Positions 1 to 64,000 of a stretch of DNA of 64,000 nt are shown here, piece after piece. The translations under genes were made by a program, and so were the position numbers. Numbering within the stretch: the first letter of the stretch is position 1; each line of letters begins with the position of its first letter. The stretch is from Anaerolineae bacterium. Its GTDB lineage: Bacteria > Chloroflexota > Anaerolineae > 4572-78 > J111. The notes beneath the pieces are model-generated. The model had not been told where the DNA came from. It ran no database searches and was given only the letters and a program-made list of their open reading frames with translations. Where the stretch lies: contig JAHDWA010000019.1 of assembly GCA_023382535.1 (NCBI GenBank), positions 14,541 through 78,540 on the forward strand, written 5' to 3'.

Positions 1-42
1 GCCGACGCCAAAACCAACCAGAATGGAGCTGAGGACGAATGA
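1..42 (+). CDS. C-terminal end of upstream gene (probable type IIA topoisomerase B subunit), partial
   Basis: Frame 1 is open from the first base and ends at a TGA (40-42), encoding the last 13 residues [13 protein letters not shown]. The stop overlaps the ATG of the next gene (ATGA), which points to translational coupling. Because the next gene is a topoisomerase A subunit, this is probably the parE/gyrB-type B subunit. That identity rests on context only; the visible tail is not diagnostic. Confidence 0.6.
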
Positions 43-2492
43 AAACGGTTGAGCTGACCAGCGATTTAGAGCGCGCTTATTTTGACTACGCCGTCGAAAC
101 CATCGTTGACCGGGCTTTGCCCCGCGTTGAGGATGGATTGAAGCCGGTGCAGCGCCGCATCCTTTACGCCATGCACGATATGGGCTTGACCTGGAACAAG
201 CCGTATCGCAAGTCGGCCCGCGTGGTTGGCGAAGTGCTGGGTAAGTATCACCCCCATGGCGACGCCTCAGTTTATGGGGCGCTGGTGCGCATGGCCCAGG
301 ATTTCTCGCTGCGCGAGCCGCTGGTGGATGGGCAGGGCAACTTCGGCAGTGTAGATGGCGACACGGCGGCGGCCATGCGCTATACCGAAGCCCGTCTGTC
401 CCAGATTGCCGAGTTACTGACCCAGGATATTAACCGCGATACGGTCAACTGGGTGGACAATTTCGACGGCTCGCTGCAGGAGCCGGTTATCCTGCCCACC
501 GTACTGCCGAATTTGCTGATTAACGGCTCAGCCGGATTGGCGGTTGGCATGGCCACCAATATCCCGCCGCATAATGTCGGCGAGGTGGCCGACGCCCTGA
601 TCTTTGTGGCCCAGCGTTGGCAGCAGCGAGACAGCCTGACCGTGGACAAACTGTTGAAATTTATCCCCGGCCCGGACTTTCCCACCGGCGGGTTGATCTA
701 CCGCTACCGGGTCGACTCCGGCAGCAACGGCTCAGATAGTGGGGTACTGGATACGATCCGGGCCGCTTACGAGACGGGCCGGGGCAGGATGGTGACCCAG
801 GCCCGGGTCAATATCGAGCAAACGCGGGGTGGTAAGGCCGACATCGTCGTCACCGAGCTGCCCTACGCGGTCCAGAAAAGCACCGTGCTGGAAAAGATTG
901 CCAAAGAGGTTCGCGAGGGGCGTATTGCCGGGGTAACTGACCTGCGCGATGAGTCGGACTATACCGGCATGCGGGTCGTCGTCGAAGTGGCGCGGGGAAG
1001 CGACCCCCGCCGGGTGCTGGAGTCGCTGCTGGCGTATACCCAGCTCCGCCAAACCTTTGGCGTGACCAACCTGGCCCTGGTGGACGACGGCGAAGGAGAG
1101 ACTGTCCCCAAGCTGCTGTCGCTGCGGGACATGCTGGTCCATTTTGTCAGCCACCGGCTCACCGTGATCGAACGGCGCAGCCGCCACGAACTGGCCGAAC
1201 GGGAAGCCCGCCTGCATATCGTCGAGGGCTTGCTCAAGGCGCTTGACGCAATTGACCAGGTAATTGCCACCATTCGGAAATCGAAAGACGCCGATGTAGC
1301 CCGTCAAAACCTGATTAAGCAGTTCAAATTCAGCGAAGCCCAGGCCAAAGCGATCCTGGCTATGCAACTGAGCCGGCTGGCAGCCCTGGAGCGGACCAAA
1401 CTCAAAGAGGAAGGGCGCGAATTGTGGGAGCGGATCAAGGTGCTCAAAGCCCTGCTTGGCTCGGAGGCCAAACGGCTGGAAGTGGTCATCGAGGAAACGA
1501 CGGCCCTCAAGAACAAATTTGCCACGCCCCGCCGGACGGTCATTATTGAGCGTGAAGATCAGGCAGCCGGCCTGGCGGCGAAGACTGATTCGGACCTGGC
1601 TACCGTGGATAAGCCGCAGGTGGTGGCGATTACGACGCGGGGAGTTCTGCGCACGGAGGCGGAGCAGTTCGCCTACCGGGTCAAGACGGGCGCTACGGCC
1701 AAGGCGGTCGAAGCCCATCTCCAGCAGCTCCAGTTACAGCCCCAGGACTCTGTGCTGCTGGTGTCCAATCAAGGCCGGGCCTGGAAAGCCCCGGTCGGCC
1801 GTGTACCGGCTGAGGCAAGTTTTGCCGATCTGGGATTAGCCAAGGGTGAGTATTTGATCGGCGGGGGTGTTCTGGCCCCTGAGCGCTTTGTAACAATCGG
1901 GACCCGGACGGGCCAGGCCAAGCGGCTTAAGGTTAAAGATCTGACGATGAGTGAAGCCTCCTGGGCTACGGTGATCGGCCTGGGTGATAAAGACGAAGTT
2001 CTGTTTGCCGCCGTAGCCAGTGATGAGGCTGAAGTGATGTTTTTCACCGCCGGGGGAAAAGCGATTCGCTTTGCCGCCAGCGAGGTCAATCCGCAGGCGA
2101 CCCCCTCGGCGCGCGGGGTCGCCGGGATCAAGCTGGGTAAAGAGGATAGTTTGGTGGCAGGTACGGTGATCGAGCCGGATGAAAAAGCCCAGGTGATCAT
2201 TGTCAGCCAAACCGGCTTTATCAAGCAAGTACCGCTGGCCGAATTCCCGCTTCAAGGGCGTGGTGGTCAGGGCGTGCAGAGTTTAGAGATCACCAAGATG
2301 ACCGGCAAAGTGGCAGCCGCCGCCATCGCTGCCGGCCAGGCTAAAGCCGGCGATGTTTTATCGGCCAAGGGGTTACGCCATCGCCTGGCCCTGGAAAGTA
2401 TCCCCCTAGCCGACCGGCGCAAGCGGGGTGAAAAGCTGGTTGATTTTGGGGAAGATGATACGATTACCGGTGCGGTAGCCCTGTCGTCGTAG
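39..2492 (+). CDS. DNA topoisomerase (ATP-hydrolysing) subunit A, ParC/GyrA type
   Basis: An 817-aa breakage-reunion subunit of a type IIA topoisomerase, which cuts and religates duplex DNA in the cytoplasm together with an ATPase B subunit. The N-terminal region has the family signature [14 protein letters not shown], then GKYHPHGD, and RYTEARL with the catalytic tyrosine at about residue 115. A coiled-coil tower follows, then a C-terminal beta-propeller. The propeller contains GRGGQGV, a GyrA-box-like sequence that differs from the canonical QRRGGKG, so gyrase and topoisomerase IV cannot be separated by eye. The ATG overlaps the stop of the upstream gene by 4 nt, as in parE-parC or gyrB-gyrA operons. 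The length is slightly short of a typical GyrA. Confidence 0.95.
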
Positions 2493-2497
2493 AAACC

Positions 2498-3157
2498 CTA
2501 CTGAAGCTGTAGCTCTAATTGAGCTGCCCTGGCTAGAAGCTCGCGCACCTCGGCGTCTGTAATCTGCGAGAAATCCTCGTACCAGGCCCCAACCCCCAGG
2601 AATGGGTGCGGGGTAGTGGCGCAAATAATATCGTCTACTTCAGGGGCAAAGGCTTCGCAGGTTTCGGCAGCGCCGGTCGGCACGGCGACGACAAGCCGCG
2701 CCGGTTTCTGGCTGCGCAGAGCGGCAATAGCCGCACGCATGCTGGCCCCGGTTGCCAGACCGTCGTCTACCAGGATGACGGTCCGGTTATACACTTCGGG
2801 CTTGGGACGGTCCCCGCGATAAGCGCGTTCGCGCCGTTCCAACTCCTGCTGCTCCTGGGCAATAACCGCGCCAATGATTTCTCGGGGGATGTTCAGGGCA
2901 TTAACCACGTAATCGTTCAAAACAGACCCGCCGCCTGAAGCGATCGCGCCCATGGCCAATTCCTCATGCCCCGGCACCCCCAGCTTGCGCACCAGAAAAA
3001 TATCCAGCGGTGCATGCAGCGCCCGGGCAACTTCATAGGCAACCGGGACTCCGCCGCGGGGCAGCGCCAGCACGATGACATCGGGGCAGTAAGCATAGGC
3101 TGACAGGTTTTGGGCCAGCTTTTGACCGGCGTCCGTTCGATTTTTGAAAAGCGCCAT
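2498..3157 (-). CDS. Phosphoribosyltransferase domain protein
   Basis: A 219-aa type I phosphoribosyltransferase fold. The PRPP-binding loop VILVDDGLATGAS lies at about residues 127-139. An earlier ALPRGGVPVAYEVA segment and a VRKLGVPGHEELAMG segment are typical of the stand-alone family often annotated as putative phosphoribosyltransferase. The substrate is unknown. I chose the ATG at 3157 because AGGAG sits a few bases upstream; an upstream alternative at 3178 would overlap the stop of the preceding gene. It lies directly downstream of the HPF-like gene on the same strand with a short gap, so the two are probably co-transcribed. It converges on the topoisomerase gene with only 5 bp between their stops. 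Confidence 0.85.
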   Translation of the reverse strand: MALFKNRTDAGQKLAQNLSAYAYCPDVIVLALPRGGVPVAYEVARALHAPLDIFLVRKLGVPGHEELAMGAIASGGGSVLNDYVVNALNIPREIIGAVIAQEQQELERRERAYRGDRPKPEVYNRTVILVDDGLATGASMRAAIAALRSQKPARLVVAVPTGAAETCEAFAPEVDDIICATTPHPFLGVGAWYEDFSQITDAEVRELLARAAQLELQLQ

Positions 3158-3174
3158 AAGTTCTCTCCTCAGCT

Positions 3175-3735
3175 TCACCTCAGATCAGTTTTATGCGGGG
3201 CCTGACTGATTTCCTGGGCAAAAGCAATAATTTGCCCAGCGGTATAATCAGCCACTTCTTGATCCATTCCTTTACTGGACATTAACTCCGCTGCCAGGGC
3301 AAGCCGATCTTGATTGAGCAAAGCAGCCGGACTGAGTTGATCAACGTAGATATCAAAGATCTCACGGGCACTCAGTTGATAAACTTGTCTCTCCTGAATT
3401 ATCTGCTCTGCTTGTTGGAGTTGGTCCGGCTTTTCGTGGCGTTTCCATACCTGCCGTTCGATGGCGTCAATTGCTGCTCGGAGCGAGTCTTCCAGCGACT
3501 CTCCTTTTTCTTCAGCGATAATATTCTCTGACCCGCTATAGACGACCACCCGGGTCCGGTAACCACCCGCATTTTCGTCTAGACTGACCGCCTCTACATC
3601 CACCGTCGCCCCCGAAAGGTCGGGGTGGCTGGCCACCAGGGCGGAGAGCCGGTTATCTGCTTCCGCAATCAATTCAAAATTCAAGTACGGGGCTTCACTA
3701 TGAAACTCAAAATGATAATTCGACCTACCCAACAT
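3175..3735 (-). CDS. HPF/RaiA-like (S30AE-fold) protein with C-terminal extension
   Basis: A 186-aa protein. Its first ~105 residues follow the beta-alpha-beta-beta-beta-alpha pattern of ribosome hibernation factors. They include a strand with DVEAV, then RTRVVVYSGSENIIAEEKGESLEDSL and a basic helix IERQVWKRHEK, which resembles the S30AE end (the AEEKGED-type motif and paired basic residues). The remaining ~80 residues are helical and not recognised; they lack the usual long-HPF C-terminal domain. In the family, this fold binds the 30S decoding region in stress or stationary phase. The role here is inferred. It is probably transcribed with the downstream phosphoribosyltransferase. Confidence 0.6.
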   Translation of the reverse strand: MLGRSNYHFEFHSEAPYLNFELIAEADNRLSALVASHPDLSGATVDVEAVSLDENAGGYRTRVVVYSGSENIIAEEKGESLEDSLRAAIDAIERQVWKRHEKPDQLQQAEQIIQERQVYQLSAREIFDIYVDQLSPAALLNQDRLALAAELMSSKGMDQEVADYTAGQIIAFAQEISQAPHKTDLR

Positions 3736-3978
3736 TGACTAACCCCTTTCTTAATCAACCCCGTACATGGCGGCTCAGTCTCCCCGGCAATAAGATAATC
3801 TCACTAGTATCAAGCGCCCGGCGCAGATTCAGCCTTTTCTCTGCTTTTGTGAGTTATAAAAAAGTATACCTCTCTAACGCTAACCCGGCTATACCAGAAT
3901 GGGTGGTTTTTTAGGAAAAAAGAGCTATCTTTTTGATAGCTGCTGTTATATTCCTAATGGGCTAAATGTTTTGACCCA

Positions 3979-4007
3979 TTGACAGATCAGCCGCTGCATG
4001 CTATACT
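3979..4007 (+). promoter_or_regulatory. Sigma70-type promoter upstream of the IclR gene
   Basis: TTGACA at 3979-3984, a 17-bp spacer and TATACT at 4002-4007 form a near-consensus promoter about 210 bp upstream of the iclR-family gene. The rest of 3736-4214 is AT-rich with no convincing gene. It includes a small hairpin, AGCTATC-TTTTT-GATAGCT, near 3920-3940. Confidence 0.7.
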
Positions 4008-4015
4008 TTGGACCA

Positions 4016-4045
4016 GTATACCGAACTCTATTCTGTATAGCGAAC
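4016..4045 (+). promoter_or_regulatory. Pair of 11-bp direct repeats, candidate IclR operator
   Basis: GTATACCGAAC (4016-4026) and GTATAGCGAAC (4035-4045) match at 10 of 11 positions and start 19 bp apart, immediately downstream of the -10 box. Their position over the probable transcription start suits an autoregulatory operator. Binding by the downstream IclR protein is inferred. Confidence 0.5.
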
Positions 4046-4214
4046 CATTTCTTGAGATTTTTTATTCTTTGCCCTTGCGACAGAATTTAAGTCACCCCAC
4101 GGCAAAGAAAAGTCTCTCTCTTCAAGTTGCTGCTAACTTCTCTTTTTATTTGAATTTATCTGGCCAGGTTATTGACTGGAGTCATCTAATCAAAGCTGAT
4201 TGGAAATAAGGCGA

Positions 4215-4976
4215 ATGTCGTCTCTGGTAGCGGCGGTTGATCGAGCTATTCACATCCTAAAGGCCTTTGCCGCCAATAAGGATGAGTACAGTTTAACCGA
4301 ACTTTGCAGCCTTTTGAATCTCAACAAGAGTACTGCTCACGATATTCTTAACACGCTCTGTCAGCATCAATTTCTCCTGCGCGATCAGCAGTCTCGCAAG
4401 TATCGCCTGGGGCCAGCCTTGATTCGTCTGGGCCACCTGGCTCACGAGCAAATGGATATCCGTCGAATTGCCCGGCCCTACATGGAAGCGCTGATGCAGC
4501 AGACGTCCAAATCGGTGCTGCTGGGCACATTCTACAACGGTCACATCACCATTATTGATAAAGTGGACCCGGTGGGAACCCTGCACGTTTCCGCTGCCAT
4601 TGGCCAGCAAATTCCCTTTTCCGCTGGCTCTTTTGGCAAAGTATTTCTGGCCTGGAAGAGCGAGGCCGAGGTTGACCGGCTGCTCGTTGAGCGCGGGCTG
4701 ACCGCCTTTACCCCTGCCTCGATTGTTGACCCTGAGACTTATAAATCAGAACTGGCCAAAGTCCGCCAACAGGGGTATGCCATTGACGATCAGGAAGAAT
4801 ATTTGCTGGGGGTCAAGGCCATCTCTGTGCCGCTGAGGGATTTTCAAGGCGTGGCCGCCGCCATGACCATTGCCGGTTTTACCTCTCGCAGCAGCCACCA
4901 GCCCAGCCAGGCCACCATTACGGCGATTACCCAGGCAGCGGTGGAAATATCGCAGCAGTTAGGCGAGCAAGATTAA
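4215..4976 (+). CDS. IclR family transcriptional regulator
   Basis: A 253-aa regulator. An N-terminal winged helix-turn-helix (about residues 5-65: AVDRAIHILKAFAANKDEYSLTEL..., then LNLNKSTAHDILNTL) is followed by the IclR effector-binding domain. That domain includes the family-typical SAGSFGKVFLAW, a YAIDDQEEYLLGVKAISVPL stretch and a final helix. IclR proteins bind small aromatic or carboxylic effectors and control neighbouring catabolic genes. It is read with the P450 gene 42 bp downstream, so it probably controls this cluster. The ATG at 4215 is chosen; an in-frame TTG at 4200 is the alternative. A promoter and repeated operator-like sites lie upstream. Confidence 0.93.
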   Translation: MSSLVAAVDRAIHILKAFAANKDEYSLTELCSLLNLNKSTAHDILNTLCQHQFLLRDQQSRKYRLGPALIRLGHLAHEQMDIRRIARPYMEALMQQTSKSVLLGTFYNGHITIIDKVDPVGTLHVSAAIGQQIPFSAGSFGKVFLAWKSEAEVDRLLVERGLTAFTPASIVDPETYKSELAKVRQQGYAIDDQEEYLLGVKAISVPLRDFQGVAAAMTIAGFTSRSSHQPSQATITAITQAAVEISQQLGEQD

Positions 4977-5018
4977 ACTAACGCAGGTTGTTTTTTGAGA
5001 TGAGGAAGGAGATTTATT

Positions 5019-6266
5019 GTGACTCAGACTAATCCTCAGCCTATCCCGCCGATAGTTGAAGAATATGATCCCTTTGACCTGCTGGACCCTTTCCCGTTTT
5101 ATGTCAAAGCACGCAGCGAAGCGCCCATCTTCTACAGCCCGGAACTCGATTACTGGGTGATCACCCGCTATGAAGACATCAAGGCTATTTTTAGAGACCT
5201 GGAGACCTTTTCCTCGGAGATAACGGGCAAGCCGCTCGTTCCCTTCAGCCCGGCGGTGCAGAAAGTTCTCGATGAAGGTGAGTTTGCCGTTTCGTCGGGC
5301 ATTTCGGGGATGATGCCGCCCGACCATACCCGGGTGCGGAGCTTCCTCAACAAAGGGTTCACCCCTCGCCGCGTCGAAAAACTGGAGGGGCCGATTCGCC
5401 AGCGAACCAATGAATTGGTTGATCTCTTTGCTGGCGATGGCCGGGCCGACCTGGTCCGCCAGTTGACCTATGATTTGCCGGCGCTGGTCGTCTTTATTTT
5501 ACTGGGCGTCCCCGACGAAGACGTGCAGTATGTCAAACAATGGGCTGCCAGCCGGATCGCCATTACTTGGGGCGATCTGACGGAGGAAGAACGCATCTGG
5601 CACGCGCACCAGATGGTCAAGTACTGGCGTTATTGCATTGATCTGATCGAGAAACGCTTTGTCGAACCGCAGGATGATCTGCCCAGCGATTTGGTGCGCA
5701 TCTACCAGGAAGGCGACCGCTCGATTACCAAACACGAAATGGCCCGGGTCTGCTACGCCATGCTTTTTGCCGGACATGAAACCACCAGTAACTTATTAGC
5801 CGAAGGCATCAAAACGCTGCTGACCCATCGGGAACAGTGGGCAGTCCTCTGCGCCAATCCCAGCCTCATCCCCGGTGCGGTTGAAGAGCTGGCCCGCTAC
5901 TGTCCTTCCATTTTTGCCTGGCGGCGGCTGGTCAGAAAGCCGACGACCCTGGCCGGGGTTGACCTGCCGGAAGGGGCCAAACTGCTGCTGGTTCTCGGCT
6001 CGGCCAACCGGGATGAGCAGTGTTTCTACAGCGGCGAAACTTTTGACATCCACCGTGAGAACGCCAAACATCACCTGACCTTTGGCCATGGGGTCAAGTA
6101 CTGCCTGGGCGCTCCCCTGGCCCGCCTGGAAACCCGGATTGTTCTTGAAGAACTGACCCGCCGCTTTCCGTCGCTCCGGCTGGTCTCCGATCAAAAATTT
6201 GAATACGTCCCCAATACCTCTTTTCGCGGGCCGAGCCATGTTTGGGTGGAGTGGGATGTAGCCTAA
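5019..6266 (+). CDS. Cytochrome P450
   Basis: A 415-aa soluble bacterial class I P450 haem monooxygenase with no membrane anchor. The I-helix oxygen-binding motif AGHETTS is at about residues 251-257. The K-helix ExxR is at about 290-293 (EELAR). The haem loop FGHGVKYCLG has the axial cysteine at about residue 362. The GTG start follows a strong AAGGAG. It sits between the IclR regulator and the split PEP-synthase-like genes, so it probably hydroxylates the substrate that this cluster degrades. No ferredoxin or ferredoxin reductase gene lies alongside, so electron partners must be encoded elsewhere. The substrate cannot be read from sequence. Confidence 0.95.
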   Translation: MTQTNPQPIPPIVEEYDPFDLLDPFPFYVKARSEAPIFYSPELDYWVITRYEDIKAIFRDLETFSSEITGKPLVPFSPAVQKVLDEGEFAVSSGISGMMPPDHTRVRSFLNKGFTPRRVEKLEGPIRQRTNELVDLFAGDGRADLVRQLTYDLPALVVFILLGVPDEDVQYVKQWAASRIAITWGDLTEEERIWHAHQMVKYWRYCIDLIEKRFVEPQDDLPSDLVRIYQEGDRSITKHEMARVCYAMLFAGHETTSNLLAEGIKTLLTHREQWAVLCANPSLIPGAVEELARYCPSIFAWRRLVRKPTTLAGVDLPEGAKLLLVLGSANRDEQCFYSGETFDIHRENAKHHLTFGHGVKYCLGAPLARLETRIVLEELTRRFPSLRLVSDQKFEYVPNTSFRGPSHVWVEWDVA

Positions 6267-6384
6267 TCTGATCGGTTAGAAAGCGGTTGTTTGCGTGTTG
6301 CGTGTTCCGTTAATTTTACGAAATATGCAACACTCAATACGAGGAGTGTCTCTTTGCAAGGGGGAAAGGAGCGGACCGACAGCG

Positions 6385-7470
6385 ATGCCAGACTCAACTT
6401 ACGTATTGACTTTTGAAGAATGCGAGGCGACCAGTCACGCCCACGTGGGGGGTAAATGCGCCAGTCTGGGGGCGATGATCCAGGCCGGGGCGCCTGTCCC
6501 GCCTGGTTTTGCCGTGACCACCGACGCCTACCTGGAAATGCTGGCGACCAACAACCTGAGCGAATGTATCCACGTCTGGCTGGAGCGGTTAAACCCGCAG
6601 GATGTGCTGACCGAAGAGAAGTACAGCCAGACCATTCGCAAGCTGATTGAAGAAGTACCGGTGGCCGCCGAGGTTGAAGAGGCCATTCGTACCAGTTACG
6701 AGGCGTTGTGCCAGAGGACGGGTGTGGCAAACGTGCCCGTGGCCGTCCGCTCCAGCGCCACCGCCGAAGACCTGCCCGGTTACAGCTTCGCCGGGCAGCA
6801 GGACACCTACCTGTGGGTCATGGGCGCGGATGCGGTGGTCGAGCACGTGCGCAAGTGCTGGTCGAGCCTGTACACGGCGCGGGCCATTTCCTATCGCTAC
6901 GACCATGGTTTTGCCCATGAGAAGGTATTGATGGCGGTCGGCGTGCAGAAGATGGTCAACGCCAAAGCCGCCGGGGTCGCCTTCACCCTGAACCCCATCA
7001 ACGGCGACCGCTCCAAAATCGCGGTGGACTCCAGTTGGGGCCTGGGCGAGGCGGTCGTCGGCGGAGAGGTTACCCCTGATAATTTCCTGATTGACAAAGT
7101 AATTTTTGAAGTCGTCAACCAGGTCATTTCCCCCAAACATATCGAATTTGTAGCCGACCCGGCCAACTGCTGCGTGGTTAAGCGCGAGGTCGAGTCGGAA
7201 CGCCAGATGCAGCCCTCGTTGACCCACGAAGAGCTGATCGCCGTGGCTAAAATGGCCAAGCAGGCCGAGCGATTTTACGGCAGTCCCCAGGATGTCGAAT
7301 GGGCGGTTGACGCCGATCTGCCCTCACCTTATAACGTGGTGGTTTTGCAAAGCCGGCCGGAAACCGTCTGGAGCCAGAAGGCCCGCCAGCAGGTCAGCGC
7401 CAGCCATGCCACCGGCATCGCCGGGGTCGTTGATACCCTCATCAGCGGAGTCAAAATCAAAGGAGACTAA
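6385..7470 (+). CDS. PEP synthase-like ATP-binding subunit (PPDK N-domain; PpsB-like)
   Basis: A 361-aa protein equal to the ATP-grasp (PPDK_N) part of PEP synthase alone. It has GGKCASLG near the N-terminus, then AVRSSATAEDLPGYSFAGQ, the phosphate-binding region AGVAFTLNP, and finally QDVEWAVD and VLQSRPETVW. It ends before any swivelling histidine domain; that domain is encoded by the next gene (7803-9620). Two-gene splitting at about 40 and 68 kDa is known for phenylphosphate synthase, where the ATP-binding subunit and the histidine-carrying subunit phosphorylate phenol. That makes a phosphotransferase acting on a hydroxylated substrate a reasonable guess. The ATG at 6385 follows AAGGAG at a longish distance; an in-frame upstream ATG at 6325 and a TTG at 6295 are less likely. 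Confidence 0.85.
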   Translation: MPDSTYVLTFEECEATSHAHVGGKCASLGAMIQAGAPVPPGFAVTTDAYLEMLATNNLSECIHVWLERLNPQDVLTEEKYSQTIRKLIEEVPVAAEVEEAIRTSYEALCQRTGVANVPVAVRSSATAEDLPGYSFAGQQDTYLWVMGADAVVEHVRKCWSSLYTARAISYRYDHGFAHEKVLMAVGVQKMVNAKAAGVAFTLNPINGDRSKIAVDSSWGLGEAVVGGEVTPDNFLIDKVIFEVVNQVISPKHIEFVADPANCCVVKREVESERQMQPSLTHEELIAVAKMAKQAERFYGSPQDVEWAVDADLPSPYNVVVLQSRPETVWSQKARQQVSASHATGIAGVVDTLISGVKIKGD

Positions 7471-7529
7471 AGGGGCAAGGGGCAAAAGAAGGGAGGTTAG
7501 GGTATCGGCTAATTGTTTAGATAAGATAA

Positions 7530-7662
7530 CTAATACCAATTGACTATCCAAAGGTCACAACTTACCGCAGAGTACGCAGAGAGCGCAGAGCGTTTTCTTA
7601 TTAAAATCTCAGCGTCCTCTGCGGTGAGAAATATGGTGCGTGAAAGGGCAGTTGGTATAAGT
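7530..7662. repeat. MITE-like palindromic intergenic repeat
   Basis: The gap 7471-7802 contains an element with imperfect terminal inverted repeats: TAATACCAATTGAC near 7531 and GCAGTTGGTATAAG near 7649. Inside them is a perfect 9-bp inverted repeat, ACCGCAGAG (7564-7572) and CTCTGCGGT (7617-7625). A small ORF across it encodes the AEYAESAE type of peptide seen when such repeats are translated, so it is not a gene. The remaining ~140 bp to 7802 hold only the AAAGGAG ribosome-binding site of the next gene. Confidence 0.6.
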
Positions 7663-7802
7663 CAAGAAGTTGCTGCCGGGACAGGCTTTGCGCCCTATGG
7701 GTTTGGGGAGGGGGGATTAAATAAGTAAGGAAAAATCCCCAAATCCCCTAATCCCGGCCCTACCCACCTAAAAAAAAGCTAGATGATAAAAGGAGACAAT
7801 CT

Positions 7803-9620
7803 ATGTCACAAAACGGTAGCGGACGTTTTCCCAGCCCCTTCGATATCAAAACCCCGCCCGGCGCGGAAGGATGGGAGGAGCTTTACACTTACAATCTTTT
7901 GTTTAGCGACGACCGCCACGAGTACGAGGAGCAAACGTTTTGGTTTCAAGATGGGATGCACTGGCGCGAACCGCTGTACCCTTTTGACAGCATCTTTATG
8001 GAGTTCGCCCTGACTTCCCTCTCCCAATATAACACCCGCTTTTACATTATCCCTCCGGCGATGGGCGTTGATTACCGGGTGTTGAACGGTTACACCTACC
8101 TCAGCCCGGTGCCCATCACCGACGGCCCGACCATTGGTGCCCGGGTGCCTCACTTTATGGAGCGAGCCGGTTACTACTTCCAAAACTGGGACAAACTTTA
8201 CGAGCAGTGGAAGGAGAAAATCAAGAAAGTTATCGAGCAGTTGGAGGCCATCGAGTTCAAGCCTTTGCCGGAGATGGTCAACCTGGAATGGGTCACCGAG
8301 GGCCGGGGCATAGGCAGCAATTTCGACATGCAGGCTGAATACAATCGCCTGATCGAACTCGGCTACCAGGGCTGGCAGTACCATTTTGAGTTTTTGAACC
8401 TGGGTTATGCCGCCTATCTCGATTTCTTTATGTTCTGCAAACAAGCCTTCCCCAGCATCCCCGAGCAGTCCATCGCCAAGATGGTCTCCGGCATCGAAGT
8501 GGACCTCTTCCGCCCCGACGAGGAGTTGAAACGCCTGGCTAAATTAGCGGTGGACCAGGGCGTGGCCGATGTGCTCAAAAACAACCCCGATCCGGCAGTC
8601 GCCATGGAAAAATTGACCGGTAGCAGCGGCGGCCGGAAGTGGCTGGACGAATTTGAAGTGGCCAAGAATCCCTGGTTCAACTTCTCCACCGGCACCGGCT
8701 TTTACCATCACGACACCATCTGGATTGAAGACCTGAGCGTGCCTTTCAGCTTCATCCGCAATTACATCACCCAGGTGGAAGAAGGCGTGGACCTGTCTCG
8801 CCCGCTGGAGGCTATCCGCGCCGAGCGCGACCGGATTGCCGAGGAGTACGCTGAGCTGCTACCCACCGACGAAGATCGCGCCGCTTTCCAGGGCAAGCTG
8901 GGCCTGGCCCGCACCGTGTTCCCCTACATTGAAAACCATAACTTCTACATCGAACACTGGCACCACTCGGTCTTCTGGCGGAAAATGCGCCAGTTGGGCC
9001 AGGTTTTTGCCGACGCCGGTTTCTGGCCGGAGGCCAACGATATTTTCTACCTGCGCCGTGACGAGATTCCGGTGGCTATTTTCGACCTGAGCACCGGCTG
9101 GGCCGTTGGGGCCAGTGACCGTGGCTCTAAATATTGGCCGGGTGAGATCGAGCGGCGCAAAGGTATCCTGGCCGCCCTGCGCGCCTGGACGCCCCCGCCT
9201 GCCCTGGGTGTCCCCCCCGAAGTTGTCACCGAGCCGTTCACCATTATGCTCTGGGGCATCACCAACGACAGCATCAAGACCTGGCTGGCCGGCGGCGCGG
9301 ATGGCGACCTGAGAGGCTTTGCCGGTTCGCCCGGCACGGTCGAAGGACCGGCCCGGGTCATCACCAGCGCCGCCGAACTGGAACAGGTGCAGCCCGGCGA
9401 CGTGCTGGTCTGTCCCATCACTGCGCCCAGTTGGGCGCCCGTCTTTGGCCGTATTGCTGCCACCGTGACCGACATCGGCGGAATGATGTCCCACGCCGCC
9501 ATCGTCTGCCGGGAATACGGCCTGCCCGCCGTCGTCGGCACCGGCTTCGGCACGCAGACGATCAAAACCGGCCAGAAGGTCCGGGTAGATGGCACGAAGG
9601 GGACGGTGACACTGTTATAA
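7803..9620 (+). CDS. PEP-utilising histidine-domain subunit (PpsA-like)
   Basis: A 605-aa partner of the preceding ATP-binding subunit. The C-terminal ~90 residues are the PEP-utiliser swivelling domain: GDVLVCPITAPSWAP, then GGMMSHAAIVCREYGLPAVV with the phosphorylated histidine at about residue 564, ending VRVDGTKGTV. The first ~500 residues are not the TIM-barrel PEP domain. They contain long segments rich in Trp, Tyr and His, such as NFYIEHWHHSVFWRKMRQLG, as in the central region of phenylphosphate synthase and related aryl or alkyl phosphotransferases. Strong AAAGGAG precedes the ATG. Inferred reaction: ATP-dependent phosphorylation of a hydroxyl substrate through phosphohistidine. Rifampin phosphotransferase is a related but single-chain alternative. 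Confidence 0.82.
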   Translation: MSQNGSGRFPSPFDIKTPPGAEGWEELYTYNLLFSDDRHEYEEQTFWFQDGMHWREPLYPFDSIFMEFALTSLSQYNTRFYIIPPAMGVDYRVLNGYTYLSPVPITDGPTIGARVPHFMERAGYYFQNWDKLYEQWKEKIKKVIEQLEAIEFKPLPEMVNLEWVTEGRGIGSNFDMQAEYNRLIELGYQGWQYHFEFLNLGYAAYLDFFMFCKQAFPSIPEQSIAKMVSGIEVDLFRPDEELKRLAKLAVDQGVADVLKNNPDPAVAMEKLTGSSGGRKWLDEFEVAKNPWFNFSTGTGFYHHDTIWIEDLSVPFSFIRNYITQVEEGVDLSRPLEAIRAERDRIAEEYAELLPTDEDRAAFQGKLGLARTVFPYIENHNFYIEHWHHSVFWRKMRQLGQVFADAGFWPEANDIFYLRRDEIPVAIFDLSTGWAVGASDRGSKYWPGEIERRKGILAALRAWTPPPALGVPPEVVTEPFTIMLWGITNDSIKTWLAGGADGDLRGFAGSPGTVEGPARVITSAAELEQVQPGDVLVCPITAPSWAPVFGRIAATVTDIGGMMSHAAIVCREYGLPAVVGTGFGTQTIKTGQKVRVDGTKGTVTLL

Positions 9621-9633
9621 AGTTCAGTATTCA

Positions 9634-9674
9634 GTGTTCAGTAATCAGTATCATTATGACTGATTACTGAACAC
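9634..9674. terminator. Perfect 16-bp inverted repeat after the phosphotransferase gene
   Basis: GTGTTCAGTAATCAGT (9634-9649) and its exact complement (9659-9674) are separated by 9 nt, starting 14 bp after the stop at 9620. No T-tract follows, so it may be a dispersed palindromic repeat rather than a true intrinsic terminator. Confidence 0.55.
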
Positions 9675-9693
9675 CGACAGTAAGAGAGTAGTA

Positions 9694-10134
9694 ATGAACA
9701 ATTTGCCGCATGCGAAAAGTTCCCGTGATCTATTAGTGTACCCAAAAGCACGACAATTAGCCCAAGAAATATTTAAGGTCACGACGACATTTCTGAGAGA
9801 GGAGATGTTTTCGCTCACCGATCAGATACGACGGTCATCACGCTCGATTGGCGCTCAGATCGCGGAGGCGTAGGCCAAAAGACGATATGAACGACACTTT
9901 TTGAGCAGATTAACGGATGCTGACGGTGAACAGCAGGAAACTCAACACTGGATCGAGACGGCATTGGATTGTGAGTACCTTACTCCCAAGCAAGCCGCTG
10001 AACTCAAAGGAAACTGTGAAGAAATTGGACGTTTGTTGGGTGGAATGATGGCAAAATCGTCTTTGTTCTGCGGTGAGCCAGCCCAAGTCGTCCGTGAGGC
10101 AGTAGCCGAATACCTTGCGAGCAGCGAGCCGTGA
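9694..10134 (+). pseudogene. Four-helix-bundle protein (23S rRNA IVS-type) interrupted by TAG
   Basis: One continuous frame from ATG 9694 to 10134 would give 146 residues broken by a single TAG at 9871-9873. The text before it reads LLVYPKARQLAQEIFKVT, then LTDQIRRSSRSIGAQIAEA. After the stop it reads AKRRYERHFLSRLTDADGEQ, and it ends with helices containing CEEIGRLLGGMM. This is the four-helix-bundle family known from rRNA intervening sequences. Members normally have IAEAW-KR at this spot, so TGG to TAG is the simplest explanation. The frame after the stop shows no other damage, which suggests a recent change, a sequencing error or readthrough. It is flanked by repeats on both sides, like a small mobile module between two catabolic genes. 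Confidence 0.75.
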
Positions 10135-10150
10135 ACGGCAGTTAGCCATT

Positions 10151-10192
10151 ACTGATAACTGTTTACTGACAACTGTTCACTGATAACTGATG
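10151..10192 (+). repeat. Three tandem degenerate 14-bp repeats
   Basis: ACTGATAACTGTTT, ACTGACAACTGTTC and ACTGATAACTGATG follow one another without gaps, ending 2 bp before the aldehyde dehydrogenase ATG. Because of them that gene has no visible Shine-Dalgarno. Similar CAGTAATCAG-type sequence lies on the other side of the four-helix-bundle pseudogene. Confidence 0.7.
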
Positions 10193-10194
10193 AT

Positions 10195-11634
10195 ATGGAT
10201 CAACTGAACCTATTTATTCACGGCCGCTCTATTCCTTCGGCAAGCACCGAGACTATCCCGGTGCGGGACAAAGCCACCGGCGAAACTGTCGCTCTCGCCC
10301 CAGAAAGCATGCCGGACGACATTGCTGCGGCGCTGGAGTCGGCCCAGGAGGCGTTTGAGGCGTGGCGGCGCATGCCGGCCCAGGAGCGGGCCGCGCTGCT
10401 GCACCGTGCCGCCGAAGCCGTGCGGGCCGAGGCCGGCCCCCTGGCCCAACTGCTGACGACCGAGGTGGGCAAACCGCTGGCCGGGGCGCAGCGTGAGGTG
10501 CAGGCGGTCGCTACCCTGCTTGATTTTTTCGCCGAGGAGGGGCTGCGGATTCGCGGCGAAATTCCCCAGCTCAATCTGCCCGACGAGCGGGTGTTCATCG
10601 TCAAAGAGCCGGTGGGGGTGGTCGTGGCGATCGTCCCCTCGAATTACCCGCTCATTTTGCTCAGTTGGAAATTGGGCGCGGCCCTGGCGGCTGGCTGCAC
10701 GCTGGTGGCTAAACCCTCGGAGGACACACCTCTGGCGACCTTGCGGCTGGCGGAAATATTAGCCGGGGCCGGACTGCCGCCAGGTGTCTTCAACGTGGTG
10801 ACCGGTTATGGGCAGACCGTCGGCAAGGCGCTGGTCGAGCACCCGATCCCCCGCAAAATTGCCTTTACCGGCGGCGTCGAAACCGGCAAGAAGATTTCAG
10901 CCCTGGCCACCCAAACCAACAAGCGAGTTACGCTGGAATTGGGCGGGCAGTGTCCGGCCCTGGTCGCCGCCGACGCCGATCTCGAGGTGGCGGTGCCGGC
11001 CCTGGTCAAACACAGCTTTGATAATGCCGGGCAGTACTGCTACCGGATCAACCGGATGTACGTTCAAACGGGTATCTTTACCGAATTTACGCAGCGGCTG
11101 GCGCTGGCGGCAGAAAAACTAAAAGTGGGGCCGGGACGCGATCCGGCCAGTTTTATGGGACCGTTGGTGAATGAACGTCTCTTCAATAGAAGCATGGCCC
11201 ATATTCGAGACGCTCTTGACCGGGGCGCCAGGCTGCTTACCGGCGGGCAGCGGCTTACCGGCCCCGAGTTCGACGGTGGCTTCTTTTTGTCACCCACTCT
11301 GCTGATCGGCACGGATCACTCGATGTTCGTTATGACCGAGGAGACCTTTGGCCCGATTGTCGGGGTGATGAGGGTAGAGTCGGTGGAGGAGGCTGTCGGC
11401 CACGCCAACAACAGCCGCTATGGACTGGCCGCCTATGTTTTTACCCAAAATTTGGCCAACGCCCTCAAGGCTGCCGAGCGCATTGAAGCCGGCTCCGTCT
11501 GGATCAACAATATCCATCGCTCCTATAATGAAGTGCCTTTCGGCGGTTTCAAGGAGAGTGGCCTGGGGCGGGAGAAGTCGCACTACGGCCTCGATGAATA
11601 CTTGGAATTGAAGACGATTTATCTGTCACTGTGA
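10195..11634 (+). CDS. NAD(P)-dependent aldehyde dehydrogenase
   Basis: A 479-aa soluble ALDH-superfamily enzyme that oxidises an aldehyde to a carboxylic acid. The general-base glutamate lies in LELGGQ (about Glu248) and the catalytic cysteine in GQYCYR (about Cys282). The C-terminus has the EETFGPIV and PFGGFKESGLGRE motifs. It most resembles the succinate-semialdehyde/lactaldehyde type, but the substrate is not readable. It lies in the catabolic cluster after the P450 and split phosphotransferase and before two HD hydrolases and a dehydrogenase, so a late oxidation step is plausible. The ATG follows a short tandem repeat and has no clear ribosome-binding site. Confidence 0.95.
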   Translation: MDQLNLFIHGRSIPSASTETIPVRDKATGETVALAPESMPDDIAAALESAQEAFEAWRRMPAQERAALLHRAAEAVRAEAGPLAQLLTTEVGKPLAGAQREVQAVATLLDFFAEEGLRIRGEIPQLNLPDERVFIVKEPVGVVVAIVPSNYPLILLSWKLGAALAAGCTLVAKPSEDTPLATLRLAEILAGAGLPPGVFNVVTGYGQTVGKALVEHPIPRKIAFTGGVETGKKISALATQTNKRVTLELGGQCPALVAADADLEVAVPALVKHSFDNAGQYCYRINRMYVQTGIFTEFTQRLALAAEKLKVGPGRDPASFMGPLVNERLFNRSMAHIRDALDRGARLLTGGQRLTGPEFDGGFFLSPTLLIGTDHSMFVMTEETFGPIVGVMRVESVEEAVGHANNSRYGLAAYVFTQNLANALKAAERIEAGSVWINNIHRSYNEVPFGGFKESGLGREKSHYGLDEYLELKTIYLSL

Positions 11635-11701
11635 AACGCGGTGCGTAGGGTGACAGGCACTTTTAAGCAAGTGTCACCTTAATCCCTACGCACCACGTTT
11701 T
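11634..11701. repeat. Long intergenic hairpin repeat
   Basis: GGTGCGTAGGG (11640-11650) pairs exactly with CCCTACGCACC (11684-11694). Inner arms (TGACA.GGCACTT and AAGTG.TCACC) and outer AAACG/CGTTT extend the stem. It begins at the aldehyde dehydrogenase stop and could end transcription, but it looks like a dispersed palindromic element. Confidence 0.6.
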
Positions 11702-11721
11702 AGATCTTTCCTGGAGGAAGA

Positions 11722-12315
11722 TTGACGCCTATCTACGACCCAATCTACAAACTGGCCGAACCTTACTGGCAGACCCGCAAAGGGGAAATTCATATGCCCC
11801 GGGCTTATGATTATGCCCGGCAGTTACTGGCCGATTACCCCGAAGCCGATGAGTCGGTCGTTTTGCCGGCGATTCTCCTGCACGACGTTGGCTGGATGAT
11901 GGTCACGCCTGATTTACAGATGCAGGCCCTGGTCGGCAGCGCCAACCAGGATAAGCGGCCCGAGGTGTCCCGCCTGCACGAAACCGAGGGAGCCAGGATT
12001 GCCGGCGAAATTTTGGCCGCGTTGAATTACGACGCCGCTAAAATCAGCGAGATTCAGACGATTATTGACGGGCACGACACGCGGCGGGAGGCTTTATCGC
12101 TCAACGATGCGCTGGTCAAAGACGCCGATAAGCTGTGGCGGTTCGATCCGGTGGGGGTACCCATCTGCGCCCAGTGGAATGAACTGGCGCTGGAGCCGTA
12201 CCTGGATTTCGTCGAGGCGCGGATCGAGTCGTGGCTGTTCACCAGCCGGGCCAAAGAGCTGGCTCACACATTGTTGGTTCAATCAAGAACGCAATTGGGA
12301 ATTGGAAGACCCTAA
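11722..12315 (+). CDS. HD-domain hydrolase (first of two paralogues)
   Basis: A 197-aa HD-superfamily metal-dependent phosphohydrolase. The metal ligands are visible as H in EIHMPRAYDYA, the HD pair in ILLHDVGW (about residues 54-55), H and D in IIDGHDTR, and D in LVKDADKLWRF. The TTG start at 11722 is chosen because GGAGG lies 4-5 nt upstream and no better start exists. The next gene encodes a clear paralogue with the same motif order, separated only by a palindrome. The substrate is unknown. The setting in a cluster with a putative phosphotransferase suggests it removes phosphate from a pathway compound, which is inference only. Confidence 0.85.
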   Translation: MTPIYDPIYKLAEPYWQTRKGEIHMPRAYDYARQLLADYPEADESVVLPAILLHDVGWMMVTPDLQMQALVGSANQDKRPEVSRLHETEGARIAGEILAALNYDAAKISEIQTIIDGHDTRREALSLNDALVKDADKLWRFDPVGVPICAQWNELALEPYLDFVEARIESWLFTSRAKELAHTLLVQSRTQLGIGRP

Positions 12316-12339
12316 AGGTTTTCAAGACCTTTAGGGTCT
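12307..12339. repeat. Perfect 12-bp inverted repeat between the HD genes
   Basis: AGACCCTAAAGG (12307-12318) and CCTTTAGGGTCT (12328-12339) are exact complements around a 9-nt loop. The left arm contains the stop codon of the first HD gene. The second gene begins 15 bp after the repeat. Confidence 0.7.
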
Positions 12340-12354
12340 ATTTCGGAGGTCATA

Positions 12355-12930
12355 CTGGAAACTATCTACGATGAAATTTACAAAAAGGCAGAAGTCTACT
12401 GGGACACGCGCCATAATGAGGTCCACCTGCCCCTGGCCTATGACTTTGCCAAACGGCTGCTGGCTTTTTACCCCGAAGCCGACCCTGGCATTGTTTTACC
12501 GGCCATCTTGCTGCACGATGCCGGCTGGAAGGTGGTGCCGGAAGAGAAGCAGTTGAACGCTTTTGGCCCCAAGGCGACCGACAAAGCCGCCAACCGCCTG
12601 CACGAGGTCGAAGGGGTCAGAATCGCCGGTGAGCTTCTGGCCTCGCTCAATTACGATGCCGACAAAACGAGCGAAATCTTGACGATTATTGACGGCCACG
12701 ACTCCCGGCTGGAGGCGCTGTCGTTAAACGATAAATTGGTGAAAGATGCCGACAAACTGTGGCGCTTCACCAGCACAGGAGTTAATATTGACCACCAGCG
12801 TTTTGGGATTGAGTTAGAAGAATATCTGGATTATCTCGGCCACAAAGTTGAGGAGTGGCTCTTTACCCCGGAAGCTAAAGAGATCGCTCGCACCGAGCTA
12901 ACGAAAACCAGGCGCGAACTAGAGGTTTAG
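12355..12930 (+). CDS. HD-domain hydrolase (second paralogue), probable CTG start
   Basis: A 191-aa paralogue of the preceding protein. The motif set is the same: EVHLPLAYDFA, ILLHDAGW, IIDGHDSR, LVKDADKLWRF. The first in-frame ATG (12508) would remove the N-terminal helix and the first metal-ligand histidine. Reading back to CTG 12355 gives ETIYDEIYKKAEVYWDTR, which aligns residue for residue with TPIYDPIYKLAEPYWQTR of the paralogue. GGAGG sits 5 nt before this CTG. So the start is almost certainly non-ATG. Like the first copy it is probably a phosphohydrolase of unknown substrate. Confidence 0.85.
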   Translation: METIYDEIYKKAEVYWDTRHNEVHLPLAYDFAKRLLAFYPEADPGIVLPAILLHDAGWKVVPEEKQLNAFGPKATDKAANRLHEVEGVRIAGELLASLNYDADKTSEILTIIDGHDSRLEALSLNDKLVKDADKLWRFTSTGVNIDHQRFGIELEEYLDYLGHKVEEWLFTPEAKEIARTELTKTRRELEV

Positions 12931-12933
12931 GCA

Positions 12934-13719
12934 TTGGAGTCCATGCCGTATACAAGCGACAACATATTTTCACTGCTTGGCCGGGTCGCCGTTGTCACCG
13001 GGGCAGCGGGTGGCTTGGGCCGCGCTTTTTGCCTGGTCCTGGCCGCTGCCGGGGCGCGTCTCGTCGCCGCCGATTTGAGCGAAGTGGGAGCCAAGCAAAC
13101 GGCTGAAGCTGTTACTGCCGCCGGGGGCGAAGCAATCGCCGTAGGGGTAGATGTAACTAACCCGGCAGGTACAGAGCGTATGGCGGCTACAGCCCTGGAT
13201 CGCTGGGGCCGGGTAGATATTCTGGTCAACAATGCCGGCCTGTACGCCACTCTCTCGCGCCGGCCTTTTTATGAGCTGCCGCCGGAGGAGTGGGACCGGG
13301 TGATGGCGGTGAATTTGAAAGGTCCCTGGCTGTGTGCTCGCGCGGTCTACCCGGCCATGAAAAAGCAGGGGTACGGCAAAATTATCAATATCGTTTCGGC
13401 GACCTTCTTTAGCGGTTCGCCTTTGTGGTCGCATTACGTCGCTTCCAAAGGGGGACTCATCGGCCTGACCCGGAGCATGGCCCGCGAAGTGGGCGACGAC
13501 GGCATCTGCGTTAACGCCATTGCGCCTGGCTTCACTTTAACCGACGCCAGCCGCTCGGTCATGCCCAATGCCGAAGACTATGGCGTGGCTCGCGGCGCGA
13601 TCAAACGGGCCGAACAGCCGGACGACATTGCCGGTCTCGTCGTCTTCCTGGCCTCCGACGCCAGCAGCTTCATTACCGGCCAGACGATGGTTGTAGATGG
13701 GGGACGCCAGTTGTACTAG
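12934..13719 (+). CDS. Short-chain dehydrogenase/reductase (SDR)
   Basis: A 261-aa classical SDR with a Rossmann fold. The cofactor motif is TGAAGGLG near residues 23-30, followed by NNAG. The catalytic Ser lies in NIVSAT and YxxxK in YVASK (about Tyr168 and Lys172). It ends FITGQTMVVDGG as in FabG-like enzymes. It catalyses NAD(P)-dependent alcohol/ketone interconversion on an unknown substrate. The start is uncertain: TTG at 12934 with AGAGG about 9 nt upstream, or ATG at 12943 with a close GGAG. It begins 3 bp after the second HD gene, so it belongs to the same operon. Confidence 0.93.
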   Translation: MESMPYTSDNIFSLLGRVAVVTGAAGGLGRAFCLVLAAAGARLVAADLSEVGAKQTAEAVTAAGGEAIAVGVDVTNPAGTERMAATALDRWGRVDILVNNAGLYATLSRRPFYELPPEEWDRVMAVNLKGPWLCARAVYPAMKKQGYGKIINIVSATFFSGSPLWSHYVASKGGLIGLTRSMAREVGDDGICVNAIAPGFTLTDASRSVMPNAEDYGVARGAIKRAEQPDDIAGLVVFLASDASSFITGQTMVVDGGRQLY

Positions 13720-13761
13720 AGCCTGACACACATAAACGCCAATTTGGGTAGTGGTTGCAGA

Positions 13762-13813
13762 GTAAGTGATGGAGTCCCAAAGCTCCGCTTTGGACTCCTA
13801 AATCGTCACTTAC
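13762..13813. terminator. Hairpin between convergent SDR and MFS genes
   Basis: GTAAGTGA (13762-13769) pairs with TCACTTAC (13806-13813). Inside, GAGTCC-C-AAAGC pairs with GCTTTGGACTC, leaving one bulged base. It lies in the 136-bp gap between convergent genes and probably ends transcription from both sides, although there is no strong T-tract. Confidence 0.5.
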
Positions 13814-13855
13814 AATTTAACCCTTACCTATAGTTGAAGTGATCGGTATCGGATT

Positions 13856-15451
13856 CTAATGACTGGCTGCCATCTCCCGTTCGGGGGCAGGCGCTCGGCG
13901 GCCTGTCCAGCGCAAAGGCCAGCCGGGTAAAAATGCGCCTAAAAGAGTCGCGAGGATCGCCACATAAAAGGTCAACTTGTAGGCGCGCTCCAAGCCGGTG
14001 ATATATTCGCTACAAAATTCGCTTACAGTTTTCTTAGCTTGGGCAGCCAGAGCCGCCGGTCCGACGGCTGGTAGCTGGCATAATTCAACCGATTGGGCCC
14101 CTTGAATGATCCGGGGAGCATTTTGCTCAAACGTCTCCAGCTTATCGTTCAGACCGGGCGAAATGGAACTGGCCAGAATGGTTGCCAGAATTGCCACTGC
14201 AATAGATTGTACAACCTGCCGGGTCGAATTAATCAGGGCGGACCCGCGCGATAGTTTGGGCATGGGTACGGTGGAAAGGGCCGTCACCAATGTCGTTTGG
14301 ACCGTCAGGCCAAGAGCAAGTCCTCGCAACACCAGCAGAAAAATAATCCATGCTATGGCTGTCTCCGTCGTCAGTTGGGCCAGTTGCCAGGTATTGATAA
14401 CCAGGATGGAAAAGCCGATGACGACCAGGGGGCGCGCGCCTATCTTATCGTATAACCGGCCGGCCAGGGGGATGGTAATCCCAGCGGTTATGGCTAATGG
14501 CAGCAGAATGAGGCCGGTCTCTAAAGCAGTGCGCCCCCGCAGCACTTGTAAATACAAAGGCATCAAAAATTCAGCCCCAAAAAGGGCCAACACACTGACC
14601 CAGCCTACCACGGCAGCATTGGTGAAGATAATGCTTTTGAAGAGACGCAGGTCCAGCAGCGGATACTTGGCCAGGTACAATTCAATGAGGGCAAAGGCGA
14701 CGAGAGCGATCGTACCAATAGTAAAGAAAATCAGCACGGTGCTCGACCCCCAGCCCTGGTTGGCGGCAACAGAAGAAGCATAAAGCACCGATCCAAAGCC
14801 AATTGTCGAGGCAATTAAGCCTGGCCAGTCAAAACTGGTGACTCGTGGCTGCCGCCGCTCTTGTAAAAAATTCCATCCCAGATATACCCCCAGAGTGCCA
14901 ATCGGCACGTTGATAAAAAATATCCAGCGCCAGTGGTGCAGATCAACCAGATATCCTCCCAGGATAGGCCCTAATGCGGGGGCTACTACCAGGGCAATCC
15001 CGAAGAAACCGAGCGCCAGACCTTGTTCCTGGGGCGGAAAGGCCGCAAAAAGCATGGCGGTTCCCAATGGCAGAGCGATACCGCCGCCAATCCCTTGAAG
15101 CATGCGCGCTCCCACCAAAAACCATAGGTTGGGGGCCAATCCGCACAGCAACGAACCTATCACGAACATAGAAAGACCGGTTAAGAAAATTTTCTTAAGA
15201 CCAAAGCGATCACCCAAATAGCCGGAAAGAGGAGTGCTGATCCCCAGTGATAAGACATAAATGCTGATAATCCACTGCGAGTCGTTCACACTGGCGGCAA
15301 ACTCTGTTTGCAGGGTCCGAAAAGCGATGTTGACGACCGTTGTATCGAGAATCACCATAAAAATACCGAAGATGACCGAAATCAGGACCTTCCATTTGTA
15401 AGCTAAACGTCCCGTCTCTGCGGCAATAGATGAGTTTTTATCCTGATGCAT
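13856..15451 (-). CDS. DHA2-family MFS multidrug efflux transporter (EmrB/QacA type)
   Basis: An inner-membrane drug/proton antiporter of 531 aa with about 14 predicted hydrophobic helices. The DHA2 signature LDTTVVNIAF is near the N-terminus and motif A, GDRFGLKK, is in the loop after helix 2. A QGIGGGIALPLGTAM segment is also typical. The length suits the 14-helix EmrB/QacA group. The ATG at 15451 is chosen because AGGAG lies upstream; a TTG at 15472 is the only longer alternative. It follows a MarR-family gene on the same strand with a 54-bp gap, the usual arrangement for a repressor and the pump it controls. The substrate is unknown. Confidence 0.93.
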   Translation of the reverse strand: MHQDKNSSIAAETGRLAYKWKVLISVIFGIFMVILDTTVVNIAFRTLQTEFAASVNDSQWIISIYVLSLGISTPLSGYLGDRFGLKKIFLTGLSMFVIGSLLCGLAPNLWFLVGARMLQGIGGGIALPLGTAMLFAAFPPQEQGLALGFFGIALVVAPALGPILGGYLVDLHHWRWIFFINVPIGTLGVYLGWNFLQERRQPRVTSFDWPGLIASTIGFGSVLYASSVAANQGWGSSTVLIFFTIGTIALVAFALIELYLAKYPLLDLRLFKSIIFTNAAVVGWVSVLALFGAEFLMPLYLQVLRGRTALETGLILLPLAITAGITIPLAGRLYDKIGARPLVVIGFSILVINTWQLAQLTTETAIAWIIFLLVLRGLALGLTVQTTLVTALSTVPMPKLSRGSALINSTRQVVQSIAVAILATILASSISPGLNDKLETFEQNAPRIIQGAQSVELCQLPAVGPAALAAQAKKTVSEFCSEYITGLERAYKLTFYVAILATLLGAFLPGWPLRWTGRRAPAPEREMAASH

Positions 15452-15505
15452 GAGAAAGAAAAGCTCCTTCAATGTAAATTTAATGACCTTCCCGTAATTG
15501 AAAAA

Positions 15506-16006
15506 CTATGACGGACTTGGTAAAGGCACCCTGGATGCTATTTCCTGCAATATCTCTTCCCCTTCGGGCATATGCTGGACCAATTGCTGCAATAGCAGCC
15601 GAAGCTCTTGACTGGCTTCAGGCCCTATCGCATTAAGACCTTTGACAAGAGCATCCTGGCTGTCTATCACCGGTACATAACGGACCAGCTCGCTGCCGCT
15701 CTCAGTTAACAATAAGGGCGTACGCCGGCGATCTTTAGGATCTTGGCCACGCTTGATAAACCCTTTGCGTTCAAGGCTGTCAACTGCCGGCACTAAGGTT
15801 GAAGGATTAAGAAGGAATTTGCGGCTGAGTTCGCTAATGGTGTAATCTTTAAAACTCAACATCCGCAGTATGCCATGCTGTAGCCCGCTGATGCCAGCGC
15901 CATGCTCTTCCAGACGCTGCTCCAAATCCCGCCCGGCTATTTTGGTAACAAGAGCGACTAGAATACGTATTTCATTTACGCTCGTGTAAAATTGGTTGTC
16001 TGTCAT
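15506..16006 (-). CDS. MarR family transcriptional regulator
   Basis: A 166-aa winged-helix regulator. The recognition region is YTISELSRKFLLNPSTLVPAVDSLERKGFIKR, followed by the wing DPKDRRRTPLLLTESGSEL. Helices at each end would form the dimer interface. It precedes an efflux pump gene in the same direction and begins just after a perfect 20-bp palindrome (16012-16031), so autorepression of a marR-pump operon is likely. ATG 16006 is preferred; a TTG at 16027 lies inside the palindrome. The ligand is unknown. Confidence 0.93.
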   Translation of the reverse strand: MTDNQFYTSVNEIRILVALVTKIAGRDLEQRLEEHGAGISGLQHGILRMLSFKDYTISELSRKFLLNPSTLVPAVDSLERKGFIKRGQDPKDRRRTPLLLTESGSELVRYVPVIDSQDALVKGLNAIGPEASQELRLLLQQLVQHMPEGEEILQEIASRVPLPSPS

Positions 16007-16011
16007 AAGAT

Positions 16012-16031
16012 ATAATTGGTATACCAATTAT
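16012..16031. promoter_or_regulatory. 20-bp perfect palindrome, probable MarR operator
   Basis: ATAATTGGTATACCAATTAT equals its own reverse complement. It lies 5 bp upstream of the MarR ATG, where dimeric MarR proteins usually bind to repress their own operon. A related half-site, ATTGGTAGAC, follows at 16031-16040 and AATTGGTTGTC lies inside the gene start. Confidence 0.7.
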
Positions 16032-16121
16032 TGGTAGACAAAGTATTGTAATGAGCAATTTCAATATGTCAAAATCCTGTTTTACGAGTAGCTCGCCGTT
16101 AAGTAAGGGCATTAGCAACCA

Positions 16122-16162
16122 GGGAAAAAGCAAACCCGCTGAGCGAATACTCGCTCAGCGGG
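16122..16162 (-). terminator. Rho-independent terminator of the ABC transporter operon
   Basis: Read on the minus strand, a 12-bp perfect stem (CCCGCTGAGCGA, loop GTAT, TCGCTCAGCGGG; 16135-16162) is followed by TTTGCTTTTT. It lies about 30 bp after the stop of the 206-aa gene, the last gene of the minus-strand operon. Confidence 0.85.
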
Positions 16163-16190
16163 CTGGTAACTGGCAGCACCTGATGGTGTG

Positions 16191-16811
16191 TTACGGCTGC
16201 CGGGTCAGCTTCAACGTGCCGGTAACGCTCTCGGCGGTAAATCTCCGGTCAGACCACTCACCCTCTAAATATTCCAGCCCCTCGGCAGAAACGTAGCTCA
16301 GGCGCGTATTTCTGGGTGCGGCAGCGCTGCCGCTGTGCAGGTTTTTGACCCCCAGCAGCTCTTCGACAATTTTTATCGAGAGCGTATTGGCTTCCTGGAC
16401 CACCTGGCCTCGGACTAAAAATCTGGCAGATGTACCCGGATCATCCTCTTTTTCAATGGTTGATTTACCGCTGATGGAAACGCCTTGCTGGGAGAGTTCG
16501 AGGGTATAAAGATATTGCTGCGGACTGCCGTCAACCGTCTCGGCAAAAGCGCCAACCCACTTCCCGCTCAGTTTGACCGATTTTAATGAGGTTTGAGCTG
16601 AGGTTGACCTAGGGGGCGCGGCCGGGGTCGGCTCGGCTCCGGTTTGGGGGGTGCGCGGGGCCGCAGCGAGGGTAGCCGTTGGCGGCGTCGCGGCACTGAA
16701 GAGCTGCTGCGCCTCCTGGGCCACCACAACCAGGCCCATGCAAGATAGAATGACGGCCAGCACGCTGAGGCGCTCTTTGAGGATTTGTGTTGTATTCCGT
16801 CCTCGGCTCAT
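16191..16811 (-). CDS. Hypothetical membrane-anchored protein
   Basis: A 206-aa protein with no recognised family. A basic start (MSRGRNTTQILKERL) is followed by one hydrophobic segment, SVLAVILSCMGLVVVAQ. A low-complexity Pro/Ala/Thr linker extends to about residue 75. The C-terminal ~130-residue domain is predicted to be beta-rich, with WVGAF, YLYTLELSQQG and a LTG-TLKL end. This looks like an extracytoplasmic beta-barrel or lipocalin-like module on a membrane anchor, but that is only a shape guess. It follows the ABC transporter ATPase by 24 bp on the same strand and is followed by a strong terminator, so it is the last gene of that operon. Confidence 0.7.
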   Translation of the reverse strand: MSRGRNTTQILKERLSVLAVILSCMGLVVVAQEAQQLFSAATPPTATLAAAPRTPQTGAEPTPAAPPRSTSAQTSLKSVKLSGKWVGAFAETVDGSPQQYLYTLELSQQGVSISGKSTIEKEDDPGTSARFLVRGQVVQEANTLSIKIVEELLGVKNLHSGSAAAPRNTRLSYVSAEGLEYLEGEWSDRRFTAESVTGTLKLTRQP

Positions 16812-16835
16812 ACTTGTGCCTTATCTCCGCCTGGG

Positions 16836-17609
16836 TTAACGCCCCCTGGTAAAGTGACGGAAGAATGAACGCAACCGTTCTGTCTGGGGCTGCTCAAAGA
16901 TTTGCCGGGGCGGTCCTTCTTCGACAATCAGCCCCTCATCCATAAAAATAATGCGATGAGCGATCTCGCGGGCAAACAGCATTTCATGAGTGACCACCAG
17001 CATGGTCATGCCGGTGTGGGCCAGGTCGGCCATGACCGTCAAGACCTCATTGACCAATTCCGGGTCCAGCGCCGATGTCACCTCGTCGAACAACATCAGC
17101 TTCGGTTCCATGGCCACGGCCCGAGCAATCCCCACCCGCTGCTGCTGGCCGCCGGACAGTTCTGCCGGGTAGGATTTGAGCTTATCGGCCAGCCCCACCC
17201 GTTTAAGCCACATCACGGCCCGCTCCTCAGCCTCACTTTTGGCCAGCCTGCGCACTTTCGTCAGGCCCAATAAAACGTTATCCAGGGCGGTCAGGTGGGG
17301 AAAGAGGTTGAAGCTCTGAAAAACCATGCCGACGTCGGCCCGCATTTTGGCAATCGTATCCTCCGGCAGCTTGACCAATTGGCCGTTCTGTTCCCGGTAG
17401 CCCATGAGCTGGCCGTCCACATAAATCCGGCCGCCCTGATACTCTTCCAGAAAGTTGATGCAGCGCAGCAGGGTGGTTTTGCCGGAGCCGCTCGGGCCGA
17501 TGACGACGACGACTTCGCCTTTACCCACTTCCAGGCTGACGCCGCGCAGGATCTCGTGAGCGCCAAAACGCTTGACTAAATTTTGAATGGCCACAAGCTT
17601 TTGGGTCAT
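16836..17609 (-). CDS. Amino acid ABC transporter ATP-binding protein (GlnQ/HisP type)
   Basis: A 257-aa ATPase that powers a polar amino acid importer at the inner membrane. Walker A is GPSGSGKTT (about residues 38-46), the signature is LSGGQQQR, and Walker B is [13 protein letters not shown], followed by the switch histidine in [26 protein letters not shown] is the usual end of this subfamily. Two permease genes and a binding-protein gene lie upstream on the same strand, giving a complete importer. Confidence 0.96.
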
Positions 17610-17636
17610 AGCCGGTTTGCTTCCTGTTCAGCTTGC

Positions 17637-18278
17637 TTAAGAATATGAAAAGCGATCTTCCAAGATCAAGCCAATGGTGGAGATGGTATAGTTAATCACA
17701 AAATAGAGCACAGCCGCGACGGCGTATAGCAGCAGGGTTTCGCGGGTGCGCCCGACGATTTGCTGAATGGCCAGCATCAGGTCTACCACGCTGAGAAGAG
17801 AAATCAGCGATGAGGCTTTGACCATTTCGGCGGCTGTATTGACCCAGGGCGGTAAAATGCGGCTCAGGGCCTGAGGAAAAATCACGTAACGCAATCTTTG
17901 GAAAAAGGTCAGGCCAATCGCTTTACCGGCGTCGGTCTGCCCCTTGGGGATTGAACCGATGCCCCCCCGAATCACCTCGGAGATGTGCGCCCCGCAAAAG
18001 GCGCTCAGGGCAATCACACCGGACATCAACGCCGACGTCTGCGTACCCAGGGCGGCCAGGCCGTAAAAGGTGGCGAAAAGCAGCACCAGCAAAGGGATGC
18101 CCCGGATAATATCCACATAAATCCGCACCAGCCAGCGCAGCAGAGGCGGCCCGTATAAGAGGGAAACTCCGCCAATCACGCCGATGACCGTTCCAATCAA
18201 TAAGACCAACCCGGAGACCTGGACGGTAACCTTCAGCCCGGTCATAATCAGCGGCCAACTGACCTGCACAGTTTCCAT
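17637..18278 (-). CDS. Amino acid ABC transporter permease (second)
   Basis: A 213-aa inner-membrane permease of the HisM/GlnP family with about five hydrophobic helices. It carries the cytoplasmic EAA-type loop seen as GSIPKGQTDAGKAIGLTFFQRLRYVIFPQA, which contacts the ATPase. It pairs with the permease encoded just upstream (18292-18954), separated by 13 bp, to make a heterodimeric channel. Confidence 0.94.
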   Translation of the reverse strand: METVQVSWPLIMTGLKVTVQVSGLVLLIGTVIGVIGGVSLLYGPPLLRWLVRIYVDIIRGIPLLVLLFATFYGLAALGTQTSALMSGVIALSAFCGAHISEVIRGGIGSIPKGQTDAGKAIGLTFFQRLRYVIFPQALSRILPPWVNTAAEMVKASSLISLLSVVDLMLAIQQIVGRTRETLLLYAVAAVLYFVINYTISTIGLILEDRFSYS

Positions 18279-18291
18279 ACCAGTCGCTCCT

Positions 18292-18954
18292 TTACCGCAC
18301 CATGGCGTAGCGTTTTTCCAGTAAGCGCAAGAGGCCGGCGATCAGGTAAGCTGTCGCCAGGTACATCAAGCCCACAACTGTATAGACTTCGATCACCCGC
18401 CACGTGTTAACATTGATCTGGATGGCGCCATAAGTTAACTCGCCGACAGAAATAGCCGAGGCCAGCGAGGTGTCTTTAAAGAGAGAAATCAGCGTGTTCC
18501 CTAAAGAGGGCAAGACAATGCGAAACATCAGCGGCAAGATGACATAGCGGGTTCGCTGCCAGCGGGTCAGGCCGATGGCTTTGCCGGCCTCGATGAAACC
18601 CTTTTGAATGCTCTCGATACCCGCCCGGAAGATCTCGGTTAGATAAGCGCCGGCGTAAATAACCAGGGCGAAAATAAAAGACCACAAGTTGTCCAAGATA
18701 CTGATCCCCAACAAGGGCAGGGCAAAGTAGACAAAGTAGATGATCAACAGCAGGGGAATATTGCGCACAAATTCAACGTAAGCCACAATCAGGGTGCGCA
18801 GCGGCCGCGGGCCGTAGACTCGCCCAAAAGCGGCGACCAGCCCCACAACCATGCCGATAGCCAGCGAGAGAAAGGAAATCTCCAGGCTCAGCAGTAACCC
18901 TTGCCACAACAGATCAAAGCTCTGGAAAACGGGCCGCCAGTTAAAATGATACAT
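18292..18954 (-). CDS. Amino acid ABC transporter permease (first)
   Basis: A 220-aa permease of the same family as its neighbour. The ATPase-contact loop is GIESIQKGFIEAGKAIGLTRWQRTRYVILP. An YVEFVRNIPLLLIIYFVYF segment is diagnostic of polar amino acid permeases. It lies between the binding-protein gene and the second permease. An 85-bp spacer upstream contains a hairpin repeat (18983-19019), which may set different expression for the binding protein and the membrane parts. Confidence 0.94.
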   Translation of the reverse strand: MYHFNWRPVFQSFDLLWQGLLLSLEISFLSLAIGMVVGLVAAFGRVYGPRPLRTLIVAYVEFVRNIPLLLIIYFVYFALPLLGISILDNLWSFIFALVIYAGAYLTEIFRAGIESIQKGFIEAGKAIGLTRWQRTRYVILPLMFRIVLPSLGNTLISLFKDTSLASAISVGELTYGAIQINVNTWRVIEVYTVVGLMYLATAYLIAGLLRLLEKRYAMVR

Positions 18955-18982
18955 CTTGAATTAGTTTTGCAATCTGGTTCCA

Positions 18983-19019
18983 CCGTCTCGTCCCCAAATT
19001 CTGTTTGGGAACGAGACGG
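18983..19019. repeat. Hairpin repeat inside the ABC transporter operon
   Basis: CCGTCTCGTCCCCAAA (18983-18998) and TTTGGGAACGAGACGG (19004-19019) pair over 16 positions with one mismatch and a 5-nt loop. It lies between the binding-protein gene and the first permease gene. It could stabilise the 3' end of the binding-protein message, or it could simply be a dispersed repeat. Confidence 0.7.
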
Positions 19020-19039
19020 TAGCTATCTAAATTCCAAGC

Positions 19040-19960
19040 CTACGCCAGTTGGCGGAATCCGCCGTATTCAACCGGAAAGCCGACGGGCGGTGGGGCTAAC
19101 TCAACGCCGAAGAAACGTTTGAAGGCATCGGCGTAAAAGGCAAACTCTACCCCGGTCATGCCCTCGCGCAGCACGGTGTTGATAAAGTTCAGCCAGATGG
19201 GGTCGCCGGGGCGCACTGCCGCCGAGTAGGTTTGCGGCGACCAGCCGTAATTACCGGCCTTGTACTTATCGGGTTCCTGGTTAGCCAGCCAGCGTACGGT
19301 TGACTCGTCAATCGCCGCCGCATCAACCCGCCCCGAATCGAGCGCCTGAATGGCCGTCGCCTGCGAGTCAAATTGCAGCACCTCGGCCTCGGGCATGGCC
19401 GCGTGGACCAGGTCCTCCGCATAAACGTTTTGCAGAATGGAAACTTTGACCGCGCTGCCCTGCTCCGCCATATCGAGCGCCCCGCTGTAGGGGCTGTCCG
19501 CCAGCAGGAGCGTCCCCACGCCTTCCCGGTAGTAGGGGATCGAAAATTCGACCAACTGCGCCCGCTGGGCGGTCACGGTCATAAATTGAAAGACAACATC
19601 TATTTGGTTGGTCTGGAGATTGGGTATGCGGGCATCGGAGGCCTGGCGGACAAACTCGACTTTTTCGGGGTCGTCAAAGAGGCCTTTGGCCAGCAAGCGG
19701 CCCATCTCGATGTCAAAGCCGACCAGGTTGCCCTGCTCATCCTCAAAATGCCAGGGAGGATTGGTGCTCCCCGTGCCGACAATGACATTGCCCCGGTCCA
19801 GCACTTCGTAAAGTTTGCTGTTGGGCGTATCGCCTGTTTGCCGCAAGGCATCGGCCCTGGCCGCCCGCAGGCTGCCCATCCCGGCTGAAGCGGTCATTCC
19901 CGCTCCCAGGGCAATAGCCGAAGTTTTTAAGAAATCACGCCGTGATGATTTTTGTGACAT
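19040..19960 (-). CDS. Amino acid ABC transporter substrate-binding protein, Tat-type signal
   Basis: A 306-aa extracytoplasmic solute-binding protein (family 3) that delivers a polar amino acid to the permeases. The N-terminus carries a twin-arginine signal, SRRDFLKTSAIALGAG, ending near ARADA. The mature domain has the family features GTGSTNPPWHFEDEQGNLVGFDIEMG and DARIPNLQTNQIDVVFQFMTVTAQR. The ATG at 19960 is chosen because GAGGAGG lies just upstream; a longer start at 19993 lacks one. It is the first gene of the operon. Upstream, 19961-20361 holds no gene I can support. Confidence 0.93.
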   Translation of the reverse strand: MSQKSSRRDFLKTSAIALGAGMTASAGMGSLRAARADALRQTGDTPNSKLYEVLDRGNVIVGTGSTNPPWHFEDEQGNLVGFDIEMGRLLAKGLFDDPEKVEFVRQASDARIPNLQTNQIDVVFQFMTVTAQRAQLVEFSIPYYREGVGTLLLADSPYSGALDMAEQGSAVKVSILQNVYAEDLVHAAMPEAEVLQFDSQATAIQALDSGRVDAAAIDESTVRWLANQEPDKYKAGNYGWSPQTYSAAVRPGDPIWLNFINTVLREGMTGVEFAFYADAFKRFFGVELAPPPVGFPVEYGGFRQLA

Positions 19961-20294
19961 TTTGCTTTCCTCCTCATCGAAATTAATCGTCATTGATTGG
20001 ACTATTCAACTTGCCAAAAATCAGCAATGCTTTATCTCATCCCTATCTCCTTTCCGGGTTAGGAGTTTTACAGGCCCGGCCGAGTCTATATTTGCCTCAT
20101 AGCTCGTCCCGTTCGACGTTTTGATGAGCGGTTGGCGTGGTCAGGAAACGAAAGGTGGTTAATGGGACAATATCATGGCCTGAGATGTTTGTCAATAACA
20201 GGGTTTAGGCAGTCCATGCCATTCGAGGAGCGGAGCGACGAGAAACTCCTCAGATCTATGCCTGTAAGATGTATCCCGATTTTTAAGAGCAAGA

Positions 20295-20327
20295 CCGCAG
20301 AGGTACACTTCGCGAAAATCTCTGCGG
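20295..20327 (-). terminator. Hairpin downstream of the malic enzyme gene
   Basis: On the minus strand CCGCAGAG pairs with CTCTGCGG around a 17-nt loop, followed by TCTTGCTCTTAAAAAT. It lies 35 bp after the stop of the malic enzyme gene. The arms match those of the palindromic repeat at 7564-7625, so it may be a repeat acting as a terminator. The rest of 19961-20361 shows only non-coding sequence. Confidence 0.5.
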
Positions 20328-20361
20328 CCTGTCTAAAATCCGGACAACCTATACTTGGCTC

Positions 20362-22620
20362 CTAGATAACTTTGCCCCTTTGTTTGTGAGCGTCCATCGC
20401 GGCCACTGCGGCCATGGAAACGACCTCCTCCACGTCGTCGCCGGCCTGCAACACATGTACCGGTGCGTTCAGTCCTAACAGGATAGGGCCAATAGTCTCC
20501 GCTCCACCCAGCCGCTGGAGCAATTTGTAAGCGATATTGGCTGCCTCCAGATCGGGGAAGACCAGCACATTGGCCCCTTTTACCTGGCTGAAAGGAAAGC
20601 GGGTTTCGACCAGTTCGGGTACCAGGGCCACATCGGCCTGTATTTCCCCATCCACGACCAGATCGGGTCGGCGGGCACGGGCGAGTTCAACGGCCCGGCG
20701 CATTTTCTCGGCCAGGGGATGCTTGACGCTGCCAAAATTGGAAAAGGAGAGCATCGCCACCCGTGGCTTGAGATCAAGCCCAGCGGCGAAATCGGCGGCC
20801 AGGACAGCGATCTCAGCCAAATCTTCGGCGCTTGGTTCAATATTCACCGTCGCATCGCTAAAGACGTAGACCTGTCCGCAGACAATAACCAGATAAGCGC
20901 CGGCAGCCTTACTGACCCCCGGGCAGGTGTGGAAGATTTGCAGAGCCGGGCGAATGACCTCGGCATACTCATAGGTTAAGCCTGAGATGAAGGCATCGGC
21001 GTCACCCTGCTGGACCATCATTAAGCCAAAGAGGTTCGGTTCATGAATCCGTTCGGCGGCATAGCCCAAAGTCACCCCTTTGCGCTGGCGCAGCTCATAG
21101 TAAGCCCGGGCGTACTGTTCCTGCCGGAGGTCGGTGTTGGGGTCAATGATCTCCGGGCTGAGATGCAGGCCCAGCTCCTGCACCCGCCGGGCAATCGCCT
21201 CGGGCCGGCCTAACAAGAGCGGCCGGCCGATGCCCTCGTCAATTACCTGGACGGCGGCGCGGATGATTTTGCTTTCTTCACCTTCGGCAAAAACAATCCG
21301 CTTAGGTGCAGCTTTGGCCTTGTTGATGAGGGTACGGCGCATGCGGCGGCCCAATCCCAGCCGGGCGGCCAACTGCTCACGATATTCGACCAGATTGATT
21401 TGCTGGCGGGCCACGCCCGTCTGGATAGCGGCTTCGGCGACAGCCGGGGCCTCCCATAGCAGCACCCGTGGATCGAGCGGCTTGGGGATGAGATAGTCCA
21501 GACCAAATTTGAGCGAGTCTATTCCATAAGCGTGCAAAACCGAGTCCGGCACATCCTCGTGGGCCAGGGCAGCCAGCGCTTTGGCAGCGGCAATTTTCAT
21601 CTCATCGTTGATCGCGCTGGCGCGCACGTCAAGCGCACCCCGAAAGATGAAAGGGAAGCCGAGGACGTTGTTGATCTGGTTGGGATAATCCGAGCGGCCG
21701 GTGGCGACGATAGCATCAGGCCGCGCTTCTTTAGCCAGTTCATATTTGATCTCCGGGTCGGGGTTGGCCATGGCAAAGATCAGGGGTTGGTCCGCCATCG
21801 TCTTGACCATGGCCGGGGTCAGGATGTCCTTGACTGACAGACCAAGGAACAGGTCGGCTCCCTCTACGGCCTCCGCCAGGCTTCGCCTTTCTGTTTCAAC
21901 GGCAAAGCGGGCCTTGTAAGGGTTCATTCCCTCGCTGCGACCCGCGTAGACTACCCCTTTGGTATCCACCAGGGTAATGTTCCTGCGGCTCACGCCGAGC
22001 TTGACGTACAAATCGGCGCAGGCAATGGCGGCTGCGCCTGCGCCGGAGATAACCACACGCAGGTCGGCAATATTCTTGCCGATGAGTTCCAGCGCGTTGA
22101 GCAGGGCGGCGCTGGAAATGATGGCCGTCCCATGCTGGTCGTCGTGGAAGACCGGGATGTCAAGCGCGGCCTTAAGCGTCTCTTCAATGTAGAAGCACTC
22201 CGGCGCTTTGATGTCTTCCAGGTTGATGCCGCCAAAGGTGGGGGCGATGGCCTTGACCACACGGATCATCTCGTCGGGATCGTGGGTGTCTACTTCGATG
22301 TCGAACACATCCACATCGGCAAAGCGTTTGAAGAGCACTCCTTTACCTTCCATCACCGGCTTGGACGCCAGCGCGCCCCGGTCGCCCAAGCCGAGGATGG
22401 CTGTGCCGTTGCTGATCACGGCAACCAGATTGGCCTTGGCCGTATATTCATAAGCGGACCCGGGCCTGCGTTCCACTTCCTCCACAACTTTAGCCACGCC
22501 GGGGGTATAGGCCAGGGAGAGATCGCGTTGAGTCAGCAGCGGCTTGGTTGGAGTGACCTCGATTTTGCCGGGCCGGCCACGGCGGTGGTACTCAAATGTT
22601 TCTTGGGTGGTGACAGTCAT
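20362..22620 (-). CDS. maeB: NADP-dependent malic enzyme with phosphotransacetylase-like domain (MaeB type)
   Basis: A 752-aa cytoplasmic enzyme that oxidatively decarboxylates malate to pyruvate with NADP. Residues 1 to about 420 are the malic enzyme: [12 protein letters not shown], a [16 protein letters not shown] segment, the metal-site HDDQHGTAI, and the dinucleotide motif SGAGAAAIA. Residues ~430-752 match phosphate acetyltransferase ([41 protein letters not shown]). In MaeB proteins this domain is regulatory rather than catalytic. ATG 22620 is chosen because GAGGAG lies 8 nt upstream; ATGs at 22635 and 22650 are alternatives. It stands alone, read away from the tRNA gene. Confidence 0.95.
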
Positions 22621-22846
22621 AGTGATACTCCTCATCACAGAAATAGACATTTTGCAGCCAATTCGGTATCTATATCCAAGGATAAGTCAAAGTATTTTAA
22701 ACCGAAAGTGGCAGATGTCACCTTATTCACTGAGAAGTGTCATTATCTGGGCACCTGTTAACGGTCCGGGTGCTACCGGCAGCCTCAATGGGCCGATCAG
22801 GCTGACATAAAATACTCTTTAGCAGGAAATGGGGTGTTTAGAGATT

Positions 22847-22874
22847 TTGCGCTTTTCTCAGGCAATGCTATAAT
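22847..22874 (+). promoter_or_regulatory. Probable promoter of the tRNA-Val gene
   Basis: A perfect TATAAT at 22869-22874 lies 13 bp before the mature tRNA 5' end, with a weak TTGCGC 16 bp further upstream. The -10 box is convincing and the -35 box is poor. Confidence 0.55.
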
Positions 22875-22887
22875 TAGCTTAATATTG

Positions 22888-22961
22888 GGGTGCGTAGCTC
22901 AGTTGGTCAGAGCGCACGGTTCACATCCGTGAGGTCACAGGTTCGAGCCCTGTCGCGCCCA
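22888..22961 (+). tRNA. tRNA-Val (anticodon CAC)
   Basis: A 74-nt cloverleaf. The acceptor arms are GGGTGCG and CGCGCCC with one T-G wobble pair. The D-stem is GCTC/GAGC. The anticodon stem CACGG/CCGTG holds loop TTCACAT, so the anticodon is CAC, reading GUG. The T-arm is ACAGG-TTCGAGC-CCTGT. CCA is not encoded. Immediately downstream the gene content changes to plasmid-like genes, so this tRNA may have served as an integration site. Confidence 0.95.
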
Positions 22962-23008
22962 CTTCCTTCAACCAATAAGATAATACCCCTTGTTGGTTGA
23001 GCGAAGTG
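22960..23008. repeat. Inverted repeat abutting the tRNA 3' end
   Basis: Sixteen bases at 22960-22975, starting in the last two tRNA bases, pair with 22993-23008 except for two central mismatches (CACTTC.TCAACCAA against TTGGTTGA.GAAGTG). The arm that overlaps the tRNA terminus could mark an attachment site or help 3'-end processing. Confidence 0.55.
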
Positions 23009-23059
23009 GGTGGCTCCAGGTGAACGCCTGTATCCGTTACGCTTCATCAATTTGAGCTA

Positions 23060-23083
23060 AAAGCTCCCATAGGGGGCTTTTTT
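23060..23083 (+). terminator. Intrinsic terminator after tRNA-Val
   Basis: AAAGCTCC (23060-23067) pairs with GGGGCTTT (23073-23080), including one T-G pair, followed by a run of T. It ends the tRNA transcript before the next gene. Confidence 0.7.
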
Positions 23084-23174
23084 ATTTCCCCCCACCAATT
23101 ATCTAAATAATCCTTAGTTAGCTCAATTTCCTGTAAAGGAGTTAACTCCTCTTGTTGTTCGAAGGGTTTAATGG

Positions 23175-23690
23175 ATGCTTAGAGGGCATGAGAAAACCCA
23201 GAATTTAAGATCCCGCGTCCCTGTTTATCTTCCCCTAGCCGAAGCAGCCAAAAAATATGGCCTGCCTGAAACCGTATTGACACAACAAATTCAGGCTGGT
23301 AAGATTGAAGCAGTTCAATTACCCACGGGAGAGCTACTGGTGGCAGCCGAAAGGAATGGTCATGACTTAAAGACTAAAGAGGAAATTATTGCCGAGGAAT
23401 TTGCGCATTTGCGGGGACAGACTATTAATGGTTATACCGCTCAAAAGCGATATGGGATTCGCTATCAGAACTTTATCAAATGGGCCCGAACAGGATATAT
23501 AAAGATTTTGCACGAAGAAAATCGGTTAATAGAGATGGATGCCGCTGATGTAGCCTACTGCGCAAAAATCTTTGCTGAAAAATATCGCGAATATGGCGGG
23601 CGGATATCGGGTGTCAGAATTTTTGATGAGGATGGAAATCCGTATCAGGTGAAGTACCCTGATCTTTCTGCGAAGCGACGAGCAGAATGA
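23175..23690 (+). CDS. Putative DNA-binding protein with two HTH-like segments
   Basis: A 171-aa protein without a confident family. Residues ~17-57 (LPLAEAAKKYGLPETVLTQQ, then AGKIEAVQLPTGELLVA) resemble an excisionase or MerR-type helix-turn-helix plus wing. Residues ~85-120 (INGYTAQKRYGIRYQNFIKW, then GYIKILHEENRLIEMDAAD) look like a second copy of the same kind of unit. Two such modules in a small basic protein next to a tRNA suit an excisionase or regulator of the integrated element, but this is inference. The ATG at 23175 is preceded by AAGGG only. A strong terminator follows at 23832. Confidence 0.65.
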   Translation: MLRGHEKTQNLRSRVPVYLPLAEAAKKYGLPETVLTQQIQAGKIEAVQLPTGELLVAAERNGHDLKTKEEIIAEEFAHLRGQTINGYTAQKRYGIRYQNFIKWARTGYIKILHEENRLIEMDAADVAYCAKIFAEKYREYGGRISGVRIFDEDGNPYQVKYPDLSAKRRAE

Positions 23691-23831
23691 TTGAATTTTT
23701 CACGAGAAAATTTAGATCTATCGGTCTCCTCGACAAGCGTATGGAGTCATGATTTCTTCATATTTGCCATTAAAGCTGAGTTAAACTGAACGTTTCACGC
23801 AACAAAAAAGGTTGCGTTCCATACCTCTCAC

Positions 23832-23856
23832 AAGCTCCTGTCCTCAGGAGCTTTTT
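23832..23856 (+). terminator. Intrinsic terminator
   Basis: AAGCTCCTG (23832-23840), loop TCCT and the perfect complement CAGGAGCTT (23845-23853) are followed by TTT. A smaller perfect stem, ACGCAAC/GTTGCGT, lies just upstream at 23797-23817. Together they end transcription of the 171-aa gene; the stretch 23691-23936 otherwise holds no gene. Confidence 0.85.
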
Positions 23857-23936
23857 GTTTTTTCAACGCCTTTCACTGGTTGGCTGTAATACTCCAGGAT
23901 CTTCAAAATCTGGTTACCCTGTTTTATATCTCGGTG

Positions 23937-23965
23937 TTGACAACCTAGATATATTGTGCTATCAT
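23937..23965 (+). promoter_or_regulatory. Sigma70-type promoter for the ParB-like operon
   Basis: TTGACA at 23937-23942, a 17-bp spacer and TATCAT at 23960-23965. It lies downstream of a terminator and upstream of a short ORF (24034) and the ParB-like gene, and probably drives the whole 24-27.6 kb operon. Confidence 0.7.
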
Positions 23966-24033
23966 AATTCCCAACAACAACCCTTTACCGAGGTTGATTG
24001 TTGAACAAGGACAGGATATCAGGAGACAGCGAC

Positions 24034-24162
24034 GTGACCCAAACTTTGCATACCCGTTTCAGCAATCGCCAGTCGGCTATTTCGGCTCAACGCCTATCGC
24101 TCATCCTGCTAAAAATCAATGACCCGGCCACCATCTCGGTGGATCGGGTCATTTTGCTTTAA
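24034..24162 (+). CDS. Short leader-like ORF, 42 aa
   Basis: A GTG start with AGGAGA 7 nt upstream opens a 42-codon frame (begins MTQTLHTRFSNRQS, ends DRVILL) about 70 nt after a good promoter. Its 3' end overlaps a terminator-like hairpin (24118-24153). The arrangement looks like a leader peptide with an attenuator. No homologue is recognised and translation is unproven. Confidence 0.4.
   Translation: MTQTLHTRFSNRQSAISAQRLSLILLKINDPATISVDRVILL
24118..24160 (+). terminator. Terminator/attenuator-like hairpin in the ParB operon leader
   Basis: AATGACCCG (24118-24126) pairs with CGGGTCATT (24145-24153), and CCACC pairs with GGTGG inside, followed by TTGCTTT. A second hairpin, CCGGCGAG/CTCGCCGG, follows at 24172-24194. 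Both lie between a promoter and the ParB-like gene, so they may control read-through. Confidence 0.6.
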
Positions 24163-24276
24163 ACAAAAAAACCGGCGAGGTCGCAACTCGCCGGAATTGG
24201 GACGGCGAACCGACGAAAGTCAACCGTCCTGACCAATATTATACTACACTTTTTTCAGTCACGAAAGGAACCGACG

Positions 24277-25338
24277 ATGGAACGAGTCAGCGCAGACCCT
24301 GACCGATTGGTTTTCATTCAGAGCCGGGCGGAAACCAACTACAGCCTGGTGGACGAGTACGCCGAAATGATGAGAGCAGGCGTAGAATTTGACCCGGCGC
24401 AGGGCATCCGCGATGAGAACGGCCAGATCTATGTGTGGGACGGCTTGCATCGGGGCGAGGCCGCCCGGCAAGCAGGAGTGTGGCTGTGGGTAGAGGTGCA
24501 GCCCGGCGGGAAACAGGAGGCCGAGTGGCTGGCCCTGACCGCGAACCAGAAACACGGGCTGAGGCGCAGCCGGGCTGACCTGCAACGAGTTGTCCGGCTG
24601 GCCCTGCTACATCCCCGCGGAGCGGGGTTAAGCGACCGGGAAATCGCCCGGCATTGCGGGGTGGACAACAAAACGGTTGGCCGGATGCGAACCGAACTCC
24701 AGGCCACTGAGGAAATTCCTCAGTCAAGCCTTCGCACCGGAGCCGACGGCCGCACCATCAACACGGCCAACATCGGCAAACGTCCTATCTTGACCTTTCA
24801 GACCAGCTTTCCCACTGCCATTCTCGTCTCAAGTCAAGGAGAGAACCAGAATAACGGCGCAGCGGGGCCAGATGAGGCTTCTCCAAACGCGGGCCAACTG
24901 CCCAGGGAAACGCAGGTGAGAGATTGGCGCCACTACGACGGACAGCCGTTGACCGGGCAGCAATTTGCCTCAAACAGCCAGGTTAGGAACGAGTACGGTG
25001 CCCAGATGGCTTTGGTCAAGGGAGGGCTGGCTGAAGCACCAGCGGCCCAAGAACTTCAACCGTATCAGAAAGAGGTGTTATGCCCGCGCTGCGGCGAGCG
25101 AACGGTCAAGTTGAACGGTCGGGCGCTGTGTCTGAACCAGGGGTGTGGGGCGCGGTGGGAGACACCGGCGGCGTTTCATCAGGAAATGTGGCAGCAGGAG
25201 GTCAGGGCTGTCGGGCTATCACCCCAGGAACAAGCTTTGCTCCAGCACATCTGGGCCACGATTGACCGGGTGCTAGAGGGAGGACTGGCAGGAGAATTGA
25301 AACTCAGGATTATGGAAGATTTAAGGCAGGTGCAATGA
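24277..25338 (+). CDS. ParB/Srx-fold protein with HTH and C-terminal zinc ribbon
   Basis: A 353-aa protein. Residues ~1-100 are a ParB/sulfiredoxin-like domain with the motif DGLHRGEAARQAG (Asp55 to about Gly67). Residues ~118-145 form a helix-turn-helix, LSDREIARHCGVDNKTVGRM. A flexible linker leads to a zinc-ribbon motif, CPRCGERT and CLNQGCGARW, near residues 268-295. ParB-like proteins bind centromere or regulatory DNA. A zinc ribbon on a ParB is not usual and I know no named family for this layout. It starts an operon with short ATGA overlaps leading to an FtsK-like ATPase, which fits maintenance of an integrated or plasmid-like element. Confidence 0.8.
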   Translation: MERVSADPDRLVFIQSRAETNYSLVDEYAEMMRAGVEFDPAQGIRDENGQIYVWDGLHRGEAARQAGVWLWVEVQPGGKQEAEWLALTANQKHGLRRSRADLQRVVRLALLHPRGAGLSDREIARHCGVDNKTVGRMRTELQATEEIPQSSLRTGADGRTINTANIGKRPILTFQTSFPTAILVSSQGENQNNGAAGPDEASPNAGQLPRETQVRDWRHYDGQPLTGQQFASNSQVRNEYGAQMALVKGGLAEAPAAQELQPYQKEVLCPRCGERTVKLNGRALCLNQGCGARWETPAAFHQEMWQQEVRAVGLSPQEQALLQHIWATIDRVLEGGLAGELKLRIMEDLRQVQ

Positions 25339-25592
25339 TCGCAAATAAAACAAGCATACCCCAGCGCAGTCATATTCGTCCCAGCTATCGCCAAACCGGG
25401 CTTGACCCGGAGTGGCGGATATTGCGGGCTGTCCTCAAACGAGCCATTTTTGATGTTCGCTCCCGGCATGTCCGGCCGGCAGACCGGGAGGAAGCCCTGA
25501 CCTTCCTGGTTGAAGAGGGACCGGAGTGGCTGCAATATCTGGCCGGCATTTCGCCCCGAACCAGTCGTGAGTTTATCCGGGAAATGCGCTGA
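25335..25592 (+). CDS. Hypothetical small protein
   Basis: An 85-aa basic protein, not recognised. The N-terminal 25 residues are polar and the rest is helical (DPEWRILRAVLKRAIFDV, later EEGPEWLQYLAGIS). Its ATG overlaps the stop of the ParB-like gene (ATGA), and its stop overlaps the next ATG. It is therefore part of a coupled operon, which is the main support for it being real. Confidence 0.65.
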   Translation: MIANKTSIPQRSHIRPSYRQTGLDPEWRILRAVLKRAIFDVRSRHVRPADREEALTFLVEEGPEWLQYLAGISPRTSREFIREMR

Positions 25593-25912
25593 TGGCTGAC
25601 CTAAAAATCATCCGGGATTGGCTTTTGGCCACTCAGGACGCCATTTTTATTTTGCAGGGATGGTCAGGCCGGCTGGAGCAGTGGCACGCCCAGGGATATA
25701 TCGAACCCGAAGCGTTCGCCGAAGCCTGCCGGCAGTTACGTGAGGCCGGGTTGTGGCAGTGGGCGGCTGAGGCTGGCGGGCACGGCATTGCTGCTCTGGC
25801 CGAAATAGCCGGATTGGGGGAGACAAATGAAGCGCAAAGGTCCGAAAAAAATGTTGAGCACGCAGCGGATCGCCCTTTACCTGTCGCTAAATATCCAGGT
25901 GCAGCGGGATAA
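25592..25912 (+). CDS. Hypothetical small protein
   Basis: A 106-aa protein with no recognised family. Residues 1-75 are amphipathic helical with many Trp residues (IIRDWLLATQ, LQGWSGRLEQWHAQG), and the C-terminus is polar. The first base of its ATG is the last base of the preceding stop. The last 86 nt overlap the next gene in another frame. Either both are translated or its C-terminus is unconserved. Confidence 0.6.
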   Translation: MADLKIIRDWLLATQDAIFILQGWSGRLEQWHAQGYIEPEAFAEACRQLREAGLWQWAAEAGGHGIAALAEIAGLGETNEAQRSEKNVEHAADRPLPVAKYPGAAG

Positions 25913-26117
25913 CCAGGCGGCCGAGATGCTGACTATCCCCTTACTGCCGCTGACCATCCTGCTGTTATGGGGCTGGCAGATGGAGACGGTCATCAATCGC
26001 TGGGTCAAAGGGTGGTCTGATTGGGTCAGAAGGATGGAGCAGTCGCTTCGAACAGGAGTCCTGGTAAGCGTTATTGGTCTGAAAGCGGTTTTGTATGGTC
26101 TGGGAGTGGCCGGATGA
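25827..26117 (+). CDS. Small membrane protein
   Basis: A 96-aa protein with one clear hydrophobic segment, MLTIPLLPLTILLLWGW (about residues 34-50), and a second weaker one near the C-terminus (VLVSVIGLKAVLYGLGVAG). No family is recognised. The ATG at 25827 has a strong GGGGGAG upstream, at the cost of an 86-nt overlap with the preceding gene; ATG 25926 would avoid the overlap but has no clear ribosome-binding site. Its stop overlaps the ATG of the FtsK-like gene (ATGA). It could anchor that ATPase, which is inference. Confidence 0.6.
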   Translation: MKRKGPKKMLSTQRIALYLSLNIQVQRDNQAAEMLTIPLLPLTILLLWGWQMETVINRWVKGWSDWVRRMEQSLRTGVLVSVIGLKAVLYGLGVAG

Positions 26118-27625
26118 ATGAGAGCCAGAGTCGAGGTGAGGGGCGAGTTGGACTACCGCTCTCCATCCCGGCGATCATCTCAACGCTTCTCGTTTTGGCA
26201 GTCGTAGGGATATACCTGGCTGCCGGTGAGGCGTTGGTTGATGCCCTCAGCCTGATCCTCCAGGTTGGTGGGATCAGCCTGGCTGCCAGTATCGCCTTCC
26301 TCTGTCTGATCGGGGTGCTGTATGCCGGCTGGCTGGCCTACCAACGCGGCCGCACGGCTCAGGAAGCGCGCTGGGCTGCGGCCGCCCAACGGCGGCTGCT
26401 GGAAGCCCAGGCCCTGCGAGAGGAGCGGGACGCCCAGGTGTTGGTAGTCACGGCCAATGCCGGCGAGCAGATCCTGATCCGGGATACCGGTCACGGCCAG
26501 TGGCGGCAGGCCCACCTGGATATGCGCCTTTATGCCAACGGCGCTGCCACCGACCCCTCGCCGCTCGAAATCGCCGTCTGGCGGGAATTCAACCGGCCTG
26601 CCGTTCCCTTGCCAGCCCCGGCCCTCACGACCGGCCAGCCATCGTGTGAATTACCAACCCTGGTCCGCTGGTCGGAGGTGATCCCCGGCCAGCGAGGCGA
26701 CCTTAACCATTTGGTGTTAGGATTGCGGCTAAATGAACAAGGGCAGCTCTCGCCCCTGACCATTTCACTGTACGAGCTGTTTCACACCATTGCTGCTGCC
26801 TCATCCGGGTGGGGCAAATCGGCCTTCCTGTCGGCCATCCTGGCCCAACTGGCCACCTGTCCCGACCCGGTCGAACTGGTCCTGATTGACCAACAGCTCC
26901 ACGGCCTGGCCGCCTTTAAGGAGTGCGACCGACTGCGTTACCCCATCCTCCAGCAGCCTGGTGAAATCCTCAGCGCCCTGCATGAGGTCTACGCCGAAGC
27001 GATCCAGTACCGGGCTGAACTCTTGCGCCGCTATGACGCCGACAACCTGGCCGAATACAACCAGAAAGCGGAGCAGTTCTTAGCGCCCATAATTGTCGCC
27101 GTAGACGAGGCCTCGGCCCTGCTGGCCGACCGGGACATCGGCCAGGTGCTCAAGAGACAGGCCTGGGAACTGCGTAAATTCGGGGTTTACCAGATGCTGG
27201 CGCTGACCAGCGCCAAAGGCACGGTCATTGACACCGACCACCGCCAGCAGTTCAGCAGCAAGGTCCAACTGCACGCCAATGACAAAAGCCAGGCCCGGCT
27301 GCTGCTCGACGCCGTCGAAGCATTGGATTTTCCGCCGGGCCGGGCGGTGGTTGATGTGCCGGGCCTGTCCCCCGCGGTTGTCCAGACACCGTTCATCCCC
27401 AAGCGCGAACTGCGTTCCCTGTTCAAGCCGGCCGGACAGGCGCCACCGCCGCCAGCGTTTGAACCGGAGTTAACCAAACTTACTGACAAGCAGCAGGCCA
27501 CGTTGAATATGTGGGATACCGGCGAAAGATCACCCTCGGCCATCGCTTTTCAGGTTTATAACGACGCCGGGGGCCGGCAAATTGAATTGGTCAATAAGAC
27601 CCTGCGGAAATTTGGTCGGATTTAG
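26114..27625 (+). CDS. FtsK/HerA-like DNA translocase ATPase, membrane-anchored
   Basis: A 503-aa protein. Two N-terminal hydrophobic helices (about residues 15-70) are followed by a helical linker. The ATPase domain has Walker A in SSGWGKSAF (about residues 230-238) and Walker B in IIVAVDEASALL (Asp331-Glu332). The last ~45 residues resemble a small winged helix. Such proteins pump double-stranded DNA and, on plasmids and integrative elements of Gram-positive type, act in conjugation or segregation. ATG 26114 overlaps the upstream stop. It is the last gene of the ParB operon. No relaxase is visible nearby, so transfer function is unproven. Confidence 0.85.
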   Translation: MNESQSRGEGRVGLPLSIPAIISTLLVLAVVGIYLAAGEALVDALSLILQVGGISLAASIAFLCLIGVLYAGWLAYQRGRTAQEARWAAAAQRRLLEAQALREERDAQVLVVTANAGEQILIRDTGHGQWRQAHLDMRLYANGAATDPSPLEIAVWREFNRPAVPLPAPALTTGQPSCELPTLVRWSEVIPGQRGDLNHLVLGLRLNEQGQLSPLTISLYELFHTIAAASSGWGKSAFLSAILAQLATCPDPVELVLIDQQLHGLAAFKECDRLRYPILQQPGEILSALHEVYAEAIQYRAELLRRYDADNLAEYNQKAEQFLAPIIVAVDEASALLADRDIGQVLKRQAWELRKFGVYQMLALTSAKGTVIDTDHRQQFSSKVQLHANDKSQARLLLDAVEALDFPPGRAVVDVPGLSPAVVQTPFIPKRELRSLFKPAGQAPPPPAFEPELTKLTDKQQATLNMWDTGERSPSAIAFQVYNDAGGRQIELVNKTLRKFGRI

Positions 27626-27635
27626 GCCCTCCCAG

Positions 27636-27692
27636 CCGTACCGTACCTGCCAGAAGTCCATAAAGTGATGGCAGCCGCTAAGTACGGTACGG
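27636..27692. repeat. Nested inverted repeats of CGTAC units, candidate centromere or operator
   Basis: CCGTACCGTAC (27636-27646) pairs exactly with GTACGGTACGG (27682-27692). Nested inside, CTGCCA (27647-27652) pairs with TGGCAG (27669-27674). The GTACG unit is iterated. It sits in the 154-bp gap before the ParM-like gene, where plasmid type II partition loci carry their centromere and regulatory site. Confidence 0.65.
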
Positions 27693-27779
27693 TACGATCT
27701 CAATGTAGACAGTTATTATTCGTATAGTTATATTGCTACTTGAATCAGCAGTTCAATTCATCTGGAAAGGAACTAGAAA

Positions 27780-28883
27780 ATGATCGCCACGAATGGCAAA
27801 GGGAATGCTCAGGAAACGCCGACCTACCTTGGCTATGACCCCGGCTTTTCGGCCAATAAGTTCGCCTGTGTGCGGAGCGGCGAGATGGTGACCTATCTGC
27901 TGCCCTCCTCGGTGGGCGAAGCCAACCGCCGGCTTCAGAATGGCCTGGCCTTGCCCGGTGTGGTCCGGTCAGCCCAGCGCACCACCCGCCAGCCCTTCCG
28001 GGTCGTCTTTGACGGCATCGAGTACCTGGTCGGCCCCAACGTCAGCGACTATACCGAGCCGATTGACCGGCTGGATTTCAATCGTTTCAAGGACAGTCCC
28101 GAACTGCGGGCCACTTTCTACGCCGGCATCTCCCGGATCATTAACGGCGGGGCGCACCGGGCAGCCATCGCCCTGGCCCTGCCGGTCAAGGTCCTGGCCC
28201 AGGAGACCGAGGCGGAGCAGGTGGAAAAAGCGATCAAAGGCTGGCTGGTGGGCCGGCACCTTTTCAGCGTGGATGGGGTCGAGTGCGCTTTGGAGGTGGT
28301 CAGTGTCCGGGCCAGAGTGCCCCAGCCGGTGGCCACCTGGTTCGACTGGGGCATGGATCTATCCGGTCAGTGGGTGCGGGGCAAACAGAGCCAGCTGGCT
28401 CCCACCCTGGTCATTGACCAGGGCTTCAACACCCTGGATGTGCTGCTGGTCTCCGGCGGGCGGATCAGCCAGCGCTTTACTGAGGGTGACACGTTAGGGA
28501 TGCGCCGGGCCGCTGAGCGGCTCATCCGCTCCATTAAACACAAGTACGGGCCGGAGCTGGAGCTGCACCAGGCCAGCGATCTGGTCCAGCAGGTCGTCAA
28601 TGGCCAGAAGGCTGGGATTTATGTCGAGGGGCAGTTGACGGACATCGCCGTCGAGGCCCGGCAGGCGCTCAAGGCGTTGGAGTCCGAGGTGTTCAACTAC
28701 CTGGACCGGATGATCAAGTCGAAAGAGAGCTACCACATCCTGCTGACCGGCGGCGGCGCGTTGGCGATGCGGGAGATGCTGCTCCGCCAGTTCCCCAAGG
28801 CCACAGTGATGCCTGAACCGGTACTGGCCAATGCCCGTGGCCTGGCCAAATTGGCCGCCCGGCCTGGATTTTTTAACAAGTAA
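27780..28883 (+). CDS. ParM/Alp-like actin ATPase, plasmid segregation
   Basis: A 367-aa actin-fold protein. The phosphate-1 motif is GYDPGFSANK (Asp20 to Lys27), phosphate-2 is VIDQGFNTLD (Asp213) and the adenosine motif is LLTGGGALA (about Gly324-326). This matches prokaryotic actins that polymerise and push plasmid copies apart. GGAAAGGA precedes the ATG. Upstream lies an iterated inverted repeat; downstream is a small protein with a ParR-like shape. Together they resemble a type II partition cassette with parM first. In a chromosome this implies an integrated plasmid-derived element. Confidence 0.85.
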   Translation: MIATNGKGNAQETPTYLGYDPGFSANKFACVRSGEMVTYLLPSSVGEANRRLQNGLALPGVVRSAQRTTRQPFRVVFDGIEYLVGPNVSDYTEPIDRLDFNRFKDSPELRATFYAGISRIINGGAHRAAIALALPVKVLAQETEAEQVEKAIKGWLVGRHLFSVDGVECALEVVSVRARVPQPVATWFDWGMDLSGQWVRGKQSQLAPTLVIDQGFNTLDVLLVSGGRISQRFTEGDTLGMRRAAERLIRSIKHKYGPELELHQASDLVQQVVNGQKAGIYVEGQLTDIAVEARQALKALESEVFNYLDRMIKSKESYHILLTGGGALAMREMLLRQFPKATVMPEPVLANARGLAKLAARPGFFNK

Positions 28884-28901
28884 CGTGACCGGCCGCTTTC
28901 C

Positions 28902-28952
28902 ATTTTTCGGTAGAGCGAAAAATGAAAATGATTTTTCGCTCTACGGAAAAAT
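28902..28952 (+). terminator. 22-bp near-perfect inverted repeat after the ParM-like gene
   Basis: Bases 28902-28923 and 28931-28952 pair with one mismatch around a 7-nt loop. Each arm begins ATTTTTCG. It starts 18 bp after the ParM-like stop and ends 24 bp before the next ATG. It could tune expression between parM and parR, or serve as a second binding site. Confidence 0.7.
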
Positions 28953-28976
28953 CAAACAGTCGTTGAGGTTATTTTG

Positions 28977-29243
28977 ATGTCAGGTCGCAAGGGTAAATCG
29001 GGCCGTCGTCAACAATCCGGCAAAGTTTATCGCTTCACCTTCTATCACCGCTTCCTGCCTGGAGAAGATCCGCCGGAGCTGGCCGAGATGCTGGAAGCCA
29101 TTACCCAGGCGCGGGGACGAAAGCGGCAGGATATCATTCGCGCCGCCTTATTGGGGGGTTCAGGCCAGGCCCAGGCAGCAGCGGCCCAAGTTGAGGACAG
29201 CGAGAGCAGCGCTCTTTTTACGGAAATGTTGGACGACTTTTAG
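28977..29243 (+). CDS. ParR-like small DNA-binding protein
   Basis: An 88-aa protein with a very basic start (GRKGKSGRRQQ), one short strand (KVYRFTFY), then two helices (ELAEMLEAITQARG, RKRQDIIRAALLGG) and an acidic tail. The strand-helix-helix order is that of ribbon-helix-helix proteins, and its place right after a ParM-like gene suits a ParR adaptor. In that role it would bind the centromere and cap the actin filament. No ParR family match is certain by eye. GAGG lies about 10 nt before the ATG; an adjacent TTG at 28974 is an alternative. Confidence 0.65.
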   Translation: MSGRKGKSGRRQQSGKVYRFTFYHRFLPGEDPPELAEMLEAITQARGRKRQDIIRAALLGGSGQAQAAAAQVEDSESSALFTEMLDDF

Positions 29244-29280
29244 CCGTAGGACCGGTCCACCTCTTTCAGGAGGTTGCTTG

Positions 29281-29613
29281 ATGAACATATCAAGCCAGCC
29301 GGGCGACTTGGCCGATCCTGACCCGCTGGTGTTTTGTTTATTCCACCGCCTGGACCCGGCCAGAAATATCGCCCGGTTCTACCTGATCACCACCGGCCCG
29401 GCGCTGCTCGATCCTTACGCCGTGACTCGCTTCTGGGGCAGGATTGGCGGTCACCAGCGCCACCTGATCTCGCCCTGCGGCTCGGCCGGTGAGGCGCTGA
29501 ACCTGGCCTCTCGCCTGGCCCAGCGCCGCCTGAAACGGGGCTACCGGCTGGTCCAGGGTGCACTGCCCTTGGTCGGTAGCAAGCCGGATTCAACCGCAGA
29601 AAGAAAATCTTAG
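29281..29613 (+). CDS. WGR-domain protein
   Basis: A 110-aa protein that is essentially one WGR domain. It runs from FCLFHRLDPARNIARFYLI through the signature TRFWGRIGG near residue 50, to NLASRLAQRRLKRGYRLVQ. WGR domains bind DNA or protein and are known from PARP enzymes and from small bacterial genes on plasmids and islands. ATG 29281 with GGAGG 8 nt upstream is clearly better than the earlier in-frame ATG. It is read with the ParR-like and DnaA-domain genes, so it probably belongs to the element's maintenance functions. Confidence 0.82.
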   Translation: MNISSQPGDLADPDPLVFCLFHRLDPARNIARFYLITTGPALLDPYAVTRFWGRIGGHQRHLISPCGSAGEALNLASRLAQRRLKRGYRLVQGALPLVGSKPDSTAERKS

Positions 29614-29702
29614 CTGATGACTTATCTATCAACGACGATGGCGCCGCTCAACCCTCTTTCGCCCCTTGGCTCTGACGACCTTGCACGACTGGAGATTTGA
29701 CC

Positions 29703-30821
29703 TTGACGGCCTTCGATCCCCCTGAACAGCTCTGGGACCAGGTGGTGCAGCAGCTCCGCTTGCAAATGACCCAGGCTACCTTTGAGAGCTGGATTAAAGA
29801 GACGATGCTGCTCTCAAATGATGCCGGCGAATGGCACATTGGGGTCAAAAGTTCGTTTGCCAGGGAGTGGCTGGAGAACCGGCTCAAGCCGACCATCCTG
29901 GCAACGATCTTTCATCTGACCGGCCAGGAAGTTCGCCTCGAGTTTGTGGTCGTCGAGGAGGTGGGTGAGCCACTCCCCGCTCAAGCCGTGATAAGTACGG
30001 TGGAGCGGGTGAATGGGACCCATCGTGCTATTCTGGCCGGGCCCCAGGTGGCAGCAGGCGATACTACTATTACTCTCCCTCCCATTCCCGATACCGTGGA
30101 GAGAGGTTCAGGGCTGGCCATTGATATCCGCCAGCTCAATCGCACCGGCTACCAGCCCCTGACCAATTATTACCCCCTCTTTGTCGAGCCATACTTGCAG
30201 CGGAGATGGGATACGCCCGGCCAGAAAGCCTACGCTTTGTGGGAAAAGGTGATTGCCCTGGATGGACAGCAAGTCATCAATAATCCCCGCTTCTGCAACT
30301 GGACCCGACCCGTGACCTACAGCCTCAAGGAGTTGGCCGGGCTGCTGGCCGATACCTCCATCCAGGATTTGACCGGCCGCTACGGTTACTGCTGGCAGGC
30401 CAACGAGGCTCGCCACCAGGGCCAACCGCTGGCCGCCTGCTGCCAATTGTACCAGCCCGACTGCCGCTTTGAAGGCTCGACCTGCAAACACTGGCGGCTA
30501 GGCATCCTGGAAGTGCTCTCACTGGAGGGGGTCCAGATGGTTGAGGAAACGGGCGGGCGTAAGAATTACCGGCTCACCTGCCAGTTCTGGCGGAGCTGGC
30601 CCATTTTGACCCCCCACCAGGTGGAGTACCTGCCCTCCGGACTGCAAGCCAGGCACCGTAGCTGGCTGGAGGCGCACAGCCGGGTCACCGGTCTGACCGT
30701 CCAGGCCTGGTCAAAGGAGACGAGCGCCAGCGCCATCGAGGGATTCGCCGATCGTCAGTTAGGGCGAGAGTGCCAGCAGAGCTTCTGGCGCAACCCATTT
30801 TGGAACAAAGAAAGATTGTGA
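29703..30821 (+). CDS. DnaA domain I-containing protein, possible replication initiator
   Basis: A 372-aa protein. Residues ~5-85 match the N-terminal domain of DnaA: LWDQVVQQLRLQMTQATFES, then W-I-KET, LLSNDAGEWHIGV, FAREWLENRLKPTI and VRLEFVV. The AAA+ and DNA-binding domains of DnaA are absent. The C-terminal ~250 residues contain Trp-rich helical segments and a cysteine cluster (ACCQLYQPDC, then STCKHW) that may bind metal. DnaA domain I contacts DnaB helicase and DnaD-type loaders. A plasmid initiator that borrows this domain is a sensible guess. Start TTG 29703 has GGAG 8 nt upstream; TTG 29697 is too close. Confidence 0.7.
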   Translation: MTAFDPPEQLWDQVVQQLRLQMTQATFESWIKETMLLSNDAGEWHIGVKSSFAREWLENRLKPTILATIFHLTGQEVRLEFVVVEEVGEPLPAQAVISTVERVNGTHRAILAGPQVAAGDTTITLPPIPDTVERGSGLAIDIRQLNRTGYQPLTNYYPLFVEPYLQRRWDTPGQKAYALWEKVIALDGQQVINNPRFCNWTRPVTYSLKELAGLLADTSIQDLTGRYGYCWQANEARHQGQPLAACCQLYQPDCRFEGSTCKHWRLGILEVLSLEGVQMVEETGGRKNYRLTCQFWRSWPILTPHQVEYLPSGLQARHRSWLEAHSRVTGLTVQAWSKETSASAIEGFADRQLGRECQQSFWRNPFWNKERL

Positions 30822-30825
30822 AATA

Positions 30826-30852
30826 TTTATCTATCCATGACGGATAGATAAA
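30826..30852. promoter_or_regulatory. Perfect 11-bp inverted repeat, possible operator
   Basis: TTTATCTATCC (30826-30836) and GGATAGATAAA (30842-30852) are exact complements around 5 nt. It lies 4 bp after the preceding stop and 19 bp before the next ATG, so it could be an operator or a short terminator. Confidence 0.5.
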
Positions 30853-30871
30853 AGTAGGCAAAGGGGGAATT

Positions 30872-31189
30872 ATGTTGGAAAATCTGACCACCTTGACCGG
30901 CGTCGTCAAAGCGCTGAAACCCACCGAAGGCGGCTGTCAGTTCACCTTGCTCAGCAAGGGCAACGCCTTTTTTGTAAAAGCCACCGGTCCGATCTTTTGT
31001 AACACGCTCAAAGAGGCGTTAGAGGTGTATGCCGTGCTGATCCCGCGCAGTTTCCGGGCCAAATGTGGCAGCCATCACGTCTATTTTGAAGCGGTGGCAA
31101 TCATCCCGGTTGTGGAGTCGGCCCTGTTCCGGCGGCTGGCCGGCGAATTGTCGGCCTTGATTGTACGGGAGCACGGCGGCTCAGGTTAA
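30872..31189 (+). CDS. Hypothetical small protein
   Basis: A 105-aa protein, not recognised. The predicted beta-rich N-terminal half (TGVVKALKPTEGGCQFTLLS, NAFFVKATGPIF) and a later strand-helix end could form an OB-like fold, but nothing diagnostic is present. AAGGGGG precedes the ATG. It is the last gene before a strong terminator at 31212, closing the plasmid-like block. Confidence 0.7.
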   Translation: MLENLTTLTGVVKALKPTEGGCQFTLLSKGNAFFVKATGPIFCNTLKEALEVYAVLIPRSFRAKCGSHHVYFEAVAIIPVVESALFRRLAGELSALIVREHGGSG

Positions 31190-31211
31190 GGAACAAATCC
31201 ATTCCTTAAGA

Positions 31212-31248
31212 AAACCGGGCAGTCCGAATAAGGACTGCCCGGTTTTTT
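31212..31248 (+). terminator. Strong intrinsic terminator closing the plasmid-like block
   Basis: AAACCGGGCAGTCC (31212-31225) and its exact complement (31232-31245) enclose a 6-nt loop and are followed by TTT. It lies 22 bp after the stop of the 105-aa gene. Confidence 0.93.
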
Positions 31249-31579
31249 ATTCAGCCAGGGGGCATCCAAATGGTAAGACCGGCTGGGCCGAAACATCCAA
31301 ATGAGGGCAGACAGTATCCATTTGGCTATTCCGGTTCCTGGTTGATCCCATTAAACACATTATCTAGTAGCCTTTTCCCGGCTAAAACTACTACATCTGG
31401 TGCGCAGTTTCGTAGGGAGCCTTCGGACAGTATAGAGTATAAAGTATTAATAATAATTGTTTTGGGAGAATAAGGGGGTACAGAGTCATAAATGATTCCT
31501 CTCCCTTGCTCTTGCTATTCACGAGCAGCGGATTTCTTCCTCCGATAACAGACCGATTTCCCCATAAAATGGGCCAGAT

Positions 31580-31906
31580 ACACACTCGACACCCCTCGAC
31601 AGTAATGCGACATTACCCAGATTGTGCTCCAACATTACTTTGGAAGTTTCTGAGCGATCGAGGTTATCTCCGGCTCATCGCCCGATTTCTCCCCGACATT
31701 TGGTTCCCTCTCATAACCACCCGCACTCGCCATGACATCAGCCCGATAACGGTTCAACACCCACCCGACATTTTTCAGCCAGACTACCCAGTATCGAGCC
31801 GCGACTTTACCCCTAAGCCAGCGGCCCGACCCTGATCCGATACCAACCCGGCAACGACCCGATTTCCGCCTGACATGGGCCTTCCCAAATTTCGGCGACG
31901 CAAGTC
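31580..31906 (+). repeat. Left copy of diverged ~300-bp direct repeat
   Basis: This block resembles 49540-49868 in the same orientation. Shared anchors in order are CTCGACAG, GAGCGAT, CCGATTT.TCCCCGACATTT (ending 31701), CCATGACA.CAG, and AAATTTCGGCGACGCAAGTC (31887-31906, 18 of 20 identical). Anchor spacing agrees within about 10 bp (about 215 against 225). Both copies are rich in CCGA and CGACA words. The open frame across it (31506-31835) has no protein character. The rest of 31249-32460 is lower-GC non-coding sequence with no gene I can support. Confidence 0.65.
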
Positions 31907-32109
31907 AATAGAAAAAATAGCCTGGTGACGCTTGGTTTTCCAACGGTACAGCTCAATAAATTCGAATCGAGCAGAAGGTCCATTGAGCAGAAAATGTGAA
32001 CGGGTCTGAGAGTTGCGATCAATAATCTGTTATAACCGAGGTAATTGGGTAGGCAAGCCACATGAGACCTAGTTTTTCAATAGGGTGGTTCATTGAGCGA
32101 CACAATGAA

Positions 32110-32137
32110 AAAGCCTCGATCTAGGTTGAGGCTTTAC
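32110..32137 (-). terminator. Terminator-like hairpin in the intergenic region
   Basis: AAAGCCTC (32110-32117) pairs with GAGGCTTT (32128-32135). On the minus strand it is followed by TTTTTCATT, so it would stop transcripts arriving from the right; on the plus strand the T-run is short. Confidence 0.5.
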
Positions 32138-32463
32138 TTACTTCTTGGAGACATCTTAAGAGGGATGTGTGGGAATTTATAAGGATACAAAGCGCTAATG
32201 CGGGTGTTTTGCTCGGAAATATCCGGAACGAACTGACTAGGGCCGTCGGGTGGAATTCCCCCACACCCCCTTCCGCCCGCCTCGCCTTGCCTGCCCGACC
32301 GAAACTCTTGAGTGAAAGCGAGAACCGGAGTGGATAGGTCGGCCTTATCTATTGTATTGGACAAAAGTAGTGAAAGACAGCAATGGGCTAGTATCACTGA
32401 GTGCACACATATGGATGGGGGTTGAGCTAAAAGTAAATTTTAAGGTTAAACACAAAAGTTACC

Positions 32464-32493
32464 TGGACTCTGTAAAAAATTTTATGTTATAAT
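32464..32493 (+). promoter_or_regulatory. Candidate promoter of the giant-gene operon
   Basis: A perfect TATAAT (32488-32493) is preceded 18 bp upstream by TGGACT (32464-32469, four of six matches to TTGACA). It would give a leader of about 190 nt before the AAGGAG (32683-32688) of the first large gene. Confidence 0.55.
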
Positions 32494-32779
32494 GGCCCTG
32501 AGGATTTCAGGGTTCGATCTTTTCCCTCTTATCTATCTGTCATTTCACTTATTTGCTGTCTCACCGCGCAATTTGTAATCCCACTCTCTAGTAGTAAAGA
32601 ACTCTTCATAAGGCTAAAGCTAAGCCTGCTACACCCGTTGCTGCTTTAATCAAAATGCTTTCCAATGCGATGATACGTAGTTAAGGAGTATCGAAATAGC
32701 TAGCTTTATCGTACTGGAGCCCTCCTGCGATATACATCTTGTTCTGGACGCCGGATTTCGGCGCGACGACGGGACGCCA

Positions 32780-35707
32780 TTGAATAACCTGGAGCTGAGA
32801 GTCTTCGCGGCCGATTGGAATGGTACCACTTACGATCTGTCTGTCATCACCTCCGATCTGGAGTTTGATTTTTTTGACCCCTCCGCCTCCACCCGAAGTC
32901 ATGCAGCCGGCGCGTTGCCGCCAACCATTGACCAGAACCGCGTCAATCAGGCTATCGTCGGCCACGCTTTCAATCCTGCCACCGGTATCAGCACCTTAAC
33001 GCCGAGGGCGGTTGGGATCGTGTTTCTACAGGTCCGCTACCTCGATCCCGATCGGGCAGCCGAATATCACTACTTGATCGTCCGCATCCAAGTACACGAT
33101 GAGATGCATGGGTGGTGGTTCGGCAATAACTCGCTGTCGGTTTATCAGGATGCCGATTTTGCCCACAGCCAGGTGTCGCTGTATGCGCTGTTCGACCGGG
33201 CCGCTGCTGGCGGCGGGATTGTCGGGGATATCAGCGGTCACGGGTATGTGGCGCTTTCCTCCAACAACACCGCCAGCGTCGAACTGGATATTAACATCGC
33301 CCCCAACAATCGCTATCGTGATCGCCTCCGGGGGTTGGCTGCCGGGCAGGCGACGATTACGGGCAGGTTGCTCGGCCAGAACCGCAATCTGACCGTGCGC
33401 TGTGTGAACCTGGGCCAGGCCAATCTACCCCTTCCTGTGCTCAAGCGCGAGGCCGCCTTCTTCGATGACTCGGTCTCCCGTAGAGAGCGGTATAACATTC
33501 TTTTCCTGGCTGAAGGCTTCACCGACAGCATGGCCGATCGCCGCCGCTTCACCGAGGCAATGACGAAACTCTCCCATGATCTATTCGACTGCAAACGTCA
33601 CAGCCCGTTTAACCTGCTCAAGGACTCATTCAACGTCTGGTGGCACTATGAACCTTCCCAAGAGGTGGGCATCACCACCGCCGCGGAGCTGTCCGCCTCG
33701 ACCAGGAAAGCGATCCCCGATAAGGTGCAACCGGCCAAGGGCAGCCCAAATAACGCCTATTCATTGCTCGAGCTGATCCAACTGGTCGGGCTGCCCACTC
33801 CTCAAGATGCCGGTTTAGCCAACAACGTCCTGAGAGACCGCTGGAACGATACCGGCAACAACCCGCCCGAGACGGTTTCCAGGCTGCTGGGTTTTCGGCC
33901 AAACTTGGCGGTGAACAACGTCATCAATGCCTGGAAGCAGCTTGTGCCCACAGGGATTCCGCAGGCGCGCGATACCTTCTACGGCTTACAACATGGCTCA
34001 CGCTGGGGTGACCGCCGTTCTGAGCTTGAGTCCCGGGCCACGATGGTTGTTCCGCCAGGTGCGGCGGACCCGGACTTCAATGATAGGCACGCTGCCTTTG
34101 CCAGACGGGTGCACACATGGTACGAACCCAGGAATACCGACCCGCGGGAGATAGACCACGATCCAAGACGGGTGGCGCCGGAACTAAGCCACTCTCCGAC
34201 TGAACTGATCATCAATCACATCGTCAGGTTCGCCGACCCGGCTGTCCCTCCCGCCGACCCTAATCACCAGGTCGGGGAAGTCTGGGACAGGGATTGGGAG
34301 CCTAATGTCAACGCTCCCACCCGTGAGGTCAACAGCGCCGGCCTGGTTTGCATCATTGCCAATCACGAAGGCGCGCGGGCCACGGCTACCCGGCGAAGGT
34401 TAGTGCGGGTCAGTCTGGGGAGGCATACGCAGTACAGGTTCGCGGTAGATAACTCCAATCCTAACATCCGGCCGCTGAATATGAACCCGGATATTCGACC
34501 CGATTTGAAGAAAGGGCTCAACACCCTGGCGCACGAGTTCGGGCACAGCTTTCATCTGGGCGACGAGTACGAAGATTTCAGCAACGCAGCCGATCATACG
34601 GTCGAGCGAGCCGATAATCTGACCTACGTCCGCACCATTGAAGTTCCGGCCCCGGCCGGCAACCCCCATAACCCTGACTTTCCGACGCCGATAGATCCTG
34701 ATCTGGCGAAGTGGGCGGTGCTGCACCGGATCAAGCAGGCCGATATGCTCACGGCCGTCAGCCAGGTAGCGCCCGGCGGCCGGATCAGGGTGACATTGGC
34801 CGGCGATCGGGCGCGGCGCTGGCGAGAGGCGCGAGACGAGGGCACGACCGTGTACCTGCGCCGGGACAAGGTGAACCTGCGCAGTTACAACCTCATGCAA
34901 GTGCTCGGTGACCACTTCTGGGACTGCCGGGACTTCACCTTGCAGGACTGGGAGGTGGATGGCGCCAACTTCGGGCCGCACAATTTTAACACCTTTGCGC
35001 AGTTGGTGACCTTCATGAATAATAACGACGCCACCGCCAACTGGACCTTTGACGGCATTGAGAGCGTCAACGGAGGCGATCCTAATAGAACCTATGGCCC
35101 GTTGGTGATCGTCACCAATTGCCCGCCTGATGCCGGCCGAGAGCATGAGGTGTTTTATGCGCTGAAGAATAAACAACTCCCGGTCACCCCAGCCGATCTG
35201 TACACCTTGACCATCGAGAACATCCCTGACGACAGGACCATCGTCCTCACCGGAGCCCCGGCCAATCCAGAGCCATTCCCTCCGGGTAGTGTGCTTTACA
35301 TTCCTGAGACGGAGTTCGGCCGTCCAGCCACTCTGGTCAAGACCGGGGTGATGACCTTTATGCGCCTCTTCCAATGGGACCCCAGCATGGCTCGGGGTAG
35401 GACCCTCTCCGAAAATCACAATAAAGACGCAGCCGACCGAAGCGACGAAATCTCTAAGGAACCGGACGATCCGGCGGACGTGCCGGGGGTTAAGGCGCCA
35501 TGCTGTGCCAGGTATAAGCTGATCGGTCTTTATGAAGGCGGTGACCAGCACACCATCAGGGTTTACCGGCCCGCCGGTGCTTGCAAAATGCGCGCCTCCC
35601 AGGGATCAAAAAGTGAAGGCGAGTTTTGCTTCGTCTGTAAGTATCTGATCGTCAATCGCGTGGACCCATCCAAACACCCCAAACTCGACGGAAGTGAGTA
35701 CCCCTGA
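32780..35707 (+). CDS. M64-like zinc metallopeptidase, large, no visible signal peptide
   Basis: A protein of 975 aa or more. Residues ~1-230 are beta-rich. From about residue 238 (YNILFLAEGFTDSMADRRRF) the sequence resembles the M64 (IgA peptidase) start. The zinc site HEFGHSFHLGDE lies at residues 585-596 with a third ligand at D595 or E596. The last ~70 residues carry paired cysteines (PCCARY, GACKMR, FCFVCKY). Coordinates use the first usual start, TTG 32780. The frame stays open and protein-like back to about 32690, where AAGGAG lies 7 nt before an ATA, so translation may begin there with an odd codon. It is the first gene of the operon. No export signal is seen, so it may act inside the cell or on its operon partners. 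Confidence 0.85.
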   Translation: MNNLELRVFAADWNGTTYDLSVITSDLEFDFFDPSASTRSHAAGALPPTIDQNRVNQAIVGHAFNPATGISTLTPRAVGIVFLQVRYLDPDRAAEYHYLIVRIQVHDEMHGWWFGNNSLSVYQDADFAHSQVSLYALFDRAAAGGGIVGDISGHGYVALSSNNTASVELDINIAPNNRYRDRLRGLAAGQATITGRLLGQNRNLTVRCVNLGQANLPLPVLKREAAFFDDSVSRRERYNILFLAEGFTDSMADRRRFTEAMTKLSHDLFDCKRHSPFNLLKDSFNVWWHYEPSQEVGITTAAELSASTRKAIPDKVQPAKGSPNNAYSLLELIQLVGLPTPQDAGLANNVLRDRWNDTGNNPPETVSRLLGFRPNLAVNNVINAWKQLVPTGIPQARDTFYGLQHGSRWGDRRSELESRATMVVPPGAADPDFNDRHAAFARRVHTWYEPRNTDPREIDHDPRRVAPELSHSPTELIINHIVRFADPAVPPADPNHQVGEVWDRDWEPNVNAPTREVNSAGLVCIIANHEGARATATRRRLVRVSLGRHTQYRFAVDNSNPNIRPLNMNPDIRPDLKKGLNTLAHEFGHSFHLGDEYEDFSNAADHTVERADNLTYVRTIEVPAPAGNPHNPDFPTPIDPDLAKWAVLHRIKQADMLTAVSQVAPGGRIRVTLAGDRARRWREARDEGTTVYLRRDKVNLRSYNLMQVLGDHFWDCRDFTLQDWEVDGANFGPHNFNTFAQLVTFMNNNDATANWTFDGIESVNGGDPNRTYGPLVIVTNCPPDAGREHEVFYALKNKQLPVTPADLYTLTIENIPDDRTIVLTGAPANPEPFPPGSVLYIPETEFGRPATLVKTGVMTFMRLFQWDPSMARGRTLSENHNKDAADRSDEISKEPDDPADVPGVKAPCCARYKLIGLYEGGDQHTIRVYRPAGACKMRASQGSKSEGEFCFVCKYLIVNRVDPSKHPKLDGSEYP

Positions 35708-35709
35708 TC

Positions 35710-38700
35710 ATGGCTAATGGCGCTCGTGATACCCTCACCATCCTGGTCGAAGAAATGGCCAGGCTGTTGCTGCCCCTGCGTGAGGCGGTGGCGTCGCCGG
35801 CCAGGTTCGTTACCTTCATGGCTCGCATGGGCTGGCAGGTGAACGATATCCCACCGCCCCTGTCGAACCTGGGCAGCAGCCTCGACGACGTCTTCAACGA
35901 CTTGGAGAAGGTGCTGGACGGCGATCTCGATCCCGCCACCATTGACCGCTTGCGTACCAGCATCGTGGATGTCTTTAAGGGTATCCGGGCGATAGCCAGC
36001 GCCCCCAACGCGACCTTCCCACCCCACCTTATCGCCGACAACTTCAAGGTAGAATTCCCAATCCAACTCGTCGAGAATCTGTTTGCCGACTACCTCACCC
36101 AGAATCACTCCGGCGTCGCCTTTGCCCTGCGCGTGCTGGGCGTGATGCAGATTGACTATCAGCCGGAAACGGGCAATCGTCCGGCCTATATGCGCTATAG
36201 CTTCCACTTTGCCGATCTCCTTAAAGTGATTGATGATCCGGGGTTGATTTTCCGGAATGCCTTTGGCTGGGGAACCGATGACTTTAAGGCCGACTTTCTC
36301 TTCGATCAAATCGAAAATCTGCTGATTACGCTTGACGTCGCCGTGACTCGCGATGTCTTTGACCCCGAAACCGCCGTAAAGCTCGAAGGCGGTGTGCCGT
36401 TCCCCGGCGATCCGGAACGCGAGGTGATGACCGCCGTTTTCTTTGAACGCCAGCGGCCAGCCGGCCGGCTGGCCGCCGAACTCAGGTTCCTCGAGCTGCC
36501 GGGTGACAGCGCCACCAAGCCGGGCTTTGCGGTGCTGCCGGCATTTAACGGCATTCTCGGTTTTCGGATGCAGGTAGCTGAGGACGTCGCCTTGACCATT
36601 GGCGCCAGTTTTGATACCCAGGGCGGGGCCGGCCTGACGTTTCGACCCGGCCAGTCGCCGCAGCTCCTGTTAGGCTTTGAGGGGGATGGCGACCCTACGA
36701 CCGCCGCAGGCGAGCTTAAGGTTAAGGTGGAACTTGAGGACGAGACCAGCGAACCTGTCCCTATCCTGGGAATACGGGATGGCAGCCGGCTCGAGTTTCG
36801 CAACGCCTCGGCGATTGGCGGACTGGCTCTGGACGTCAGGAACAATCGCCAGGAGTTGTTCCTCGAAGCCGAACTGCAAGGGGGCAGGCTGGTGATTGCC
36901 CCAGGGCAGACCGATGGCTTCTTACAGACAATCCTGCCGGCGAATGGCATTCAGGCCAGCTTTGAACTGGCCGTAGGCTTCTCCAACCTGCGCGGTTTTT
37001 ATTTTCGCGGGAGCGGCGGGGTTGAAATCCAGATCCCGACTCACCTGGATCTTGGCGCCATAGAAATTACTGCGCTCACCGTCGGGCTTCAACCAAAGGA
37101 CGAAAAACTCCCGGTTAATCTGGGTGCGGACCTTAAGACCAGCCTGGGTCCACTCAAGGCCGTTGTCGAAAATATGGGCCTGGCCTTTATCGTTGCCTTT
37201 CCCGACAGCGGCGGGAATCTGGGTCCACTTGATCTCGACTTTGGTTTCAAGCCTCCTGACGGGATTGGGCTTACCATTGACGGCGGCGGCTTCACCGGCG
37301 GCGGCTACTTGCGCTATGTCGAAGCGGAACAGCGTTACGAGGGGATGCTGGAGCTGGAATACCAAAATCGGATTGCCCTCAAGGCCATCGGCCTGCTGAC
37401 CACCCGCCTGCCGGATGGCTCTTCTGGCTTCTCCCTCCTGATCATCATCACCGCCGAATTCAATCCCCCCTTCGAGTTGGGCCTGGGCTTCAAGCTCAGC
37501 ACCGTAGGTGGCCTGCTCGGTCTCAACCGCACTGCCAACGCTGAGCGGCTGCGCACCGGCCTGCGCGACAGCACCCTCAACAGTGTCCTGTTTCCCCAAA
37601 ACGTCATCGAAAACGCCAGCCGCATCCTCAGCGATCTGACCCAGGTCTTCCCGGCCCAGACCGACCGTTTCATCTTCGGCCCGATGGCCCGGATCACCTG
37701 GGGCACACCGGCCCTGCTCACCATTGACCTGGGTTTGCTGATCGAGATCCCCGATCCGGTGCGCGTGCTCATCCTGGGTGTCGTCCGGGCGCTGCTGCCC
37801 GATGAGGAAAAAAGGCTGCTCCAGCTCCAGGTCAACTTCATGGGGGTGATTGATTTCGAGGCCCAACGCTTCGCCTTTGATGCCAGCCTGTTCGACTCCA
37901 AGCTGCTCGGCTACACCCTCTCCGGCGATATGGCCGTGCGGCTGAACTGGGGGGCTGAACCCAACTTTCTGCTGACCGTGGGCGGCTTCCATCCGGCTTA
38001 CCAGCCGCCGCCCCTCAACCTGCCCAGCCTGCGGCGGCTGACCCTGCAACTGCTGGGCGACAATCCTCGCCTGACCCTGGAAACCTATTTCGCCGTCACC
38101 TCCAACACAGTTCAGTTCGGGGCTAAGGTCGAGCTGCTGGCTAAAGCTGGCTCGTTCAGCATCTATGGCTTTCTGTCCTTCGATGTCCTGTTCCAGTTCA
38201 ACCCGTTCTATTTCATCGCCTCGATCAGCGCCAAACTGGCCTTACGGGCCGGCAGCAGCGAGATCGCCAGCATCAGCCTGGACTTCACTCTGGAAGGTCC
38301 CACCCCCTGGCACGCCAAGGGCACCGCCAAGCTGAAGATTTGCTGGTTCCTGACCATCAAAGTGCGCTTTGATAAGACCTTTGGCGAAGCGCGCAATACC
38401 CGCCTGGATGACATTCTGGTCCTGCCCCTGCTCCAGGCGGCCCTGTCCGACCCAGGCAACTGGGAAGCCCACCTGCCCGATAATCGCCACCTGCTGGTCA
38501 GCTTCAAACAGACCGAGACCAGCAGTGCCCTCGTGGTCTACCCCTTCGGCATCTTGACCATCCAGCAAAAAGTGGTGCCGCTCCAGATCGAGATCCAGAA
38601 GTTTGGCAGCCAGCGGCCCGCAGATGGCAACCGCTTTGCCATCGAGCAGGTCCTGGCCGGGGCAGTGGACGATAATCCCGAAGAGCTAACCACCAACGAC

Positions 38701-39195
38701 GTGGGCGAGTTGTTCGCCCCAGCCCAGTTCTTCGAAATGTCTGATGCGCAGAAACTCTCCAGTCAGTCGTTCGAACGCTACGACAGCGGGGTCAAGCTGG
38801 TGGACTCCGAGGCGTTGGACGGGGATTACGCCGTGCGGCGGGTGGTGACGTACGAGTTGTTTTACATTGACGAGCAGCGTGCTCTGCTTCAGCAGCCTGA
38901 GCCTCACATGCCGGACCTTCTGGCCTTCGAGGGGTGGGCCTTGAGCGGAGCTATTGCCAACTCACCGCTGTCTCACGCCCGGAACGGTAGGTCGGCGCTG
39001 GCGCCGGAGGCGGTACAGGTGGACCAGGAGGCGTATGCGGTAGTGAATGCCAGCGATCTGCGGCTGGCAGAGGCAGGCACGCTGGCGGCGAGCGAGGCCG
39101 GGGCGCAGCGTCTGATGGAAGGGCTAATTCGTGGCAACCCGGCTCTGGAGGGAGAAATCCTGGTCGTGCCCATTTTTGAGGTGAACCAATCATGA
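35710..39195 (+). CDS. Giant beta-rich protein resembling DUF6603 proteins
   Basis: A 1161-aa protein. Residues ~1-190 are helical. A long run of alternating strands follows, with repeated segments of the kind LDLGAIEITALTVGL. The segment around residues 815-890 (FQFNPFYFIASISAKLALRA, then SISLDFTLEGPTPWHAKGTA) matches what I recall of DUF6603. The final ~150 residues are again helical. No signal peptide, membrane segment or catalytic motif is visible. The beta-helix-like regularity suggests a structural or scaffold role. It begins 2 bp after the peptidase stop with no clear ribosome-binding site, and its stop overlaps the next ATG, so it is translationally coupled on both sides. Confidence 0.8.
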   Translation: MANGARDTLTILVEEMARLLLPLREAVASPARFVTFMARMGWQVNDIPPPLSNLGSSLDDVFNDLEKVLDGDLDPATIDRLRTSIVDVFKGIRAIASAPNATFPPHLIADNFKVEFPIQLVENLFADYLTQNHSGVAFALRVLGVMQIDYQPETGNRPAYMRYSFHFADLLKVIDDPGLIFRNAFGWGTDDFKADFLFDQIENLLITLDVAVTRDVFDPETAVKLEGGVPFPGDPEREVMTAVFFERQRPAGRLAAELRFLELPGDSATKPGFAVLPAFNGILGFRMQVAEDVALTIGASFDTQGGAGLTFRPGQSPQLLLGFEGDGDPTTAAGELKVKVELEDETSEPVPILGIRDGSRLEFRNASAIGGLALDVRNNRQELFLEAELQGGRLVIAPGQTDGFLQTILPANGIQASFELAVGFSNLRGFYFRGSGGVEIQIPTHLDLGAIEITALTVGLQPKDEKLPVNLGADLKTSLGPLKAVVENMGLAFIVAFPDSGGNLGPLDLDFGFKPPDGIGLTIDGGGFTGGGYLRYVEAEQRYEGMLELEYQNRIALKAIGLLTTRLPDGSSGFSLLIIITAEFNPPFELGLGFKLSTVGGLLGLNRTANAERLRTGLRDSTLNSVLFPQNVIENASRILSDLTQVFPAQTDRFIFGPMARITWGTPALLTIDLGLLIEIPDPVRVLILGVVRALLPDEEKRLLQLQVNFMGVIDFEAQRFAFDASLFDSKLLGYTLSGDMAVRLNWGAEPNFLLTVGGFHPAYQPPPLNLPSLRRLTLQLLGDNPRLTLETYFAVTSNTVQFGAKVELLAKAGSFSIYGFLSFDVLFQFNPFYFIASISAKLALRAGSSEIASISLDFTLEGPTPWHAKGTAKLKICWFLTIKVRFDKTFGEARNTRLDDILVLPLLQAALSDPGNWEAHLPDNRHLLVSFKQTETSSALVVYPFGILTIQQKVVPLQIEIQKFGSQRPADGNRFAIEQVLAGAVDDNPEELTTNDVGELFAPAQFFEMSDAQKLSSQSFERYDSGVKLVDSEALDGDYAVRRVVTYELFYIDEQRALLQQPEPHMPDLLAFEGWALSGAIANSPLSHARNGRSALAPEAVQVDQEAYAVVNASDLRLAEAGTLAASEAGAQRLMEGLIRGNPALEGEILVVPIFEVNQS

Positions 39196-42100
39196 GTGAT
39201 CCAATTGCAACGTATACATTTTTGCCCTGGCTGCGGCAGGGCATTGCCTCCAAAATCAAGGGTGAGGACACTTTGGGAGCCGGCCCAGGGCCGGGTGAGC
39301 GTGCTTCCGTCCCGATTTCTTTGCAGGTGAATGGCAATCCGAATTTTGTTTCTCAGACCGTCCAACTTGTCGGTCCAGGCGATGTGATCGGCCTTAGCCC
39401 GCGGGCCATCGTTCGCACCGAGCCGCGCCACTGGGTCACGGATTTCGAGCCAAATTACCTGGCTTTCATCGAGTTCTACGACGAAGATTTCCCCTGGCGG
39501 TTTATGCCGGCGCGGGCAGTGCAGAAGGATGCAGCGGGCAACCCGGTCAGCGATCCGCAGGAGACCAAGCTGCGCCCCTGGATCTTCTTAGTGGCGTTGG
39601 AAGAGGGAGAATTCGAGCAGGTTGCTGCGCCCTCAGGGCCTCTTCCGGCAATCCGGCTGGCAGGGACGGTCACCCTGGACGCTATGCTGCCTCCCTCCGA
39701 TCAGACCTGGGCCTGGGCGCATGTGCATGTCAGTAAGGATATTACCTCGGGAAACACCAGCCCGCCGGCGCAGGCGGTGGCTGCCCTCGAAGCTCTTGTG
39801 CGCGCGAACCCGGACTATGCCCTTTCTCGCCTGATCTGCCCGCGTAAGCTCAAGCCTTCGACGGCCTATCACGCCTTCCTGATTCCTTCGTTCGAGGTGG
39901 GCCGCCTGGCAGGTTTGGGCCAGCCGACAGCCGGACTGAACGCCCTGGCCCATTCCTGGGGCGCCGGGCAGGCCGAATACCCGGTTTACTACCGCTGGTA
40001 TTTCCGCACCGGCGAGCGCGGCGATTTCGAGTATCTGGTTAATCTGTTGGAACCGCGCGAGGTGGACGAACGCGTGGGCATCCGGGATATGGATATGCAG
40101 GCTCCAAATTTTGGCGTGGTTGGGATGAGCACCGGCCCTGGAGATGAAGCGGTGATGGGCCTGGAGGGCGCCTTGAAAAGCCCCCAGGCCCAGCCCAAGC
40201 CGGCCGTCTGGCCGCCGGGCGATGAAGCAAATTATCCTCCTTTCCTGAACGAATTGGCCGAAATGGTGAACTTGTCTGAAACGCTGCTTACGCCAGCCGA
40301 CCCTGCTACCGGACACCCCGATCCCGTCATCAGCCCGCCCCTGTACGGCCGCTGGCATGCTCTCCAGGCTCGGCTGGATGTGGGCCAGCCGGGCTGGGTC
40401 AATGAGCTTAACCAGGACCCCCGGCTGCGCGTGCCGGCCGGATTCGGAACAAAGGCCATCCAGACTGGCCAGGAGATGTACATGCAAAAGGCTTGGCAGC
40501 AGCTCGGGGACATCCTGCGCGCCAATCAGAAAATACGCCAGGTGCAGCTCTCGATTGCAGCCAGCATGCGGGTCTTCTCCAGGCACTTTGCCAACCTTGA
40601 CCCCGACCAACAACTCGCCGTCACGCAGCAGGTGCATAGCCGGGTCATGGGCAGCCCTACAACCGTGTTTCAGCAGATCAGAGCGAGCCGGCTGCCGCAG
40701 GCCGCCCTCCACCCGGCGTTCCGGCGTGTCTTTCGTCCCAGGGGGGCGCTCATGCGCAAGGCCTTTCCCGGAATTCCGCCAAAACCGACCGATATCCTGG
40801 TGAAGTTGAACGCGGGGCGGGTTACCGCTGCCCTTCCGAAGGAAGCCCCGCAGAAACAGATCTCGCTCACCAAGGCTGCCGATGTCATGCAGAGCACGCG
40901 GTTACGGGAGAACGCTATGCAGGAAGAGGTTGTGCAAAGGACACCGCTTCGGCCGGCCTTCAGGTTCACCTTGCCCGGACAGATCATCCAGCCCAGCGAT
41001 CCTCTCGGCCCCCGGGGTCTCGACGACCCTGTTGAGAGTCTTGAAGGAGCCAATTACCGCACCGCTCTGCTGGACTTGCAAATCCTCAAACCCCCGCTGC
41101 CAGCGCCCACTCCCCGGCCGCAAATTGATGTCAATACGATCAGCAGCACCTTGGCCAACGCCCTCAACCCAAAGTCCGCGATCCTCCAGCGTGCCCTCAC
41201 TTTAATTCTTATCCCCTCTACCTTTGAATATCTACGCCCCACAGAGACCATCGTGCCGGTCATGGCCCACCCGGTGTTTGCTGACCCGATGTACAAGCCG
41301 CTGCGCGACCAGTCCAGCGAGCTGCTGATCCCGAACCTGAACCTTATCCCCAACAACACCATCACTTTGCTGGAAACCAACCCAAAGTTCATCGAAGCTT
41401 ACATGGTTGGCCTGAACCACGAGATGGCGCGCGAGCTGCTCTGGCGCGAATATCCCACCGATCAGCGCGGCAGCTACTTTCGCCAGTTCTGGGATGTGAG
41501 CGGGATCGTCAACCGCGAGGTGGGAAAAGACGCTAAAACGCTGGAGGAAGAGCTGCGCGATATTAAACCGCTGTACATGTGGGGACGGACTACGCTGTTA
41601 GGCTCCCATGAGAACCGAACCTTGCCGACCGGCGGCGAGCCTGGCGAGCGCCGGTTGGTCCTGGTCATCCGGGGAGATTTGTTGAAAAGATATCCTACCG
41701 CCGTCATTTTTGCCCAACAGGCAAAGTGGGTTGAGGATGAAGAGGATCCGTCGGTTCCACCGCGCAAAATTCGGGAGTTGGATGAGGGGGATCCCAAAAC
41801 GACCGTCAAGGAGCCGATCTTCAAAGCCGAGATCGAACCCGATATTCACTTCCTCGGCTTCGACCTGACCGCCTCGATGGCCAAAGGTGACCCGAAGCCC
41901 CCAGAAACAACCGGGGACCCGGGTAACCCGGGCTGGTTTTTCGTCATCCAGGAACGGCCCGGAGAACCGCGCTTCGGTCTGGACATCACCACCGACCTGC
42001 CCCCGTTCCCGCTTGAAGAATGGAACAAACTAAGCTGGAATCACTTCGGTAATCCCGATGAAATCCCCTTTATCAAGCTAAACCTGCCCGAAATACCCGC

Positions 42101-42227
42101 TGTTAGCGGCGACAGCCCGGACAAAAATATCAAGTGGGCCTCCAACGCGGCCGATATGGCCTATATTCTTTACCAGGCCCCGGTAATGGTCGCCATCCAT
42201 GCGGACAACATGTTGCCGTCAAGGTAG
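39192..42227 (+). CDS. Giant conserved protein of unknown function
   Basis: A 1011-aa protein. I recognise no named domain. Conserved-looking tracts include PRAIVRTEPRHWVTDFEPNY, then FIEFYDEDFPWRFMPA, LRPWIFLVALEEGEF in the first 150 residues, and NHEMARELLWREYPTDQRGS followed by YFRQFWD near residue 740. There is no signal peptide, transmembrane segment or nucleotide motif. The wording of these tracts, dense in aromatic residues and proline, suits a large folded structural protein. Its ATG overlaps the preceding stop (ATGA), and the next gene begins 5 bp after its stop. Confidence 0.8.
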   Translation: MSDPIATYTFLPWLRQGIASKIKGEDTLGAGPGPGERASVPISLQVNGNPNFVSQTVQLVGPGDVIGLSPRAIVRTEPRHWVTDFEPNYLAFIEFYDEDFPWRFMPARAVQKDAAGNPVSDPQETKLRPWIFLVALEEGEFEQVAAPSGPLPAIRLAGTVTLDAMLPPSDQTWAWAHVHVSKDITSGNTSPPAQAVAALEALVRANPDYALSRLICPRKLKPSTAYHAFLIPSFEVGRLAGLGQPTAGLNALAHSWGAGQAEYPVYYRWYFRTGERGDFEYLVNLLEPREVDERVGIRDMDMQAPNFGVVGMSTGPGDEAVMGLEGALKSPQAQPKPAVWPPGDEANYPPFLNELAEMVNLSETLLTPADPATGHPDPVISPPLYGRWHALQARLDVGQPGWVNELNQDPRLRVPAGFGTKAIQTGQEMYMQKAWQQLGDILRANQKIRQVQLSIAASMRVFSRHFANLDPDQQLAVTQQVHSRVMGSPTTVFQQIRASRLPQAALHPAFRRVFRPRGALMRKAFPGIPPKPTDILVKLNAGRVTAALPKEAPQKQISLTKAADVMQSTRLRENAMQEEVVQRTPLRPAFRFTLPGQIIQPSDPLGPRGLDDPVESLEGANYRTALLDLQILKPPLPAPTPRPQIDVNTISSTLANALNPKSAILQRALTLILIPSTFEYLRPTETIVPVMAHPVFADPMYKPLRDQSSELLIPNLNLIPNNTITLLETNPKFIEAYMVGLNHEMARELLWREYPTDQRGSYFRQFWDVSGIVNREVGKDAKTLEEELRDIKPLYMWGRTTLLGSHENRTLPTGGEPGERRLVLVIRGDLLKRYPTAVIFAQQAKWVEDEEDPSVPPRKIRELDEGDPKTTVKEPIFKAEIEPDIHFLGFDLTASMAKGDPKPPETTGDPGNPGWFFVIQERPGEPRFGLDITTDLPPFPLEEWNKLSWNHFGNPDEIPFIKLNLPEIPAVSGDSPDKNIKWASNAADMAYILYQAPVMVAIHADNMLPSR

Positions 42228-42232
42228 GTGGA

Positions 42233-45200
42233 ATGAAAGAACTACGTGAATACCGTCATCGGGCGCGAGCTGCCAGGGAGGAACAGGCCAGGATCGAAGA
42301 AGCTCTCGAACAGCGCCGCAACCTGCTCCACCATCGGCGGGACCAACTGGCCCGCGCCCGTCGCCTGGGGCAGGCCGGCAGCGAGGAGGCGCGGCGGCTC
42401 CAGCGCGAGATCAAGGTCCTGGAAGGCAAGATCGAAAAAGATTTCCAATCCACCAGGGGATTGAAAGTCGCTCCCACTCGCTTGAGAGAGCCGGCCCAGC
42501 CCTGGGAGCTGGTCGAGGGGCTGGATGACCGCCTGCCGTTCCTGCTGCTGCCGGTGCGGATCGAGACCCGCTTTATGACCGTCGGGGATCGGCGGGAGCT
42601 TTGGGTACGCATCTTCCCGGACGACATCGCCGTGCATACCCACGAAAAGAACTTGACGCCTAATGAGGTCAACGCCGGAAAGAGCTACTGGCAAGAATTA
42701 TGGCGCGCCCGGCAGGAGAGCGACGCAGCGAAAAGGCAGGTGATCGAAAAGGGCGCATGGCGCGCCCTGGCCGAGGCTTATGGCGGGACGCGGGCCGCCT
42801 GGATCGCTCGCCAGACCACGCCTGTAACACTTGATGTGCCTACTGTGAACAAGCTGCAATTTCCAGAATTCCCGGCGGAATCTTTAAAACCGGAAAGCTG
42901 GAGCCAGGCGCCGCGTTCAAAAGTCATGCCGGATCGCTTCGTGGTCATGGCATTTTCCGGGAGACAGGAAGTGTTTCGCCGGGCGGGCAACCCGATCCCC
43001 GACCCATTGATCGTCGGGCCTGACCCGCAAAAGGTGGAAGCCGAATTCCGGCAGGAGGATGGGGAACTGCTAGTTGGCGAAGACATTGCCTGGATTTACG
43101 ACTTCCCGCGAGCGGTAGAGGCCGGGATGGGGTTGCAGATCGAACTCGAACCTCCCTTTGACACCACCGGGTTTGACCGGCTTCTGGTCCTGGGCCTGCG
43201 CCTCTCTTCAGACGAAGAAGAAAGCCAGGCGCTGCTGGAGGAGCTGTTTGAAAACCACAGTTACTCACCCGATGGGTTGAGCCTTGTTCCCCAGGGGACG
43301 CCGACCAACAACACCAACCGCCAGGGCGCGGGCTTTTCCAGCGCCGATCCGGGGGCGGAAACCAGCTTTGCCGTCGAGACAGGCGGGCCGCTTTTTGAGC
43401 CGGTGGACATTCAATTGGAAAAACGTGATGGCCAGTGGCTGGTCGAAGCCCTGGGTATCCGTCACGAACTGTTCCAGCGCATTCAGCACGCTGGCGGGAG
43501 CGACATCCGGGAAGCTTTGCTGATGAATAAAGCCTTGTGGAACGGCACGTTGGGCTACTACCTTGAGGAGATGCTGGAGCTTGACCTGGGCAGAATCGGG
43601 CAGATCCGCAGCTTCTTCACTGACTACGTTACCGGCCGCGGACTGCTGCCGACGATCCGGGTGGGTTCCCAGCCGTATGGCATCCTGCTCACCAGCGATT
43701 TCTCCCGCTGGGCGTGGTCGCAGAATGGAGATGGAGCGCAGCTTGCCATCCTGGAAGAACTCTACGAGGCCATGGGCAGACTGGAGGAGAAGTGGCGCGA
43801 GCTTCTGCCTGGGGTGGCGCGGATCGGCGCGCCAGGCGATCCTTCTCAGAATTTGCTGAACACCTTAGGGTTACAGGCCACCTCGGCCGAGTTTTATCGC
43901 CGTCATGCGGTTGGGAAGGAGTACCTGTGGAACTACGAGGCCTTCACCTTCGACCCGTCCGGCCCCAACCCCCGCCCCGAGGGTGAAATAATGATGGCAA
44001 CCCTGCGCGATATCGCCCGTTCCTTCGCGGAGGAACTGAGGATCAACACTACTGCCCTGCCCAATATTTACAATCTGGCGTTTTTCCTGCACCAGGATCA
44101 GATCAATGATCCTCTGGTGGACGACATCCCGGCAGATGAGCGCGAAAAGTTATCAGAGGCCGAACTGCTTCGATCCCGCTACAAAGCGCCCGATCCGCTG
44201 AACCCCGACGCCAGTATCGAGACCAATTATATCGGCTGGTTGGCCTTCAGCGCTTATCCAGAGATCAAAGCCCAGCATTTTGAGAACCCGGCGGAAGAGT
44301 CGCAGCCAATGCCGCGCCCGCTGTTGTACCGCCTACTGCGCGCCTCTCTCCTGCAAGCCATTTATGATGCCACAATGAGGCTTTACACCCAATCGCAGCT
44401 TGTTCCCCTGGCAGCGCGGCGGGAAGTGGAAGTGGGCAATATTCAGGTGAGCCGGACGGTCACCCGTTGGGAATTTATGGATGCCGACATCAGCCAGGTA
44501 ATGCCCGAGGTGAGCCAGAAAAGCCAGAGTGTCGCTCAATTTTTATTCACGGCTGAGCATCCCAGCCCCTCGGGGGCCGAAGTTTTGCCGCAAGTGCTTG
44601 GGTGCATCCGGGCGTTGATTAATCTTCCCACGGCCCGGCTGGAGCGTGCCTTTGTCGAGCACCTCGACCTGTGCTCTTACCGGCTGGACGCCTGGCAGAT
44701 GGCCTGCTTCAACCGCCGGCTACAGCAGCAGCGCTTCCCCCCGGAAAGCGAGGGGACGTTTGAAAAACGAGTGCAAGGGATCTACCTGGGAGCCTTTGGC
44801 TGGGTCGAAAATCTGCGTCCCGGCCCCGAACCGGTCCTCACAGACCTGACTTCCATTCCCACCTCTCTGCATGATCCCCAGCGGGATGGTCTGTTGTTCG
44901 AGCAGCCGGACAACGCGGGGTTCATCCATGGACCTTCGCTCAATCATGCGGTCACGGCGGCCGTGCTCCGCAGTGCCTACCTGACCCATTTCGATCCGGC
45001 GCAACCGGAGAAAATGGCGGTCGGCCTTTCCTCCGAGCGAGTGCGCACCGCCTTAGCCTTTCTGGAGGGCGTCCGCAATGGCCAGGAGTTGGGCGCCCTT
45101 CTGGGCTACCAATTTGAGCGCGGCCTGCATGACCGCTACAACGATCCCTCGCTCAACCAGTACCTCCCCTTCTTTCGCCAGAGGTACCCCTTGGTGGCCG

Positions 45201-47143
45201 ACAAGATCACCCAAGATGAAACGGGCGAGCAGATTGAAACAAAGGAGGCTCGCAACGTTTTCGATGGGTACGCTCTGGTCGAGGCCGCCTTTATTCGAGA
45301 ACCGGCGCTAGCCTACCCTTATGACGTCGCTGGCTTGCCGGGAGGCAATACCGCCCACGCGGAGGCGATCAAGGCAGAAATCGCCCGCATGGCCGACAGC
45401 CTGGATGCCATCGCCGACCTGGCCCTGGCCGAGGGGGTTTATCAGGTCGCTCAGGGGAACTACGACCGCGCCGGGGCGATGCTGAAAGCTATGACCCAGG
45501 GCAACAGCCCGGCCGATCCGGAAATCGTCCGCACGCCCCGCAGCGGTGCGGCCATCACTCAGCGGGTGGCGCTGCACTTGCCAACCGGCGCGGCTCCCCG
45601 CTACTGGCGCGGCTCGCACGGCAAAAGGGCTGAGGTGGAACCGGGTCTAAATAGATGGTTAGGGAGTCTGCTCCCGCGGGCTAGCCAGATCCACTATGTC
45701 GTCCGCCTGGGCGGTAGATCGCCGGTGGAGCGAAATCTAACCGGCCTGGGTTTGCAGCCAATCGACCTGGTCTATATAATCGGCGACGACCTGGTTGGGG
45801 AAACGACGGAACTGGAAAACCGGATCGCCTTTAAGCACCGCCGTAGGCGCAAAAACGACGCCCTGGACGTACAAATCGAATTCATGGCTGAGCTGTCGGA
45901 TCCGAAAGCAGTCACCCTGTTTGAACTGCTGCCGTTGCTCCGGGCCTTGCGCTCGATCATCACAACCAGCCAGCCCCTGGGCGCGGACGATTACGAACTA
46001 CCTTCTGAAGCGACTGGCAACCCGGCCAAAGATCCCAATCCGCAGGGGGTTGTCCTGACAGAGTTGAAAACACGGGTGCAGTCGGCTTTTGCGGACTTCA
46101 GGGCTGCAGTGCGCGCTCTCGAGTCGGCCATCCCTGCCCCAGGCCCGGACGGGCAACCTAACCCCAGGCGGGCGAAGGCGGGAAAGCTGCGCTCGGCTCT
46201 CCGCGCTATTGCCGATTTTGGCGTTCCCGACGCTTTCCCGTTCAGCGCGTTCGGTTCCTCTGTTCAAGCTAGAACCACCCTGACGCGCCAGGCAGTTAAC
46301 ATTCATACTGTCGCCTCGCAAAATCTGGCCAACGCTGTTGCCTTGAAAGCTGCGGGAGACGATCCATCTTTGATCGCCCAGGAACGCATCGCCAAGTACC
46401 GCGCTGCTGTGCAGGCGATCTTTGGCCCATCATTCAACCTCATCCCACTCTTCGAGCTGAAGAATCAGGCAGAGCTGCGTGCTGCGGTGAACTTTCGCGA
46501 CGCTGACCCGGCTAAGAACCTGACCCGCCATCACCAGGAAAACCCGCTGGTTGTGGACGAATGGCTGCAAGGAGTCGCCCGGGTTCGGCCAAATCTCAGC
46601 ACCTTTGAGATGGTCTACCTCCTGGGAGAAAACTTCAGGAATCCTCGCACAGGGCAGAAGCCGCTCCAATTGCCTTTTCTTAAGACAGATTACTGGGTTG
46701 CCGTGGAATATCCGGAAGCGTTTCTGCCACAAGGAGAATTTTTATCTGTCCTTCAGGTGCTGCCGGTTTCGAGGTTCCAGCCCACTGTGTTGCAAAGTGG
46801 CTTGTTGATTGACGAGTGGGTTGAAGTCATCCCAAGCAAGTTCGAGACCACCGGGATTGCCGTCCACTTCAATCAACCTAACACCGAGCCTCCCCAGACC
46901 TTATTGTTGGCAGTTACGCCGGAGATCACGGGAGCCTGGACCTGGGATAAGCTGGTAGGCATCCTCCACAATACCTTTGACCGCGCCCAGTTGCGTGCGG
47001 TTGAACCGGATCAGCTTGGCGATACGGCGTTAGGACAGTTGCTTCCGGCGATTCTAACCCCAGTTGCCAGCCGTCCCTTCGCCACACTCGCCACAGACCT
47101 GGTATATCAGACAGCCGTCCTTTCTGCGGACGAGGGAGGATAA
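42233..47143 (+). CDS. Giant conserved protein of unknown function with N-terminal coiled coil
   Basis: A 1636-aa protein, the largest of the operon. Residues ~1-75 are a strongly charged coiled coil (REYRHRARAAREEQARIEEA and onward). Next comes LEDR-type text LDDRLPFLLLPVRIETRFM, then long mixed segments with no recognisable catalytic motif. A tract GRGLLPTIRVGSQPYGILLT near residue 465 and one GRSPVERNLTGLGLQPIDLV near 1160 look like conserved cores. ATG 42233 is chosen: AGGTGG lies directly upstream and the previous gene stops at 42227; the longer frame from 42134 would overlap that gene by 94 nt. No export signal is present. The role is unknown. Confidence 0.8.
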   Translation: MKELREYRHRARAAREEQARIEEALEQRRNLLHHRRDQLARARRLGQAGSEEARRLQREIKVLEGKIEKDFQSTRGLKVAPTRLREPAQPWELVEGLDDRLPFLLLPVRIETRFMTVGDRRELWVRIFPDDIAVHTHEKNLTPNEVNAGKSYWQELWRARQESDAAKRQVIEKGAWRALAEAYGGTRAAWIARQTTPVTLDVPTVNKLQFPEFPAESLKPESWSQAPRSKVMPDRFVVMAFSGRQEVFRRAGNPIPDPLIVGPDPQKVEAEFRQEDGELLVGEDIAWIYDFPRAVEAGMGLQIELEPPFDTTGFDRLLVLGLRLSSDEEESQALLEELFENHSYSPDGLSLVPQGTPTNNTNRQGAGFSSADPGAETSFAVETGGPLFEPVDIQLEKRDGQWLVEALGIRHELFQRIQHAGGSDIREALLMNKALWNGTLGYYLEEMLELDLGRIGQIRSFFTDYVTGRGLLPTIRVGSQPYGILLTSDFSRWAWSQNGDGAQLAILEELYEAMGRLEEKWRELLPGVARIGAPGDPSQNLLNTLGLQATSAEFYRRHAVGKEYLWNYEAFTFDPSGPNPRPEGEIMMATLRDIARSFAEELRINTTALPNIYNLAFFLHQDQINDPLVDDIPADEREKLSEAELLRSRYKAPDPLNPDASIETNYIGWLAFSAYPEIKAQHFENPAEESQPMPRPLLYRLLRASLLQAIYDATMRLYTQSQLVPLAARREVEVGNIQVSRTVTRWEFMDADISQVMPEVSQKSQSVAQFLFTAEHPSPSGAEVLPQVLGCIRALINLPTARLERAFVEHLDLCSYRLDAWQMACFNRRLQQQRFPPESEGTFEKRVQGIYLGAFGWVENLRPGPEPVLTDLTSIPTSLHDPQRDGLLFEQPDNAGFIHGPSLNHAVTAAVLRSAYLTHFDPAQPEKMAVGLSSERVRTALAFLEGVRNGQELGALLGYQFERGLHDRYNDPSLNQYLPFFRQRYPLVADKITQDETGEQIETKEARNVFDGYALVEAAFIREPALAYPYDVAGLPGGNTAHAEAIKAEIARMADSLDAIADLALAEGVYQVAQGNYDRAGAMLKAMTQGNSPADPEIVRTPRSGAAITQRVALHLPTGAAPRYWRGSHGKRAEVEPGLNRWLGSLLPRASQIHYVVRLGGRSPVERNLTGLGLQPIDLVYIIGDDLVGETTELENRIAFKHRRRRKNDALDVQIEFMAELSDPKAVTLFELLPLLRALRSIITTSQPLGADDYELPSEATGNPAKDPNPQGVVLTELKTRVQSAFADFRAAVRALESAIPAPGPDGQPNPRRAKAGKLRSALRAIADFGVPDAFPFSAFGSSVQARTTLTRQAVNIHTVASQNLANAVALKAAGDDPSLIAQERIAKYRAAVQAIFGPSFNLIPLFELKNQAELRAAVNFRDADPAKNLTRHHQENPLVVDEWLQGVARVRPNLSTFEMVYLLGENFRNPRTGQKPLQLPFLKTDYWVAVEYPEAFLPQGEFLSVLQVLPVSRFQPTVLQSGLLIDEWVEVIPSKFETTGIAVHFNQPNTEPPQTLLLAVTPEITGAWTWDKLVGILHNTFDRAQLRAVEPDQLGDTALGQLLPAILTPVASRPFATLATDLVYQTAVLSADEGG

Positions 47144-47149
47144 GTTCTT

Positions 47150-48979
47150 ATGGCGCAGGTAGAGATAAACCCTGAACTCAAAGCGATACTCCTCGCTCCA
47201 AACTTCCGCCCGGCCATCCTGACCTGGAACCGGCTGGAAGGCCGGCCACGCACCGAGGACTTTGACCGCAGCCTGCGGGCTGAGATCCGCGACCCGCTGT
47301 GGATGCTCTGCCGTCAATGGCAGTTTGGCGAATTTCAGGGCGAGGACGCGGGGTCGGCTACGGCTACGAAAGTGCAAATCGGCGCGGCGTATCTCAACCG
47401 GTACGCCGGGCGAAGTATGCAGGCCGTCGGCTACGATAATACCCTCCCCCTGGAGACCAAAGTTGAACGCGAACCAGTCCCATTGGATCTCCTGACGCGC
47501 GCCCAAATGGGACGTCATTGGTTGAAACTGCTCCGTCCGGTCGGCGACTTTAATGCCCGGTATTTGAAGGCGTTCGGCTTTCTGGACCCACAGCCTGGTC
47601 TCGAGGAGGCCCAACTGCACAGCGACCGGAAGGCCTGGCAAACTTTTGAGGCCCTCAAGGGCAGGACTGTTGACGGCGGGCGGCTGCTCCAGGCGATGCG
47701 CGCCGAACCGGACCAGCACGAAGCCTGGCTAGCCAGCGCTGTGCGAAACGCTGCGGCCCGAGCGAAGATTCTGGAAGCGGCGGAACTCTTCCAGCGCTGG
47801 TTTCAGCGGACCTACAGCCAACCAGAGCGTGGTGAAGACCCGGCCTGGGCTGATGCCTACCTGGAGTACCAGTTCGCCTGTGCTGCACCGGCCGATCCAG
47901 AAGGGGAGCGGCAGAGTGTGCTGGTCGCCGAGCAATACCACCATGGACACCTGGATTGGTATTCCTTTGATCTCGATCCTACCGTCCAGTTGCCTGATAA
48001 ACCTGGAGTGGAAATCCCCGCCGCTGTTTTCGTCGTAGAAGAACCGATGACCTTCATTCCCAACCCGGTCGAGTTCGGCGGCATGCCTAATGTCCGCTGG
48101 TGGGAATTTGAGGATCGTAAGACCGACTTCGGAAGTATTCAGCCGAGCACCACAGACCTGGCGACGCTCATTCTGGCCGAGTTCGGCTTGGTTTATGGGA
48201 ATGACTGGAGCCTGGTCCCGTACAGAATGCGGGTTGGAACCTTAGCCGAGATCCTGGGAATTGTCGTCACCGACGTATTTGGGGTGCGTACACTGGTCCG
48301 GCCAGCGGTAACCTCGATTGATGGCGAGGGAAACCATTGGGGCCTGTATTACCTGAAGGACAGGCAGGGAGAGGACATCGACCCCCGTTTATTCTTACCC
48401 CCGGTTCTCGGCAAGGTGCAGGAGAGCACCCCCTTGGAAAAAGTGATCCTGGCTCGGGATGAGATGGCTAATATGATTTGGGGGATTGAACAGGTGATCC
48501 CCAATTTGACGGGCGGGGGGATCGATGGTTATGAAGCCGCAGTGGCCCTGGAGCGTTATTTTACGCAACAGTATCCGCCGCCGGATGTGGTCCGGATTGA
48601 CACCGGGGCGGCCATCCAATACCGACTGGGTACCCATGTCTCGGAAAATTGGATCCCCTTCATTCCAGTCCACATCCCGGGATCCAATCGCGAGATCCGC
48701 CTCCAGCGTGCAGCGATGCCGCGCCTGATCTCAGAAACGCCCAGCCCGGTAGAGCCCAGGGGAATGCTTCTGCGCGCCGGACTGGATGCCACGCCGCGGC
48801 AGCCTTACTTTATCCATGAAGAAGAAGTACCACGGGCCGGTATTCTCCTGACCCGCACTTACCAGCGCGCCCGCTGGTGGGATGGCAAGATTTACACCTG
48901 GCTCGGGCGGAGAAAAGAAACTGGAAGAGGTCAAGGTTCTAGCGGCCTGGAATTTGATCAAATCGTGCCAACAGAATAA
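47150..48979 (+). CDS. Conserved protein of unknown function in the giant-gene operon
   Basis: A 609-aa protein, not recognised. A strongly conserved-looking tract, RDPLWMLCRQWQFGEFQGED, lies near residues 47-66. Later segments include GMPNVRWWEFEDRKTDFG (about 310) and RLISETPSPVEPRGMLLRAG near the C-terminus. No signal peptide, membrane helix or known active site is visible. It starts 6 bp after the previous stop and is the last of the five large genes. The Trp-rich tracts resemble those of its operon partners in style, which fits parts of one assembly. Confidence 0.8.
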   Translation: MAQVEINPELKAILLAPNFRPAILTWNRLEGRPRTEDFDRSLRAEIRDPLWMLCRQWQFGEFQGEDAGSATATKVQIGAAYLNRYAGRSMQAVGYDNTLPLETKVEREPVPLDLLTRAQMGRHWLKLLRPVGDFNARYLKAFGFLDPQPGLEEAQLHSDRKAWQTFEALKGRTVDGGRLLQAMRAEPDQHEAWLASAVRNAAARAKILEAAELFQRWFQRTYSQPERGEDPAWADAYLEYQFACAAPADPEGERQSVLVAEQYHHGHLDWYSFDLDPTVQLPDKPGVEIPAAVFVVEEPMTFIPNPVEFGGMPNVRWWEFEDRKTDFGSIQPSTTDLATLILAEFGLVYGNDWSLVPYRMRVGTLAEILGIVVTDVFGVRTLVRPAVTSIDGEGNHWGLYYLKDRQGEDIDPRLFLPPVLGKVQESTPLEKVILARDEMANMIWGIEQVIPNLTGGGIDGYEAAVALERYFTQQYPPPDVVRIDTGAAIQYRLGTHVSENWIPFIPVHIPGSNREIRLQRAAMPRLISETPSPVEPRGMLLRAGLDATPRQPYFIHEEEVPRAGILLTRTYQRARWWDGKIYTWLGRRKETGRGQGSSGLEFDQIVPTE

Positions 48980-49027
48980 AGCCTTATATTTAAGCCGAGT
49001 TGAATTTAACGCTCCGAGCTGCTGCGA

Positions 49028-49450
49028 TTGCCCAGCACAAAGAGGCAGCCGAAGCGGAACTTAACTTCTTGTTCTCCCGTCTCAATAGCCCGGCCAGCAT
49101 CCAGGCTTTTGGATGACATTCCCCACAGTGCCGAAAACGTCCATCGCTATCCCCTGTCCGTCTTGCAGGATCGCCAGGCCCATTGCCTGGATGGCGGCCT
49201 ATTTGCGGCCATGGCCCTGCGCCGGCTGGATTATCCCCCTCTAATTATTGACCTATTGCCAGAGCCAGGGATGGATGATGATCACGTCCTGGCCCTTTAT
49301 CAGCGGGATGGCTTTTGGGGCGCAGTGGCTAAATCCAACTATGTCGGCTTGCGCTTTCGGGAAGCCATCTACCGCAACCTGCGCGAGTTGGTGCTGTCCT
49401 ATTTTGAGGATTACTACAATATCAACGGGCAAAAGACGCAGGTGGACTAA
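49028..49450 (+). CDS. Small transglutaminase-like (papain-fold) protein
   Basis: A 140-aa protein. From about residue 27 it reads LLDDIPHSAENVHRYPLSVL, then QAHCLDGGLFAAMALRRLDY, DDDHVLALY, GFWGAVAKSNYVGLRFREA and a final helix FEDYYNI. The order Cys (in HCLDGG), His (in DDDHVLA) and later polar residues is that of transglutaminase-like cysteine enzymes. The first 26 residues look unconserved, so translation may start inside. It lies 48 bp after the last large gene on the same strand and ends about 90 bp before the right-hand repeat, so it belongs to the same bracketed block. It might process one of the large proteins, which is inference. Confidence 0.65.
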   Translation: MPSTKRQPKRNLTSCSPVSIARPASRLLDDIPHSAENVHRYPLSVLQDRQAHCLDGGLFAAMALRRLDYPPLIIDLLPEPGMDDDHVLALYQRDGFWGAVAKSNYVGLRFREAIYRNLRELVLSYFEDYYNINGQKTQVD

Positions 49451-49539
49451 ATTGGGTCTCCCATCCCTTGATAATTCCTATGGAGCCTGCCAAGCGCCGG
49501 GCGGCAGAATTATCCTTCACAACGGCCCAATTTTCCCCT

Positions 49540-49868
49540 GAAACCTGTTCAATAATCGCTCAATTTTCCCCCGACTGTACCTCGACAGAGTTTTGTGAGT
49601 CTTTGAGCGATTCGGACTACCGCCTGATAACCGTCCGATTTTCCCCGACATTTCACTTCGCCTGATAACCGTCCACTCTCACCATGACAACAGGCTGACA
49701 ATGGTTTCACCACAGCCCGACATCCTGCATCCCTCTTCTCAATCTCGAGCAGGTAGCTTCACCCGAGGTACAATAGCCCGATTTTCGTCTGACCGTAGGT
49801 TGATTTTTCCTTAACTGCCGCTCGACCTCCCCTCGACATTAGCCTCCCTAATTTCTGCGGCGCAAGTC
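49540..49868 (+). repeat. Right copy of diverged ~300-bp direct repeat
   Basis: Same-orientation relative of 31580-31906. Anchors are CTCGACAG, GAGCGAT, CCGATTTTCCCCGACATTT (ending 49653), CCATGACAACAG and TAATTTCTGCGGCGCAAGTC (49849-49868). The two copies bracket the giant-gene operon. The rest of 49451-49913 shows no gene. Confidence 0.65.
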
Positions 49869-49913
49869 TCCCTCCAAAATTGGGTGTGATACTGTTCCTA
49901 CCCGATGATCTCT

Positions 49914-50732
49914 TTAAGCGAGTTTACACTTATTCAGCCAATCGTAGATCATCGCTGCTGTCTGGCGGTAATTGTGTTCCATCATCAGATTGTGAGCAGC
50001 GGCGCCTGGCACAACCCTGTAATCGGCCCCATAGTACGCAGCAGAGCGCCGTTGGGCCGCTTCGCCAACGACCGCATCTCTCTCCCCGGCCAACCAGAGC
50101 AGCGGGGTTTTGACAGTTTTGGCCGGAAACCAGAGGGGAGGATTGTGCTGCATCATGACCAGGGCCGACTCCGGGCCAAGCCGGGCGTGGAGTTCTTCCG
50201 GCGAGTAAAGGGCATCATTTGAGATCAGTTTTTTGGCCGCCTGGGCCGGAGTGCGGATATACGGGGTGGCCCATGCAGTAAGTGTTGCCAGCAATACCCC
50301 AACCGGATCGAGGCGCAGAAACCGGAGCAAGCCACCCGCGTAGGTATTGTGGGAGACCCATGGAGCGACCAGCACCGCTGCCGGTAAATCGTCTCCGCCA
50401 TACTTCAGATACCACTGGACAAGCGCGCCGCCCATACTGTGGCCCATCAGCACGGGCCGGCGCGGCAAACGCTCCACTTCGACTTCCAGAAAGCGCAAAT
50501 AATAGCCCAGGGTGCACCAGCGGTTGGGGCGCTGCCGGGGAGACCCGGCGTGTCCCGGTAGGCTAAAGGCATGGCTTGCCCAACCCCACTGGGCCAGCAG
50601 TTCTTGCCAGGACTGCCAGCACCACGCGCCATGCCACATCCCGTGTTGCATCAGGATCGGCGTTTGAAAGCGAGGCCGTTTGGGTATATAGCTGATCCTT
50701 TCGATGCCACCTTCAATGTTATGCCGCACCAC
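49914..50732 (-). CDS. Alpha/beta hydrolase
   Basis: A 272-aa serine hydrolase fold. The oxyanion region is PILMQHGMWHGAWCWQSW and the nucleophile elbow is GHSMGG. An acid follows in LAGERDAVV, and the catalytic histidine probably lies in AAHNLMMEHN. The lid region is short. No signal peptide. Lipase or esterase activity on an unknown ester is likely. The start is uncertain: adjacent GTG codons at 50732 and 50729 are the first usual starts, while the frame stays open further upstream without ATG. It is read against the flanking genes, directly outside the right-hand repeat. Confidence 0.88.
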   Translation of the reverse strand: MVRHNIEGGIERISYIPKRPRFQTPILMQHGMWHGAWCWQSWQELLAQWGWASHAFSLPGHAGSPRQRPNRWCTLGYYLRFLEVEVERLPRRPVLMGHSMGGALVQWYLKYGGDDLPAAVLVAPWVSHNTYAGGLLRFLRLDPVGVLLATLTAWATPYIRTPAQAAKKLISNDALYSPEELHARLGPESALVMMQHNPPLWFPAKTVKTPLLWLAGERDAVVGEAAQRRSAAYYGADYRVVPGAAAHNLMMEHNYRQTAAMIYDWLNKCKLA

Positions 50733-50955
50733 AAAGATTTCTGTCTCGCGGATCTCTATTAAAGCCGATGGTACTTTACCCCCTTTACCCGTATGGCTAC
50801 GAGACTAAAAATTACGTCGAAGCCTATTATCGCATAGATGCTGTAGTGTCGTCAATTGTCCAAAATCATCGGGGTTCCACCGGCCTGACCATCGGTTCAA
50901 AGCCACAGGGGTCGGCCCTGCCGACCCTTAGCCCAAAACCCCCCATTTCTAGGGG

Positions 50956-50984
50956 TTGACAGCCAGGCTGATTGGGCTTACCAT
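50956..50984 (+). promoter_or_regulatory. Sigma70-type promoter of the sortase operon
   Basis: TTGACA (50956-50961), a 17-bp spacer and TACCAT (50979-50984). It lies about 220 bp before the sortase ATG. The leader contains a perfect GGCCCTC/GAGGGCC hairpin (51025-51041). The gap 50733-51206 has no other feature I can support. Confidence 0.65.
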
Positions 50985-51206
50985 ATCCTGGAATAAATTC
51001 ATCCAGCCACTTTACCCTCCCGACGGCCCTCGCTGAGGGCCTCGTATTTCCCCCGCTTTCTGTCGGTCGAGTGTACGTTCCCGGCGCCCTGCTTCGCTCA
51101 AGGCGCTTTACCTACCCACTCTGCCCGGTTATCAGAACGGTCCGTGGTCTCAAACGCCTTAGTTTAACCCGCGTTTACCGGCGCGGCTCAAGGACTGTTT
51201 CGCTCT

Positions 51207-52007
51207 ATGCCCGGCAGAATTTTTGCTTGCCTGCTTTTCCTGCTCGCTATCCTTTTTATCCTGACCCAACCGGCGCTGCTGCGTCCCGTTTTGCATCTCG
51301 AAGCGCCCCCGGCCACGGCGACCCCACGCCCCACCCTCACGCCTACCCCCACCCTTGATCCTCTGGCCGCCCTACCCAAAGTGACCCCATCCGGCGCAGG
51401 TGCGGCCGCTTTCGGCCTGCCTCCGGCCGTCTCAGCAGTCCCTTTGGCCGAGGCGACCCCAATCAGCCAGCTCGACTCGCTCCCGGTCTATGCCGTTACC
51501 TCACCCTCGCCTGCCTCGGCCCTCATTCCCTCCCCTCCTACCCCGGCGGGCCAACCGCCCGACCGGCTGGTGATCCCTCGCCTGCATTTGGATGCGCCGG
51601 TCGAGGCGGAGGGCATGACCCCTTCTCAGGAACTGCCCGGCCTGGTTGAGTGGACGGTGCCGGACCACCGGGCCGCCGGCTGGCTCAACACCTCGACGGC
51701 CTGGGGCCAGGCCGGCAATACGGTCCTGGCCGGACATCACAACATTAAGGGCGAGATCTTTCGCGACCTGTGGACCCTGCAAGCCGGGGACAAGATTGAC
51801 CTGTTTGCCGGAGAACGGGTGCGGCATTACGTCGTCAGTGAGGTCCTACTCGTCCCGGAGAAAGGGCAGCCAGTAGCGGTGCGACTGGCCCACACCCGCT
51901 ATATTCAACCCACCGAGGATGAGCGGCTGACCCTGGTCACCTGCTGGCCCTATGAGAATAACACCCACCGGGTCATTGTCATCGCCTATCCCGGAGAACC
52001 AGAATGA
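51207..52007 (+). CDS. Sortase
   Basis: A 266-aa membrane-anchored cysteine transpeptidase that attaches LPxTG-type proteins to the cell envelope. One N-terminal hydrophobic segment (IFACLLFLLAILFILTQPAL) is followed by a Pro/Thr-rich stalk to about residue 110 and then the sortase barrel. Catalytic residues are His177 or His178 in AGHHN, Cys246 in TLVTC and Arg255 in THRVIV. The TLVTC form occurs in class D, E and F sortases; I do not assign a class. Two proteins with LPVTG signals are encoded downstream (53566-58245 and 60694-63510) and are the natural substrates. Its stop overlaps a 44-aa ORF. Confidence 0.93.
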   Translation: MPGRIFACLLFLLAILFILTQPALLRPVLHLEAPPATATPRPTLTPTPTLDPLAALPKVTPSGAGAAAFGLPPAVSAVPLAEATPISQLDSLPVYAVTSPSPASALIPSPPTPAGQPPDRLVIPRLHLDAPVEAEGMTPSQELPGLVEWTVPDHRAAGWLNTSTAWGQAGNTVLAGHHNIKGEIFRDLWTLQAGDKIDLFAGERVRHYVVSEVLLVPEKGQPVAVRLAHTRYIQPTEDERLTLVTCWPYENNTHRVIVIAYPGEPE

Positions 52008-52138
52008 ACCGAAAAGATTTGACGGCCCTGCCGGCGGTCAGAATAGCTACGGGCCGGCTCCAAACAGCAGGGCACATCCCAGCGCCCGGCTCTCTGCCGC
52101 GTGTCGCCGAAGCTGGCGCTCAGGAGGAAAAGAATTGA
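52004..52138 (+). CDS. Small 44-aa ORF coupling sortase and kinase
   Basis: ATG 52004 overlaps the sortase stop (ATGA), and its own stop overlaps the kinase TTG start (TTGA, 52135-52138). GGAG lies about 9 nt before the ATG. The product (MNRKDLTALPAVRIATGRL and onward to EAGAQEEKN) is soluble, basic and unrecognised. Exact overlaps on both sides suggest it is translated, either as a small protein or simply to couple the two large genes. Confidence 0.5.
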   Translation: MNRKDLTALPAVRIATGRLQTAGHIPAPGSLPRVAEAGAQEEKN

Positions 52139-53511
52139 CCCAGGCCAATCCCTCGCGCGGGACCGCGCCGCTGCGGTCGCCAACAGGAAGCGACCACCCC
52201 AACGGGCCGGGTTTCAACCACTGGCCGAGTTTTAAGGCGCTGGCCGCGACGGTCAGCCTCGCTGAACTAAGCGAACGAGTGACCCGCGAACTCTGCCGCC
52301 AGTGGCCGGCCGACCAGGTCTTCCTGCTCCTGGCCGATTCTTGCGGTACTCTGCATATCCGGGCTGAGCACAGCCGTCGTGGCGCGCCCCGGCGGGATGT
52401 TGTCCCGGGGAGTATCTGTGACCTGGCCATGGCCGGCAACGCCTTTGTGGTCCCGGAGGCCCTGAGCCATCCCCTGTTCCAGAACCGCGAGCGGGTAATC
52501 GAGCTGAATTTACGCAGCCTCATGGCTTGCCCGTTGGGCAGCGACCAGCCGCAGGGAGTTCTGTACGTTTGTTCCTACAGCCGCCGCGGCCTCTTTACCG
52601 AAGCCGACCTGGACCTGCTCCGGGCCTACGCCGCCCAGGTCAGCCTGCATCTGGAGCGCATGCGAGCGCTGGCCGAAAAAGAGCGGCTGCGGCGGGAACT
52701 GCAGACGGTGGCCGGCAGCCGGGGCCGGGTGGCGGCGGTGGCCCAGCATGAACTGATTAACCCGGTCCAGGAAATCTGGCTGGCCCTGTCCCTGGTTCAG
52801 AAACAGGCTGGCCTGCTGGCCGAGCGCCTTGGCCCGGCAGCGACCCCGGAACTGCACGAAACGGTTGAAGGGCTGCTGGCCGGGTTAGGCCACATCGCCC
52901 ACGGCGCTCAGGGGGTCAAGGAACGCTATATTGACCCGCTGCGCCGCTTCCATCAATTGGAACTGCGACTGGACCGCCTCGAACCGGCGCTCCTGACCGC
53001 TGCTGCCCTCCAAAAAATGAGCCTGGCCTGGCGCTGGTTGGCCCCCGACCACCGGCTGGAACTGTTTGAAAGCTTGCCGGTCCCGCTCAAGGTAGATCTT
53101 GACCTGTTTGAGCAGGCGGTGGCGCACCTGATCCAAAACGCGGCCAACTACTCCAAGGTCGGGTCGCCCATCCGGGTAACGGCCTGGCTCGAGCAAGCTG
53201 AGCTGATCATTGCGGTGGAAGATGAGGGGATCGGCATTCCGGCCGAGGATTTACCCTTCATCGGTCTCTGGCTGTACCGGGGCCGCAACGTAGCCAACAA
53301 GGCCCGGTTTCCGGCCGGGCTGGGTCTTGGCCTGCACGCCGCCCGGCATATTGTCGAAGCGCATGGCGGTCAGTTGCGGATCGAGAGCAAACTCGGACGA
53401 GGCACGCAGGTCCGCCTCTGTCTGCCGCTGTTTGGCGACAGGGTCAAGTCGTCGGACGTGCTAAAAATGGTTAACTCTGACGAAGTCAGAGCTGTTTTGG
53501 GTGGCTGCTGA
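52135..53511 (+). CDS. Soluble GAF-domain histidine kinase
   Basis: A 458-aa sensor kinase with no membrane helices. Residues ~30-180 look like a GAF domain (LAELSERVTRELCRQWPADQ, later LMACPLGSDQPQGVLYVCSY). A phosphoacceptor helix has AVAQHELINPVQE with the likely histidine near residue 205. The ATPase domain has an N box (HLIQNAANYS), G1 (VEDEGIGIP) and G2 (GLGLGLHAARHIVEAHGG). The TTG start at 52135 is chosen because AGGAGG sits 7 nt upstream; a longer in-frame start from 51952 lies inside the sortase gene. No response regulator is encoded beside it. It may sense envelope state for the surface genes, which is inference. Confidence 0.85.
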   Translation: MTQANPSRGTAPLRSPTGSDHPNGPGFNHWPSFKALAATVSLAELSERVTRELCRQWPADQVFLLLADSCGTLHIRAEHSRRGAPRRDVVPGSICDLAMAGNAFVVPEALSHPLFQNRERVIELNLRSLMACPLGSDQPQGVLYVCSYSRRGLFTEADLDLLRAYAAQVSLHLERMRALAEKERLRRELQTVAGSRGRVAAVAQHELINPVQEIWLALSLVQKQAGLLAERLGPAATPELHETVEGLLAGLGHIAHGAQGVKERYIDPLRRFHQLELRLDRLEPALLTAAALQKMSLAWRWLAPDHRLELFESLPVPLKVDLDLFEQAVAHLIQNAANYSKVGSPIRVTAWLEQAELIIAVEDEGIGIPAEDLPFIGLWLYRGRNVANKARFPAGLGLGLHAARHIVEAHGGQLRIESKLGRGTQVRLCLPLFGDRVKSSDVLKMVNSDEVRAVLGGC

Positions 53512-53565
53512 CCTGAGCAGCCGGTCCTGTATTCATTCGCGCTATCGCGGTGTCGAAAGGAAAGC

Positions 53566-56500
53566 ATGAAGAATTTACGTCTTTTACCTCTCCGGTTGTT
53601 GCTGGCCCTCCTAGTCAGCGCCCTCCTGGCCGCCGGCATTGCCCTGGCCTTCAGCACCCAATGGAGCACGCATTTCAACAGCGCCGGCGACCTGGGCCAG
53701 TTTGACCGCTACCTGATCGGCGACTGCGCCGGCCAGAACCACTCCGTTTCGGGCAGTTCAGTCCATATGCGCGCCAATTACGGCGCCGACTGTTTTGGCG
53801 CTTACTACCGCGACAACAACAACCACCCCAATACCTTCCCCACCGACCAGGACGTGCGGGTCACCTGGCGCTGGCGCTACAGCGGCTATGAAAAGTACGG
53901 CACCCAGGCCGGCCAGGTGACCAGCGCCTACGGCGTGGTCCAATATTACGGCCTGTCGGGCGTGGATACGACCGGGGCCGGGGGCAATACCAACTTTCCC
54001 CACGTCGTGACCAACGGGCCGTGGGGCAGTAATGGAGTGGACAACCCGTTGTGGCGGGGCAGCGCCTACGATACGAACTGGCACACCTCCACCTTCGATT
54101 TCATTTGTGATGGGACACAGCTCACCTGGTGGCTGGACAGCGGCCAGATCCACCAGGCTAGCGGCCCGGCCCGGCCGGCGGGCGATCCCTACCGCCCCTA
54201 CCAGTTCTGGTTTGGCAACCTCCTGACCGACACCCCCGCCAATGGCGACTGGACCGGCTTTGACCTGGACAACGTCCACATCTACGCCGTCGAGCGACCG
54301 CAAATGAATACCCCTGTACCGGGCGGCGGTGGGACCCAGGCGGTGACCTGGAACGCCGTGCCTAACACCCCCCAGCCGGACGGTTCGACCTGGGGTATTG
54401 AATATGAAGCTCAGGTCTGCTCCGACCCCGCTTGCAGCAGCCCCCTCGGCAGTTCGGGCTGGCAGGCCGGCACGAGCTACACCTTCAGCGGGCTGGAAGT
54501 GAACCGGACCTACTCCTACCGGGTGCGGGCGCGCTGGGTTGGCGCGCCGGAGCTGGTCACCTGTTGGGGCAATACAGTCAGCGCCGAACAGGTAGGCGTG
54601 CCGGAGCTGCGCCTGGCCAAGAACGCTACGGCTGAGGCCGGGCCGGGCGAGGTCATCAGCTACAGCCTGATCCTGCAAAACAGCGGCAGCGCCGGCGCGA
54701 GCGGGGTGGTCGTCCGCGACCCGGTGCCGCCATATATCATCCATCCCACCAACATCAGCGGCGGCGGCAGTCTGAGCGGGAACGAGGTAATCTGGAATAT
54801 CGGCAGTCTGGACGGAGGCGAGAGCCACACCTTGAGCTGGCAGGGGGTAGTGGCCCCCGGCGTTCCGGCCAGCGTGACCCAGATTGTCAATACGGCGACG
54901 GCCAGTGACAATGCCGGCCACACCGCCCAAGCCCAGGCAGCGACGACGGTGCTGGTGCCGGGGCTGAGCCTGGCCAAGAGCGCCCCGGCCGAGATCAAGC
55001 CGGGCGAGGGAGTCAGCTACAGCCTGACCCTGGCCAACACGGGCAATATGACCCTGCGTCAAGTAGTGGTCCGTGATCCGTTACCGCAATATTTGCTCAA
55101 CCCCACCGGCATCAGCCACGGCGGCCGCCTGAATGGGAGCGAGGTCGTTTGGGAGATCGGCGATTTGACCGCCGGGGAAAGCCTGGTCCTGGCCTGGCGG
55201 GCGACGGTAGACCCGCTCATTCCGGTGGGCGTGACCGAGCTGCTCAACCGGGCGACTGTTACCACTCAGATCGGTCTAACCGCCGAAGCCCAGGCAGCGA
55301 GCCGGGTGATTCAGCCGCAGATGCGGGTCATCAAGGTTGCCCCGGAAAAGGTGATGCCGGGCCAGGAGATAACCTATACCCTCACCATTTCCAACGCCGG
55401 CAGCGTCACCCTGTACCAGGTCCGGCTGGAAGACCCGCTCCCGGCTTACATTACCCCCGTGCCTTACAGCATCTCGGATGGGGGCTATGAAGTGCCCGGC
55501 CGGCTTGTCTGGGACAACCTGGGCGATATTCCACCCGGTCAAAGCCGGGCTGTCTCCTGGCGGGGAACAATTGACCCGCTGATTCCCCCCGAGGTGCACG
55601 AAATCCGCAATGTCGCTGTCGCCACTGCCGGGGGCGGGCTGACTGAGACCGGCGAGACCCTGAGCGAGGTCCTCCAGCCGGGGCTGGCCCTGGTCAAGGA
55701 AGCCAGCGCCACGGCTTACGCCGGCGGGGAGATCGCCTATTATCTCCACCTGAGCAACAACGGCCCCGGCCTGGCCCGCTTCATCGAAGTCCACGACCCG
55801 CTGCCGGCCTACACCTTCTTCGTGCCTGATGTAGCCCCCAGTATCAACAACTACGGCACCCTGGAAGGCAGCGAGGTTGTCTGGCGGTTGAACGAACTCG
55901 GGCCGGGAGAGACGGCCACGCTGCGCTGGCGGGGCCAGGTCAACCTGGACGTGCCGGCGGGGGTGGACACCATCCCTAACGAAGCCCGGGCTACATCCCT
56001 GGAAACGCCCAACCCGGTCCTCGCCCAGGCCTCGACCCGGCTGCTCGATCCAGGGCTGCGCCTGAGCCAGACCTGCCCCACCCCGGCCCAGGCGGGGAAT
56101 GTCCTCACTTACACCGCACGGGTCGAGAACGGCAGCAATGGCGTGGCTCGCAGCGCGGTGGTGCGCGCGCCGGTCCCGGCCGGATTGAGCTACATTCCCG
56201 GCTCGGCCACCGCCGGGGGACGGCTGGCCGGCAATGAATTGATCTGGGAGCTGGGCACGCTGGCCCCGGGGGTGCGAGTGGAGCTGGCCTTCAGCCTCCA
56301 AACCGCGCCTGACCTGGCCGCCGGGCAGGTCGCCAGCGTGGTCTCGCTCTATTCGGATGACCAGGCGGTTATCCAACGGAGCTGCCAGACCGCCCTGTTC
56401 GTACCGGCCCTGAAACTGACTAAAATCGCCCCGGCCCAAGCCCTGGCCAATGAGGAGATCGAATACAGTCTGGCCGTCGAGAATCGCGGACCGGTCGTGG

Positions 56501-58245
56501 CCCATAACGCCGGGCTGACCGACAGCCTGCCGCTCGGAGCCGATTACGTGCCCGGCACGGCCTCGGACGGCGGGGCCGTGGGCGACAGCGCCATCTTCTG
56601 GCAATTGGGCGATCTGGCCCCGGGCCAGCGGGTCGAGCGCCGCTTCCGGGCGGTCGTCCACGCCCCCTGGGGGATTACGGCCACCCAAATCTACAACGAA
56701 GCTGCCGCCGGGGCCGAGCGGGCCGTGACGGTCCGAGTCAGCGCCGTGACCCTGGTACCCCGGCCTGTCTTCCAACTCACCAAGACCGCCCCGGCCCAGG
56801 TCAAGCCAGGTGAGATCATCAGTTACAGCCTGACCGCGCTCAACAGCGGCCCCGGCCTGGCTCGCCAGGCGCTCCTGCGGGACAATCTGCCCGAAGGCGT
56901 CATTGCCCTGGAAGATACCATTGCCGCCGCCGGGGGCTTCTACGACCCGGTCCAGCGGGCCGTGACCTGGCCCTTGGGCGATCTGCCGGCCGGAACGCCG
57001 GTCGAGCGGCAGTTCGCGGTCCTGGTCCCGGTCAGCCTGCGGCCCGGCGGCCTCCCCCTCCAGAACCGGGCCTTCTTGACTTCGCCGGACGCCATCGCCG
57101 CTTATGCCCAGGCCACGACCGGGGTGACGAGCACCTTTATCCTGGTCGGCGAGAAGACGGCCACGCCCTTCGTCAAACCGGGCGAGCGCATTGACTATGC
57201 CATCCAGGTCCACAACGGCAGCCCGAATCTGGCGGCCAACGTCGTCATCCGCGACCCGCTGCCCCCGTACACGACCTACCTGACCGATACCGCCTCGCTG
57301 CCGCCGGTCTTTGAAGAGAACGGGCAAATCCTGCTCTGGAACCTGGGCGTGCTGGCCAGCGGGGAAACCCGTGAGGTCCGCTTTACCGTGCAGGTGGCCG
57401 GGCAGGTTCCGGACTGGCTGGACCGGGTCACTAACACCGCCGCCGTCTCGTACAGCGGCGGCAGCTTCGAGGTGCAGGCAGTCACCCTCTTGCCTTCGGC
57501 CGGCCTTGCCGCGCAGGCTTCACCGACCCCCACCCTGCCCACAGCGCCGCCGCGCCCATCACAGCCCCCCGAACCGGTGCCGCCCACGCCCACTCCCCTG
57601 CCTTCCCGGCCGCCGGTGGTCGAAGTTCCCCCACCGGCGACGGCCAGTCCATCCTTGACCGCCCCGGTCCTGCTGAAAGCAGTCAGCCCGGAAACGGTCC
57701 CGGCCGGCCAGACCAGTCCGGTCACCTGGACTCTGACCTTTTCCAACCCGACCTCGCAGGCTGTGAGCGGCGTCATCGTCACCGACCCCCTGCCGCCGGG
57801 ACTGGTTTACCTTGGCCACGACACCACTCAGGGCCAGGTGCAGCTGACCGGCGACCTGACCCAAACCGTCATTGTCGCCACCCTGGGCGATGTACCGCCC
57901 AGCGGGCAGGCGACGATTGGGATAGTGACCCAGATCATCAGTGAAACCGTGACAGAGACGGTCTACACCAACACCGCCCGCTACACCGCCGCCACCCTGC
58001 CTCCTGGCATGTCTAATGAGGCCCGCGTGACGGTCGTGGGCCAGACCCCCTTCCTACCCGTCACCGGCGGCCTCCTTGACCCCCGCACCCCGGCGGGAAG
58101 GGGGGTGTGGGGAGGCGTGGCGGTGGTCTTGCTGCTGCTCGCGTTGGGACGCAGGGGAGCAGAGGAGCAGGGGAGCGGAGGGGCAGGGGGGAAAGAGAAG
58201 AAGATAGAAGATAGAGGATGGAAGATGGAGGATAGCAGATGGTAG
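53566..58245 (+). CDS. DUF11-repeat surface protein with LPVTG sorting signal
   Basis: A 1559-aa secreted wall-anchored protein. A signal peptide (LLLALLVSALLAAGIALA) is followed by a ~220-residue N-terminal domain resembling a concanavalin-like or laminin-G fold. A fibronectin-like segment comes next, then about eight DUF11-type repeats. Each repeat contains text such as KPGEGVSYSLTLANTG and VVRDPLPQY. A Pro-rich spacer leads to one more repeat. The C-terminus is FLPVTGG (1496-1502), a hydrophobic helix and a charged tail, as sortase substrates have. The tail is unusually long because the last ~65 nt of the gene are a dispersed purine-rich repeat. AAAGGAAAG precedes the ATG. It lies just after the sortase and kinase genes. 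Confidence 0.92.
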   Translation: MKNLRLLPLRLLLALLVSALLAAGIALAFSTQWSTHFNSAGDLGQFDRYLIGDCAGQNHSVSGSSVHMRANYGADCFGAYYRDNNNHPNTFPTDQDVRVTWRWRYSGYEKYGTQAGQVTSAYGVVQYYGLSGVDTTGAGGNTNFPHVVTNGPWGSNGVDNPLWRGSAYDTNWHTSTFDFICDGTQLTWWLDSGQIHQASGPARPAGDPYRPYQFWFGNLLTDTPANGDWTGFDLDNVHIYAVERPQMNTPVPGGGGTQAVTWNAVPNTPQPDGSTWGIEYEAQVCSDPACSSPLGSSGWQAGTSYTFSGLEVNRTYSYRVRARWVGAPELVTCWGNTVSAEQVGVPELRLAKNATAEAGPGEVISYSLILQNSGSAGASGVVVRDPVPPYIIHPTNISGGGSLSGNEVIWNIGSLDGGESHTLSWQGVVAPGVPASVTQIVNTATASDNAGHTAQAQAATTVLVPGLSLAKSAPAEIKPGEGVSYSLTLANTGNMTLRQVVVRDPLPQYLLNPTGISHGGRLNGSEVVWEIGDLTAGESLVLAWRATVDPLIPVGVTELLNRATVTTQIGLTAEAQAASRVIQPQMRVIKVAPEKVMPGQEITYTLTISNAGSVTLYQVRLEDPLPAYITPVPYSISDGGYEVPGRLVWDNLGDIPPGQSRAVSWRGTIDPLIPPEVHEIRNVAVATAGGGLTETGETLSEVLQPGLALVKEASATAYAGGEIAYYLHLSNNGPGLARFIEVHDPLPAYTFFVPDVAPSINNYGTLEGSEVVWRLNELGPGETATLRWRGQVNLDVPAGVDTIPNEARATSLETPNPVLAQASTRLLDPGLRLSQTCPTPAQAGNVLTYTARVENGSNGVARSAVVRAPVPAGLSYIPGSATAGGRLAGNELIWELGTLAPGVRVELAFSLQTAPDLAAGQVASVVSLYSDDQAVIQRSCQTALFVPALKLTKIAPAQALANEEIEYSLAVENRGPVVAHNAGLTDSLPLGADYVPGTASDGGAVGDSAIFWQLGDLAPGQRVERRFRAVVHAPWGITATQIYNEAAAGAERAVTVRVSAVTLVPRPVFQLTKTAPAQVKPGEIISYSLTALNSGPGLARQALLRDNLPEGVIALEDTIAAAGGFYDPVQRAVTWPLGDLPAGTPVERQFAVLVPVSLRPGGLPLQNRAFLTSPDAIAAYAQATTGVTSTFILVGEKTATPFVKPGERIDYAIQVHNGSPNLAANVVIRDPLPPYTTYLTDTASLPPVFEENGQILLWNLGVLASGETREVRFTVQVAGQVPDWLDRVTNTAAVSYSGGSFEVQAVTLLPSAGLAAQASPTPTLPTAPPRPSQPPEPVPPTPTPLPSRPPVVEVPPPATASPSLTAPVLLKAVSPETVPAGQTSPVTWTLTFSNPTSQAVSGVIVTDPLPPGLVYLGHDTTQGQVQLTGDLTQTVIVATLGDVPPSGQATIGIVTQIISETVTETVYTNTARYTAATLPPGMSNEARVTVVGQTPFLPVTGGLLDPRTPAGRGVWGGVAVVLLLLALGRRGAEEQGSGGAGGKEKKIEDRGWKMEDSRW

Positions 58246-58247
58246 AT
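58160..58247 (+). repeat. Purine-rich repeat forming the end of the DUF11 gene
   Basis: A run of AGGAG, GAAGATAG and GATGGAAG words ends with GGATAGCAGATGGTAGAT (58230-58247). The stop codon at 58243-58245 lies in it. The same 18-mer, with one change, occurs at 63431-63448 near the end of the second LPVTG gene. Pyrimidine-rich TTACTCCCTACTCC repeats follow at 58272-58304. Confidence 0.6.
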
Positions 58248-58312
58248 AGCAATAAAGGGAAGTTTCTTCCCCCTTACTCCCTACTCCTTACTACCTACTC
58301 CCTGGAGGTTTT

Positions 58313-58852
58313 ATGTACCGATTAATACTCTTTGACGCAGTGGATTTACTGGATAACAAAGGCGAAGTCTTGCTGGAGGCGAAAGCCTATTTTGCCCGCT
58401 TGCGGCTGGCGGGCTGGCCGCAGGCGGCGTTGATCACCAACCAGGGCGGGCCGGCCTGCCGGGATGCCGATTGGTCCTGGTCCGCCAGATATCCGACCCT
58501 GGCCGAGGTGGAGACCCAGTACGGCCGCCTGGCCGAAGCATTGGGGGCGCGGCTGTATATGAGCCTGATATACCTGACCCGGCAGGGCCAGGTGTATCGC
58601 CCCAGCGCACTGACCGGGGATGACCCGCGCGGGCGGCTGGATTGGCGGCTGCCAGGCGGCGGGATGATCCGGCAGGCGATGCAGGATCACCAGATCGAGC
58701 GACCCGACGAGGTCCTGGTCGTCGCCACCCGGCCGGAAGCGCTGCTGGCCGCCCAGGCGGTCAAAGCCGCCTATTTTGCCAACACCCGCAACTTTTTCCG
58801 GACGATCCGCCCGCCGCTGGTCCGCCCGACGGAAAGGGCCGCCCGTGTTTAA
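58313..58852 (+). CDS. HAD-like phosphatase fold protein, degenerate motif I
   Basis: A 179-aa protein shaped like a HisB-N/polynucleotide-phosphatase HAD member. The first strand is RLILFDAVDLLDNKG, the second motif ALITNQGG matches HAD motif II (Thr), and a later segment LPGGGMIRQAMQDHQIERPD with VLVVATRPEALLAA replaces motifs III and IV. In active HADs motif I is DxD; here it is D-A-V-D, with the second aspartate one place too far. The usual DD of motif IV is missing. It is probably not a normal phosphatase. GGAGG lies 6 nt before the ATG. It overlaps the next gene by 8 nt, tying it to the surface operon. Confidence 0.65.
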   Translation: MYRLILFDAVDLLDNKGEVLLEAKAYFARLRLAGWPQAALITNQGGPACRDADWSWSARYPTLAEVETQYGRLAEALGARLYMSLIYLTRQGQVYRPSALTGDDPRGRLDWRLPGGGMIRQAMQDHQIERPDEVLVVATRPEALLAAQAVKAAYFANTRNFFRTIRPPLVRPTERAARV

Positions 58853-60668
58853 CCCCAGAGCGACCCGCCTGGCCGCCGTGATCTTGATCGCAGTCGGTCT
58901 GCTCCTGCTGGCCCGGCTGGCGCTCCGTCCGGCAGCGGCCCAGTCGCCCGAGCGTCCTCGCCCGATCTCGGCCTGGGGCCTGCTGCCGGCCACGCGAACG
59001 GTTGAGTTGAACAGCCAGGGGGTCAGTAGCGGAACTTTTTATTCAACCGATTTCCAGACCTTTGAGTGTTTCCCGGTGCAGGCTGTCCTGGAATATACCG
59101 GGACCCACAGCTACATCTACCTCGACACCACCCAGTCCTGGGCGCGGAGCCTGGTCACCCCGACCGCCCAGGCCTTTGATGCCATGTGGCCGGTGCTGGT
59201 ATCGTCCTTTGGCCCGCCGCCCGACCGGGACGGCGACCCCCGTTTTAGCCTGCTTTTGCTGGACATCCGCGATCCATATTACCACGACCCGGGCGCGACC
59301 AGCTATATCCCGGCCTACTTCGATCCACTGAATGAAGCCCCCGGACCGTGCAGCAGCAGCCGGGAGCTGATCTACGTGGATCTTAACCCCACCAGCCCGG
59401 CCGGGTTGGACGGGAAACGCGGCCTGGCCCACAGCCTGGTCAACGCCATCCTCTGGCAGGCCGACCCTACTGAGGAGCTGTGGCTGGCCGAGAGCCTGGC
59501 GTACCTGGGCGAATATATCGCCGGCCTGGGCCATCGTCCGGAAATAGCCAACTTCCTGGCCAACCCACGCAACCCGCTGACCGGGCACACCCACTCGAGT
59601 GGCGACGCCGGGCAGGAATACCTGTGGGCGTTGTACCTGTCCCAGCAGTACGGCCCGACGGCGGTCTACAGCCTGGCCCAGAGCAGCCGGCATGGCCTGG
59701 CCTCGGTCAGTAACGTGACCGGGACCGATCCGGCCGATATTTTTCAGCGCTGGACCCTGGCCAATCTGGTTGACGCCGGGGGTGGGGCGACGCCTTACGG
59801 TTATGCCGGGCTGGAAATCGTGGCCGGAGCGGGCGACAACATGACGACCTTCAAGCGCCCGCCGGCTACCAGCATCATCGTCCCACCGCCGGATGGCTGG
59901 CCCGGCTCCCCACCCTATCGCCGCCCGCCCGGCCTGGACCTGAGCGGCAGTTTTCAGGGGGTCGGTTACTATGCCGCCGACTACTACCGGCTGTACCCCC
60001 TGGGCGTGCCAACCTGGATCGTGGATGTTTCGGATGAGCGGCCCTTTGGCCAGAGCGTCTACAGCGATGCGGTCACGGCGGCAGCCAATTGGGCAAATGT
60101 CATCACCATCCCCACCGTTATCACCGGCAGCTCCTTCACCCTGGCCTGCGGCCCGGGGCGGACCACGGGCGCGCTGGGCCGGTACCGCTACCAGCTCTGG
60201 CCGCTGTTTCCCCCCTGGTGGCCGGGCTGGGCCGAGGATGGCAGTGACGATGAGGATAACGATTGTATCCCTGACTGGACTGAGTGTCCGGAAGGACTTT
60301 GCCCGGATACGGACGGCGACAGTACGCCCGATTACCAGGATGCCGACAGCGACGGCGACGGTTTGAATGATCAGTGTGAATATGGTGGTTCGGGCTGTCC
60401 CCTTCCCGGCCCGGCCCGCGACAGCGACGCCGATGGGAGACCCGATTACCGGGATGCTGATGACGATAATGACGGCGTGCCAACCTTCCGGGAAATCGCG
60501 GCCGGCCAGAGCTGTACCACCGCTGGGGACTGCGACCGGGACGGGACGCCTGACTACCTGGACGATGACAGCGACGATGACGGCCTATTGGATGGCAGCG
60601 ACCCCAGCCCGGAGTGCGCAACGGATGAGTGTGAGACGTGCCTGTATTTACCCCTGATCAACCGGTGA
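58845..60668 (+). CDS. Secreted M30-like protein lacking HExxH, with calcium-binding repeats
   Basis: A 607-aa exported protein. A signal peptide (LAAVILIAVGLLLLARLAL, cut near AAAQ) precedes a domain arranged like hyicolysin-type M30 peptidases. Where HExxH is expected, the sequence is AHSLVNAILW (His196 to Asn200), so the catalytic glutamate and second histidine are missing. The following ELWLAESLAYLGEY still looks like the M30 glutamate helix. The last ~140 residues are Asp-rich thrombospondin type 3-like repeats (DSDADGRPDYRDADDDNDG). The protein ends CLYLPLINR, a C-terminus common in Chloroflexota secreted proteins. GTG 58845 with GGAAAGGG upstream is chosen over the longer ATG frame from 58776. 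Confidence 0.75.
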   Translation: MFNPRATRLAAVILIAVGLLLLARLALRPAAAQSPERPRPISAWGLLPATRTVELNSQGVSSGTFYSTDFQTFECFPVQAVLEYTGTHSYIYLDTTQSWARSLVTPTAQAFDAMWPVLVSSFGPPPDRDGDPRFSLLLLDIRDPYYHDPGATSYIPAYFDPLNEAPGPCSSSRELIYVDLNPTSPAGLDGKRGLAHSLVNAILWQADPTEELWLAESLAYLGEYIAGLGHRPEIANFLANPRNPLTGHTHSSGDAGQEYLWALYLSQQYGPTAVYSLAQSSRHGLASVSNVTGTDPADIFQRWTLANLVDAGGGATPYGYAGLEIVAGAGDNMTTFKRPPATSIIVPPPDGWPGSPPYRRPPGLDLSGSFQGVGYYAADYYRLYPLGVPTWIVDVSDERPFGQSVYSDAVTAAANWANVITIPTVITGSSFTLACGPGRTTGALGRYRYQLWPLFPPWWPGWAEDGSDDEDNDCIPDWTECPEGLCPDTDGDSTPDYQDADSDGDGLNDQCEYGGSGCPLPGPARDSDADGRPDYRDADDDNDGVPTFREIAAGQSCTTAGDCDRDGTPDYLDDDSDDDGLLDGSDPSPECATDECETCLYLPLINR

Positions 60669-60693
60669 GGTTGGTCGGGAGGAGGGTGAGCTT

Positions 60694-63510
60694 GTGAAAC
60701 AGCGAACGATTTTCCTGATATTGAGTGCAGCCCTGGCCCTGGCCGCCGCTTATGGCGGCGGTGAGGCTGAGGCGCTGTTTCAATCGCCCTTGCCAACTCC
60801 GACGATGATTTACACCCCCACCCCCTCGGCCACGCCGACGGCGACCCACACCCCGACCCTCACCCCCAGCCCCACGGTTGGCCCGCCGCTGCTTTTGCCT
60901 GCGGCGACCTGCGGCCAGATCGGCGCGGTGGTCACGGTGGAGGCGGTCAACTTCAGCCCCAACGCGCTCGCGAGCCTGACCTGGAGCGGTTTACCCCTGG
61001 GGACCGACCCTTCTCCGCTGCAAGCCGACCCGGTTGGCCGCCTGCGCTTCACCTTTGTCGTGCCCAACGACTACGCCGGGCCGCACCTGGTGCGCGTTGC
61101 GGATGGCCTACGCCTGGCCCAGTTTACCTTCAGCCTGGGCGAAGACTGCGCCCCGCCCCCGCCGACCGAGATGGCGACGCCGGCAGCCTCGCCCACCCCG
61201 ACCTGGACGCCGACGGCCACCGCCACTCCCCCGGCGGAATTACCCCGCCTGCGCTGCGAACCGGAAGCGGCCGTGCCCGATACCGTGATTTACGTCTACG
61301 GGGAGAATTTCCACCCCGGCGGCCTGTTTCACCAGCTGCGTTGGGATGGCGTGGCCATTCCCTGGGCGCCCAATGGGCTGACCGTGGGCGATGACGGCAA
61401 GTTTATGCTCTGGTTTGCGACCCCTTCCGATACCTATGAGCTGCACACCCTGGTCGCCGACGACGGCAGGGGCAGCACAGCGGAATGTTATCTCGACCTG
61501 CTGCCGCGCGACCCGACCCCGACCTGGACCCCGACCGCCAGCCTGACCCCGACCCCCACCGCCACCTGGACACCCGGCCCGCCGCCGCGCATCACCGTCA
61601 CCCCGACCCTGGAGCCCTCGCCCTTTGACTTCTGCGTCGAGGCAGACGCGGTCTTCAGCCGCAACCCGCTGGTGGACACCTTGATTGACGCCGGGCTGGT
61701 CCTGACCAACACCTACACCGCCTGGCCGGAGAACCGGCTGCAGCTGGCCATCTGGCAGTATGACCAACTCCAGGCGGCCGACACCGGGGTGCGCTTCAGC
61801 CTGCCGGGCCTGCCTGCCGGCCAGGCGCTGACCCTGCGCCAGCAGTTCCAGGTGACGCGCTCCGCCGGGCCGGCCTGGTTTCAACTCCGGCTGGTGGATC
61901 AGACCACCGGGCAGGAGTCAATCTGCGGCAGCTCGCCCTGGTTTGTTCTCTATGTCCAGGATGATGAGCCGTATCCGCCGCCGCTGCTGGAACCGGCGGA
62001 TAACATCTGGCTGAACCGCCGCGATTTGACGCTGGCCTGGCTGCCGGCCGAAATACCGCCAGGGGCCGGGCCGGTGGACGGCTACGAGCTCCACCTGCTC
62101 GACCGGGACGGGGTGAGCCTGCTGGAACAGGTTATCGGGCCGGAGGTGAGCGGGTGGTCCTACCCCCTGGCGGCCGATTACGGCGAGCGCCAATTGGCCT
62201 GGCGGGTACGGGCGCATAATGCCGCCGGCTGGGGCCGCTGGGCGACTGCCTTTTACTTCGGGGTGGATACGACGGCACCCGCCGTCAATCTCAGCCTGGC
62301 CGGGACGCCGGGCGACGACGGCTGGTGGCTCTCGCCGGTGACGGTCCGCCTCGGCGGAGCCGACCCCTTCCCCGGCTCCGGGCTGGCAGCGACCTACCTG
62401 CAAATGGGCGAGAGCCGCTGGCAGCAGGTCATTCCGGGTGGAGCTAACTCGGTGGACCGGGAGGGTATTTACCGGCTGCGCGTCTACGGGCGGGATCAGG
62501 CCCTCAACCGCAGCCCGGTCGTCGTCGAGCCGGTCAGGATTGACCTCTCCCCGCCTTACCGGGTCGAGGCTGTCTTTGACCGGGTGGCGACTTCTTCCGG
62601 CTGGTATACCGCCCCCCTGACCATCAGCCTGGCTGCTGCCGACGAGGTCTCCGGGGTGGCCGAACGGCTGGCCCGGCTGGACGGCGGGGCCTGGCAGCCG
62701 GATGGCGTCACGGTGGGCGGCGAGGGCATTCACCCGGTTGAATTCAAGGCTCGTGATGCCGCCGGCCACGAGACCGGAACCCGCCAGACCACGGCCAAAC
62801 TGGACTTGACTCCACCCGCGGGGGCCATTGCCCTGAATGGGGCGCTGTGCCAGGTCTGCCCGCCGATCACGGTCAGTGTTGCCGGCGGCGACGCCGCCAG
62901 CGGCCTGGCTCACTGGGCGCTGCGGCTGGAGCTGCCGGTGGCCTGGCTGGGCGATAAAATGGCCGGTCTGGCCGCGCCTTTGACCCCGGGCGACACGGTG
63001 CTGGCCTCGGGCAGTGACGGCAGCCGGGACATCCTCCTAAAAGGAGGCGACCTGCCGGTTGGCCCGCTGACCCTGCGCCTGGCCGTCCAGGATACAGCCG
63101 GCTGGGTAACGGCGCAAGAGCTGCAAGTTGACAACGCGCTCTACACCGCCGGGCCCACGCCGACCCCCTGGTTGATGGCCACCGCCACGCCCTGGCCCAC
63201 CCCCACCCCGGGGGTCATGCCTTACGTGACGATTACTCCCACGCCAGGCACGCCTGGTAGCAGTGTTGGGGGGGGCGGTGATGATGATGGCAGCGGTAAT
63301 GGTGGGAGCAGCTCAGGCAGCGATGACAACAGCCTGGACGCACCCGGCCGGCCGCTGGGCTACCCCGTCGGTGGGACCGTCGTTCCGGCCATCCTGCCGG
63401 TTACGGGGGAAGGGATGGAGGGAGGAGGGTGGATAGCGGATGGTAGATGGTGGATCGTAGTCTTCGCCGTCGCCGGGTTAGCCATCCCCTGGCTCGCCGG
63501 GAAAGGATAG
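60694..63510 (+). CDS. Second LPVTG-anchored surface protein
   Basis: A 938-aa secreted protein. A signal peptide (IFLILSAALALAAAYGG) is followed by Pro/Thr linkers with PTPT repeats and two Ig-like/IPT-type modules (from about residues 65 and 185). Fibronectin-like and other beta-sandwich modules follow, one of them around GWYTAPLTISLAAADEVSGV. A Gly/Ser/Asp-rich segment precedes the sorting signal ILPVTGE (900-906). The signal continues with a 15-residue insert encoded by a dispersed repeat, a hydrophobic helix and a short GKG end. GTG 60694 has GGAGGAGG 8 nt upstream. It lies in the same direction as the sortase, which should anchor it. Confidence 0.88.
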   Translation: MKQRTIFLILSAALALAAAYGGGEAEALFQSPLPTPTMIYTPTPSATPTATHTPTLTPSPTVGPPLLLPAATCGQIGAVVTVEAVNFSPNALASLTWSGLPLGTDPSPLQADPVGRLRFTFVVPNDYAGPHLVRVADGLRLAQFTFSLGEDCAPPPPTEMATPAASPTPTWTPTATATPPAELPRLRCEPEAAVPDTVIYVYGENFHPGGLFHQLRWDGVAIPWAPNGLTVGDDGKFMLWFATPSDTYELHTLVADDGRGSTAECYLDLLPRDPTPTWTPTASLTPTPTATWTPGPPPRITVTPTLEPSPFDFCVEADAVFSRNPLVDTLIDAGLVLTNTYTAWPENRLQLAIWQYDQLQAADTGVRFSLPGLPAGQALTLRQQFQVTRSAGPAWFQLRLVDQTTGQESICGSSPWFVLYVQDDEPYPPPLLEPADNIWLNRRDLTLAWLPAEIPPGAGPVDGYELHLLDRDGVSLLEQVIGPEVSGWSYPLAADYGERQLAWRVRAHNAAGWGRWATAFYFGVDTTAPAVNLSLAGTPGDDGWWLSPVTVRLGGADPFPGSGLAATYLQMGESRWQQVIPGGANSVDREGIYRLRVYGRDQALNRSPVVVEPVRIDLSPPYRVEAVFDRVATSSGWYTAPLTISLAAADEVSGVAERLARLDGGAWQPDGVTVGGEGIHPVEFKARDAAGHETGTRQTTAKLDLTPPAGAIALNGALCQVCPPITVSVAGGDAASGLAHWALRLELPVAWLGDKMAGLAAPLTPGDTVLASGSDGSRDILLKGGDLPVGPLTLRLAVQDTAGWVTAQELQVDNALYTAGPTPTPWLMATATPWPTPTPGVMPYVTITPTPGTPGSSVGGGGDDDGSGNGGSSSGSDDNSLDAPGRPLGYPVGGTVVPAILPVTGEGMEGGGWIADGRWWIVVFAVAGLAIPWLAGKG

Positions 63511-63514
63511 AGTC

Positions 63515-64000
63515 ATGCAGGCTTTGATCATACTGGGCAGCAACGTGGACCGGGAGGCGAACTTACGCCGGGCGGTAACGTTGTTGCAGCACTGGCCCTT
63601 TATCGCCCTGCAGGCGATCAGCCCCATCTACGAATCGGCGGCAGTGGGCGACCCGGCCCAGGCGCCCTACTGGAATGCGGCCGGCCTGATTGAGACCGGC
63701 CTGCCGCCGCTCTTCCTGAAAGAAAATCTACGCCTCATCGAGGCGGCCCTCGGCCGGGTCCGGGGGGCGGGGGCTAGCCCCGGCCAAATCCCGATTGATC
63801 TCGATCTGGTTCTTTACGGGCAGTCTATGGTTGACCTGGGTCGCCGGCATATTCCCGACCCGGCCATTTATCACGACCCCCACGTCGCCCTACCCCTGGC
63901 CGACCTTGCGCCAGACTGGGTCCACCCGGAAAGCGGCGAAACGCTGGCCGAGATCGCCCACCAACTCAATTTTTCCGACAAGGAGATTTACAAAGTGAAT
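63515..64000 (+). CDS. folK: 2-amino-4-hydroxy-6-hydroxymethyldihydropteridine diphosphokinase (HPPK), runs off window
   Basis: 162 codons are visible without a stop; HPPK proteins are about 160 residues, so nearly all is present. The start reads MQALIILGSNVDREANLRRA with the LGSN motif. ISPIYESAAVGDPAQAPYWN follows, matching the YES and N-A substrate region. The C-terminal signature appears as IPIDLDLVLYG and RHIPDPAIYHDPHVALPLAD. The enzyme transfers pyrophosphate from ATP to the pterin in folate synthesis, in the cytoplasm. It lies 4 bp after the second LPVTG gene, so it may be co-transcribed, although the function is unrelated. Confidence 0.9.
   Translation, partial: MQALIILGSNVDREANLRRAVTLLQHWPFIALQAISPIYESAAVGDPAQAPYWNAAGLIETGLPPLFLKENLRLIEAALGRVRGAGASPGQIPIDLDLVLYGQSMVDLGRRHIPDPAIYHDPHVALPLADLAPDWVHPESGETLAEIAHQLNFSDKEIYKVN

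Follow-up and report, generated by a model that had tools for sequence, protein, structure and literature searches.

A four-gene chassis with an exchangeable enzyme cassette: a candidate modular enzyme-carrier system in bacteria and haloarchaea

Introduction

In polymorphic toxin systems, exchangeable catalytic modules are combined with a constant carrier and are moved by recombination, according to Zhang et al. 2012 (PMC3482391). The vWA-MoxR/VMAP conflict systems possess swappable peptidase-type effectors and effector-associated domains, as set out by Kaur et al. 2020 (PMC7159879). A third point of comparison is the DUF6603 family (PF20248), a name without a function; a literature search on DUF6603 and PF20248 found no papers.

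Here, we analyse an operon from the window, i.e. the whole stretch of 64,000 nucleotides of an Anaerolineae bacterium under study. We propose that it represents an undescribed modular enzyme-carrier system and give this explanation as a whole a probability of about 0.5.

The operon and its gene products

The locus comprises six co-directional genes. Re-checking of the open reading frames confirmed the strand, the sizes and the intergenic gaps of 2, -4, 5, 6 and 48 bp reported by the first-pass annotation. The features are as follows.

P1, 32780-35707 from TTG (the part as listed is 32690..35707), + strand: variable enzyme gene, 975 aa, M64-like metallopeptidase with HEFGH
P2, 35710-39195, + strand: DUF6603 protein, 1161 aa
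P2 N-terminal half, about residues 1-512, 35710..37245, + strand: exchangeable cassette part, tracks enzyme class
P2 C-terminal half, about residues 513-1161, 37246..39195, + strand: constant chassis part, predicted large antiparallel beta sheet
P3, 39192-42227, + strand: chassis protein, 1011 aa, 4-bp overlap with P2, order conserved across loci
P4, 42233-47143, + strand: chassis protein, 1636 aa, N-terminal coiled coil likely (weak coiled-coil matches only)
P5, 47150-48979, + strand: chassis protein, 609 aa
P6, 49028-49450, + strand: 140 aa

The true start of P1 probably lies upstream of the TTG at 32780: the frame is open and similar to a homologue (L011) up to about 32690, and the extension contains no ATG. 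Plasmid-like neighbours had been noted and are indeed present at 26021-30821, where FtsK/SpoIIIE-like, actin-like and DnaA_N proteins are encoded. The repeats said to bracket the operon exist, but amount to a single degenerate direct pair of 133 bp at 70% (31639-31771 / 49592-49723).

Profile searches support both family assignments made from the sequence. The window enzyme belongs to M64 by its Pfam score (E 2.1e-9, 37.4 bits, cut-off 26) and by its HExxH motif, HEFGH; NCBIfam yields one short M6-protease stretch around this motif (E 3.3e-4, 20.6 bits versus a cut-off of 110.8). P2 matches DUF6603 over residues 445-1013 (E 1.9e-134, 449.4 bits, curated cut-off 27 bits), next to a sub-threshold Plectin match (0.052). 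Three large proteins had been described as having no nameable family, and this description stands: P3-P6 have no match in Pfam, NCBIfam returned one chance-level match for P5 (0.047) and none for P2, P3, P4 and P6, and PHROGs gave nothing beyond chance-level matches (E 0.2) on P1 and P5. Sheath, tube, baseplate and AAA+ ATPase families are absent among P1-P6 in all three collections, which argues against a phage tail or contractile injection system. The C-terminal half of P2 is predicted to fold as a large antiparallel beta sheet, and the structure model of P5 has a pLDDT of 82.1 and a pTM of 0.75.

Distribution and conservation of the chassis

The system is patchily spread over 12 named bacterial phyla and the haloarchaea. 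Homologues numbered 4002 for P3 (E 1e-3 or better; 7995 candidates scored), 692 for P4 (7989 scored) and 3203 for P5 (7998 scored). The chassis genes DUF6603-P3-P4-P5 keep a constant order, and all four are present in 51 of the 57 testable loci found through P3. DUF6603 is directly upstream of P3 in 67/72 testable loci, P4 is adjacent to P3 in 59/59 and P5 is present in 58/59. Five of five loci seeded with P5 also contain all four genes (one of them, L122, is apparently on the same contig as L045). In L106, P4 and P5 are joined in one open frame. DUF6603 is absent from the fetched stretch of L048, whose M64-like gene sits downstream of P5, and was likewise not seen in L023; recognisable P3-P5 were lacking in 5 of 14 regions seeded with DUF6603.

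The first-pass annotation had proposed a conserved, undescribed operon, and named homologues scattered singly or a match to a phage tail or injection system as evidence to the contrary. Co-occurrence in distant phyla, conserved linkage and the lack of such profile matches bear the proposal out. However, P6 had been counted as a member and has no phmmer match among the predicted open reading frames (at least 80 aa) of 80 related loci; it is not a part of the system.

The exchangeable enzyme cassette

The gene upstream of DUF6603 varies by copy and encodes a subtilase, a trypsin-like protease, an M64 peptidase (as in the window), an M14 peptidase, a PLD, a PhoD, a galactose oxidase or a tyrosinase. 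We sampled 65 upstream genes that run co-directionally with DUF6603, one from the window and the others from 64 loci; 56 of them were searched against Pfam. Matches among these were S8 (11), M64 (8), NAL1_N (5), galactose oxidase-like (3), PLD (2), PhoD (2), tyrosinase (1) and M14 (1). With homology to Pfam-matched members included, an enzyme class could be assigned to 52/65, and 13/65 showed no enzyme family by either approach. In four loci (L020, L028, L029, L042) the caller places an opposite-strand frame directly upstream of DUF6603, which in L020 and L042 overlaps DUF6603 and may be spurious. A separate upstream enzyme is absent from L123 and L125.

The suggestion of five structural genes with a maturation protease must therefore be revised, as the first gene is an interchangeable enzyme position. 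Nor does the idea of two proteases for maturation fit, because some loci carry oxidases, a phosphatase or PLD at this position and P6 is missing.

The trypsin-like and most subtilase enzymes share a C-terminal domain of about 130 aa, which also occurs alone. It was found neither in the window's enzyme nor in the chassis. The model was built from 12 loci in which the domain was then found; a whole-genome search of 21 genomes gave 11 matches, 7 of which are rows of the search alignment, and no further copy elsewhere.

Sequence comparisons place an exchange boundary within the DUF6603 gene, at about 37,245 in the window, such that the initial ~500 codons accompany the enzyme. DNA similarity of the window to L002 and L001, whose first enzyme is PLD-like, begins at 37246 and 37245, respectively. 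Window P2 and its L001 counterpart are 22% identical in the N-terminal half and 75% identical in the C-terminal half. L067 and L075 are 90%, 89% and 89% identical in P3, P4 and P5, yet encode trypsin-like and tyrosinase enzymes; a single block of 13,044 bp at 86.4% starts inside the DUF6603 gene and stops 59 bp past P5.

In a first pairwise comparison of N-terminal halves, pairs sharing an enzyme class were on average more closely related than pairs with different enzymes; the comparison was repeated in bins of matched chassis identity (0.3-0.4 up to 0.8-0.9). Mean N-half identity was 0.22-0.29 where enzymes differ and 0.30-0.88 where they are the same, the close-chassis pairs stemming from few loci and being non-independent (10, 2 and 1 different-enzyme pairs at chassis identities of 0.6-0.7, 0.7-0.8 and 0.8-0.9). 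C-half identity in the same bins was equal within 0.05 between both groups. The nearest relative has the same enzyme class in 55/59 cases for the N-half and in 22/59 for the C-half, and the N-half also gives the agreeing class in three loci outside the sample, one of them archaeal.

Quick LG+G4 tree searches, with classes combining Pfam matches, homology clusters and motifs (the fragment L063 was classed by homology), required 11 class changes for the N-half (the least possible is 9), 30 for the C-half and 27 for P3, against shuffled means of 37.9, 37.7 and 35.8. Some grouping by enzyme class is thus also present in the C-half and P3 trees, whose counts lie below the shuffle minima of 32 and 31. 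Exceptions are the same-class pairs L007-L077 and L070-L077, all S8, with N-halves only 26% identical. Taken together, these comparisons show at the sequence level that a single cassette, made up of the enzyme gene and the 5′ half of the DUF6603 gene, is swapped between chassis.

Proposed deployment of the enzyme

The joint exchange of the enzyme and the first half of its DUF6603 neighbour points to a modular system which holds and deploys enzymes. Enzyme and chassis very probably form one module, and we consider it likely, judging from the swap pattern, that the cognate enzyme docks through the N-half of DUF6603. The C-half of DUF6603 with P3, P4 and P5 would form the constant chassis, as a physical complex, and a single enzyme lacking a recognisable signal peptide, encoded first, would dock onto it. 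The chassis would then carry the enzyme out of the cell, either surface-bound or released, in order to act on external material or on other organisms. As the weakest step, DUF6603 may contact membrane or lipid through its large beta sheet.

Whether deployment is extracellular appears to us evenly balanced. Low cysteine (0.09-0.33% in the chassis against 1.06% in flanking genes) and the surface-type domains carried by Streptomyces P3 and by P4 and P5 of archaea provide some evidence for an outward chassis, in contrast to the cytoplasmic assembly suggested by the first-pass annotation. The enzymes, unlike the chassis, have an ordinary cysteine content (1.07%), which counts against this location. 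In a crude hydropathy scan (not SignalP), none of the 65 upstream enzymes shows an N-terminal signal-like stretch, and an exit route from the cell is therefore not indicated. The earlier statement that signals and membrane segments are lacking is upheld by the same kind of scan for P1-P6 of the window, where no 19-residue stretch reaches a mean hydropathy of at least 1.9. However, such a stretch occurs somewhere in 41/67 P2, 48/74 P3, 2/68 P4 and 0/60 P5 relatives, and the statement is therefore unsafe for the P2 and P3 families generally.

The absent signal-like N-termini would also suit an intracellular defence or programmed response, in which P2-P5 detect some cue and thereby activate the attached enzyme, their effector. 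Many of the enzymes are proteases, effector types also found in prokaryotic conflict systems, and the C-terminal domain, common to different enzymes and found alone, recalls the effector-associated domains of those systems (Kaur et al. 2020, PMC7159879). We nevertheless regard this reading as unlikely. P1-P5 have no PADLOC match at E 0.01, and the single subtilase searched matched generic subtilase and IetS models there. A P-loop occurs in only 2/67 P2, 4/74 P3, 11/68 P4 and 2/60 P5, so that a conserved NTPase is absent. Furthermore, copper-type oxidases would be odd suicide effectors, and archaeal P4 and P5 carry surface-type domains.

These added domains also sit poorly with a cytoplasmic nanocompartment or scaffold which sequesters or stabilises one enzyme by an encapsulin-like logic. 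Large cysteine-poor proteins without signal-like N-termini, serving one enzyme each, and a module swapped with its cargo would be in keeping with it, but searches of P2-P5 against Pfam, PHROGs and PDB sequences gave no match to a shell protein, and we consider it improbable.

Returning to the enzyme-carrier system, its boldest form would be a new class of delivery machine in bacteria and haloarchaea, in which a carrier of four proteins, without kinship to any known secretion or injection apparatus, is loaded via the first half of DUF6603 with one of at least eight interchangeable enzyme families and takes it across or onto envelopes. We advance this tentatively, as somewhat doubtful. Relatives of these enzymes are usually secreted. 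If true, the proposal would account for their signal-less counterparts, unite thousands of unannotated giant proteins in one modular machine, supply a readable rule by which the DUF6603 N-half predicts the enzyme and offer a natural enzyme-carrier platform.

Comparison with known systems

Recombinational exchange of a catalytic module on a constant carrier is common to this system and to polymorphic toxins, of which it is the signature (Zhang et al. 2012, PMC3482391). The operon could accordingly be a variant of them, exported by a known secretion system encoded elsewhere in the genome. However, the variable toxin domain lies at the carrier C-terminus in those systems, whereas here the enzyme is a whole separate 5′ gene together with half of the next. 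Searches of P2-P5 in Pfam, NCBIfam and PHROGs yielded no known carrier or trafficking domain. No immunity-like neighbour family was seen across distant loci, although cassette-specific immunity genes would escape this survey; families present in at least three loci were enzymes, generic regulators, dehydrogenases and genes common to close relatives. We consider such a variant very improbable.

The vWA-MoxR/VMAP systems, as presented by Kaur et al. 2020, resemble ours in their swappable peptidase-type effectors and in an adaptor-like domain which occurs both fused and alone. They differ by an NTPase core coupled to the effectors; here, the P-loop is not conserved in P2-P5, P1-P5 lack a PADLOC match and the chassis yielded no copy of the adaptor-like domain.

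Window P2 falls within DUF6603, but consists here of two modules whose boundary is straddled by the Pfam match. Also comparable are five operons which we call type II (L097, L101, L103, L108, L110). These have no recognisable P4 or P5 and possess their own large partners. The protein upstream has no Pfam match in L097, is weakly metallo-beta-lactamase-like in L101 (0.0047, below the cut-off) and is a Lipase_3 protein in L110 (1.4e-15). As in the present system, the DUF6603 protein is followed by a relative of P3, albeit a remote one (hhalign 93%, E 3.1e-7, four sequences).

Gene order and the second operon type

The operon couples a constant chassis, made of the C-terminal half of its DUF6603 protein (P2) and the three proteins encoded downstream (P3, P4 and P5), to an interchangeable first enzyme (P1). 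The first-pass annotation had described six co-directional open reading frames, which are all confirmed in the window with their sizes and gaps, and its M64-like first and DUF6603-like second genes agree with Pfam matches to M64 in P1 and DUF6603 in P2. Pfam gave no matches for P3, P4, P5 or the small P6. With NCBIfam, P1 matches one short M6-protease stretch around HEFGH (E 3.3e-4, far under the cut-off), P5 has a single chance-level match (E 0.047) and P2, P3, P4 and P6 have none, while the PHROGs search yielded chance-level matches alone, on P1 and P5. The following features surround the operon:

Window 26021-30821: consecutive FtsK/SpoIIIE-like, actin-like (ALP_N/MreB-like) and DnaA_N-containing proteins, that is, plasmid-like segregation/replication genes
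Window 31639-31771 and 49592-49723: direct repeat of 133 bp, degenerate (70% identity), one copy on each side of the operon
Window 53566-58245, 3′ of the operon: probable surface protein of 1559 aa containing nine DUF11 stretches

A neighbourhood survey for the co-occurrence of at least four homologues had been proposed; DUF6603, P3, P4 and P5 are found together in 51 of 57 testable P3-seeded loci. Where the flank of a P3-seeded locus is long enough, DUF6603 is the gene immediately 5′ of P3 in 67/72, P4 lies 3′ of P3 in 59/59 and P5 is present in order in 58/59. DUF6603 is located ~2.3 kb upstream, not adjoining P3, in L020, L024 and L027, and is absent from the whole fetched stretch of L023 and L048. 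A P5-seeded scan of 296 genomes returned six matches including the seed, and the order P2-P3-P4-P5 is kept in all five non-seed loci, of which four are new as L122 is apparently the contig of L045. DUF6603-seeded scans returned 16 matches; 12 of them were retrieved, that is, all except the two seeds (G001, G002), G017 and the 4.4-kb G076 fragment, and a second copy was added in two cases. Among these 14 regions, nine contain P3, plus P4 and P5 where the region extends far enough, and five represent a second operon type; L100 is apparently the contig of L063. Three kinds of family recur in the flanks of at least three loci: the enzymes encoded upstream (33, 12, 7, 4 and 4 loci), generic regulator, kinase and dehydrogenase families (5-6 loci), and genes common to close relatives. 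At L106:11141-17494 a single open frame joins P4 and P5 in a natural fusion.

The second type (L097, L101, L103, L108, L110) has DUF6603 proteins of ~1,000 to 3,200 aa, other large or giant partner proteins and a distant relative of P3 (hhalign 93%, E 3.1e-7, using L097, L101, L108 and L110). The gene ahead encodes a Lipase_3 protein in L110 and a weakly metallo-beta-lactamase-like protein in L101, so the enzyme-first rule may be older than the P2-P5 chassis.

Distribution

At E 1e-3 or better, there are at least 4002 homologues of P3, 692 of P4 and 3203 of P5 (7995, 7989 and 7998 candidates scored, respectively). A P3 alignment was scanned against species genomes, and 139 loci were confirmed. 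The best 80 of these form our locus set; many come from MAG bins, and by record title they span 12 named bacterial phyla: Bacteroidota (34), Pseudomonadota (17), Chloroflexota (9), Actinomycetota (7) and eight others with 1-2 loci each, one locus being unassigned. The same gene order occurs on two haloarchaeal plasmids, in one of which the stretch end cuts the DUF6603 gene; P4 matches fall in 13 plasmid records, three of which were examined. A partial P4 match also lies in L114 (MT835531.1), a faecal contig labelled ‘Bacteriophage sp.’ that is neither verified nor annotated.

Presence across genomes is patchy. Seed genomes counted, DUF6603 occurs in 7/101 genomes of one family and 9/296 of one phylum (controls, 0/14), and P5 in 6/296 and 4/251, two of the latter four being short partial matches. 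Phylum labels change 19 times on the P3 tree against a least possible 10, which is suggestive, though not proof, of transfer.

The enzyme position

A co-directional gene precedes DUF6603 in 65 cases (64 loci and the window). It overlaps DUF6603 or ends within ~100 bp of it, except in L022 (279 bp) and L070 (207 bp). The joint Pfam scan covered 56 of these upstream proteins, the window being scanned separately and eight others, mostly near-copies, being excluded. It identified S8 subtilase (11), M64 (8), NAL1_N (5), galactose-oxidase-like (3), PLD (2), PhoD (2), tyrosinase (1) and M14 (1) proteins, along with overlapping trypsin and kelch matches. Combined with homology clusters, a family is assigned to 52/65: trypsin-like 20 (with weak Pfam matches in some members), S8 12, M64 11, galactose oxidase-like 3, PLD 2, PhoD 2, M14 1 and tyrosinase 1. 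The other 13 have no family: eleven of them offer a motif lead, L060 contains a motif, and L035 completes the number.

No upstream protein reaches a mean hydropathy of 1.9 in any N-terminal stretch; such a stretch lies elsewhere in L001, L002, L008, L062 and L076, towards the C-terminal end in L008 and L062. A separate enzyme gene is missing from L123 and L125. The DUF6603 protein of L123 (reverse complement, 764-7375; 2203 aa) is extended at its N-terminus by a long stretch resembling beta repeats. In Nitrosomonas ureae (L075), where the operon is of the tyrosinase type, a four-repeat hemopexin protein is encoded close by (L075:1413-2654).

All 20 trypsin-like and 7/12 subtilase enzymes share a ~130-aa C-terminal domain, which in L016, L021 and L039 is a lone protein adjoining the enzyme; it was not detected in the remaining enzyme types or the window enzyme. 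A search of 21 whole genomes that carry the core found the domain 11 times, in 8 genomes, and the coordinates place every match inside a core locus. As seven of the 11 are rows of the search alignment itself, the new information is that no copy was detected elsewhere in these 21 genomes; among the genomes searched, the domain was found in these loci only.

Cassette exchange

The exchange boundary lies inside DUF6603. L067 (Methylococcales, trypsin-like) and L075 (tyrosinase) have unrelated first enzymes and share 90%, 89% and 89% identity in P3, P4 and P5. Their DUF6603 proteins are 15-31% identical per 60-residue block up to residue 480 and 90-100% identical from residue 541 onward (window numbering). 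At the DNA level, a single 13,044-bp block (86.4%) extends from within the DUF6603 gene to 59 bp past P5, and the sole match upstream is a 377-bp stretch 5′ of the enzyme genes. Likewise, L074 (trypsin-like) resembles L070 and L007 (subtilase) in the flank before the enzyme and again in a chassis block beginning within the DUF6603 gene, with no DNA match in between, whereas in the same-enzyme pairs L066/L069 (trypsin-like) and L007/L070 the match continues through the enzyme. Window similarity to L002 and L001, whose first enzyme is PLD-like (L001 43.9 bits, cut-off 27), begins at 37246 and 37245, that is, at P2 residue ~513. At 68-72% DNA identity the upstream non-match is weaker evidence alone, but the DUF6603 proteins of the window and L001 agree with it (75% identity in the C-half, 22% in the N-half).

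Pairs were also compared bin by bin at matched chassis identity (bins from 0.3-0.4 to 0.8-0.9). Mean N-half identity climbs from 0.30 to 0.88 across the bins in same-enzyme pairs but stays flat at 0.22-0.29 in different-enzyme pairs; C-half means differ between the two groups by at most 0.05. The N-half is therefore not simply fast. The exceptions are all S8 (L007/L077 and L070/L077, N-halves 26% identical).

The N-half predicts enzyme class. With ten class labels, class changes number 11 on the N-half tree (63 rows), 30 on the C-half tree (63) and 27 on the P3 tree (60), and 200 label shuffles each never gave fewer than 32, 32 and 31, so the C-half and P3 are also mildly clustered by class. 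With chassis near-copies excluded and one-member classes uncounted, the nearest N-half belongs to the same class in 55/59 cases and the nearest C-half in 22/59. For three loci outside the set, L121 and L124 (S8) and the archaeal L111 (PhoD), the N-half picks the own class in 3/3 and the C-half for L121 alone.

Proposed mechanism and relation to known systems

The chassis proteins would form a physical complex in which the DUF6603 N-half may dock the enzyme. DUF6603 might contact membrane or lipid, and the enzyme may be deployed outside the cell. Neither DUF6603 nor PF20248 is named in the 5.39 million papers searched, which do not include subscription papers or preprints. As a system the operon appears to be new, although the logic of its exchange is similar to that of polymorphic toxins.
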